A DNA stretch of 33,382 nucleotides, taken from Chloroflexota bacterium (GTDB taxonomy: Bacteria > Chloroflexota > Dehalococcoidia > JACQUA01). The notes below the pieces were generated by a model. The model did no database searches and was not told where the DNA came from. It saw nothing but the letters and a program-made list of their open reading frames with translations. The stretch is from contig JACQUA010000038.1 in the NCBI GenBank assembly GCA_016210565.1, positions 1 through 33,382 of the forward strand, read 5' to 3'. A program made the translations under genes and the position numbers. Below, in pieces: positions 1 to 33,382 of the stretch. Numbering within the stretch: the stretch's first letter is position 1; every line of letters begins with the position of its first letter.

Positions 1-287
1 CAGCCCGGGGGCATGCTGGGGGCGGTGATATCGATATAGCCTTCCCGTTTGCCGCTGTTGACCAGCTTCAGGTCGATGACGATGTCTTCCCCGCCCGCAG
101 CGGTGACGCTGTTGGTCAGGGCGTAGAAGACCAGGTCCCAGACGCCCGGCTGGGCCTGTTCGACGCCGGCTGGCGCTACCGGTCTTTGCTCAGCCGGCGA
201 GGCCATGGCCGGGGCGAAACCGGGCAGCCCCCCGGCCAGCAGTATGATGGCAGCTAATGCTACCCCTATGAACTTTTGCGCTTTCAA
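1..287 (-). CDS. Partial secreted protein of unknown function
   Basis: This gene runs off the left edge, so only its first ~95 residues are visible. I place the start at a TTG (285-287) because GGAGG lies 8 nt upstream and the product then opens with a good signal peptide: LKAQKF, a hydrophobic run (IGVALAAIILLAGG), and a likely cleavage region around APAMA. After a short Pro/Ala/Gln linker there is beta-strand-like sequence (VWDLVFYALTNSVTAAGG, then DIVIDLKLVNSG), so an exported or cell-surface beta-sandwich protein is likely. It lies downstream of the metal/thiol gene cluster on the same strand, separated by a palindromic repeat (340-487), and may be its last gene or a separate unit. No family is recognised. 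Confidence 0.6.
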   Translation of the reverse strand, partial: MKAQKFIGVALAAIILLAGGLPGFAPAMASPAEQRPVAPAGVEQAQPGVWDLVFYALTNSVTAAGGEDIVIDLKLVNSGKREGYIDITAPSMPPG

Positions 288-339
288 CTGAGATACCTCC
301 GTCGATAGGAAATTCCAAACTCCAGATGCCGAGTAAGAG

Positions 340-487
340 TAGGGTGGGTTAAGCGCAACGGTGTGGGGTTGACCGGGGTGGCTGCGCGAACCCACCATTT
401 TCGCCAGATTCCTTTGTCGCCTGGGTTTCATGATCTTGCCGGTGGGTTCGCGTGCGGATGCCGCATCGGGGCGCTTAACCCACCCTA
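340..487. repeat. Family A palindromic repeat, full-length copy
   Basis: A 148-bp element bounded by a perfect 17-bp inverted repeat (TAGGGTGGGTTAAGCGC at 340-356, its reverse complement at 471-487). A second, nested inverted pair lies inside (CGCGAACCCACC at 385-396, complement at 441-452). The single strand could fold as a cruciform or double hairpin. It begins about 9 nt past the stop of the upstream membrane-protein gene and is a candidate transcript end. No ORF is carried. Related copies lie at 3941-4001 and 13737-13925. Confidence 0.8.
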
Positions 488-496
488 CGGTTCTCT

Positions 497-1555
497 TCAG
501 TTCCAGGCAAACGTTCTCTCCTTGACACCGCCGATTTCCTTGAGAATCAGGGTCAGTGATTGTGGTCGCTCCTTGGGAGAGGGAAATATAAGGACGCCGC
601 CGACATGATGCCCTCCGGGGGGATCTCCCTGCCATTCCTGAGGCGTATACTCATTGCCGTTGTTGTCCCTGAGAACCGACACTTTGGTCATATTGAAACT
701 CAGTGAACCTGAATGGGTGTCGATCGATATGCGAAAGGTGAGCGGTTTGCCTGCGGTGAGATTCTGCGGGAGGACCTCGATGCCGATGCCGGCTTCGTTA
801 TTTCCTCTGGGGGTGATTTGGGGAGGGGACGCAGGGCTGCCTGTCGCAACTGTGCTCTGAGCCCCCGGAGCCGCTGCTGGCGGTGGGGGCTGACCGGCGT
901 TTCGCTGGGTGGCGGGCGGAGGGGTGGCAGGCTCGTTGCTTCCGGCTCCCGTATAACCCTGGTTCATGCAGGCTGAGAGAAAGGTAACGAGCAGAATCGC
1001 TAACGAGACACCGACAGCGGCGTTTCTCATTTTCTTCATGTCTCCTTTTAATACCGTGGCGAGGAGTCCCTTTTTATGGTAAAGGTGGTGTTTCTGTATG
1101 ATCGAAAGCATGACCGTGATGCCTACGAGGTTAGATACGAGACCCAGTACGACGAAGAAGAACTGGTACTTGTCAAGGAAGACCAGCGCCGCCGAAATAC
1201 CGAGCAAAGGCAGAACGTCGGACAGGTGGTGGGCGCAGCAGGCCACCATGGACCCCGTGGAAACGGTCCCGGTCCCCGCCAGTTCCGCCGTCGCCCCCGC
1301 CCGGGCGGCGCCCTTGATGTAGCTTCGGGCGTAACTGAACAGCCCTACCTGGATGCCGAAGCCGGTGACCAGGGCCATGATCCAGTACCACATTCCGGCG
1401 AACTGCTCCAGGGCGTGCTCCCACGAGTTGGCCACCGAAAGCAACAGGAAGTAGAAGCCAAGGAGGGCCAGCCCGGCCAGGATGCCGGTGATTGCCGGCC
1501 TGGAAACCAGGCGGGAAGGTGAATTCCTCAGTCTTCTAATCTTTGAGTCTCCCAA
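497..1555 (-). CDS. Four-helix membrane protein joined to a lipoprotein-like beta domain
   Basis: Unrecognised two-part protein of 352 residues. Residues ~20-155 hold about four membrane helices, with a conserved-looking VACCAHHLSDVLPLLG stretch after helix 2 whose Cys-Cys-His-His could bind a metal. At residue 173 a second N-terminus appears: MKKMRNAAVGVSLAILLVTFLSAC has the form of a lipoprotein signal ending in a lipobox Cys, followed by a Pro/Ala linker and a beta domain with a WQGDPPGGHH motif. AAAGGAGA lies just before that in-frame Met, so the downstream part may also be translated separately from about 1039. The full-length start is uncertain: TTG at 1555 follows an in-frame TAA closely and has no Shine-Dalgarno, because a repeat (1581-1638) ends just upstream. 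Neighbours (copper ATPase, YHS proteins, lgt, glutaredoxin) suggest envelope metal handling, which is inference. Confidence 0.6.
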   Translation of the reverse strand: MGDSKIRRLRNSPSRLVSRPAITGILAGLALLGFYFLLLSVANSWEHALEQFAGMWYWIMALVTGFGIQVGLFSYARSYIKGAARAGATAELAGTGTVSTGSMVACCAHHLSDVLPLLGISAALVFLDKYQFFFVVLGLVSNLVGITVMLSIIQKHHLYHKKGLLATVLKGDMKKMRNAAVGVSLAILLVTFLSACMNQGYTGAGSNEPATPPPATQRNAGQPPPPAAAPGAQSTVATGSPASPPQITPRGNNEAGIGIEVLPQNLTAGKPLTFRISIDTHSGSLSFNMTKVSVLRDNNGNEYTPQEWQGDPPGGHHVGGVLIFPSPKERPQSLTLILKEIGGVKERTFAWN

Positions 1556-1580
1556 TGGTTATGATGTTTTGCTCAGTACC

Positions 1581-1638
1581 GTAGGGGCAGACCCATGTGT
1601 CTGCCCGCCCGCGGGCAAACACCCGGGTCCGCCCCTAC
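1581..1638. repeat. GTAG/CTAC-terminus palindromic repeat
   Basis: A 58-bp GC-rich element with inverted ends GTAGGGGC (1581-1588) and GCCCCTAC (1631-1638) and internal complementary GTCTGCCC/GGGC runs. Its right end overlaps the stop codon of the glutaredoxin-like gene: the TAG at 1637-1635 on the minus strand is part of the repeat terminus. It also occupies the region where the ribosome binding site of the next gene would normally lie. Confidence 0.75.
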
Positions 1639-1907
1639 AGAGGTCGGACTCCCGTGAGATATTCAAGGATATCCTCTTTGCGGATGGGCGCGCTGATAGT
1701 GAAAGAGCCGTCCAGGACCACTACCGGGATGGTATGCTTGTATTCCTCATATATGGCGAGGTCGGAGAGAATGTTTATCTCGTCGATTTCCATGGAGAAG
1801 TCACGTCCCAGTTCCTGGAGAACGTCCCTGGCTTCGTCGCACAAAGGACAGGCGGGTTTGGAAAAGAAGGTGACCGCATGCCTTCTGCCGCGTGCAGCCC
1901 GTTTCAA
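1635..1907 (-). CDS. Glutaredoxin-like thiol-disulfide protein (CPLC)
   Basis: A 90-residue thioredoxin-fold protein of the short glutaredoxin-like (DUF836) type. After a basic N-terminus it opens with the strand AVTFFSKPACPLC; CPLC is the redox-active CxxC, followed by helix DEARDVLQELG. The IPVVVLDG segment supplies the family's cis-Pro. There is no signal peptide, so it should be cytoplasmic. I place the start at TTG (1905-1907), only 5 nt after the lgt stop, with CCTCC/GGAG-like sequence too close to be decisive; longer readings run into lgt. It probably reduces disulfides or handles thiol-bound metal for its neighbours (inference). Its TAG stop lies inside the repeat at 1581-1638. Confidence 0.8.
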   Translation of the reverse strand: MKRAARGRRHAVTFFSKPACPLCDEARDVLQELGRDFSMEIDEINILSDLAIYEEYKHTIPVVVLDGSFTISAPIRKEDILEYLTGVRPL

Positions 1908-1912
1908 GGAGG

Positions 1913-2734
1913 CTATCGCCGGATATCCACGTTGACCGAAGCTTGCGCCCGTTTCGGCCGCCGGGACATCATGTAGAGGAGAATAATCGCGGAAGCGGCG
2001 ATGCCGGCCAGGGCCAGCAACTGGGCCTGCTGGAAGCCCATGAAGATGATATCTTCCTGCCGGAAGAAGGTCAGCAGGAGCCTTCCGGTGGAGTAGATTC
2101 CCATATAGGCGGGGAACAGCGCACCCTTCCACTGGGGCCTGGTCCTCAGTCGCCAGATGAAGGCCAGAGTGGCGAGGTTCCAGAGTTGCTCGTAAACCGG
2201 GTAGGGATGGGTGGGCACGCCGAAATACTGGGGTGGTATCATGGCCTCGGGGTTGACATAAATGAAGCCCCAGGGCAGAGAGGTGAGACCGCCATAGGCA
2301 TCGCCATTAACGATACAGGCAAAGCGCCCGATGAGTTGACCGACCAGCAGCGCCGGCGTCCCGATATCCAGGAAGGTACCGACATCGATCTTTTTCGATT
2401 TGACATAGATTAAGCACGCGACCATGCCCCCGGCTACCCCTCCCCAGATGGCCAGACCGCCCTGGTTGATGGATAAAATCAGGTGAGGGTTCTGAAGGTA
2501 GAAGTCGAGCTTGTCGATGACATGGAACAGGCGGGCGCCTACAATGCCGCCTACAATACCCCAGAGGGCGGCGTTCATGATATGGTCCTGCAGGATGCCG
2601 CGGCGTTTCCCCTCCTTGAGACCAAGCCACAGTCCGCCAATAATGGCGAGCATGACGAACACGCTGTACCATCGCAGCGAAAAAGGGCCCGCGTGGAAGA
2701 TCGTCGGGTTAATATTGATGGTTATACCGGACAT
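1913..2734 (-). CDS. lgt: Prolipoprotein diacylglyceryl transferase
   Basis: Transfers a diacylglyceryl group from phosphatidylglycerol to the lipobox Cys of prolipoproteins at the inner membrane, the first step of lipoprotein maturation. The 273-residue length fits the family. Visible hallmarks are an N-terminal FHAGPFSLRWYSV segment, GGLAIWGGVAGGMVAC, the Lgt signature region around residue 136 (IGRFACIVNGDAYGG, where most family members have GRxGNFxNGE) and HPYPVYEQLWN near residue 180. About seven hydrophobic helices are visible. ATG at 2732-2734 has GAGG 7 nt upstream. The gene is 5 nt from the glutaredoxin-like gene and follows a YHS gene. Lipobox proteins in this window (the oligopeptide-binding protein, the MacA-like adaptor, possibly the 497-1555 product) would be its substrates. 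Confidence 0.92.
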   Translation of the reverse strand: MSGITININPTIFHAGPFSLRWYSVFVMLAIIGGLWLGLKEGKRRGILQDHIMNAALWGIVGGIVGARLFHVIDKLDFYLQNPHLILSINQGGLAIWGGVAGGMVACLIYVKSKKIDVGTFLDIGTPALLVGQLIGRFACIVNGDAYGGLTSLPWGFIYVNPEAMIPPQYFGVPTHPYPVYEQLWNLATLAFIWRLRTRPQWKGALFPAYMGIYSTGRLLLTFFRQEDIIFMGFQQAQLLALAGIAASAIILLYMMSRRPKRAQASVNVDIRR

Positions 2735-2786
2735 ATTGATACCTCTTCAAAACCAAGGACTTGGTCGAGCGTCCGAGCCTCTGGGC

Positions 2787-3029
2787 CTAGTCGCACGTGT
2801 GGGCTTGCCTGTGGCCGCGCCGATCATCCGCGGGGTGTCCCTCTGCCTTCACCGACAGGAATTCCCCCGGGTTCGCCTCGAACGCCTTCAGGCACGAAGG
2901 GGCGCAGAAATGGTAGCGTTTACCTTCGTACTCCTTGGACAGGTTCGTGCGGGCCGCGTCTACGTCCATGCCACACACAGGGTCTTTTTCTATCCTGGTA
3001 CTGCGGGTAAACAGGTTCAGCCAGCTCAT
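2787..3029 (-). CDS. YHS-domain protein, second copy
   Basis: An 80-residue protein consisting mostly of a YHS domain (residues ~16-60): DPVCGMDVD, then GKRYHFCAPSCLKAFEANP. In this family the conserved Cys and the CxxxC pair are thought to bind metal, and YHS domains often accompany or are fused to copper/silver P-type ATPases. The N-terminus (MSWLNLFTR) is a short amphipathic stretch, and the C-terminus is His/Asp/Arg rich (DDRRGHRQAHTCD), a possible metal tail. ATG 3027-3029 is chosen, with GAGG 9 nt upstream; a TTG five codons earlier is an alternative. Its own promoter is visible at 3069-3097. About half the residues match the YHS copy at 3293-3556, so the pair probably arose by duplication. 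Confidence 0.85.
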   Translation of the reverse strand: MSWLNLFTRSTRIEKDPVCGMDVDAARTNLSKEYEGKRYHFCAPSCLKAFEANPGEFLSVKAEGHPADDRRGHRQAHTCD

Positions 3030-3068
3030 AGTCTCCAACCTCAAAGGTTTTTCGTTTACATACGATTT

Positions 3069-3097
3069 ATTGTCGTGTTTTCGATACGTTTTGTCAA
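3069..3097 (-). promoter_or_regulatory. Sigma-70-type promoter before YHS copy 2 and lgt
   Basis: On the minus strand TTGACA (3097-3092) is followed after exactly 17 bp by GACAAT (3074-3069). Transcription would begin near 3062, leaving a ~32-nt leader before the ATG at 3029. The region is locally AT-rich. This suggests the YHS-lgt-glutaredoxin part of the cluster can be transcribed separately from copA. Confidence 0.55.
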
Positions 3098-3148
3098 ATC
3101 GGGAGAAGCGGTGGTACTAAATACCGCATTAACTGATAAGGCGTATGT

Positions 3149-3252
3149 TCACCACGGAGACACAGAGAGCACGGAGACATCTGTCTAACCAACAAACCGG
3201 GGCCCAATTGTGTCATCTCATTCTCTCTGTGTTCTCCGTATCTCTGTGGTGA
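3149..3252. repeat. Family D inverted repeat (CACAGAG type)
   Basis: A 104-bp element whose ends form an imperfect ~30-bp inverted repeat: TTCACCACGGAGACACAGAG at the left and TATCTCTGTGGTGAA at the right. It fills much of the gap between the two YHS genes. A half copy (TTCACCACAGAGACACCGAG) lies at 33159-33189 just after the last gene of the window. Confidence 0.75.
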
Positions 3253-3292
3253 AAGCCCACTGTTTACGTCTCACTGCTATTAATGCTTCTCA

Positions 3293-3556
3293 CTAGCAGC
3301 AGCCGTGCTTTTTGCCGCCGCCGGCGGCGCCGTGACCATGATGAGAGTCCTCCATCGTGGACGGAGCGGCCGCGCTTGCCAGATAGCGCGCGGGGTTGTC
3401 CTTGAAGGATTTCAGGCATGAAGGAGCGCAGAAGTAGTAGCTCTTTCCTTCATGCGTTGCCACTAGCGTCGTCTTCGACGGATCGACATCCATGCCGCAG
3501 ACGGGGTCTTTGGCCATTTTGCCGCCCTTGCTGAAGAGACTACTGAATATACCCAT
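3293..3556 (-). CDS. YHS-domain protein with His/Cys-rich tail, first copy
   Basis: An 87-residue protein. A short N-terminal stretch (MGIFSSLFSKGG) precedes a YHS domain with DPVCGMDVDPSKT and GKSYYFCAPSCLKSFKDNP. The tail (DSHHGHGAAGGGKKHGCC) carries clustered His and a terminal Cys-Cys and could chelate copper, zinc or mercury. ATG 3554-3556 is preceded by a strong AGGAGG at 12 nt; longer in-frame readings to 3685 have no such signal and run into a repeat. No signal peptide is evident, so a cytoplasmic metal chaperone or buffer for the neighbouring CopA is the likely role (inference from gene order). The first YHS Cys and the CxxxC pair are all present. Confidence 0.85.
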   Translation of the reverse strand: MGIFSSLFSKGGKMAKDPVCGMDVDPSKTTLVATHEGKSYYFCAPSCLKSFKDNPARYLASAAAPSTMEDSHHGHGAAGGGKKHGCC

Positions 3557-3674
3557 GGTTTGGATGTACCTCCTTTGAATCTTTTGAGAACTAATCATCG
3601 AAAATGACCGAATGATTTCGAATAGATCCTCCATGCCTGACCGGGAAGACGCACGAAGGACTAAAATCGCGGCT

Positions 3675-3701
3675 CTCACAGGCACGGAGGCCTGTGGTAC
3701 C
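3675..3701. repeat. Family C short palindrome (GGTACC-ended), copy 1
   Basis: A 27-bp palindromic unit starting CTCACAGGCACGG and ending CTGTGGTACC; the arms CACAGGC and GCCTGTG can pair. It is identical base for base to the copy at 28807-28833. It lies between the small membrane protein gene and the YHS gene. Confidence 0.75.
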
Positions 3702-3709
3702 GGTGGGCC

Positions 3710-3916
3710 TTATGCGCGCATCCGCTTTTTGACCAGCGGGATGATCACAGGCATGAGAACGATCATGCTCAGCAGAAACACCCAGGCGGCGCCCCCGATG
3801 CGGGCCACCCAGCTATAGCTTCCGGCCAGGGTCACTGCAAAGAATAGACCTGCGACCAGGAGGGAGATCCCGGTGTAAAGGATGGCGCTCAGCAGGGCGA
3901 CGTTTTTTGTATTCAT
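3710..3916 (-). CDS. Small two-helix membrane protein
   Basis: A 68-residue protein with two predicted membrane helices (residues ~7-31 and ~40-62) separated by a short polar loop (GSYSWVARIG), ending in basic KKRMRA, which suggests both termini are cytoplasmic. ATG at 3914-3916 has GAAGGA 5-6 nt upstream. It lies between copA and the YHS gene on the same strand, with a family A half-repeat separating it from copA. No family is recognised. By position it may be an accessory peptide of the copper ATPase or simply a membrane peptide of the metal-stress operon. Confidence 0.65.
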   Translation of the reverse strand: MNTKNVALLSAILYTGISLLVAGLFFAVTLAGSYSWVARIGGAAWVFLLSMIVLMPVIIPLVKKRMRA

Positions 3917-3940
3917 GAAGGTCCTTCTATGCTTTCAACT

Positions 3941-4001
3941 GGTGGGTTCGCACAGCCACCCCACTCCGGTGCTTCCCCTCTGTGCTTAACCCACCCTACG
4001 G
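3941..4001. repeat. Family A repeat, half copy
   Basis: A 61-bp element whose reverse complement matches the left half of the 340-487 element almost base for base (from TAGGGTGGGTTAAGC through CGAACCCACCA). It lacks the second half, so it is a truncated or single-hairpin version. It sits in the 122-bp gap between copA and the small membrane protein gene. Confidence 0.7.
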
Positions 4002-4038
4002 CGCTTTGGTCTATCATCTTGATTTTTGGTCTTTGGTC

Positions 4039-6636
4039 TTAAACCCGGCTTGGTTCCTTTTGCATGACTGTGGGGCCGGGTTTCACCGGGGCCGGCGTGG
4101 GAGACCGGCGCACCGGAGGGACGTAGCCGCGCATGCGGAGGGTATTCAGGGTGACCGACAGCGAACTGGTGGCCATCAAAAGGGCGGCCAGTTCCGGGCT
4201 GACTATCTGGGCCGTGGCGGGGTAGAGAAGTCCGGCCCCGATGGGTATAGTGACCGTGTTATAGCCAAAGGCCCAGCCCAGGTTCTGCTTGATCAGCCGC
4301 AGGGTCTGACGCCCGATCTGTATGGCGGCCACTACGTCCAGCAGGTCATCTTTTATGAGAATGACATGGCCGGTCTCCTTGGCCACATCCGTGCCGGACC
4401 CGAGCGCGATGCCGGCGTCTGCCTGGGCGAGGGCCGGGGCATCGTTGATGCCGTCGCCGACCATGGCCACCTTGAAACCTTCGGCCTGGAGTTTCTTCAC
4501 TTCGTTGGCCTTATCTTCCGGCAACACCTCGGCCAGGACCCGATCAATGCCCACCTGGCGGGCAATGGCCTCAGCGGTCCGCTTATTGTCCCCGGTGATC
4601 ATGGCTACCTGCAGACCCATCTTGTGAAGCTCTGCCACGGCACGGGCTGAAGTCTCTTTGAGGGTGTCGGCGACGGCTACGATGCCTCCGGCCCGGCCGT
4701 CCAGGGCCACGAACATGACTGTTTTCCCTTCATGCTCAAGCCTTTCCGCCTGGGTTACCAGCCCGGCCAGCTCTATCTTTCTGTCAGCCATGAGTTTCCG
4801 GTTGCCGAGAAGAATACTCCGGCCATCGAACTGGCTTTCCACACCGTGGCCGGGAATGGCGGCGAAGGTCTGTGGTTCCTTCACCTCGAGGTCCCTGGCT
4901 GCCGCGCCGCGCACGATGGCCTCCCCCAGGGGGTGCTCGGAGCTTTTTTCGGCGATGGCGGCAAGTTGAAGCACCCTGTCCTCCTGGCCGGTTTCTAGGC
5001 TGAGGACATCGGTTACGGAAGGCTCACCCCTGGTGAGGGTGCCCGTCTTATCGAAGATGACCACCTGGACCCTGGCGGTGGTTTCCATGGCGTCGGCGCC
5101 CTTGAAGAGGATGCCGTATTCGGCCCCTTTGCCGCTGCCGGCCATTATGGCGCTGGGGGTGGCCAGCCCCACGGCGCACGGACAGGAGATGACAAGCACG
5201 GTTACGGATATGAGGAGGGAGAAGCCGAAGACGCCCAGTCCCGAAAGGAGGTAGGGAGTCAGGATCAGCCGGCTCTCGGGGACGAACCAGAGGTTGAAGC
5301 CGATGAAGAACCAGAAGAAGAAGACCAGGAGGGACAGAAGATGGACGCCGAGAATGAAATGACCAGCCACGCGGTCGGCGATCTTCTGGATGGGCGCCTT
5401 GGTGGTCTGGGCCTCTTCTACCAGCTTGATGATCTGGGCCAGGGCAGTATCCCGGCCGACCCTGGTGGCCTTGAATTTGAAGGCGCCTGTCTTGTTCATG
5501 GTGCCACCGATGACCTCGTCGCCGGCTCTTTTTTCGACCGGGATGCTCTCCCCGGTGATCATGGACTGGTCTACCGCCGAATAGCCTTCCAGCACCAGAC
5601 CGTCAACAGGTATGGCCTCCCCGGGTCGCACCAATATCAAATCGTCCACGACGACTTCTTCGGCGGGTACGTCGATTTCGGCTCCGTTGCGGACCACTCT
5701 GGCCCGCTTCGGCTGGAGTTTCATCAGGCGGCGGATAGCCTCCGAGGCCCGGCCCCTGGTGACTGCTTCAAGGTAGCGTCCGAGGATGATAAACGCGGTG
5801 AGGAGCGCCGCTGCCTCGTAGAAGGTAGCCTCTTTGCCCCCGAAGCCGGCCTCAGGCCAGAAGGTGTTGATCACGGCTATGAGATAGGCGGCCCCGATTC
5901 CGGTGGCATAGAGCAGGTTCATGTCGGTAATGCCGCGCTTGAGGCCGTTCCAGCTATAGACAAAGAACTGGCGCCCGGGGCCGAAGACGATGGGGGTGGT
6001 CAAGAAGAAAAGGAATACCTTGTTGTTCATCCAGGCCGGGATGATCTCCGGCAGAATCCAATAGGGCTGGAAGGTGCCCACCATGATGATCATTCCGACG
6101 GGCCAGGTGATAAGCATGTTGATGAGCTGCCGGCGTATCTCCTTTTGCCTGGCTTCCCGTTCCCGGTCGAGGAGTTCCTGGCCCTCCGCCCTTTCTGTAG
6201 CGCCGTAGCCCAGTTCTTCTATGGTCTTTCTTATCTGGGCGATGGAGGTGACTTCCGGGGTGTATTCGACTCGCCCCGACTCGAGAGACAGGTTTACGGT
6301 CACGCTCGCCACGCCGGGCAGTTCGCTGACCGCTTTCTGGATGTTAGCCACGCAGCTAGCGCAGGTCATCCCGGTGATGTGCAAGTTGGCTATATTCAAG
6401 ACCACGTCGTAGCCGATTTCGGAGACTGATTCGCGCATCGCGGCGATGGTAGTCTGCCGGGGATCGAACTCCACCGCTACCTTCCCGGTGGCCAGGTTTA
6501 CCACCACCCGCTTGACACCGGGCAACGACTGGATGGCCTCTTCCACGTGGGCGACGCAGGAGGCGCAGGTCATGCCGGAAACGCTGAGGGTTATTTTGTT
6601 TAAGTCCTGGTTTGTGCGCTTAGGTTCGTCTATCAT
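4039..6636 (-). CDS. copA: Copper-exporting P1B-type ATPase with two HMA domains
   Basis: An 865-residue Cu(I) efflux ATPase of the inner membrane. Two N-terminal heavy-metal-associated domains each carry GMTCASC (Cys24/27 and Cys92/95). Further motifs in order: TGES in the actuator domain, the intramembrane CPC site ([13 protein letters not shown], near residue 486), phosphorylation motif DKTGT with Asp529, EHPLGEAIV with the nucleotide-binding His-Pro, and [10 protein letters not shown]. The last helices contain [16 protein letters not shown] and [15 protein letters not shown], matching the Tyr-Asn and Met-Ser-Ser copper ligands of the P1B-1 (Cu+/Ag+) group. ATG at 6634-6636 has only a weak Shine-Dalgarno (CCAGG). 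The DUF2933-like gene lies just upstream, and YHS genes and a thiol protein lie downstream, consistent with copper detoxification. All catalytic motifs look intact. Confidence 0.95.
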
Positions 6637-6680
6637 GGAACAACCTGGCTTTCATGAATCAACACGGGTCTGGTCCGGCG

Positions 6681-6705
6681 CTCACAGGCGGGACGCCTGT
6701 GCCAC
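6681..6705. repeat. Family C short palindrome, diverged copy
   Basis: CTCACAGGCGGGACGCCTGTG pairs CACAGGCG with CGCCTGTG. Unlike most copies it ends in GCCAC instead of GGTACC. It lies in the gap between copA and the DUF2933-like gene. Confidence 0.6.
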
Positions 6706-6765
6706 CCGCCTGTGCCACGCCAGTTCACCACTCCCCCGATGGATCGGGGTGGTACCGGTCGGCCC

Positions 6766-6990
6766 TCAATGACAGGAGGGCTTGTTGGAGTCCGTCCTCG
6801 CGGGCGCTTCGGCGGTCTGGGTCTTGTGGTTCATCCCCTTCATCAAGAACAGGTGGCTCAGGGGACAGAGAAGCAACAAGCCGAAGATGGCCACCGTCCC
6901 CAGAGGGATTTTGAAGACCCACACGGCGACCAGGGCGGCCAGCGGGAGCAGGCAACCTACCAACATTATTAACAGATGCTTGTTTTTCAC
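6766..6990 (-). CDS. DUF2933-like small membrane protein
   Basis: A 74-residue protein with two hydrophobic helices (residues ~5-27 and ~32-52). The second ends in LLLLCPLSHLFLMKGMNH, resembling the CPLxHLFM...H signature of DUF2933 proteins, small membrane proteins usually encoded beside copper or other heavy-metal resistance genes. The Cys, His and Met residues there could bind a soft metal. The polar C-terminus ends in Cys-His. Translation is assigned to GTG at 6988-6990, with GAGAAAG a few bases upstream. It is the first gene after the tandem-repeat promoter at 7030-7058 and is followed by copA, so it would lead the metal operon. The family assignment rests on the motif only. Confidence 0.75.
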   Translation of the reverse strand: MKNKHLLIMLVGCLLPLAALVAVWVFKIPLGTVAIFGLLLLCPLSHLFLMKGMNHKTQTAEAPARTDSNKPSCH

Positions 6991-7028
6991 TGCTTTCTCA
7001 CTTTTGACATTTTAGTTAGTGCTGTTAC

Positions 7029-7068
7029 AATTATCAATGAATGTCGTTAAATTATCAATGAATGTCGT
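7029..7068. repeat. Two exact 19-bp direct repeats at 21-bp period
   Basis: AATTATCAATGAATGTCGT occurs at 7029-7047 and again at 7050-7068, exact over 19 bp. A 21-bp period puts both copies on the same face of the DNA helix, as expected for tandem operator sites. The repeats also create the promoter listed at 7030-7058. Confidence 0.85.
7030..7058 (-). promoter_or_regulatory. Promoter for the metal operon built from a tandem repeat
   Basis: Read on the minus strand, one repeat copy supplies TTGATA (7058-7053) as -35 and the next copy supplies GATAAT (7035-7030) as -10, with exactly 17 bp between. Each hexamer matches the sigma-70 consensus at 5 of 6 positions. A start near 7023 gives a ~30-nt leader to the GTG at 6990. 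A regulator binding the repeats would cover the promoter. No regulator gene is visible nearby. Confidence 0.5.
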
Positions 7069-7101
7069 CAAATAAGGTATTGCATTTTTGTAGAATGTGG
7101 C

Positions 7102-7119
7102 GTACCATGTTTGGTGTAC
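7102..7119. promoter_or_regulatory. Possible operator dyad in the divergent promoter region
   Basis: GTACCATGTTTGGTGTAC is an imperfect dyad: GTAC at both ends, with CCA and TGG inside. It lies upstream of both the metal-operon promoter and the ccm promoter. The symmetry is short and could be chance. Confidence 0.25.
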
Positions 7120-7201
7120 TAGATACTACCACCGAGTATGTGTTTTGTCAATATGGCCTCTGACGCTTCGGCAAAGCCTCCCCGGTCTGAAAATCCTGTT
7201 T

Positions 7202-7230
7202 TTGCTTTTTCTAGGAAGTCATTATATACT
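7202..7230 (+). promoter_or_regulatory. Sigma-70-type promoter of the ccm operon
   Basis: TTGCTT (7202-7207), a 17-bp spacer, then TATACT (7225-7230). A start near 7237 gives a leader of only ~14 nt before the ATG at 7251, with no Shine-Dalgarno in it, so the first micro-ORF may be translated from a nearly leaderless message. Confidence 0.5.
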
Positions 7231-7250
7231 TTAGATTGGTTTTTCAGTCC

Positions 7251-7370
7251 ATGGAACATTACAGCTACAAGCCGCCGAGCGACGAGGGGGAGGAGCAAAG
7301 CGGATGTGGGATTTGTACCTATTGGCAATTGATTTCCCGGAATAGCCTTGCAAGGGAGCCAGTCATATGA
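7251..7370 (+). CDS. 39-residue CGIC micro-protein overlapping ccmE
   Basis: A short ORF not matching any family I recognise. It opens MEHYSYKPPSDEGEE, an acidic polar stretch, then QSGCGICTYWQLISRN with a CxxC pair (CGIC). There is no signal peptide or membrane helix. Its TGA overlaps the ATG of ccmE as ATGA, the same 4-nt coupling seen three more times in this operon, and the ccmE Shine-Dalgarno (AGGGAG) lies within it. A good promoter is placed 21 bp upstream of its ATG. It may be a redox or heme/metal-handling peptide, or a leader whose translation controls ccmE. Against it: it is short, has no Shine-Dalgarno of its own, and an opposite-strand ORF covers the same bases. Confidence 0.45.
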   Translation: MEHYSYKPPSDEGEEQSGCGICTYWQLISRNSLAREPVI

Positions 7371-7762
7371 AGAAAAAAAGATTCTATATCGGTGTGCCCA
7401 TTGTCATCATAGCTATCGGTCTGCTCTTCTTTAACGCGGTAAGGAGCGGCAGCTACTTCTATACGGTGAGCGAGCTATACTCCATGGGCGAAGCTGCCTA
7501 CGAGCAGAGCATCAGGGTGGAGGGTTTGGTGAAGGACGGCTCAATACAGTGGACGGCGCAGACGCGCGAGACCCGGTTCGTCCTCGAGGACGAAGAAAAT
7601 CCCAGCATAACCCTCCGCGTGGTCTATGTCGGGGTTGTCCCTGACACCTTCGTGCCCGGGGTCCAACTGGTGGCGGAAGGGAAGTTCAACCGGGATGGAA
7701 CTTTTGCGGCCACAGCTATTACCCCGAAGTGTGCTTCGAAATACGAACCAGAGCTTTCATAG
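7367..7762 (+). CDS. ccmE: Heme chaperone CcmE, cysteine (CxxxY) type
   Basis: CcmE receives heme outside the membrane and passes it to CcmF for attachment to apocytochromes c. The 131-residue protein has the family layout: basic N-terminus, one membrane anchor (residues ~6-25), then an OB-fold beta domain containing RVEGLVKDGSI, FVLEDEENPSITLRVVYVG and LVAEGKF. The heme-binding motif is CASKY (Cys122, Tyr126). The classical proteobacterial motif has His in place of Cys; the CxxxY variant is known from archaea and some sulfate reducers. AGGGAG 8 nt before the ATG supports the start. The distance to ccmF (417 bp) is filled by a composite repeat, so the two genes are less tightly linked than the rest of the operon. 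Confidence 0.9.
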   Translation: MKKKRFYIGVPIVIIAIGLLFFNAVRSGSYFYTVSELYSMGEAAYEQSIRVEGLVKDGSIQWTAQTRETRFVLEDEENPSITLRVVYVGVVPDTFVPGVQLVAEGKFNRDGTFAATAITPKCASKYEPELS

Positions 7763-7883
7763 GCCGGCGTGGTCAATTTCAACCGAGATGCCTACCCCCG
7801 TGTCCAACATCCCCTGAAGCATAGTCTCGATAATCATGCCAGTCCCGCATGCCCGGCCGGCCAAGGACCATCAAGGATAAGAA

Positions 7884-8140
7884 TGTCATTTTGAGCTCAG
7901 TAGGCAGCTTAACGCTGCCGGACAGTGGAATGACATCGATGTCATTGAAAGCGCACGCGAAGAATCTTTCGGGGAGAATACGAGACCGAAAGACCCTTCG
8001 ACTTCGCTCAGGGTGACAATGTCATTGAAAGCGAAGACGAGCGGCACGGAGTCGCTGTCGAAGAATCTTTCGGCCCCGGTGGCACCAAGACCCTTTGTCT
8101 GCGCCTTCGCTTCGCTCAGGGCTCCGGCTCAGGATGACAG
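7884..8140. repeat. Family B composite repeat, copy 1
   Basis: A ~257-bp block of GTCATTCTGAG-type palindromes filling the 417-bp gap between ccmE and ccmF (7763-8179). It opens TGTCATTTTGAGCTCAG and ends in GCTCAGGATGACA; internal units contain GAAGAATCTTTCGG and GACCCTTCGACTTCGCTCAG, which fold back on each other. The middle ~140 bp are nearly identical to the element at 24174-24423, including non-palindromic bases (GGGGAGAATACGAGACCGAA). A run of six T follows at 8144-8149. I see no gene in the rest of the gap. Confidence 0.85.
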
Positions 8141-8179
8141 GCTATTTTTTGAGCAATTCGAAGAACGGAAAGGCAATTA

Positions 8180-10168
8180 ATGGCTGAATTCGGCTATTTT
8201 ACGCTTCTCATGGCCCTGGGCGCCTGCATCTATGGAGCGGTGGCGGCGGTGATGGGGAAGAAGCGGGGGTATCCGGAGCTGGTGGCGAGCGCCCGGAACG
8301 CGGTCTATGCCGTGACTTTTCTCGTGTCCCTGGCCTCATTCATTCTGGCGTACCTCTTCGTGGTAAGCGATTTCCAGGTGATGTACGTGGCCTCATACAG
8401 CAGCCGTGATATGAGTTTGTTGTACAAACTGGTCGCCTTCTACGGGGGGCAACAGGGGTCTCTGCTCTTCTGGGCGCTGGTCCTGGGTATCAGCAGCGCG
8501 ATCGTGGTGGTGCAGAACAAGGACCGCCACCGGGAGCTGATGCCGTACATTATTATGGTACTGATGATCACCCAGGCTTTCTTCTTTACGGTGATGGCGA
8601 CGGTGAGCAATCCCTTCGAAAAGCTGAACTTCGTTCCCGCCGATGGCCAGGGGTTGAATCCGCTCCTGGAAAACCCGGGCATGATCTTCCATCCGCCTAC
8701 CCAACTGGCAGGCTACGCCGGTTTTACGATTCCTTTCGCCTTTGCCATTGCCGCTCTCCTGACCAGAAGATTGAACGATGAATGGCTGAGGAGCATCCGG
8801 AGCTGGACGTTAATCTACTGGATATTGCTGGGCTTGGGTAACATTGCCGGGGCGCAGTGGGCCTACGTAGAGCTGGGCTGGGGCGGCATGTGGGCGTGGG
8901 ACCCGGTGGAGAACGCGGGATTGCTGCCCTGGCTTACCGCTACCGCCTTTCTCCACTCGGTGATGATTCAGAAGAGGCGGGGTATGCTGAAGATATGGAA
9001 CATTCTCCTGGTCATTCTTACCTTCGACCTGGCTATCTTCGGCACGATGGTCACCAGGAGCGGCATCGTGTCTTCGGTGCATTCTTTTGGACAGTCCTCT
9101 CTCGGTCCCTTCTTCCTGGGCTTCCTGGCAGTGACACTCCTCCTTTCCACCTATTTGCTTTATCTCAGGAGCGCCGACCTCAGGAGCGACGACGAAATCG
9201 ATTCGTTCCTCTCCAGGGAGAGTACGTTCCTGATCAACAACCTGATCCTGGTCACGGCTACGTTTGCCACCTTCCTGGGGACCATTTTCCCGATGATAAC
9301 GGAAGCGGTGAGGGGGGTAAAGATCACTGTGGGGCCGCCTTTTTTCAACCAGGTCAACGGACCCATCTTCCTGTTACTCGTGCTGCTGATGGGCATCTGC
9401 CCCCTGATAGGCTGGCGGCGGGCTTCAACGAGCAACCTGGTCCGGAACTTTATGTATCCGTTTTTTGCCGGCATCGCCATCGCGGGGCTGCTCTTCCTGC
9501 TGGGTATCCGCGGGGGGTTCGCCATCTTTGGCTTTGCCGTATGCGGCTTTGTCCTGGCTACCATACTGATTGAGCTATTCCGCGGGATGAGGGCGAAACA
9601 CCGGATATCCGGCCGCAACTATGCCGTGGCCCTGGTGGATCTGATTGCGGGCAACCGTCCGAGATATGGCGGCTACATCGTTCATATAGGCATCATCCTG
9701 ATGGCAGTCGCCGTCATCGGTTCCAACGCCTATACCGCCTCAGTGGAAAAGAGCCTGGCGCCGCAGGAAACGATGACGATACAATCTCCAATGACGGACA
9801 AGGTATACACTTTGAAGTATGAGAGCCTGAACCAGTACCAGACGGAAAGCAAGCAAATCGTGGCCGCCACCATGTCGGTTTACAATGAGGGCAAGTATGT
9901 CGGCAGGCTGACCTCTGAAAGATCCAAACACAAGAACCATGATAATCCCATCACCGAGGTGGCCATCAGGAGCACCCTCCTGGAGGATCTTTATCTCATT
10001 TTCATCGGCACCGAGCAAAACGGAGCAGTCGCGGCCTTCAAGGTCCTGGTCAATCCCATGATGACCTGGATGTGGATCGGCAGCCTGATGCTGATTGCCG
10101 GAACCGTCGTCGCCCTATGGCCGGAGAGACGGAACAAGGCCGCCGGAGCGGTGGCTTACACCGACTGA
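8180..10168 (+). CDS. ccmF: Cytochrome c heme lyase subunit CcmF
   Basis: A 662-residue polytopic membrane protein that ligates heme to CxxCH sites of apocytochromes c. The WWD heme-handling signature is WGGMWAWDPVENAGLLPWL from residue ~234. Conserved surrounding segments include GMIFHPPTQLAGYAGFTIPF and FGTMVTRSGIVSSVHSFGQS with the family His. About 14 hydrophobic helices are visible, plus a periplasmic domain near residues 515-630 before a last helix. AAAGG 6 nt before the ATG supports the start. The length fits the family. It leads the tight part of the operon, with the ccmH-like gene 195 bp downstream. The signature has Met-Trp-Ala where many members have Trp-Trp-Phe. Confidence 0.95.
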   Translation: MAEFGYFTLLMALGACIYGAVAAVMGKKRGYPELVASARNAVYAVTFLVSLASFILAYLFVVSDFQVMYVASYSSRDMSLLYKLVAFYGGQQGSLLFWALVLGISSAIVVVQNKDRHRELMPYIIMVLMITQAFFFTVMATVSNPFEKLNFVPADGQGLNPLLENPGMIFHPPTQLAGYAGFTIPFAFAIAALLTRRLNDEWLRSIRSWTLIYWILLGLGNIAGAQWAYVELGWGGMWAWDPVENAGLLPWLTATAFLHSVMIQKRRGMLKIWNILLVILTFDLAIFGTMVTRSGIVSSVHSFGQSSLGPFFLGFLAVTLLLSTYLLYLRSADLRSDDEIDSFLSRESTFLINNLILVTATFATFLGTIFPMITEAVRGVKITVGPPFFNQVNGPIFLLLVLLMGICPLIGWRRASTSNLVRNFMYPFFAGIAIAGLLFLLGIRGGFAIFGFAVCGFVLATILIELFRGMRAKHRISGRNYAVALVDLIAGNRPRYGGYIVHIGIILMAVAVIGSNAYTASVEKSLAPQETMTIQSPMTDKVYTLKYESLNQYQTESKQIVAATMSVYNEGKYVGRLTSERSKHKNHDNPITEVAIRSTLLEDLYLIFIGTEQNGAVAAFKVLVNPMMTWMWIGSLMLIAGTVVALWPERRNKAAGAVAYTD

Positions 10169-10234
10169 GCCAACTATTGATGGAGCCCTGCCCTGTTGGA
10201 CGCAAACTCGGCAAGTAAAGGTTTACGGTCATAC

Positions 10235-10262
10235 CGTAGCACGGGCATCTCGCCCGTGTACC
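10235..10262. repeat. Short GTAG-terminus palindrome upstream of ccmH-like gene
   Basis: CCGTAGCACGGGC and GCCCGTGTACC surround a 5-nt ATCTC loop, giving a hairpin with an 8-bp stem. The left end has the same CCGTAG terminus as the stop-codon repeats elsewhere. It lies in the 195-bp gap between ccmF and the ccmH-like gene. Confidence 0.6.
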
Positions 10263-10363
10263 AATCTATCCAAACATTCCTACGTTTTGCCGCCGGCGGG
10301 GCGACTGCCCCACGGGTCAATTACGCAATCGCCGCGGCAAACAAGCGTGTCCGGAGCAAACCC

Positions 10364-10906
10364 ATGAAAAATCCAGTTCGCCATTCCCGCTTCACAAGGT
10401 TCACAAGAAGAGCAGCGCTGCTATTGGTCCTGCCGGCCTTAGCCCTGCTGCCCCTCATCTACCTTAGTCCAACCGGCATTCGCGCCCAGGACCCGGTTTC
10501 AACGACAACCCTGGTAGACCGGATCGGAGGGCAATTGGTGTGTCAGTGCGGCTGCGCCTCCATTCTGATAAACTGCGTCCACCAGGAGTGCATGTCGCGG
10601 GATGAGATGATGACTTCTGTTAAGAAGCAGGTGGCCCAGGGAAAGAGCGGCGAGCAGATCATCCAGGCCTTTGTCCAGGTGTACGGGGAAAAAGTGCTGG
10701 CGGAACCGCCCAAGAAGGGATTCAACCTGACGGCCTGGATAGCCCCGTTCGCTGGTCTGTTGGTCGGGGCGTTGCTGGTGCTTATCGTCCTGCGGGCATG
10801 GGTGACGCGCGGGAGGGAAGTGGCGACGGTATCTGAATCCGGGCCGGCGGCCGTCGACGAAGAGTATCTAAGGAGAGTAGAAAAAGAGCTAAAGGAGACG
10901 GCATGA
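10364..10906 (+). CDS. ccmH: CcmH-like thiol protein with five-cysteine cluster
   Basis: CcmH/CcmL proteins keep apocytochrome cysteines reduced and present them to CcmF. The 180-residue protein starts with a basic region and a signal/anchor helix (residues ~17-37). The domain follows: LVCQCGCASILINCVHQEC, then SVKKQVAQGKSGEQIIQAFV and VYGEKVL, matching the three-helix CcmH fold, then a second helix (~127-147) and a cytoplasmic tail. Classical CcmH has one LRCxxC pair; here Cys60, 62, 64, 71 and 76 cluster. ATG 10364 has GGAG 9 nt upstream; the frame is open back to 10196 but that stretch crosses a repeat. The stop overlaps the next start as ATGA. The extra cysteines suggest metal binding or a second redox pair (inference). 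Confidence 0.88.
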   Translation: MKNPVRHSRFTRFTRRAALLLVLPALALLPLIYLSPTGIRAQDPVSTTTLVDRIGGQLVCQCGCASILINCVHQECMSRDEMMTSVKKQVAQGKSGEQIIQAFVQVYGEKVLAEPPKKGFNLTAWIAPFAGLLVGALLVLIVLRAWVTRGREVATVSESGPAAVDEEYLRRVEKELKETA

Positions 10907-11475
10907 TCTACGTTCTCTCGTTCATCTTGATGGCCGGGGTACTGGGCTATGTGGCGTTGCCGTTGTTCCGTGGTGCGCGGCAGGAGGGCGAAGCCGATGG
11001 CGGGGTCGCCCCGGAACTGGAAGCGCAAAAGGCGGCCACTTACAGCGCCATCAAGGAGCTGCAATTCGACTATGAACTGGGCAACCTGTCGCCTTCTGAT
11101 CACAAGGAGCTGGAAGACAAGTACAAGGTAAAGGCCGCCCAGATCCTGAAGTCAATTGACGAAGTCAAAGGGGAAGCGCCCATGGACGACATAGAAAAAG
11201 AGATTGCCCGAAAGAGACGCGGCGGGAGGGAGAGCGCCGAGGACGAAATCGAAAGGCAGGTCGCCCTGAGACGGGGCAAGGCTGCCCCGGCTGCGGCGGC
11301 TGCGACGCTGGAATGCCACCAGTGCGGCAAGCCGCAGAGGCCGGGCGCTAAATTCTGCTCCGCCTGCGGGGTCTCGCTGAGTCTATCCTGCCCGGGCTGC
11401 GGCGCTGCCCATTCGCCCGAAGATAAATTCTGCTCTGAGTGCGGCGCCGCCGTGAAAAAGGAGAAGAAAGCATGA
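10903..11475 (+). CDS. CcmI-like membrane protein with double zinc ribbon
   Basis: A 190-residue protein with one N-terminal membrane helix (residues ~2-22), then a helical hairpin (AIKELQFDYELGNLSPSDHK ... KYKVKAAQIL) resembling the hairpin of CcmI-type cytochrome c biogenesis proteins, a charged linker rich in Arg/Glu, and from residue ~138 two zinc ribbons: CHQCG...FCSACG and CPGCG...FCSECG. With the helix as an N-terminal anchor, the ribbons should face the cytoplasm. It overlaps both neighbours by 4 nt (ATGA on each side), so it is translated together with the ccmH-like protein and the following beta-domain protein. It probably acts as an assembly or scaffolding subunit of the heme-ligation complex; that role is inferred. 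Confidence 0.8.
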   Translation: MIYVLSFILMAGVLGYVALPLFRGARQEGEADGGVAPELEAQKAATYSAIKELQFDYELGNLSPSDHKELEDKYKVKAAQILKSIDEVKGEAPMDDIEKEIARKRRGGRESAEDEIERQVALRRGKAAPAAAAATLECHQCGKPQRPGAKFCSACGVSLSLSCPGCGAAHSPEDKFCSECGAAVKKEKKA

Positions 11476-12833
11476 ATTGGAATCGCAGACTTCTGCCTGT
11501 TCTTTCGTTCCTGACAGCGTTGCCTCATGTCCTCTGTCATTCTGAGCGTAGTCGAAGAATCTTGCGTGGTCGAAGAATCCTTCGCTCCGCTCAGGACAAG
11601 TTCTTTCAGGGGGCTGGGGACGAAAGACCCTTCCCCCCGATCAAGTCGGGGGTCAGGGTGACAGCCCATGTTGTGGTTGCCATTGCCCTCCTGGTGAGCC
11701 TGCTATCGGGCGGCCCCGCCAGCGTCCTGGCCGCCGACCCGGGGACGATTGAGGGAAAGGTGGTCAACAAGACGCAGGGCGGACCGCCGGTCTCGAATCT
11801 GAAAGTGACGTTGAAGGGCTATGTCAACGGGAAGGAGACCAGTTCCAAGGATGCGGCGACAGACAAAGACGGCAAATTCTCCTTTAAGGATGTGGCCAAT
11901 GACGGCGGCGTCACTTACATCGTGACAGCCTCCTACCAGGAGGCCGACTACGAGAGCGACCCGGTGACCTTCAAAAGGGGGGAAACCGCAGCCCAGCTAG
12001 AGCTGGTGGTCTGGGAGGCAACCGCGAACGGCGATGCCGTGGGGGTCCAGGCGTCGCACATGGTCTTTTACCTGGATGAGGGGGGACTGCGGGTGGAAGA
12101 GTACATCAAGGTGGCCAATGGGTCGGACAAGACCTATATCGGGGCCGAAGTTGCTCCCGGCGTGGGTCGAAAAAAGACTCTCACTTTTACAATGCCGGAC
12201 CGGGCCGCCGGTCTCCAGTATATCGATGGCCTGATGGACTGCTGCGTGCAAAAGACGGATGTGGGCTTTTTCGACACCATGGCCGTCCCGCCGGACAAAG
12301 GCCGGGAGATTGTCTTTGGCTACCTCCTGGAATACAACAGCGAAGTTTACACCGTGTCGAAGCCGGTGGACCTGCCCACCAAGGCTTTTAACGTCCTGGT
12401 GCCCGATGGCGGGGGCATCCAGTTGCAGAGCAACTTATTGAAGCCAAGAGGTTCTACCCCGGGAAGTCAGGGGGGAACCTTTAGACTGTATACCGCCGAG
12501 CAGGTGCCGGCGGGAACGGTGGTTGACTTCACTTTGTCCGGCTTGCCCAAACCGAAGACGAAGGTTAACCTGAAACTGATTGCCTTGTTGGCTGGCCTGA
12601 TGGTAGTAGCTGTGGCCATCAGCTATCCCATTTTCAGAAAACGAAATCCGGCGCCGGTGCGGGTGGGGACTTCACTGCAATCGGAAAAAGAGACCCTGAT
12701 AGCCCAGATCGCCCGCCTGGACGATGATTATGACGCCGGAAAGATACGGGAAAGGGACTACAGCCGCATGAGGGCGCAGCGAAAGGCCCGCCTGACCGAA
12801 GTCATGAGGCAACTCAAGAGGGGAGGCCGGTGA
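11472..12833 (+). CDS. Exported beta-domain protein with CcmI-like cytoplasmic tail
   Basis: A 453-residue protein unknown to me by name. Residues ~88-180 resemble a carboxypeptidase-regulatory beta-sandwich (GTIEGKVVNKTQGG, DKDGKFSFKDV), followed by a larger beta region to ~360 with adjacent cysteines (Cys257-258 in GLMDCCVQK), a membrane helix (~370-392), and a tail (LIAQIARLDDDYDAGKIRE...) resembling the CcmI-like hairpin of the previous gene. The N-terminus is odd: residues 22-64 are the translation of a family B intergenic repeat lying between two hydrophobic stretches. The working signal peptide is probably HVVVAIALLVSLLSGGPASV, and a GTG at 11658 inside the repeat is an alternative start. 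ATGA overlap upstream and GTGA overlap with ccmC place it firmly in the operon. Confidence 0.8.
   Translation: MNWNRRLLPVLSFLTALPHVLCHSERSRRILRGRRILRSAQDKFFQGAGDERPFPPIKSGVRVTAHVVVAIALLVSLLSGGPASVLAADPGTIEGKVVNKTQGGPPVSNLKVTLKGYVNGKETSSKDAATDKDGKFSFKDVANDGGVTYIVTASYQEADYESDPVTFKRGETAAQLELVVWEATANGDAVGVQASHMVFYLDEGGLRVEEYIKVANGSDKTYIGAEVAPGVGRKKTLTFTMPDRAAGLQYIDGLMDCCVQKTDVGFFDTMAVPPDKGREIVFGYLLEYNSEVYTVSKPVDLPTKAFNVLVPDGGGIQLQSNLLKPRGSTPGSQGGTFRLYTAEQVPAGTVVDFTLSGLPKPKTKVNLKLIALLAGLMVVAVAISYPIFRKRNPAPVRVGTSLQSEKETLIAQIARLDDDYDAGKIRERDYSRMRAQRKARLTEVMRQLKRGGR
11535..11663. repeat. Family B repeat read in frame inside a coding region
   Basis: 129 bp from TGTCATTCTGAGCG to GGTCAGGGTGACA, the same palindromic type as 7884-8140, 18390-18508 and 24174-24423. 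It starts on a codon boundary and spans exactly 43 codons without a stop, so it lengthens the overlapping protein and leaves the frame intact. The encoded stretch begins CHSERSRRILRGRR and is strongly basic. Confidence 0.85.
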
Positions 12834-13513
12834 AGAACAAGGACTGGCTGAACCATGCGCTGCTTGGCTTCAGCCTTGTGCTCCTGGTACTGTCCCTGTA
12901 TTTGATATTTCTCTGGGTACCCACCGAGAGGACCATGGGCATCGTGCAGCGGATCTTCTACTGGCACGTGTCTCTGGCCTGGGTCGCTTTCCTGGCCTTC
13001 TTCATAACATTTGTGGGGAGCGTCCTGTTCCTGGTGAAGAAGAGCGTATCGTGGGACAGGTTGGCCCACTCATCGGCGGACATCGGGGTGTTCCTCACCG
13101 GCCTGGTGCTGGTTTCCGGTTCCATATGGGCCAGGCCGATATGGGGTACCTGGTGGGTCTGGGAGCCGCGCCTGACCACGGCGCTGGTCCTGATGCTTAT
13201 CTATATAGGCTATCTCATGGTGAGGTCCTATTCCTCGGAGGCGCAGGGCCCGAAATTCGGCGCGGTGGTGGGCATCATCGGTTTCATCGACGTGCCGATC
13301 GTTTTCATGTCGATCCGCTGGTGGCGGACTATCCACCCTGCGCCGGTGATAGCTGGGGGTGAAGGGTCGGGTCTGGACCCGCGCATGATGCTGACGCTCA
13401 TGGTGAGCGTGGCGGCCTTCACCGTGTTTTTCTGGCTGCTGCTCCGCCTGAGAATCGCTTTGAGGACGGCTGAGGAAGAGATCAATCTCATCCAGAGAGA
13501 ACTGGAACTCTGA
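12830..13513 (+). CDS. ccmC: Heme-handling membrane protein CcmC
   Basis: CcmC loads heme onto CcmE at the outer face of the membrane. The 227-residue protein has six predicted helices and the family landmarks: FYWHVSLAWVAF with the first conserved His, the WWD region WGTWWVWEPRLTTALVLMLI starting at residue 105, and MSIRWWRTIHPAPV with the second conserved His. The WWD Asp is replaced by Glu112. The C-terminus is a charged helix (LRTAEEEINLIQRELEL). GTG start at 12830 overlaps the previous stop as GTGA and has GGGAGG 3-4 nt upstream. It is followed 19 nt later by the ccmD gene, the usual partner order. Confidence 0.93.
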   Translation: MKNKDWLNHALLGFSLVLLVLSLYLIFLWVPTERTMGIVQRIFYWHVSLAWVAFLAFFITFVGSVLFLVKKSVSWDRLAHSSADIGVFLTGLVLVSGSIWARPIWGTWWVWEPRLTTALVLMLIYIGYLMVRSYSSEAQGPKFGAVVGIIGFIDVPIVFMSIRWWRTIHPAPVIAGGEGSGLDPRMMLTLMVSVAAFTVFFWLLLRLRIALRTAEEEINLIQRELEL

Positions 13514-13532
13514 GGCCGTCGCAGATAATACG

Positions 13533-13700
13533 ATGCAAAACTTTGTTTTCCTGTTCTTTGCCTATACCCTGATAACCCTGGCCTTCCTGGCCCATACCTG
13601 GGGGCTCGCGCGGAAGCAGAAACGGCTCACCGAGGAGGTGGAGATGCTGAAGAAGGCACTGGAAGCCAAACAGCGGGAAACCCCGGGTCCCAAACTGTAG
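13533..13700 (+). CDS. ccmD: CcmD-like small membrane protein
   Basis: A 55-residue protein directly after ccmC, where ccmD usually lies. It has one membrane helix (NFVFLFFAYTLITLAFLAHTWGL) followed by a charged coiled-coil-like tail (KRLTEEVEMLKKALEAKQRE), the standard CcmD layout; CcmD is needed for release of heme-loaded CcmE from the CcmABC complex. No good Shine-Dalgarno precedes ATG 13533, so translation may be coupled to ccmC, 19 nt upstream. Its stop codon TAG (13698-13700) is the first part of a repeat terminus (CTGTAGCGAAAGGG). Assignment rests on position, size and topology, since the family has little sequence conservation. Confidence 0.8.
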   Translation: MQNFVFLFFAYTLITLAFLAHTWGLARKQKRLTEEVEMLKKALEAKQRETPGPKL

Positions 13701-13988
13701 CGAAAGGGCTTGTCCCTGTCGTGGTCCGAGCTGGTGTAGGGTGGGTGAAGCGAGCCGAGACTCCATCCCCGGTTGGTCAGGCCATCGCGGATAAGGCGTA
13801 CAAGCTGGCATCCCCTCATATCGCGAGCGTAACCCACCACCTCGGTGCGGGGACGCGGTGGGTTCCGCGCCTGAACCGGCGATGGCGGTCAAACGGGTGT
13901 GGCGCCGGGCGCTTCACCTACCCCATGTCTGACGACACCCACTCCGTTCCGAGAGTCCCGACATGTCGGGACAAGGGGTGTCGCTACG
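13697..13988. repeat. Compound repeat block between convergent ccmD and oppF-like genes
   Basis: This block fills the whole 283-bp gap. It starts with GTAGCGAAAGGG (including the ccmD stop) and ends with GGTGTCGCTACGG (including, on the minus strand, the stop of the oppF-like gene). A diverged family A copy occupies 13737-13925, with ends TAGGGTGGGTGAAGCG and CGCTTCACCTACCCC. A further palindrome CCCGACATGTCGGGA lies at 13958-13972. The block probably folds into several hairpins and could end both transcripts. No gene is seen inside. Confidence 0.75.
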
Positions 13989-15006
13989 GTGTGGGGGAAG
14001 TTTCTGCTGGGGGGGTGCAGGCGGGGTACAGGTGGCAGGCTGTGAAGTGGCCGGGCGCTATCTCTGCGAACACGGGTACGACTTTGGGACAGATGGGCAT
14101 GACTCTAAAACACCGGGTGTGGAACCGGCAGCCGGGAGGTATGCGCGAGGCCGATGGGACATCTCCTGACAGCAGGATGGGCTGACGGTCCGAGTGGAGG
14201 CGGGCGTCATAAATGGCTGACAACAGCGCCTGGGTGTAAGGATGGAGAGGCCCGGCGAAAAGGTCCTGCTTGGGCGCGATTTCCATGATTTTTCCCAGGT
14301 ACATCACCGCCACCCTGTCAGAAATGTGCTTGATAACCGAAAGATCGTGGGCGATGACGATATAGGCGACGCCAAAACGTTCCTTAAGGTCCATAAGGAG
14401 GTTGATGATCTGGGCTTGAATGGATACGTCCAGCGCGCTCACCGGCTCATCGGCAACCACCAATTTCGGATTGACCGCCAGCGCCCGGGCGATCCCAATC
14501 CGCTGTTTTTCGCCTCCGCTGAATTCGTGGGGATAGCGGTCAGCGTATTCGCTGGCAAGGCCGACGAGACCGAGAAGTTCGCGGATTCTTTCCTGCTTCT
14601 GGGCTTCGGTGGTCCGGTCCACCAGGAGAAGCGCCTCCTCCAGGGAATCCCCAACCGTCATACGCGGGTCGAGGGACGACTGGGGGTCCTGGAATATTAT
14701 CTGAATGTCCCTTCGAATTTTGCGCTGCTCCTGTCTGTCGATAAAGGTGATGTCGCGGCTCTGAAAATGGATAGAACCGGCGGTAGGTGCTTCCAGCTTG
14801 ACTATTACCCTTCCCAGGGTGGACTTGCCGCAACCTGATTCGCCAACGAGCCCCAGGGTCTCTCCATTGTGGACGGAGAAAGACACGCCATCCACTGCCT
14901 TGATTTCCCCAACCTGGCGGTGGAAGATCCCGGCAGTGATGGGGTAGAACTTCTTCAGGTTGTCGATTTCGAGTAAACTGCTATTCTGCATTTCGTTTTT
15001 CTGCAC
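13984..15006 (-). CDS. Oligopeptide/dipeptide ABC transporter ATPase (OppF/DppF type)
   Basis: One of the two ATPases that power peptide import. The 340-residue protein has Walker [11 protein letters not shown]-loop [12 protein letters not shown], signature [17 protein letters not shown], Walker [13 protein letters not shown] and the switch His in VIAHDLSVI. The oligopeptide-transporter C-terminal extension is present ([11 protein letters not shown], then GCRFHTRC...CP...C), whose cysteines often bind an iron-sulfur cluster in this family. GTG at 15006 is used here; ATG five codons later (MQNSS) is an alternative. The C-terminus (PPAETSPTP) is low-complexity, and its stop is the TAG of a repeat terminus, so the end of the protein may have been trimmed or extended when the repeat arrived. 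It follows the OppD-type gene by 49 nt. Confidence 0.92.
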
Positions 15007-15020
15007 CTCGTGTCATCACG

Positions 15021-15055
15021 CTCTCCTTAATCCTCTCCCATCAAGGGAGAGGAAA
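15021..15055. repeat. Family E palindrome (CTCTCCCATC..GGGAGAGG), copy 1
   Basis: CCTCTCCCATCAAGGGAGAGG forms a hairpin with an 8-bp stem, flanked by TTAAT and AAAC. It fills the short gap between the two ATPase genes, starting immediately after the OppD-type stop. Similar units lie at 27458-27535. Confidence 0.75.
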
Positions 15056-16063
15056 CTAAGGATACAGGTGGCAGAACACCACGTGCTCGCCGGATATTCT
15101 GGTTTCATACGGGTCCACCCTGGGGCAAATGTCCATCATGACCTTGGGACAGCGGGGGTGGAAGTGGCATCCGGAGGGCGGGTTGACCAGGCTCGGCGGA
15201 GAGCCGGGAATGTTGGCCAGTTTCCCCTGGCCGCCGGACATATCCGGAAGGCAGTTGATCAGCGCCACCGTATACGGGTGTTTGGGGGCGTAGAAGATGT
15301 CCTCGGCTGTTCCTGCCTCGGCGACCTTCCCGGCGTACATCACGGTGACCCTGTCGGCGATCTGGGCCACGACCCCGAAATCATGGGTTATGAACAGGAT
15401 GGACATATTCTTCGACTCTTTGAGGCCCTTGAATATCTTGATGATGTTGGCCTTGATGGTGGCATCCAGCGCGGTGGTAGGTTCATCGGCAACGAGTATT
15501 TCCGGGTCACAGGAAAGCGCCATGGCGATCATGACCCGCTGCTTCATCCCGCCGGAGAACTGGTGGGGGTAGTCCGTCGACCGCTTTTCCGCATCGGGTA
15601 TCCCCACTGCTTTCATCAGTTCCACTGCCCTGGCTCTGGCTTCGGCATCGCTCACCGGACGGTGCACCTTGATGAGTTCCTCTATCTGGTAGCCGACCCG
15701 GAGGACCGGATTCAACGATGACTGGGGGTCCTGGAAAATCATTGATATCTTATTTCCCCTGATGCGGCGCAGTTCTTCCTCGGGCAACCGGAGGAGGTCC
15801 TCGCCATGGAAGCAGGCCTGCCCGGAAACGATGGCCCCGGGGGGGCTATCGAAAAGTCGCAGGAGGGAAAGCGCGGTGACTGTCTTGCCGCAGCCGGATT
15901 CCCCGACCAGACAGAGGCATTCGCCTTTCTTGAGGTGGAAGCTCACGTCGTCCACCGCCTTCACCGTGCCCCGGGACGTGAAGAAATAGGTCCTGAGGTT
16001 GCTGACCGTGAGTGGAACGCCGTTGTTCGCAGGACTACAGGTTGCTTCTGGGGTCGAAGGCAT
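15056..16063 (-). CDS. Oligopeptide/dipeptide ABC transporter ATPase (OppD/DppD type)
   Basis: The partner ATPase, 335 residues. Motifs in order: Walker A GESGCGKTVTALSLLRL, Q-loop [11 protein letters not shown], signature FSGGMKQRVMIAMALSC, Walker B ILVADEPTTALD and switch His FITHDFGVV, then the C-terminal oligopeptide-transporter extension (HPYTVALINCLP; GCHFHPRCPKVMMDICP) with its cysteine set. ATG 16061-16063 lies inside the end of the upstream permease gene (29-nt overlap), which fixes the operon order and suggests coupled translation. DppD-type ATPases pair with DppF types; both are present and intact. The transported substrate cannot be told from the ATPase; peptides or nickel are the family's usual cargo. 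Confidence 0.93.
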   Translation of the reverse strand: MPSTPEATCSPANNGVPLTVSNLRTYFFTSRGTVKAVDDVSFHLKKGECLCLVGESGCGKTVTALSLLRLFDSPPGAIVSGQACFHGEDLLRLPEEELRRIRGNKISMIFQDPQSSLNPVLRVGYQIEELIKVHRPVSDAEARARAVELMKAVGIPDAEKRSTDYPHQFSGGMKQRVMIAMALSCDPEILVADEPTTALDATIKANIIKIFKGLKESKNMSILFITHDFGVVAQIADRVTVMYAGKVAEAGTAEDIFYAPKHPYTVALINCLPDMSGGQGKLANIPGSPPSLVNPPSGCHFHPRCPKVMMDICPRVDPYETRISGEHVVFCHLYP

Positions 16064-17129
16064 CTCTCAGGGCGTCTCCAAGAAAGTTGAAAGCCAGGAC
16101 CGTCAGTACCAGCATGATACCGGGCTCGACCGCGATCCACCATGCCGTATCCAGAGTAGCCTGCCCGGTCCGCAGAATGAGGCCCCAACTGGATACCGTG
16201 GGGTCGCCGAGGCCAATGAAGCTCAGAGCCGATTCCGCCAGGATGATGCCCGGAATCGACAGGGTGGCGATCACGATGATGGAGCTCAGAACGTTGGGAA
16301 TGAGGTGGCGGAAGACTATCCTGGCGTCGCTGGCCCCCAGCGCCCTGGCCGCCAGCACAAAGTCGCGGCTGCGGAGGGAAAGGGCCTCGCTGCGGACCAG
16401 CCTGTTGGTACCCGTCCAGCCCGTGAGCCCGATCATTATTACTATGAAAGTGAGGTTCGAGCCGAAGAGGTAGACGATAAGGACCAGCAGCAGAAAAAAG
16501 GGAAAGGTCATCATGACATCGGTGAACCGCTGGATGGCGTTATCCAACCAGCCGCCGAAGTAGGCCGAACTGACCCCCACGATCGTGCCGATCAGGATCG
16601 CCAGCCCGGTGGCCAGCAGCCCCACCTGGAGGGAAACCCGGGTCCCGGAGACGATCATGGCCAGCAGGTCACGGCCCTTGTCGTCAGTCCCCAGGGGGTG
16701 CTCCCAGCTACCATAGATAATCTCTGAACTGAGCTTCCCGGTGGCAGCGTCATAGCGGGACCGCTCAATGGAGAAGCCCACGGGAGGTGTGTTCTTGGCA
16801 TTGAAATCGACCCGGGTGGGGTCCTGGGTGAAGAAAGGGCCGATCAGCGCAACCAGAGCCAGAAGAATGATGAAGGCCAGACCCGGGATGGCAAGCCGGT
16901 TCTTCTTGGTCCGCGCCCAGTAGAAGCTGGTCAGTCTGCGCTGCAGATAAAGGGGAAGAAGGCCGAAAAAGACCGCCACCACCAGCAGGAACAGGTAAAA
17001 GTGGCTGGCAACGCTTTCCGGATTACCCAGCAGCCTCGAACTGACCAGGAAATGCCCGGTCAGGGCCAGCAGCGCTGCCAGCGTAAGGTGGTATTTCTTT
17101 CTAGCCAGGAATCCTATGAGTTTGTCCAT
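16035..17129 (-). CDS. Oligopeptide/dipeptide ABC permease (OppC/DppC type)
   Basis: Inner-membrane channel subunit of the importer. The core (residues ~130-364) has the family's EAA loop: ALGASDARIVFRHLIPNV, followed by AESALSFIGLGDPTVSSWG. Ahead of it is an extended N-terminus of about 100 residues with two extra hydrophobic helices (LTLAALLALTGHFLV and FYLFLLVVAVFFGLLPLYL) before the usual first helix (LAIPGLAFIILLALVALIGP). Most DppC proteins are ~300 residues, so this one is long. I use ATG 17127-17129; a TTG seven codons upstream at 17150 lies in a repeat. Neither has a clear Shine-Dalgarno. The gene overlaps the OppD-type ATPase by 29 nt. Confidence 0.9.
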   Translation of the reverse strand: MDKLIGFLARKKYHLTLAALLALTGHFLVSSRLLGNPESVASHFYLFLLVVAVFFGLLPLYLQRRLTSFYWARTKKNRLAIPGLAFIILLALVALIGPFFTQDPTRVDFNAKNTPPVGFSIERSRYDAATGKLSSEIIYGSWEHPLGTDDKGRDLLAMIVSGTRVSLQVGLLATGLAILIGTIVGVSSAYFGGWLDNAIQRFTDVMMTFPFFLLLVLIVYLFGSNLTFIVIMIGLTGWTGTNRLVRSEALSLRSRDFVLAARALGASDARIVFRHLIPNVLSSIIVIATLSIPGIILAESALSFIGLGDPTVSSWGLILRTGQATLDTAWWIAVEPGIMLVLTVLAFNFLGDALRDAFDPRSNL

Positions 17130-17138
17130 CTGTGTACT

Positions 17139-17316
17139 TGACCAAATCAAATATCAAAAACCAAAACGAAAAATGACAAATCAAAATGCAAAAATGAACC
17201 ACACGCGGCGCCGAGAGATTTTCGCTGGGCGGCTAACACCAGGTAGAAAGGGCGATTGGCCTGCGGGGACAGGCGATCATATCTTTTTATTTTGATTTTT
17301 GACCTTTGATCTTTCC
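17139..17316. repeat. AT-rich inverted repeat (ATCAAAAACC type) between permease genes
   Basis: The left arm (17139-17190) reads AAATCAAATATCAAAAACC and further A-rich bases; the right arm (17281-17316) reads TTTTTATTTTGATTTTTGACC. The arms are imperfect complements separated by ~90 bp of GC-rich sequence. It fills the 192-bp gap between the two permease genes and is strikingly AT-rich for this window. A short similar stretch (TTGATTTTTGGTCTTTGG) lies at 4019-4036. Confidence 0.65.
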
Positions 17317-17321
17317 AGGGC

Positions 17322-18281
17322 TTAATACCGGATCCGGGGATCGACCCAGGTGTATATTATGTCGGTCGCCAGGTTGGTCAGCAGGATGATGAAGGCCCCG
17401 ATCAGCGTGACGGCTACCACCACCGCGTAATCGTTGGCGAAAACGGCATTGAAGGAGACCTGTCCCAGCCCGGGTATGCCGAAGATGATTTCTGTGAAGT
17501 AGGCGCCTCCAAAGACGATGCTGCCAAGGTCGAACATCACGATGGTGATTATGGGGAGCATGGCGTTGCGGAAAACATGGCGGAAGAGGACTGTCTTTTC
17601 GTCCAGGCCCTTGGCCCGCGCGGTGCGAACAAACTCCTTGCGGAGGTTGTCGAGAATCGATGAACGGGTATACCGGCTGTAGCCGGCCACCATTCCGGTG
17701 CCCAGGGTGGCCACCGGCAGGATCAGCGCCTTGAGGTTGGCCAGGGAGAAGATCGGCAGGCCGGTATCGTAGTAGGTCTTGAACCAGGCGAGTTTGACCG
17801 AAAACAGGAGTATCAGCATCACCCCTAACCAGAACGTAGGCGTAGAAATCCCCACGAAGGAAAAAAAGGTGGCTATGTAGTCGATCTTGGTGTGCTGCCT
17901 CACGGCGGAGTATATCCCCAGGAGTATGCCGAGGGTGGAGGCAAAGAGGAAGCTCAGCAGAATCAACTGGAAAGAGTAGATCCAGTGTTTTTGCAGCAGC
18001 TTCGTCACCGGCATCGAGGTACTCAGGGACCATCCCCAGTTGCCCTGGACCAGGTTGCCGAGGTAGTCGAAGTACTGCTGGTGTAGAGGCTTGTCCAGGC
18101 CGTAGCGGGCTTCAATGGCGGCGGTCACCTGGTTTATGTCCTGCCCGCGAGCAGCAATGTTTGCGACGTACTTGTCTACGGGAGATCCCGGACTGATTCT
18201 TAGGAGTATGAACGTTATGGTCACTACTCCCCACGCGATGACGATAGTGTAAATTAGTCTGCGGATAATGTAAGGACCCAT
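17322..18281 (-). CDS. Oligopeptide/dipeptide ABC permease (OppB/DppB type)
   Basis: The second channel subunit, 319 residues, of standard DppB length. It opens MGPYIIRRLIYTIVIAWGVV, the typical first helix of the family, followed by the periplasmic loop with SPGSPVDKYV, and carries the EAA motif ARAKGLDEKTVLFRHVFRNA that contacts the ATPase. The tail reads TDIIYTWVDPRIRY, a family-typical ending. Six helices are visible. The upstream sequence has only a weak AGG. The gene lies between the binding-protein gene (234-bp gap, repeat-filled) and the OppC-type permease. Confidence 0.93.
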   Translation of the reverse strand: MGPYIIRRLIYTIVIAWGVVTITFILLRISPGSPVDKYVANIAARGQDINQVTAAIEARYGLDKPLHQQYFDYLGNLVQGNWGWSLSTSMPVTKLLQKHWIYSFQLILLSFLFASTLGILLGIYSAVRQHTKIDYIATFFSFVGISTPTFWLGVMLILLFSVKLAWFKTYYDTGLPIFSLANLKALILPVATLGTGMVAGYSRYTRSSILDNLRKEFVRTARAKGLDEKTVLFRHVFRNAMLPIITIVMFDLGSIVFGGAYFTEIIFGIPGLGQVSFNAVFANDYAVVVAVTLIGAFIILLTNLATDIIYTWVDPRIRY

Positions 18282-18389
18282 ACGCAGCCTGTCAATCTGG
18301 TACGCCGAAACAAGAAGGACGAATCAGTGATCAGAACCGGAATGTCGAGAGCAGTTCGTCAAATTCGCCATCAATCATTGCCAGGGAAC

Positions 18390-18508
18390 TGTCACCCTGG
18401 GCCGGAGCCCTGAGCGAAGCGAAGGTGCAGGCGAAGGGTCTTTCCTCCCCACCCGGAAAGCCTCTTCGACTGCGACTCGCTTGCGCTCGTCTTTGCTCAG
18501 AATGACAG
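18390..18508. repeat. Family B repeat, copy 3
   Basis: A ~119-bp element from TGTCACCCTGGG to GCTCAGAATGACA, with internal CCTGAGCGAAGCGAAGG and CTTCGACTGCGACTCGC. It fills most of the 234-bp gap between the binding-protein gene and the first permease gene and begins about 8 bp past the binding-protein stop. As a hairpin after the first cistron it could stabilise that mRNA segment and favour high binding-protein output, a known arrangement in ABC importer operons (inference). Confidence 0.8.
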
Positions 18509-18515
18509 CCCGGCC

Positions 18516-20231
18516 TCATTCGAAATGCCACAGGTAGTAATTATACCCCATGTTTATTCCAGGTTCGATCCCCTTGACTTTCTTCAGGAAACCGGTGTTG
18601 GCCTTATTATAGGCTATGAACTCCACCGGCTGTTCCTCAGAAAGCAGGCTTGCCAGCTCCTGGTAGATACGCTTGCGGTTTTCCCTTTCAAGGGCCTCCG
18701 CGGAACGGGTGCGGCGGAAAAGCTCGTCCACTTTCGGGTTGGAATAGCCGAAGAAATTCAGTCCTCCGTCGGTAACAAAGAACACGTCAGACCCGGAGGG
18801 AGCGATCGGGTTGGTGCCCAGCGCCATGATGATGAGGTCCCATTTTTCTTCACTGACGGCGTTCTTGCCATTGTTGAACTGCGGCTCCTGATTGGAGCCG
18901 GGAACCTTGTTGCGGACATACTTTCCCAGCAGCGTGGGCCACGGCACCAGCTTCACTTCGACCTCAATGCCGATACTGCCCAGCTCCTGTTTCATCAGCA
19001 GGGCCATGGACTCGGAAACGTTGCTGCCGGTCGTGGTGAACAGAGTGAACTTGAGCGGTTTCCCGTCTTTGTCTCTGGCCTCAAAGCCATCGCCCTTGCG
19101 GGCGCCGTAGCCGGCCTCGTACAGCATCTGGGTGGCCTTCGCCTTGTCGTAGAGCGCCCCCACACCGTATTTGTGGAGGCCTTCTTCCGAATACCACGGC
19201 GATGGGCTGGGAATGAAGCTGAAAGCCGGCTCTCCGAACCCTTCGAGGACCGATTCCACGAGCTGCGCCTTGCTGATGGCCATAGTCAGGGCCTGCCGCA
19301 CTTTCTTTTCCTTGAAGCCGGGCCATCCGTTATCTCTCAGGTTAAACAGCATCAGGGAGTAGCCGCTGGTCGGCGTGGTATAGACCTCGAGGTTGGGCAT
19401 CCGCTTGAATCTGGCCACGTTCTGGGGCTCGATTCCGGTGCTGGTGATGTCGCCGGCTTCCAGGGCTGCCTGGCGGGTAGCCGGCGTCCCGAAGAGTTTG
19501 ATTGTGTACTTCTCGAAGAAGGGCGCGCCCACGGGCTTGCCGAGATAGTAGTCCGGGTTGCGGGCGACAAGAAACTTGTCGTTGCGGATCCATTCCTCGA
19601 AACGGTAGGGACCCAGGTTGCCCGTAAAGCTGAGGTTATTGAATTCCTCCGCTTCGGTGAAGGCCTTGATATCGCCTTCGTACTTTACGGCGATGTGCTT
19701 GGGATAAGGGGTCAGGGAGTAGAGGTTATAGACGAACTCCGGATAAACGGTCTTCCTGGTGATGGTGAAGGTCATATCGTTGACCACTTTCGGTTCTACG
19801 TAGACGGTCTTGCTATCAACCGTCTCCTGCCAGTCGGACTTGTAGTTGTAGGTAAGCCAGTCCGAGAACATGAGGTTCTTGAGCGTGTACACGAAGTCCT
19901 CGGCGGTTACTTTTATACCACCTGTCCAGAAAAGGTCGTCCCTGATGGTGACGGTATATACCAGGCCGTCGGAGGATATTTCGACGTCTTTCGCCGCCAG
20001 ACGCAGCACCAGATTATAGTTGTTATCGAATCCTGCCAGAGAATCCGTGGTGTGGCCGGCGTAGGAAAACGAGGATGAGTCCGCCGCCAGGATGAAATTG
20101 AGGGTCTCGGCGTCTCCTCCTGATTGGCCCTCGACAAAGACGCCTCTGGCCTCCTGTTTGGGCGGAGAGCAGCCGGCAAGGAGCAAAGCCAGGACGATAA
20201 ACAGGGAAACTGCCCTCGAGATGGTTAGCAT
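18516..20231 (-). CDS. Peptide-binding lipoprotein of the ABC importer (SBP family 5)
   Basis: The 571-residue substrate-binding component. The N-terminus is a lipoprotein signal, with the lipobox in VLALLLAGCSPP (Cys near residue 21), so it should be anchored by lgt-dependent modification. The mature part follows the family 5 fold: ETLNFILAADSSS, LAAKDVEISSDGLVYTVTIR, then the typical DDLFWTGG..VTAEDFVYTLK stretch, GLGPYRFEEW-like NLGPYRFEEW, VRQALTMAISK and a C-terminal lobe. ATG 20229-20231 has AAGGA ~11 nt upstream, and TATAAT at 20264-20269 offers a promoter -10. Family members bind peptides, and some bind nickel or heme; the ligand cannot be called here. Confidence 0.92.
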   Translation of the reverse strand: MLTISRAVSLFIVLALLLAGCSPPKQEARGVFVEGQSGGDAETLNFILAADSSSFSYAGHTTDSLAGFDNNYNLVLRLAAKDVEISSDGLVYTVTIRDDLFWTGGIKVTAEDFVYTLKNLMFSDWLTYNYKSDWQETVDSKTVYVEPKVVNDMTFTITRKTVYPEFVYNLYSLTPYPKHIAVKYEGDIKAFTEAEEFNNLSFTGNLGPYRFEEWIRNDKFLVARNPDYYLGKPVGAPFFEKYTIKLFGTPATRQAALEAGDITSTGIEPQNVARFKRMPNLEVYTTPTSGYSLMLFNLRDNGWPGFKEKKVRQALTMAISKAQLVESVLEGFGEPAFSFIPSPSPWYSEEGLHKYGVGALYDKAKATQMLYEAGYGARKGDGFEARDKDGKPLKFTLFTTTGSNVSESMALLMKQELGSIGIEVEVKLVPWPTLLGKYVRNKVPGSNQEPQFNNGKNAVSEEKWDLIIMALGTNPIAPSGSDVFFVTDGGLNFFGYSNPKVDELFRRTRSAEALERENRKRIYQELASLLSEEQPVEFIAYNKANTGFLKKVKGIEPGINMGYNYYLWHFE

Positions 20232-20263
20232 TCTATTGACATCCTTTCCTTGACATAAGTGTC

Positions 20264-20269
20264 ATTATA
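20264..20269 (-). promoter_or_regulatory. -10 element before the importer operon
   Basis: A perfect TATAAT on the minus strand, ~33 bp upstream of the binding-protein start. I see no good -35 at the proper distance, so it may need an activator or be coincidental. Confidence 0.35.
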
Positions 20270-20321
20270 CACAATCTCTCCAGGTGATGCACGACAGCAG
20301 CCCGCGACGACACGTTTGCCT

Positions 20322-20427
20322 CCCCCGTAGCGACGCCCCTTGTCCTGACGCATCGCCCCGATGCATCCTCATCGTGTCCCACATCTCTGCTGGACACGAT
20401 ACACTTGTTGAAATGTGGGACATAAGG
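20322..20427. repeat. GTAG-terminus repeat and nested hairpins in the MFS-importer gap
   Basis: The gap between the MFS and binding-protein genes (20232-20570) holds no ORF. At 20322 a CCCGTAGCGACGCCCCTTGT unit matches the repeat after the oppF-like gene. Next come two overlapping inverted repeats: ATCGTGTCC/GGACACGAT (20371-20379, 20392-20400) and TGTCCCACAT/ATGTGGGACA (20375-20384, 20413-20422). They share bases, so only one hairpin can form at a time. Confidence 0.65.
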
Positions 20428-20470
20428 TGGCCAACGGATTAACTGCTCTAAGGCAACGTGGCGCACAACC

Positions 20471-20500
20471 GGTACCACAGGCACGGTGGCCTGTGGTACC
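20471..20500. repeat. Family C palindrome, symmetric copy
   Basis: A 30-bp palindrome starting GGTACCACAGGC and ending GCCTGTGGTACC around a 6-bp centre. It has GGTACC at both ends and looks like the complete symmetric form of the family. Confidence 0.8.
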
Positions 20501-20544
20501 GGGCAGCGGGCAGCGCCAGGTTAGGCGGGAATGACGGCGGTACG

Positions 20545-20573
20545 ACAGGGGTCCCGACGCGTCGGGATCGCTA
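20545..20573. repeat. GTAG-terminus repeat carrying the MFS stop codon
   Basis: Read on the minus strand it starts CCGTAGCGATCCCGACGCG and continues as a palindrome (TCCCGACGCGTCGGGA). The TAG in its terminus is the in-frame stop of the MFS gene. Confidence 0.75.
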
Positions 20574-21791
20574 CGGCGGCGTAACTGGCTTTTTGACGGC
20601 CAGGATTGAAAGGATTGAGAAGAGGAGAAATATGTCCACGGTGAGAAAGCCCGCCAGGTACGATCCGGTGAAGTCTCTGACCCAGCCGATAACCAAAGGA
20701 CCACCGAGTATAGCAACGTTCACCGTGGTGGAGAGGACGCCGAAAGCCAGGCCAAGTCTTCGCTCGTCCACCAGGAGGGCCGGCAGGGAGAAGATGGACG
20801 AAGGAATCAGAACAGGTCCGAGACCCGCGACGAACATGAGGGGGATCAGACGGTCCGGCGGCGCGACTAGAATGAGCAGGACGGCGGCCCCGGCGGCAAG
20901 ATTGCCCAGGCAGACGAAAAGCCGCTGCCGGGGAAGTTTCTGGACCAGCGTCCCCACGAGGGTACTGAGAATAAGCGGTCCCCACATGACATAGCTGGTG
21001 ACTCTTCCGGCTTGCTCCGGTGTAAAGGCCTCTTGCCGCACGAAGAAATCGGGAAGAAAGGTGACAAACGTGGCGAAGCCGGCGTTGAACCACATCCAGC
21101 TCATGGCCACCAGCCAGAGAGGCCAGCCGAGGGCCATCACATTGCGTGCTAACCCGTCTGCCGCGGGTGCCGGGGAACCCGGCGCACGGTGGCGGGAAGG
21201 TGTGGGTGGGGGAGAGTAGAAGATAAGGAACAGTACCAGGGCGATGAGGGACGTAGCCGTTCCCAGCCAGAAGGCAGCATGCCAGGAAAGCGCTCCGGTG
21301 AACAAGGGGATGATGTTGAAAGAGAGTATGCCGGCTACGGGGACGCCCGTGTTGTAGACCCCCATGGCGATGCTCAGCTCCCTGCCCAGGAACCACTGAG
21401 ACAGGAACTGGGGCAAGACAACAAGCAGCGTGATGGCGCCCAGACCTGCCGCCAACCTCCCGGCCAGCACGGGGAGGAACGAGGAGGACAGGGCAGAAAA
21501 CGCTGTTCCCAGCACCATCAATAGCAGGGAAAGCTGAGTCAGGTATTTGACGCCGTACCTGTCGCTCAGGGAACCGATGGGTATGGACATGAAGACGCCC
21601 GGAAGGGCGAAAATGCCCATTAACAGGCCGGCCTCGGCGTGGGAAATGCCGAGGTCATTGATTACCAGATTGAGTACAGGAGGAACAGACTGCATCATCA
21701 CGGCGAAAGCGAGTTGCGCCGAATAGACGATAGCCAGGATGAGCCAGCGGTTGGCGCGGCGGCCTCTGGCGGCCGGAGCATCGATGGTCAA
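20571..21791 (-). CDS. Major facilitator superfamily transporter
   Basis: A 406-residue secondary transporter of the inner membrane with about 12 predicted helices. The first helix is RRANRWLILAIVYSAQLAFA; the MFS motif between helices 2 and 3 is IPIGSLSDRYGVKYLTQ, and the C-terminal half repeats the pattern weakly. The substrate is unknown; the sequence resembles the broad nitrate/oxalate/cyanate-like or drug-efflux MFS group without a decisive motif. I start it at TTG (21789-21791), with AAAGGA 6-7 nt upstream; reading back to 21875 adds residues that look non-coding. The tail AVKKPVTPP ends in a TAG provided by a palindromic repeat. The gene precedes the importer on the same strand, but a 339-bp repeat-filled gap argues for separate transcription. 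Confidence 0.87.
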   Translation of the reverse strand: MTIDAPAARGRRANRWLILAIVYSAQLAFAVMMQSVPPVLNLVINDLGISHAEAGLLMGIFALPGVFMSIPIGSLSDRYGVKYLTQLSLLLMVLGTAFSALSSSFLPVLAGRLAAGLGAITLLVVLPQFLSQWFLGRELSIAMGVYNTGVPVAGILSFNIIPLFTGALSWHAAFWLGTATSLIALVLFLIFYSPPPTPSRHRAPGSPAPAADGLARNVMALGWPLWLVAMSWMWFNAGFATFVTFLPDFFVRQEAFTPEQAGRVTSYVMWGPLILSTLVGTLVQKLPRQRLFVCLGNLAAGAAVLLILVAPPDRLIPLMFVAGLGPVLIPSSIFSLPALLVDERRLGLAFGVLSTTVNVAILGGPLVIGWVRDFTGSYLAGFLTVDIFLLFSILSILAVKKPVTPP

Positions 21792-21962
21792 TGGGTTTCC
21801 TTTCAGGACCGGGAGGACCGGACGAGATTGGCCGGGTAGGTACCGAGAGAGAAGACCTGCCGGAGATCCCACCATTCGGGAGTTCCAGGATGATCAAGAT
21901 TAGCACGGCGGCGGCCATCTGGCAAGTTCAGGGGGCTTCTTTTCAAGGGGCTTCTGTCACCC

Positions 21963-22127
21963 GGTACCAGAGGCCTCCGTGCCTATGAGCAGTGGATCAC
22001 GAACAAGACAGACTCAATCTGTCAACGACGAGTAGCATCCCGCTGCCTCGTAGTCCAATGATGTCACTGGCATAATAGGGCGCCGTCTCTAAGTCCGGGG
22101 CCCACAAGCACGGTGGCCTGTGGTACC
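21963..22127. repeat. Region bounded by inverted family C repeats
   Basis: A family C unit at 21963-21989 (GGTACCAGAGGCCTCC...) and another at 22102-22127 (...GTGGCCTGTGGTACC) face each other, so the 165-bp segment has ~27-bp inverted ends finishing in GGTACC. The inside carries no ORF. A similar arrangement occurs at 28649-28833. Between the MFS and MacA-like genes (21792-22365) I otherwise see only a promoter-like box and a G-rich tract. Confidence 0.6.
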
Positions 22128-22226
22128 GGGCAGGTTGGTGGCCAAACTACTGCCACCTGGTCCGAAGGTTATCCAGATTTCATGTTTTCCAGGTACTCTC
22201 AGCTATCCAAATGCCCGACGAGGCGT

Positions 22227-22232
22227 TATAAT
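22227..22232 (+). promoter_or_regulatory. -10 element upstream of the MacA-like gene
   Basis: A perfect TATAAT in a GC-rich region, with no clear -35 (TATCCA at a roughly suitable distance is weak). It would give a ~125-nt leader that includes the G-rich tract 22254-22276. Confidence 0.35.
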
Positions 22233-22365
22233 TAAGTTAAACCCGGTCAGGCAGGGTGGGGGCCGGGGGGGGGGTGGACTGCCCGGGGACAAGGCGGAAA
22301 TACCGAACGGATCATAAGGATACTCAAAGCCGGTTCAGGCTACGATGAGCAAATACAGGAGAGCC

Positions 22366-24165
22366 ATGAAAAGAGAGCGATGGTTGGTCGTATTCAACCT
22401 GGTGGTTGTCGCTGCGGTGGTTTTCGGCGGTTGTCAGTTTCTTCCCTTCGGGGAGACCAGCGCGGCCGCGGTCCCCACCACCGTTGATGTCAAACGCGGC
22501 GATCTCGAGGTGGTGGCGACGGCCAGCGGAAGTCTGACGCTGCCGAAAGTGACCAAACTGGGTTTCAGCGGCGCCATTTCCGGGTCCCAGGCGGGGAACA
22601 CGATCCTGGCGGAGCTGAACGTGGCCGTGGGCAGCAGGGTCACCAAAGGGCAGGTCATTGCCCGCCTCGACACCTCCGGCCAGGAGCGCGACCTTCTGAG
22701 GTACCGTAACAATCTGGAGACGGCCCAGTTGAACCTGGACAAGGCGAAAGAGCCTTTGTACAGGCCGGAAGAAATAGCCAAAGCTGAGTCTGCTATTCCC
22801 ACAGGGAGGGCGAACTTGGAAGTGGCCAGGGAAGCCTTGAAAAAGGCCCGCGTCCCCTTTACAGAGAATGACTTTGCCATTGCAGAGGCCGGGGTTCGGA
22901 AAGCGGAGGCCGACCTGCGCAACGCCCGGACGGCCCTGGCTAGTGCCGAGAAGGACCTTGAGACTACTACTGTGCGGGACAACCGGACGATTCAGGACGC
23001 CGCCGATCAAATGGTAAAAATCCAGAGAAGCACTGAAGTGGGCAGGGCACTGGCCGGTACCACGACTGTGGGCACCGACTATGATATTCAGAAGGCGGGG
23101 GAAACTCTGGAGCTTGCCCGCAGGGATGCCGCCAGCCATCTGGCTGTGGGTCAGAACACGATAGCCAAGGCCAGGGATGGCGTGGCCTCCGCGGAGGTCG
23201 CCCTGGCGACGGCGCAGTTCAACTTGAATGACATGCTGTCCAAGAAGGACGGAGATAGCCTCGAGATAAAGCAAAGAGAGGCCTCCGTGATAAGCGCCGA
23301 GACCTCTCTTGCCAACGCGGAACAAACTCTATCCCTGATGAAGCGTCCGCCCGAAGCGATGGATATCAGGCTCAGGGAACTCCAGGTCGCCGCGGCGCAA
23401 CTGGCGCTGGATGACGCCCTTCTGCAACTGGAGAAATCGACCATCATCGCTCCATTCGATGGCGTCATCGGGGATTTCAAAGCCAAAGTCGGGGATACCA
23501 TCCAGCCCGGGTCTTTTTCGATTCCCCTGGTGGACCCGACACAGATCCGGGTGGATGCCTATATTGAAGAGTTCGATGTCATGAATATCAGGCCAGGGAT
23601 GCCGGCCACCGTTACGCTGGACGCGCTTCCGGGCCAGGTGCTGCCCAGCACCGTTGCTGCTATCTCGCCCCTCTCCACGGTGCAGCAGGGTGTGGTCAGA
23701 TATGCCATTACCATCAATGCCAGGATACCGGGGCAGGGAGAGGCTGTCCAGACATCGCAAGGCCGGCCCCGGCCGGGAGCGAGCGCGCCGTCTCCCAAGC
23801 CTGGTGCCGGGGGAGGGCAGAGGGGTAGTAGCAGTGGCGGCGGTGCCGCCAGACCAGCGGTGATTGAGTTGAAGGACGGCCTGTCGGCCACGGCCACCAT
23901 AGTGCTCAACAAGAGGGAGAACGTTTTGACGGTGCCCAACCGCGCCCTGGTTTTGCAGCGTGGGGAACAAAAAGTCCAGGTCCTGGTTAACGGCCAGGCT
24001 CAAGATAGAAAGGTGAGGACCGGTCTTTCCAACGACCAGGTGACCGAGATAATGGAAGGGATAGAGGAGGGTGAAAAAGTGATAATCCAGGCCCTGCCCG
24101 GTCGCCAGCAAAACGTGCCGAAGCCCGGGATGGGCGGCGGCCTGGGGATACCGGGACTAAGATAG
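22366..24165 (+). CDS. MacA/HlyD-family efflux adaptor lipoprotein
   Basis: A 599-residue periplasmic-adaptor-type protein. The N-terminus is a lipoprotein signal with lipobox VVFGGC. Layout: a first lipoyl/barrel-sandwich half (GDLEVVATASGSLTLPKVT...), a long alpha-helical hairpin (~residues 100-330, with repeated Ala/Glu/Lys coiled-coil sequence), the second lipoyl half (STIIAPFDGVIGDFKAKVGD), a beta-barrel domain, a Gly/Pro/Ser linker (~460-505) and a membrane-proximal domain ending LPGRQQNVPKPG. In this family the adaptor works with an ABC permease to export a substrate. ATG 22366 is preceded closely by AGGAG; ATG 22345 is an alternative. The hairpin is longer than in typical MacA, and the Gly-rich linker inside the beta-barrel region is unusual. 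The partner permease follows at 24466. Confidence 0.9.
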   Translation: MKRERWLVVFNLVVVAAVVFGGCQFLPFGETSAAAVPTTVDVKRGDLEVVATASGSLTLPKVTKLGFSGAISGSQAGNTILAELNVAVGSRVTKGQVIARLDTSGQERDLLRYRNNLETAQLNLDKAKEPLYRPEEIAKAESAIPTGRANLEVAREALKKARVPFTENDFAIAEAGVRKAEADLRNARTALASAEKDLETTTVRDNRTIQDAADQMVKIQRSTEVGRALAGTTTVGTDYDIQKAGETLELARRDAASHLAVGQNTIAKARDGVASAEVALATAQFNLNDMLSKKDGDSLEIKQREASVISAETSLANAEQTLSLMKRPPEAMDIRLRELQVAAAQLALDDALLQLEKSTIIAPFDGVIGDFKAKVGDTIQPGSFSIPLVDPTQIRVDAYIEEFDVMNIRPGMPATVTLDALPGQVLPSTVAAISPLSTVQQGVVRYAITINARIPGQGEAVQTSQGRPRPGASAPSPKPGAGGGQRGSSSGGGAARPAVIELKDGLSATATIVLNKRENVLTVPNRALVLQRGEQKVQVLVNGQAQDRKVRTGLSNDQVTEIMEGIEEGEKVIIQALPGRQQNVPKPGMGGGLGIPGLR

Positions 24166-24173
24166 CGAGAAAA

Positions 24174-24423
24174 TGTCATTCTGAGCTTCAGTAGGCAGCG
24201 GAAGGCTGCCGGACACATGGAATGACATCGATGTCATTGAAAGCGCACGCAAAGAATCTTTCGGGGAGAATACGAGACCGAAAGACCCTTCGACTTTGCT
24301 CAGGGTGACAACGTCATTGAAAGAGAAGACGAGCTTCAGTCCCGATAGAATCGGGACAGTCGAAGAATCTTTCGCTGGCCGGGCACCCCGGATGAAAGAC
24401 CCTTCGACAGTCTCAGGGTGACA
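24174..24423. repeat. Family B composite repeat, copy 4
   Basis: A ~250-bp block from TGTCATTCTGAGCTTCAG to CTCAGGGTGACA, filling most of the 300-bp gap between the MacA-like and MacB-like genes. Its first ~180 bp match the 7884-8140 copy closely, including the unit GGGGAGAATACGAGACCGAA; it then diverges, carrying an extra palindrome CCCGATAGAATCGGG. No ORF is inside. Confidence 0.85.
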
Positions 24424-24465
24424 TCTTCGTAAAAGGGTTTCATTGCCGACTGAGGTTGAATCGAC

Positions 24466-25713
24466 TTGAAGTATTTTGACAGCATTCTTCTGGCTTTGCA
24501 TGGAATAACCGCCAATAAACTGCGGTCGGCCTTGACCATGCTGGGAATCGTCATCGGCGTGGGGGCGGTGATCGCCCTCATGTCCATCGGGGAAGGCGCC
24601 CAGGCCCTCATAACGGACCGCATCCAGGGGATTGGGACCAACCTCATCATGGTGCTGCCCGGCCAGGCGACCACCCAGGGAGTGCGTGCCGGGGCCGGCA
24701 CGGCGGTGTTGATCCTTGACGATGCTCTGGCCTTGAATGATCCGATCCTGGCGCCTGATGTAACGCTCGTGGCGCCTTCGTCCCAGAGCGGTGCACCGAT
24801 TGTGGCCGGACCAATTAATACCCGCAGTACGGTGGTAGGTGTGACGCCGGAATACCAATTCGTCCGCAATTGGGAGGTCATGGAAGGCGATTTCGTCTTA
24901 CCCTCTCATGTTGACTCGCGGGCGCTGGTGGCCGTGCTCGGGAGCGACGTGGCTACGACACTGTTCGGCGGGATCAATCCGATAGACCAGTTCATCAAGA
25001 TACAGGGAATCCAGTTCAGGGTCATCGGTGTGCTACAGCGCCGGGGAGGCACCGGTTTCGGCCAGGCCGATGACGTGGTGATGATCCCCCTCACCACCCT
25101 CCAATCGCGTCTCCAGAGGCAGAGAGAGCGGGCGGGGGCCAACCGGATCGCTAATATTAATGTCATGGTGGCGGACCCTGAGAAGATCGAGGACGCTAAA
25201 GAACAGATCAGCGAAATACTGAGGGAGCGCCACCGCGTTTTGCCGGGGAGTGAAGATTTTCAGGTGGTGAGCCAGGAGGATATGCTGGCGACTCTCTCTT
25301 CGGTGACCATGGTCATGACGCTGTTTCTCGGGGCCATCGCCGGTATTTCCCTGCTGGTGGGCGGCATCGGCATCATGAATATCATGCTGGTCACGGTCAC
25401 CGAGCGCACCAGGGAGATCGGCATTCGCAAGGCGATCGGCGCCAAGAAGAAGGATATCTTACTTCAGTTCATAATAGAGTCGGCGACAATGAGCCTGACC
25501 GGGGCCATAGTCGGTTATTTCCTGGGGTTGGGCCTGTCCAATGTCTTGAACGGAGTGGAGCTGTCACCCGGCTCAACCCTGCGCACCGTGGTCACGCCGG
25601 GCATCAGCTTGCTGGCGCTGGGGGTGGCGGTGGGTATTGGGCTGTTCTTCGGCATCTATCCGGCCAAGAGAGCGGCCGATATGGACCCCATCCAGGCCCT
25701 GCACTACGACTGA
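24466..25713 (+). CDS. MacB-like ABC permease without fused ATPase
   Basis: A 415-residue FtsX/MacB-type permease: first helix near residues 20-40 (LTMLGIVIGVGAVIALMSIG), a large periplasmic MacB core domain (~45-280), then three C-terminal helices (MTLFLGAIAGISLLVGGIGI; SLTGAIVGYFLGLGLSNVL; ISLLALGVAVGIGLFFGIYP). The cytoplasmic loop TERTREIGIRKAIGAKKKD and tail AADMDPIQALHYD are classic family features. Translation is placed at TTG 24466 (GAGG 10 nt upstream). It pairs with the preceding MacA-like adaptor; such systems mechanotransmit ATP energy to export lipids, peptides or antibiotics. An ATPase of the LolD/MacB type is needed but is not fused and is not adjacent on either side. Confidence 0.92.
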   Translation: MKYFDSILLALHGITANKLRSALTMLGIVIGVGAVIALMSIGEGAQALITDRIQGIGTNLIMVLPGQATTQGVRAGAGTAVLILDDALALNDPILAPDVTLVAPSSQSGAPIVAGPINTRSTVVGVTPEYQFVRNWEVMEGDFVLPSHVDSRALVAVLGSDVATTLFGGINPIDQFIKIQGIQFRVIGVLQRRGGTGFGQADDVVMIPLTTLQSRLQRQRERAGANRIANINVMVADPEKIEDAKEQISEILRERHRVLPGSEDFQVVSQEDMLATLSSVTMVMTLFLGAIAGISLLVGGIGIMNIMLVTVTERTREIGIRKAIGAKKKDILLQFIIESATMSLTGAIVGYFLGLGLSNVLNGVELSPGSTLRTVVTPGISLLALGVAVGIGLFFGIYPAKRAADMDPIQALHYD

Positions 25714-25726
25714 CCCAAGCGGAACC

Positions 25727-25753
25727 GTCATTCCCGCGCAGGCGGGAATCCAC
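25727..25753. repeat. Short palindrome GTCATTCCCGC type
   Basis: GTCATTCCCGCGCAGGCGGG followed by AATCCAC; the arms TTCCCGC and GCGGGAA pair around GCAG. It lies just after the permease stop and could form a terminator-like hairpin, without a T-run. The same kind of motif is widespread in other bacterial genomes. Confidence 0.65.
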
Positions 25754-25777
25754 AGCCGTCGGGGGCACGGGACCCGC

Positions 25778-25851
25778 CGTAGCGACACCCCTTGCGGGTG
25801 TCGAAACCATCGCTGTCGACCGGGGACGACAGGGTCAATCCCTGTCGCTAC
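25778..25851. repeat. GTAG/CTAC-terminus repeat carrying the ubiD-like stop codon
   Basis: Ends GTAGCGAC (25779-25786) and GTCGCTAC (25844-25851) are inverted, with internal hairpins ACACCCCTTGCGGGTGT and GACAGGGTCAATCCCTGTC. The right terminus supplies the stop TAG of the ubiD-like gene on the minus strand. The permease and the ubiD-like gene converge on this 134-bp gap. Confidence 0.8.
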
Positions 25852-27200
25852 GCATTGTCGAGCAGGGCCTTGACCTTCTCCATTGCCCAGGCGGGTGGGC
25901 TGATGCGTTCGTACCTCCCGAGGTCTTTCAGCGGCTTGGTGGCGTCAACTCCCCACCGGGAGGTCAGGCCGCCTTCTGCCGAGGGGTCCAGGACCGAGCC
26001 GGGCATGCCGGAAACGGTCAGCAGGCCCCTGTCGACCTGGAACCTGGCAAAGGCAGCCCACTCTACGTCGGTGGGGTCCATGACGTCGACATCGGTATCC
26101 ACCACGACGATCCCTTTGGCCCGGGGCACTAGCTGGAACATCGCCTGGATAACCTTCCTCCCATCGTCGTCCTGCTTCTTCTCTATTTGAACGGCGGCGA
26201 TCTCACCGGTTGAACCCATCAGGTGTACCTTGGTGACCTGCGGAAGGGCTTCCTTGATCTTCCCGAACTGGTTGGCTTCCCAGACGACGTTGGTGATGAT
26301 GCCGTTTTCCTTGTTGAACGGCATGAGCGCGTGATAAACGGGGTGGACACGATGGTAGATGCAGTTGATGGTCGCCACCGGGTTTTGCACCGTCAAGTAG
26401 GCGCCGCCCGATTCGCCGAACGGCCCTTCCGTTTCGCGTCTGCCCGGGTGTATCCGTCCTTCAAGCACGAACTCGGCGTGGCGGGGGACTTCCACGTTGA
26501 CGGTTTCTCCTTTGACCAGTTCCACGGGCTTCCCCCGCAGGCCGCCGGCGAGGTCGAATTTGTCGATGCCCTCGGGGGCAAAGGTAATGGAAGCCAGGAA
26601 GAGCAGCGGGTCAACGCCGATAACGATTGCGATCTCCAGAGGCTGTCCCCTGGCGTCAGCCAGGGCCAGAAACCGGGAAAGGGGAGGGGTTCCCAGGAAG
26701 ATACCAATCTTGTCTTTTCCCTTTACCTGAATGCGGTGGATGCCCATGCCGCGGATGCCCGTGTCCGGGTCGCGGGCGAGGGTGATGGCCGAACTGAAGT
26801 ACGGGCCGGCATCCTTTTCGTGATGAGTTAGCACCGGCATGGTTTTGAGGATGTCCAGATTGGCCTTCAACATGACTCCTTTGACCGGGCCAGAGGCGTA
26901 AACCCTGGGAGGGATGCGTTGGTTGCTTCTCCGCAAATAGGTGTCCGAGACCTCCCGGGCGCTCTTAACGCCAAAGGCTTCCGCGAGGCTCCGGTAATTC
27001 TCAAACAGGTTCCCGACTACCGGAACGGTATGTCCCTTTACCTTATTAAACAGGACCACTTTGTCGTTCCGCCGGTCCAGGTGGCGGAGGGCCGCGGCGA
27101 TCTCAAATACGGGGGAGAGTTCAACATCGATTTTGAGGATCTCCCGCCGCCTGGCCAGGGCCTTGACGAAACTGCGCAGGTCGTTGTAGGGTGCTGGCAT
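25848..27200 (-). CDS. UbiD-family prenylated-FMN decarboxylase
   Basis: A 450-residue member of the UbiD family, which uses prenylated FMN to (de)carboxylate unsaturated or aromatic acids. It opens NDLRSFVKALARRREILKID, and shows PVVGNLFENYRSLAEAFG, then the signature region ETEGPFGESGGAYLTVQNP near residues 255-272, whose acidic residues belong to the catalytic set, followed by an N-proximal Arg in the middle domain. Length fits the family. ATG at 27198-27200 has AGGAG 9 nt upstream. It is transcribed away from the type 2 IPP isomerase gene. Candidate roles: quinone biosynthesis (with UbiX, not seen here), decarboxylation of an aromatic acid, or the anhydromevalonate-phosphate step of the archaeal-type mevalonate pathway. 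The subfamily cannot be decided by eye. Confidence 0.9.
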   Translation of the reverse strand: MPAPYNDLRSFVKALARRREILKIDVELSPVFEIAAALRHLDRRNDKVVLFNKVKGHTVPVVGNLFENYRSLAEAFGVKSAREVSDTYLRRSNQRIPPRVYASGPVKGVMLKANLDILKTMPVLTHHEKDAGPYFSSAITLARDPDTGIRGMGIHRIQVKGKDKIGIFLGTPPLSRFLALADARGQPLEIAIVIGVDPLLFLASITFAPEGIDKFDLAGGLRGKPVELVKGETVNVEVPRHAEFVLEGRIHPGRRETEGPFGESGGAYLTVQNPVATINCIYHRVHPVYHALMPFNKENGIITNVVWEANQFGKIKEALPQVTKVHLMGSTGEIAAVQIEKKQDDDGRKVIQAMFQLVPRAKGIVVVDTDVDVMDPTDVEWAAFARFQVDRGLLTVSGMPGSVLDPSAEGGLTSRWGVDATKPLKDLGRYERISPPAWAMEKVKALLDNA

Positions 27201-27376
27201 GGCCTTTCACTCCTTTCTGTTACAAAGTCAACCGCCGGTGACGCACGACGGCGTACGGTATTTGATTCACGACCGGAACTGGCATACAATACACAGATAA
27301 AATATGAAGGGGAAACCAACTTTGTTGTTCCCCGCGGCCGGATCGCTTTGCCCTTTTGCCCGGACCAGACAGTGCT

Positions 27377-27406
27377 ATTATAGGCAGGCTCCGGGGAAAC
27401 AATCAA
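27377..27406 (-). promoter_or_regulatory. Promoter for the ubiD-like gene
   Basis: On the minus strand TTGATT (27406-27401) and TATAAT (27382-27377) are separated by 18 bp. A start near 27370 gives a ~170-nt leader. Within the leader GGGGAA...CAAC and GTTG...TTCCCC (27309-27333) can pair. The 344-bp gap (27201-27544) otherwise holds family E repeats and no gene. Confidence 0.45.
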
Positions 27407-27422
27407 TCAAGCCAGGGATGTT

Positions 27423-27535
27423 CTCTCTCCCCCGGGGGGAGAGAGTCAGAGTGGGACTTATTTCACCCTCTCCCTAATCCTCTCCCATCGAGAGAGGAAA
27501 CTTTCTGAATCCTCTCCCATCAAGGGAGAGGAAGC
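27423..27535. repeat. Family E repeat cluster upstream of the IPP isomerase gene
   Basis: Three palindromic units in a row: CTCTCTCCCCCGGGGGG then AGAGAG (27423-27445), CCTCTCCCATCGAGAGAGG (27480-27498), and CCTCTCCCATCAAGGGAGAGG (27511-27531). The last ends about 13 nt before the GTG start and provides the only AGAGG-like ribosome binding sequence of that gene. The second and third units are separated by AAACTTTCTGAAT. Confidence 0.75.
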
Positions 27536-27544
27536 GGTGAGAAC

Positions 27545-28588
27545 GTGACCAGACCTGAACAGCCTTTAGTCAACGTGAGAAAGAAAGACCAGTTGAGGGT
27601 CTGTCTAAACGAGGACGTCGAGGCGCATCACATCACCGCCGGGTTCGACCGTTACAGTTTTGTACACCAGGGACTTCCTGAGGTCAATGCCGCTGACATC
27701 GACCTCAGTCTGAACCTCCTGGGGAAGAAGCTGGCCGCTCCTATTATCATTTCGTCAATGACGGGTGGCACGGAGGAGGCGGGCGCCATTAACCGGAATC
27801 TGGCCCTGGCCGCCCAGCGGCTCGGCGTGGCGATGGGGGTCGGTTCCCAGAGGGGTGGTGTGGAGAATCCTTCCCTTGCTCATACTTATCAAGTGCGGGA
27901 CGTGGCGCCCGATATCCTGCTTCTTGCGAATCTGGGCGCCGTGCAACTTAATTATGGCTATTCAATGAAACAGTGCCGCCAGGCCGTGGAAATGATAGGG
28001 GCTGACGCCCTGGTCCTTCATCTGAACCCTCTGCAGGAGGCTCTGCAAACCGGCGGCGAGACCAACTTTGGCGGACTGCTGGCTAAAATAGAGAGAATAT
28101 GCGACGAATTGCCCGTCCCAGTAATAGTCAAAGAAGTCGGCTGCGGCATCTGCCTTCAGGCAGCCGAGAAACTGGCAGCCGCCGGCGTCGCGGCTATCGA
28201 TGTGGCCGGCGCGGGGGGGACGGTGTGGAGTGAGGTCGAGGCGCTCTGCGTCGATACGGATCTGGCGAGGAATGTCGCCAGGGCCTTTGCGTCGTGGGGC
28301 ATCCCGACGGCCGAGGCAATCAAGACGGTCGCCGGGGGCATCAGGGAGGTTCCCTGTATCGGCAGCGGGGGAATACGGACGGGGGTAGATGCGGCCAAAG
28401 CCATTGCCCTGGGCGCCGCAGCCGTGGGAATCGCCGGTCCGGTCCTCCGGATGGCGGCGATTTCCGCGGAAGCCGTCGTGGCCTACCTGTCCGAGGTCAA
28501 GGAGGAACTGCGGCTGGCCCTCTTTTGCCTGGGAAAGACGCGGCTGGAACAACTGAGAGGAACCCCTTTGCTGGTCAAGAGGGAATAG
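27545..28588 (+). CDS. fni: Isopentenyl-diphosphate delta-isomerase, type 2 (FMN-dependent)
   Basis: Interconverts IPP and DMAPP using reduced FMN, in the cytoplasm. The 347-residue TIM-barrel protein shows the family landmarks: RKKDQLRVCL near the start, HHITAGFDRYSFVHQGLPEV, the FMN-binding SMTGGTEEAGAINRNLA, the HLNPLQEALQTGGETNFGG region with the catalytic/metal-binding residues, VKEVGCGIC, DVAGAGGTVWSEVEAL and the phosphate-binding GSGGIRTGVDAAKAIALGA. The GTG start at 27545 follows a family E repeat. A Cys-containing VKEVGCGIC is present where most members have VKEVGxGIS. The gene lies divergent from ubiD-like and upstream of the large fusion, with a 276-bp repeat-rich gap, so it is probably monocistronic. 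Confidence 0.93.
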   Translation: MTRPEQPLVNVRKKDQLRVCLNEDVEAHHITAGFDRYSFVHQGLPEVNAADIDLSLNLLGKKLAAPIIISSMTGGTEEAGAINRNLALAAQRLGVAMGVGSQRGGVENPSLAHTYQVRDVAPDILLLANLGAVQLNYGYSMKQCRQAVEMIGADALVLHLNPLQEALQTGGETNFGGLLAKIERICDELPVPVIVKEVGCGICLQAAEKLAAAGVAAIDVAGAGGTVWSEVEALCVDTDLARNVARAFASWGIPTAEAIKTVAGGIREVPCIGSGGIRTGVDAAKAIALGAAAVGIAGPVLRMAAISAEAVVAYLSEVKEELRLALFCLGKTRLEQLRGTPLLVKRE

Positions 28589-28648
28589 GTTGCATTGTCA
28601 ATGGCGAATTCCCAACGTTTGACTTTCGAGACGACGTTGCTGCCAGGG

Positions 28649-28833
28649 GGTACCACAGGCGTCCCTGCCTGTGAAAGCCGGATTTTGACGATGTCAATCT
28701 GCCTTAAGAATGACCAACAGGCATTGTGCCTGCATTCAGACAGCAGCATTAACGGGAAGCCGTCCGCGTTCGGCGGTCCAGGCGGGATCAGGGATGAAAG
28801 CGGCGGCTCACAGGCACGGAGGCCTGTGGTACC
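28649..28833. repeat. Region bounded by inverted family C repeats, second example
   Basis: A family C unit at 28649-28675 (GGTACCACAGGCGTCC...) and one at 28807-28833 (...GAGGCCTGTGGTACC) face each other and bound a 185-bp segment. The right unit is identical to 3675-3701. The interior has no ORF; it fills most of the gap between fni and the large fusion gene. The layout repeats that of 21963-22127. Confidence 0.65.
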
Positions 28834-28864
28834 CGTCCATTATGGGAGCAATCGAGACTAGTCT

Positions 28865-31800
28865 ATGTCGGAAAAATTGAAAAGTTTCAGAATAGAGCCG
28901 GTGGTCCTGGCCTGGTTCTTCTTTTCGGGGATGGCGGCCTTGATTTACCAGGTAATATGGGCCAGGGAATTAGAGCTGGTTTTCGGCAGCACCCTGTATG
29001 CCGTCAGCACCATCCTTTCGGTCTTTATGGCCGGCCTGGCGCTGGGGAGCATCATCTTTGGAAAGATCGCCGACAGGCAGGGCGCGCCCTTGCGGATGTA
29101 CGGGCTGATCGAGTTGGGAATCGGGATATATGCCTTGCTCACGCCGCTGGCTTTCAAATTACTCGCGGTAATCCAGCAGAGTCTCCCGGATTTCCTTCGA
29201 GGGAGCAGCGCCGGCTTCAATCCGTTCAGTTTCATTTTCAGTTTCGTGATACTGATCATCCCCACCACTTTCATGGGGGGCACTCTGCCGATCCTCTCCA
29301 AAACGATCGTCAGAAACTATCAGGAGCTGGGAGCCAAGGTAAGCACCCTGTATTTCATTAATACCCTGGGCGCCGCGTTCGGGGCCTTTCTGGCGGGTTT
29401 TGTGCTCATCGGGGCTTCGGGGATGATGGCGGCAACATTTGTTGCCGCTTTTGTCAATGTGGCGGTGGGAGCCAGCGCCATGTGGGTGCAGAGGCTCGTC
29501 AGGCCGGCTGAAGGGCCGGCTTCCGGGCTCTCTGCCGCGGAGTCGACCGCGGCGCCGGGACACAACAGCATCTCGAAGCCAATGGCCCTGACGCTGCTGA
29601 TCGGGTACGGCTTCGCCGGATTCGCTGCCCTGGGGCTGGAAGTCCTCTGGACCCGGGTCCTGGCGCTGGTCATCGGCAGTTCTGTATACGCCTTCAGCCT
29701 CATGCTGGTGGCCATCCTGATGGGGATAGCGGTAGGTAGTTTGATCGGGGTGCGCGTGGTCGACAGAGCGAGAAACCTGTGGCTCTGGTTTGCCGCGATA
29801 GAGATCGCTCTGGGTATCGCGGTAGTGTTGATTACCCCGATTCTGGGCGAGGCCCAGCTCTTCTTCTTTGACATCTTCTTGAACTACCAGGAATCCTATA
29901 ACCTTCTTCTCTTTGTGGAGTTTGCGGTCATCTTCCTGATACTCATGGTGCCGACCACCATGATGGGACTGGCTTTCCCGGTGGCCAGCAAGATCTATGC
30001 CAGGGATCTCAAGCACCTGGCGGCACATGTTGGGGACATCTATGCGTCCAACACCATCGGCGCCATTGTTGGCCCCCTGGCGGTCAGCTTCTTGCTGATT
30101 CCGCTGATGGGCATCCAGAAAAGCATTTTGCAACTGTCGTGGGTGTACATGGCGATCGGCGTAGCCATTATGATCGGCATCTTGCCCCGGAAGAGCGTGG
30201 CCAGGACCATCTTGCCCATCGGACTGGCTGTGGTTATCGTCGTCGTGAATTCGCTGGTTCCGGCCTGGAACAAACTGGTGGTTACCAGCGGCGTCTATTA
30301 TCAGATGGGGTCCTATTACGACCCCACGGGGAAGGCGAGTGCCCGGGAGCTGATGACCAACCGCACCTTGCTGTTCTATAAAGAAGGTCAACTGGCGACG
30401 GTGTCCGTCGCCAAAGGGAGAGGCCAAAAGGTGCTGACCATAAATGGCAAGGTGGATGCGTCAACGAGCACCGATCTGGGCACACAGTTGCTGGTGGCGC
30501 ATATGCCGCTGTTGCTGCACAAAGAGCCGAAGAAAGTCCTTGGCATCGGTCTCGGCTCCGGCATTACGCTGGGCGCCATTCTCAAACACGCTGAAGTGGA
30601 GCGGGTGGACATGGTGGAAATAGAACCGGCAGTGGTCGATGCGGCGAGGTATTTCGCGGAGGAGAACAACAATGCGCTGGAGGACCCGAGGACTAATATC
30701 ATTGTCAATGACGGAAGAAACTTCATTATCAGCACGACGGAGAAGTATGACGTCATTTCTGCTGAGCCCTCCAACCCATGGGTGAGCCACAGTTCCACCA
30801 TGTTCAGCAGAGAGGTCTTCGAGCTATACAAGAAGATCATCAATGACGACGGGGTGGTGATGCAATGGTTTCATCTTTACCGCATGGGGAATGATGACCT
30901 GCGAATGATCATCAATACTTTCGTATCGGTGTTCCCTCATACGACACTCTGGGGCAAGGCCAACAGTCCCGATATCATCCTCATTGGCGGGCTGAAGCCG
31001 CTGACGATTGATTTTGGCGAGTTCAACAAAAAGATCCAGGTCCCTGCAATAGCACGGGACCTGGCCAGGATCAACTCCGCCGATCCTTTCCAGATGCTCA
31101 ACTACTTCCTGATGGATGAGCAAAACCTTTCCCGGTACGCCGGCAGTTACCCGGTTAACACCGACGACCGCCCGCGGCTGGAATTCTCGGCGCCAAGAAA
31201 CCTGTACGCTTCGACGGTCGGCCTCAACATGGAAAGCATGAACGGATATCGTACCACCGCCGAAGGCATCCTGACCGGCGTTTCCAATCCCGTGGTGGCA
31301 GCCAAGATACAAACGGACTACCAGGCGCGGGAAAGAGCAATCCAGGCGCAGATTTACCGCGACTATGGCTACTGGGACAGAGCGGCGCGGGAATGGGAGG
31401 CCTCGCTGGCGATCAACCCGCTCTATCCGATCGCCCGGGAATCCTATTCTGAAGCCTTAGAGGCGCTGGGAGACTATGCTTGGCGGAGCGGCGATACCGC
31501 AAAAGCCTCCTATGATTTTACCAGGGCAGCCGAACTGACCCCCGAACGGGCGTCCCCGCGGGTCAACCTGGGGCTGCTGGCCCTGGCCACGGACCAGGCG
31601 CCGCTGGCCATAATCCACCTCTCGGAAGCACTGGGGAAGGATCCGTCCGATAGCTGGGTTAGCTACAATCTCGGCAACGCCTACTCTCAGATCGGAGAGA
31701 ACCAAAAGGCGTGGGAATCCTACACCAAAGCCATAGTGGCTGATCCCAGCAATGCCCAGGCCTATGCCAACCGGGGGTCTGTGACCAACCGGATGGGCCG

Positions 31801-32203
31801 GATGGAGGAGGCGCTGAACGACTACGCCATGGCCTTGAATATTTCACCGGGGTTCGCCGGCGCATTGATCGGACGGGGACTCATGTACTACGATCAGAGG
31901 AACTACGCCCAGGCCCTGATAGATTTCTCGCGGGCGGTGCGGTTGGAGCCGACGGCGAACAACTACGATTTCAAGGCGCTGGCTTTGATCGGCATCGGGC
32001 AATACGACGAGGCCTATACCGACCTGCTGAAGGCCACGCAGATTGACCCGGTTTTGCCGCTTCCCTGGTACCGGTTGGGATTCATCCACGAGAAGAAGGG
32101 CCAGCGAAGCGAGGCCCTTGCGGCCTACAGACGCTTCATCTCTCTATCCAGGGACCAGGAAATGCTGGCCGAGGCCAACGCGGCCATTGCCCGGCTCCAG
32201 TGA
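28865..32203 (+). CDS. Membrane / spermidine-synthase-like / TPR fusion protein
   Basis: A 1112-residue protein in three parts. Residues ~15-450 are a transporter-like membrane domain with an internal duplication (MAALIYQVIWARELELVFGS matched by FAALGLEVLWTRVLALVIGS ~245 residues later). Residues ~470-770 form a Rossmann methyltransferase of the spermidine-synthase fold: GIGLGSGITLGAIL from ~559 binds the nucleoside, then VDMVEIEPAVVDAARYF, NDGRNFI and DVISAEPSNPWVSH. From ~820 to the end are TPR repeats (about eight; SWVSYNLGNAYSQIGENQKA is typical). Fused MFS/spermidine-synthase proteins are common in several phyla, but the acceptor is unknown, and polyamine synthesis is unproven for them. 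ATG 28865 has no close Shine-Dalgarno. The TPR tail suggests a protein partner. Confidence 0.88.
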   Translation: MSEKLKSFRIEPVVLAWFFFSGMAALIYQVIWARELELVFGSTLYAVSTILSVFMAGLALGSIIFGKIADRQGAPLRMYGLIELGIGIYALLTPLAFKLLAVIQQSLPDFLRGSSAGFNPFSFIFSFVILIIPTTFMGGTLPILSKTIVRNYQELGAKVSTLYFINTLGAAFGAFLAGFVLIGASGMMAATFVAAFVNVAVGASAMWVQRLVRPAEGPASGLSAAESTAAPGHNSISKPMALTLLIGYGFAGFAALGLEVLWTRVLALVIGSSVYAFSLMLVAILMGIAVGSLIGVRVVDRARNLWLWFAAIEIALGIAVVLITPILGEAQLFFFDIFLNYQESYNLLLFVEFAVIFLILMVPTTMMGLAFPVASKIYARDLKHLAAHVGDIYASNTIGAIVGPLAVSFLLIPLMGIQKSILQLSWVYMAIGVAIMIGILPRKSVARTILPIGLAVVIVVVNSLVPAWNKLVVTSGVYYQMGSYYDPTGKASARELMTNRTLLFYKEGQLATVSVAKGRGQKVLTINGKVDASTSTDLGTQLLVAHMPLLLHKEPKKVLGIGLGSGITLGAILKHAEVERVDMVEIEPAVVDAARYFAEENNNALEDPRTNIIVNDGRNFIISTTEKYDVISAEPSNPWVSHSSTMFSREVFELYKKIINDDGVVMQWFHLYRMGNDDLRMIINTFVSVFPHTTLWGKANSPDIILIGGLKPLTIDFGEFNKKIQVPAIARDLARINSADPFQMLNYFLMDEQNLSRYAGSYPVNTDDRPRLEFSAPRNLYASTVGLNMESMNGYRTTAEGILTGVSNPVVAAKIQTDYQARERAIQAQIYRDYGYWDRAAREWEASLAINPLYPIARESYSEALEALGDYAWRSGDTAKASYDFTRAAELTPERASPRVNLGLLALATDQAPLAIIHLSEALGKDPSDSWVSYNLGNAYSQIGENQKAWESYTKAIVADPSNAQAYANRGSVTNRMGRMEEALNDYAMALNISPGFAGALIGRGLMYYDQRNYAQALIDFSRAVRLEPTANNYDFKALALIGIGQYDEAYTDLLKATQIDPVLPLPWYRLGFIHEKKGQRSEALAAYRRFISLSRDQEMLAEANAAIARLQ

Positions 32204-32208
32204 ACCCC

Positions 32209-32235
32209 GGTACCACAGGCCTCTGTGTCTGTGAG
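32209..32235. repeat. Family C palindrome after the fusion gene
   Basis: GGTACCACAGGCCTCTGTGT followed by CTGTGAG, a single unit starting 5 nt after the fusion-gene stop, in the 80-bp gap before the DUF89 gene. Confidence 0.65.
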
Positions 32236-32283
32236 GGCTCGCATCTGGTCGTGACAATTGAATTCGCCAGTGTCAGTTCCTAG

Positions 32284-33150
32284 GTGAAAGCCACTCTCAC
32301 CTGCCGCGCCTGCCTCGAGAAGCTCGTCGTCCAGACTGCTGAACTGGCCGCCGATGGCCCACTTCTGAGGGAACGGGCAAAAGCCGAAGGCCTGCGAGTC
32401 CTGCAAGACCGCTTTTCCCTCGAAGCGGTGACGACCGTGATCGCCAGCGAGTTCCAGCGGGTCATCCGGGAAATGACCGGTAATCCTGACCCGTTCGAGG
32501 GAAAGAAGAAAAAGGAACTGGCGGTGGCGCAAGAGGTATCAGGCAAACTCTACTCGGAGATGTGCAAAGGGCTATCCGGAGACCCGTGCCTGCCTCTCGC
32601 CAGGTGTGTAAGTTTTGCCCTCGCGGGCAACGCCATAGACTTTTTTGTTGACCCCGAGACGCTGCGGGATAACCCGCGGCAGGAGCCAGTGGATTTGGGC
32701 GCGGGGGATATTGCTGAGGTGACCCGGGCGCTGAAGCGTGCAAAAAGAGTCCTCTACCTGGCCGACAACGCCGGGGAGTGTTTTTTTGACTGGCCCCTGG
32801 TGCAGCATCTTGGCAGCACAGCGAAAACTGTATATGCAGTCAAGGGGTCACCGGTGCAGAATGACATAACACTTGGAGATCTGGAAATGGCCGGGCTCAA
32901 GTCCAGGGTGGGGAGGGTGATGACAACCGGGAACGATTTTGTGGGGCTGGACCTGGAGAGTGCTTCGAAGGAATTCCGGCGGGAATATGAGAGCGCCGAT
33001 CTGATAGTAGCCAAAGGGATGGGGTATTACGAGACGATCACGGAGCTCAGACCTGAGGGGAGGGTGTTCTTTTTCCTGAAGGCGAAGTGCCAGCCGGTAG
33101 CGGACTCCCTGGGGGTGCCCCTGAATACCTCTCTGGTAAGAATATACTGA
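32284..33150 (+). CDS. DUF89-family protein (damage-control phosphatase type)
   Basis: A 288-residue protein with DUF89 features: an N-terminal CxxC (LTCRACLEKLVVQ), a helical domain (GNPDPFEGKKKKE typical of the archaeal/bacterial subfamily), then LADNAGECFFDWPLVQHL (metal-binding Asp161 and Asn162), AVKGSPVQNDIT, TTGNDFVGLDLE and VAKGMGYYETITEL before LKAKCQPVADSLG. DUF89 proteins are metal-dependent phosphatases that hydrolyse damaged sugar or cofactor phosphates. GTG 32284 is assigned with only a weak upstream AGG; 80 nt separate it from the fusion gene, so co-transcription is possible. All expected motif residues appear intact; the substrate is unknown. Confidence 0.9.
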   Translation: MKATLTCRACLEKLVVQTAELAADGPLLRERAKAEGLRVLQDRFSLEAVTTVIASEFQRVIREMTGNPDPFEGKKKKELAVAQEVSGKLYSEMCKGLSGDPCLPLARCVSFALAGNAIDFFVDPETLRDNPRQEPVDLGAGDIAEVTRALKRAKRVLYLADNAGECFFDWPLVQHLGSTAKTVYAVKGSPVQNDITLGDLEMAGLKSRVGRVMTTGNDFVGLDLESASKEFRREYESADLIVAKGMGYYETITELRPEGRVFFFLKAKCQPVADSLGVPLNTSLVRIY

Positions 33151-33158
33151 CGAGTAGC

Positions 33159-33189
33159 TTCACCACAGAGACACCGAGCGCACGGAGGA
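33159..33189. repeat. Family D half copy
   Basis: TTCACCACAGAGACACCGAG with CGCACGGAGGA matches the left arm of the element at 3149-3252. It begins 8 nt after the DUF89 stop. The rest of the right end (33190-33382) is AT-rich in part; it contains TTTAGTTTTTCTAAA, and I see no supportable gene. Confidence 0.65.
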
Positions 33190-33382
33190 ACCCGGCTGGT
33201 TCGCAGGCTGGACCGGTCGAGCACTTGGGTGCAATTATAGGAAAGGTTGTCTCATGATAGGCTCCGGCGGGAGGAAAGGCAATAGGGCAGACCGCATATC
33301 CTCGTAATAGTTTAGTTTTTCTAAAAGGAAATATATCACTGCTCACAGATTCTGTCAAGCGGTTCTGCCTCTCCACATCGAA

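Follow-up and report, generated by a model that had tools for sequence, protein, structure and literature searches.

Five genes in the window (the whole 33,382-nucleotide stretch that was analysed) end at the TAG of REP/REPIN tags. The elements were likely spread by RAYTs and probably became stops by landing GTAG-first at gene 3' ends, an account that we hold with reasonable confidence. The repeats themselves are GTAG-tagged REP/REPIN elements, in which GTAG is followed by a stem-loop and the units partly form inverted pairs. A sequence check confirmed the positions of the five stops in the initial annotation, and each TAG sits within GTAG. The description of the repeats as palindromes held in part: each of the five TAGs belongs to the GTAG terminus of a hairpin repeat, but among the five repeats only those at 1581–1638 and 25779–25851 are two-ended GTAG...CTAC palindromes. 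The elements at 13697–13721 and 20550–20574 are single units of GTAG plus hairpin, and ca. 59 nt ending at 13987 folded as one stem. GTAG stands clearly at the 5' foot of a short stem-loop in four of the five elements, the oppF element being a larger compound stem. The stop-bearing elements and then the other repeats of the window are listed below.

1581–1638, no single strand: REPIN of the R3 (GTAGGGGC) family, GTAG...CTAC; the minus-strand TAG at 1635–1637 is the stop of a glutaredoxin-like gene (1635–2132, minus strand)
13697–13721, plus strand: single REP of R1, the GTAGCGA family; TAG 13698–13700 is the stop of a small ORF (13533–13700), the ccmD of the initial annotation
13929–13987 (far end approximate), minus strand: REP-like stem with an R1 head; TAG 13984–13986 is the stop of an oppF-like ABC ATPase gene
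20550–20574, minus strand: single REP of R10, GTAGCGATCCCG; TAG 20571–20573 is the stop of an MFS gene
25779–25851, no single strand: REPIN of two R1 REPs with heads at 25779 (plus) and 25851 (minus); TAG 25848–25850 is the stop of a ubiD-like gene
339–488, no single strand: REPIN-like inverted pair of R8 (GTAGGGTGGGTTAAG) heads, at no called stop
3961–3999 (extent approximate), minus strand: R8 head (GTAGGGTGGGTTAAGC) starting at 3999
10236–10258, plus strand: R7-type REP head, GTAGCACGGGC
13736–13775 (extent approximate), plus strand: R8 head, GTAGGGTGGGTGAAG, adjoining the REP at 13697
20327–20365 (extent approximate), plus strand: R1 head, GTAGCGACGCCCCTTG

The small ORF at 13533–13700 had no match in Pfam or NCBIfam. 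By itself, the GTAGsG motif showed no enrichment across the window (15 + 10 occurrences versus 13.0 + 9.9 expected).

Ten pattern-defined families gave 470 REP heads in a 1.44-Mb sample (1,437,482 bases) of the 6.5-Mb draft genome. The stop counts were taken from this sample, and hairpin enrichment and the counts of preceding CC from a 652-kb sample. Sampling was non-random: 20 of the 80 stretches were low-numbered contigs chosen regardless of matches, and 60 came from contigs with REP, UbiD, or RAYT matches. Since genes were called with a home-made fourth-order Markov caller, which called 76% of the first sample coding, the counts are approximate. When heads overlapping stops were excluded, 49 of the 470 lay inside called genes (18 sense and 31 antisense), indicating that the elements are mainly extragenic. 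An inverted partner was present within 170 nt in 127 of the 470 heads; the remainder are single or have a partner missed by the patterns. In the 652-kb sample, 163 of 3,427 GTAGs (4.8%) were immediately followed by a hairpin, compared with 1.0–2.7% for 16 of 17 control tetranucleotides. Only GTAC came out higher (4.0%), probably owing to a separate repeat family starting with GGTACC.

The initial annotation knew of no described system with such a layout. That was mistaken: the layout has been known since 2013, when Di Nocera, De Gregorio, and Rocco wrote that the termini of GTAG-tagged REPs 'often provide' the TAG stop to flanking ORFs (PMC3733652). According to the excerpts of that paper, GTAG-tagged REPs are known from Chloroflexi among others, and they resemble the present repeats in having a short stem-loop with GTAG at one end, in falling into many families, in occurring as singles and dimers, and in lying near gene 3' ends. 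Its 24 families and our ten are likened as a class, not family by family. The layout that seemed new is thus tied to a known element. What is added here is evidence on mechanism, in particular on frames; a frame test and a count of orientation relative to genes, both given below, are absent from the excerpts of PMC3733652.

In the 1.44-Mb sample, TAG was the stop of a called gene for 56 of the 470 REP heads, compared with 144 of 6,975 other GTAGs, and these 56 were among 1,055 called genes. Circular shifts of the heads gave a mean of 0.17 and a maximum of 2 in 1,000. Chance overlap was therefore rejected, and the excess over displaced positions, which the initial annotation had proposed to count, was borne out across the sample. 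With 5 of its 24 called genes ending at a repeat TAG, the window is above the average of the sample.

Two kinds of repeat served as natural frame experiments. Among the 74 GTAGGGTGGGTTAAG copies, the gene ended at the TAG in one and at an internal TAA ten bases further on in six, while one gene in the stop-less frame continued for 83 nt. Fifty arrays of at least three GTAGNNN units carry TAG in all three frames, and genes stopped in them at +0, +7, and +14 in 4, 3, and 4 cases, respectively, and at +11 once. A further 19 gene stops were located 3–55 nt ahead of such arrays, and a REP head followed within 30 nt downstream in 17 of the 50. With the TAA copies set aside, only 6 of the 13 stops between +1 and +200 relative to a REP head were reached in frames lacking an early stop, in line with genes being ended early by the repeat's own stop. 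The use of the internal TAA and of the array offsets 0, 7, and 14 indicates that genes run into the repeats in any frame and are terminated by a stop that belongs to the repeat. These experiments imply that elements can settle at gene ends by bringing a stop.

The bases preceding the tag were also compared in the 652-kb sample. CC directly preceded GTAG in 14 of 34 gene-ending REPs and 81 of 186 other REPs, compared with 4 of 53 non-REP GTAG stops; to judge from these bases, it is as though the element brought CCGTAG along. A stop-free gap at −5 to −1 was set aside as a signal. It is mostly trivial because a stop codon is impossible at −1 and −2 and would conflict with the frequent CC at −3 to −5, and one stop at −5 appeared in the larger sample.

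RAYTs encoded in the same genome are the likely movers of the REPs. In the 6.5-Mb draft, NF047646 (RAYT, REP-associated tyrosine transposase family) matched five places above the cut-off and four more weakly. REP family heads lay alongside four of seven Y1 loci, a fifth had a GTAGGGGC-type hairpin cluster, and two were without any; some of the RAYT-family genes have REPs of a single family as neighbours. Near these seven Y1/RAYT loci, only 14 REP heads were counted versus 7.4 expected from the sample rate, which, like the two empty loci, weighs against the favoured account. The stop of one RAYT gene is itself the TAG of a REP. In the excerpts of PMC2817692, PMC3116915, and PMC8266576, the REPIN/RAYT system likewise has inverted REP pairs, RAYT genes with adjoining REPs, and REPs very near or right after RAYT stops. 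It differs from the present case, in which several RAYTs and REP families occur in one draft genome and mobility is presumed. A REP landing GTAG-first at a gene 3' end would end the gene with its own stop, because the element carries a stop in one frame. Landings in the stop-less frame would be purged by selection, and the old stop may have been cut off or have decayed after landing.

The initial annotation had offered two alternatives, namely that the repeats insert at stop codons or that insertion is tolerated because the repeat supplies a stop of its own. The latter is favoured because a stop within a repeat is used regardless of the frame in which it falls. The former, in which an existing G-TAG stop, older than the repeat, is the site of insertion, appears distinctly unlikely. 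It fits the proteins that end at or near the native C-terminus: the UbiD-like protein is one residue below the commonest homologue length, 451, and usable paralogues existed for 24 of the 57 REP-ended proteins with 100 aa or more, and the 18 TAG-ended ones among them had a median length difference of 0 (8 early, 7 late, and 3 level; control, 0 for 336 of 915). It also fits the absence of a leftover old stop beyond the element. When flanks were joined in silico, an in-frame stop within five codons beyond the element occurred in no more than 3 of the 14 paired cases and 6 of the 32 single ones at any boundary tried, with no excess over the ca. 1/5 that we ourselves estimated for random sequence (10 of the 56 cases had no definable far end); this result also weighs against the favoured account. 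However, entry in any frame counts against insertion targeted at existing TAGs, as do the six GTAGGGTGGGTTAAG copies used at the internal TAA and the near-even use of the array offsets; further points against it are the preceding CC, which sets these stops apart from other GTAG ones, and the late end of the oppF-like protein, whose greater length relative to its homologues also counts against the favoured account. This protein extends 12 residues beyond the end of its closest homologue and ends 13 residues after a CHLY-type motif, compared with 0–8 in 43 homologues. Its repeat TAG thus lies past the ancestral end, and in some genes part of the picture is that the old stop was lost and the repeat TAG then came into use. 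That REPs collect just downstream of genes and take over as the next in-frame TAG once the native stop is lost is nevertheless unlikely: the six TAA-ended proteins are indeed longer than their paralogues (median +7), but the UbiD-like protein ends one residue early and the TAG-ended proteins are early about as often as late. The orthologue comparison proposed in the initial annotation was made on proteins, the nearest genome found being related at family level only. CbiD orthologues in named genomes were too distant for codon-level comparison (best-segment identity at most 51%, C-termini unaligned).

A role of the hairpin itself, kept to end or protect the transcript or to slow translation at the stop with the TAG overlap as a by-product, seems very improbable as the explanation. 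In its favour, REPs of E. coli that lie no more than 15 nt from a stop slowed translation there, according to the excerpts of PMC12306157; lone REPs are GTAG-first up to 60 nt past stops; and three of the five window elements folded better than shuffles (z −2.8 to −10.8), the 1581–1638 RNA reaching −52.2 kcal/mol (z −10.8). The other two folded no better than shuffles (z −1.3 at 13697 and −0.3 at 20540–20574), and the rarity of stop-less frames is left unaccounted for. The suggestion that the hairpins are transcript ends was unsupported, as none of the 12 terminator-like sites (GC hairpin and T run) in 13,400–27,000, a range that covers the four repeats other than the one at 1581–1638, fell at any of these four. 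Rfam gave no match at the gathering score in the window.

Apart from the bringing of a stop, the strand of the elements near gene ends was counted. Lone REPs 1–60 nt past a stop that they do not supply were GTAG-first in 35 of 38 gene–REP pairs, heads with a possible degenerate partner being left out (38 to 4 with those added), and orientation was at parity beyond 60 nt. TAG was in frame in only 35 of 116 heads 4–60 nt past stops, so selection for the element's own stop is not the whole story. The first REP after a gene was GTAG-first by 135 to 4 within 30 nt; this ratio, inflated because both REPIN ends face outward, was set aside in favour of the lone-REP count. It is possible, though doubtful, that REPs are strand-locked at gene 3' ends, lone REPs within 60 nt being nearly always GTAG-first whether the TAG is used or in frame or not. 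If so, this would point either to insertion restricted to the coding strand at places where transcripts end or to an RNA element needed GUAG-first at mRNA ends, and the stop codons would be a by-product. The analysis brings to light a strong orientation preference near stops, of which the excerpts of the REP literature contain no discussion.

REP-supplied stops are more frequent in this genome than in the others checked. Across 60 loci in 11 further genomes of the class, 4 of 126 heads supplied a stop (3.2%), compared with 2.0% of other GTAGs, and an earlier set overlapping these loci gave 2 of 31; evidence for class-wide generality is weak. In 150 kb of E. coli K-12, none of 15 REPs, judged by eye, supplied a stop. 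These low counts elsewhere weigh against the favoured account. For annotation, the start of a REP is a warning that the C-terminus may be misplaced by anything from one residue to a dozen. The GTAGNNN arrays resemble the TAACTGA heptads of Beggiatoaceae, which, in the excerpts of PMC4679880, are likewise direct repeats of seven bases that place a stop in each of the three frames and sit at ORF ends when they overlap ORFs in the stop-bearing orientation. The TAACTGA repeats mostly face a downstream start codon, whereas the GTAGNNN arrays tend to follow genes.

The five TAG stops lying inside the GTAG ends of repeats were confirmed in the window sequence. The initial annotation had described all five repeats as GTAG...CTAC palindromes; only two are complete in this way, and the other three are one-ended. 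Pfam supported four of the gene identities (glutaredoxin-like, oppF-like ABC ATPase, MFS, and UbiD), and the name ccmD, which the initial annotation had given to the small fifth ORF, was not supported by any match in Pfam or NCBIfam. In a 652-kb sample of the window's genome, a hairpin directly after GTAG was ca. 3-fold as common as after most control tetranucleotides. The listing of GTAG-hairpins, in which numerous chance matches stood among true families, included GTAGCGACACCC-cttgc-GGGTGTCG, GTAGCGGCACGCTGCCGCGTGCC, GTAGGGGCGAACC...GTTCGCCC, GTAGCCGCAGGTCTTTAGCCTGCGG, and GTAGGGTGGGTTAAGC...GAACCCACC, and the hairpins were grouped by ten patterns (R1–R10). An inverted partner was present for 127 of 470 heads (GTAG ends matching a pattern) in an enlarged sample of 1,437,482 bases, resembling REPINs, which are inverted REP pairs. 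These repeats fit the GTAG-tagged REPs described in the portions of Di Nocera et al. 2013 (PMC3733652) consulted, where the same layout is in print; the kind of element is known, and the initial annotation spotted it correctly but was wrong to regard it as undescribed. Two other dispersed repeats were observed in the 652-kb sample. One is a GGTACCACAGGC... palindrome, whose 12-mers occur up to 44 times and which forms an inverted pair at window 28648-28834; for the other, TGTCATTCTGAGCGAAGCG..., 12-mers reach 59 occurrences.

REP-supplied stops are frequent in the window's genome. Heads supplied a stop in 34 of 220 cases in the first sample (652 kb) and in 56 of 470 in the enlarged one, in which other GTAGs served as stops in 144 of 6,975 cases and 56 of the 1,055 called genes ended in a REP TAG. 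A control with displaced positions gave a mean of 0.17 and a maximum of 2 among 1,000 rounds, against the 56 seen.

Stop-supplying heads by REP family (1,437,482-base sample).
R1, 13 of 90 heads
R2, 6 of 67 heads
R3, 16 of 74 heads
R4, 7 of 47 heads
R5, 0 of 12 heads
R6, 1 of 27 heads
R7, 3 of 20 heads
R8, 5 of 114 heads
R9, 2 of 10 heads
R10, 3 of 9 heads

Three paralogous proteins (L052 1066-3342, L052 9141-11363, and L189 10798-13008) all end in a REP TAG, their ends a few residues apart at most; either they were copied together with the repeat or the site is a hotspot.

Three tests, whose counts are small and all depend on our own gene caller, agree and make a good case for one of the two explanations in the initial annotation, that the repeat provides its own stop. 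Copies of GTAGGGTGGGTTAAG offer two stops in different frames, a TAG and, ten bases further on, a TAA; 1 of 74 copies ended a gene with the TAG and 6 with the TAA, and one gene continued 83 nt beyond, in the remaining frame. The other explanation, insertion that seeks TAG, fails to account for these six genes. Arrays of seven-base GTAGNNN units offer TAG in all frames; 50 arrays of at least three units were found in the enlarged sample and none in one simulated sequence. Gene stops fell at +0 (4), +7 (3), +14 (4), and +11 (1) of the 50 arrays, and 19 more lay 3-55 nt upstream of an array. The bases preceding GTAG at REP stops were like those of REPs elsewhere and unlike those of non-REP GTAG stops. 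One result fits less neatly: in silico removal of the elements returned no in-frame stop, indicating that the old stops decayed or were lost, or that the element borders are wrong. Survival of stop-bearing repeats at coding ends, the same logic, has already been argued for TAACTGA repeats in the consulted portions of PMC4679880.

Comparison of C-termini places the repeats at the native protein end, with some falling short of it and others lying beyond. Names given to some of the close homologues (Chloroflexi, Dehalococcoidia) point to Chloroflexota as the source. Among the window genes, ends were checked against close homologues for UbiD and OppF. UbiD has 450 residues, compared with 451 in 36 of 58 close homologues, and stops one column early in the alignment; this overruled a difference of -50 from distant paralogues. 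OppF extends 12 residues beyond the end of an 81%-identical homologue, with 13 residues from the CHLY-type motif to the end versus 0-8 in 43 homologues. MmgE/PrpD on L033 ends ca. four residues or less from most aligned homologues. Against same-genome paralogues, 18 TAG-ended proteins differed by a median of 0, with quartiles of -3.5 and 1, as did 336 controls, with quartiles of -1 and 1; the median was +7 for six TAA-ended proteins. UbiD-family decarboxylases are exceptionally numerous in this genome (55 matches at E <= 0.001, query window 25848-27200), with 34 matches in G001, a genome from the same taxonomic family; MmgE/PrpD paralogues (L033, L024, L032, and others; 56-68% identity) are also many, apparently in one genome.

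The orientation of REPs near stops sits less neatly with the case for a repeat-borne stop. Lone REPs, those without any recognisable partner, counted as gene-REP pairs, were GTAG-first in 23:0 when overlapping stops and in 35 of 38 at 1-60 nt past them (24:1 within 30 nt, 11:2 at 31-60 nt); the ratio was 8:11 at 61-120 nt. In tandem gene pairs, the ratio was 40:1 at 30 nt or less, stop-supplying REPs included, versus 9:20 past 100 nt, a split that opposes a replication-strand effect. TAG was in frame for 35 of 116 heads 4-60 nt past stops, where ca. one third is expected by chance. The same preference held for GTAGNNN arrays after genes, with GTAG on the coding strand in 31 cases and on the opposite strand in 2; a REP head followed within 30 nt at 17 of the 50 arrays. 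The arrays, of the form (GTAGCGA/GTAGTGA/GTAGCCA)n, tend to trail genes; L178 and L044 hold examples among the 50 places where they occur in the 1.44-Mb sample. A literature search, outside which many subscription papers lie, found no paper on a frame test or orientation preference of REPs.

The REP-stop effect is much weaker elsewhere in the class. At 60 loci of 11 other genomes, stops were supplied by 4 of 126 heads, compared with 31 of 1,529 other GTAGs. Within 30 nt of a gene, and counting overlaps, the first REP to follow was GTAG-first in a ratio of 12:3. The stop counts for an earlier set of 28 loci were 2 of 31 heads and 7 of 421 other GTAGs. Comparison by eye with the feature tables for 150 kb of E. 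coli K-12 showed no annotated stop supplied by any of the 15 REPs there. Of 119 genomes in the class, 18, the window's own among them, contain the GTAGGGGC pattern.

The window's genome encodes RAYTs (REP-associated tyrosine transposases): NF047646 matched above the cut-off at five places, with four weaker matches, and a direct scan confirmed two of the genes. Near the seven Y1 loci, 14 pattern heads were found versus 7.4 expected at the sample rate.

REPs adjoining the seven Y1 loci.
One locus, five GTAGGGTGGG heads
One locus, seven GTAGCCGCA-type heads
Two loci, a single head each
Fifth locus, a GTAGGGGC-type hairpin cluster
Two loci, no heads inside ca. 1.5 kb

The RAYT gene on contig C52 takes its own stop from the TAG of the adjoining REP. 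On contig C172 (ca. 5972-6376; L009), a RAYT domain lies within an open frame of 1,112 residues whose upstream portion, judged by eye only, is DNA methylase-like, possibly a fusion or an assembly effect.
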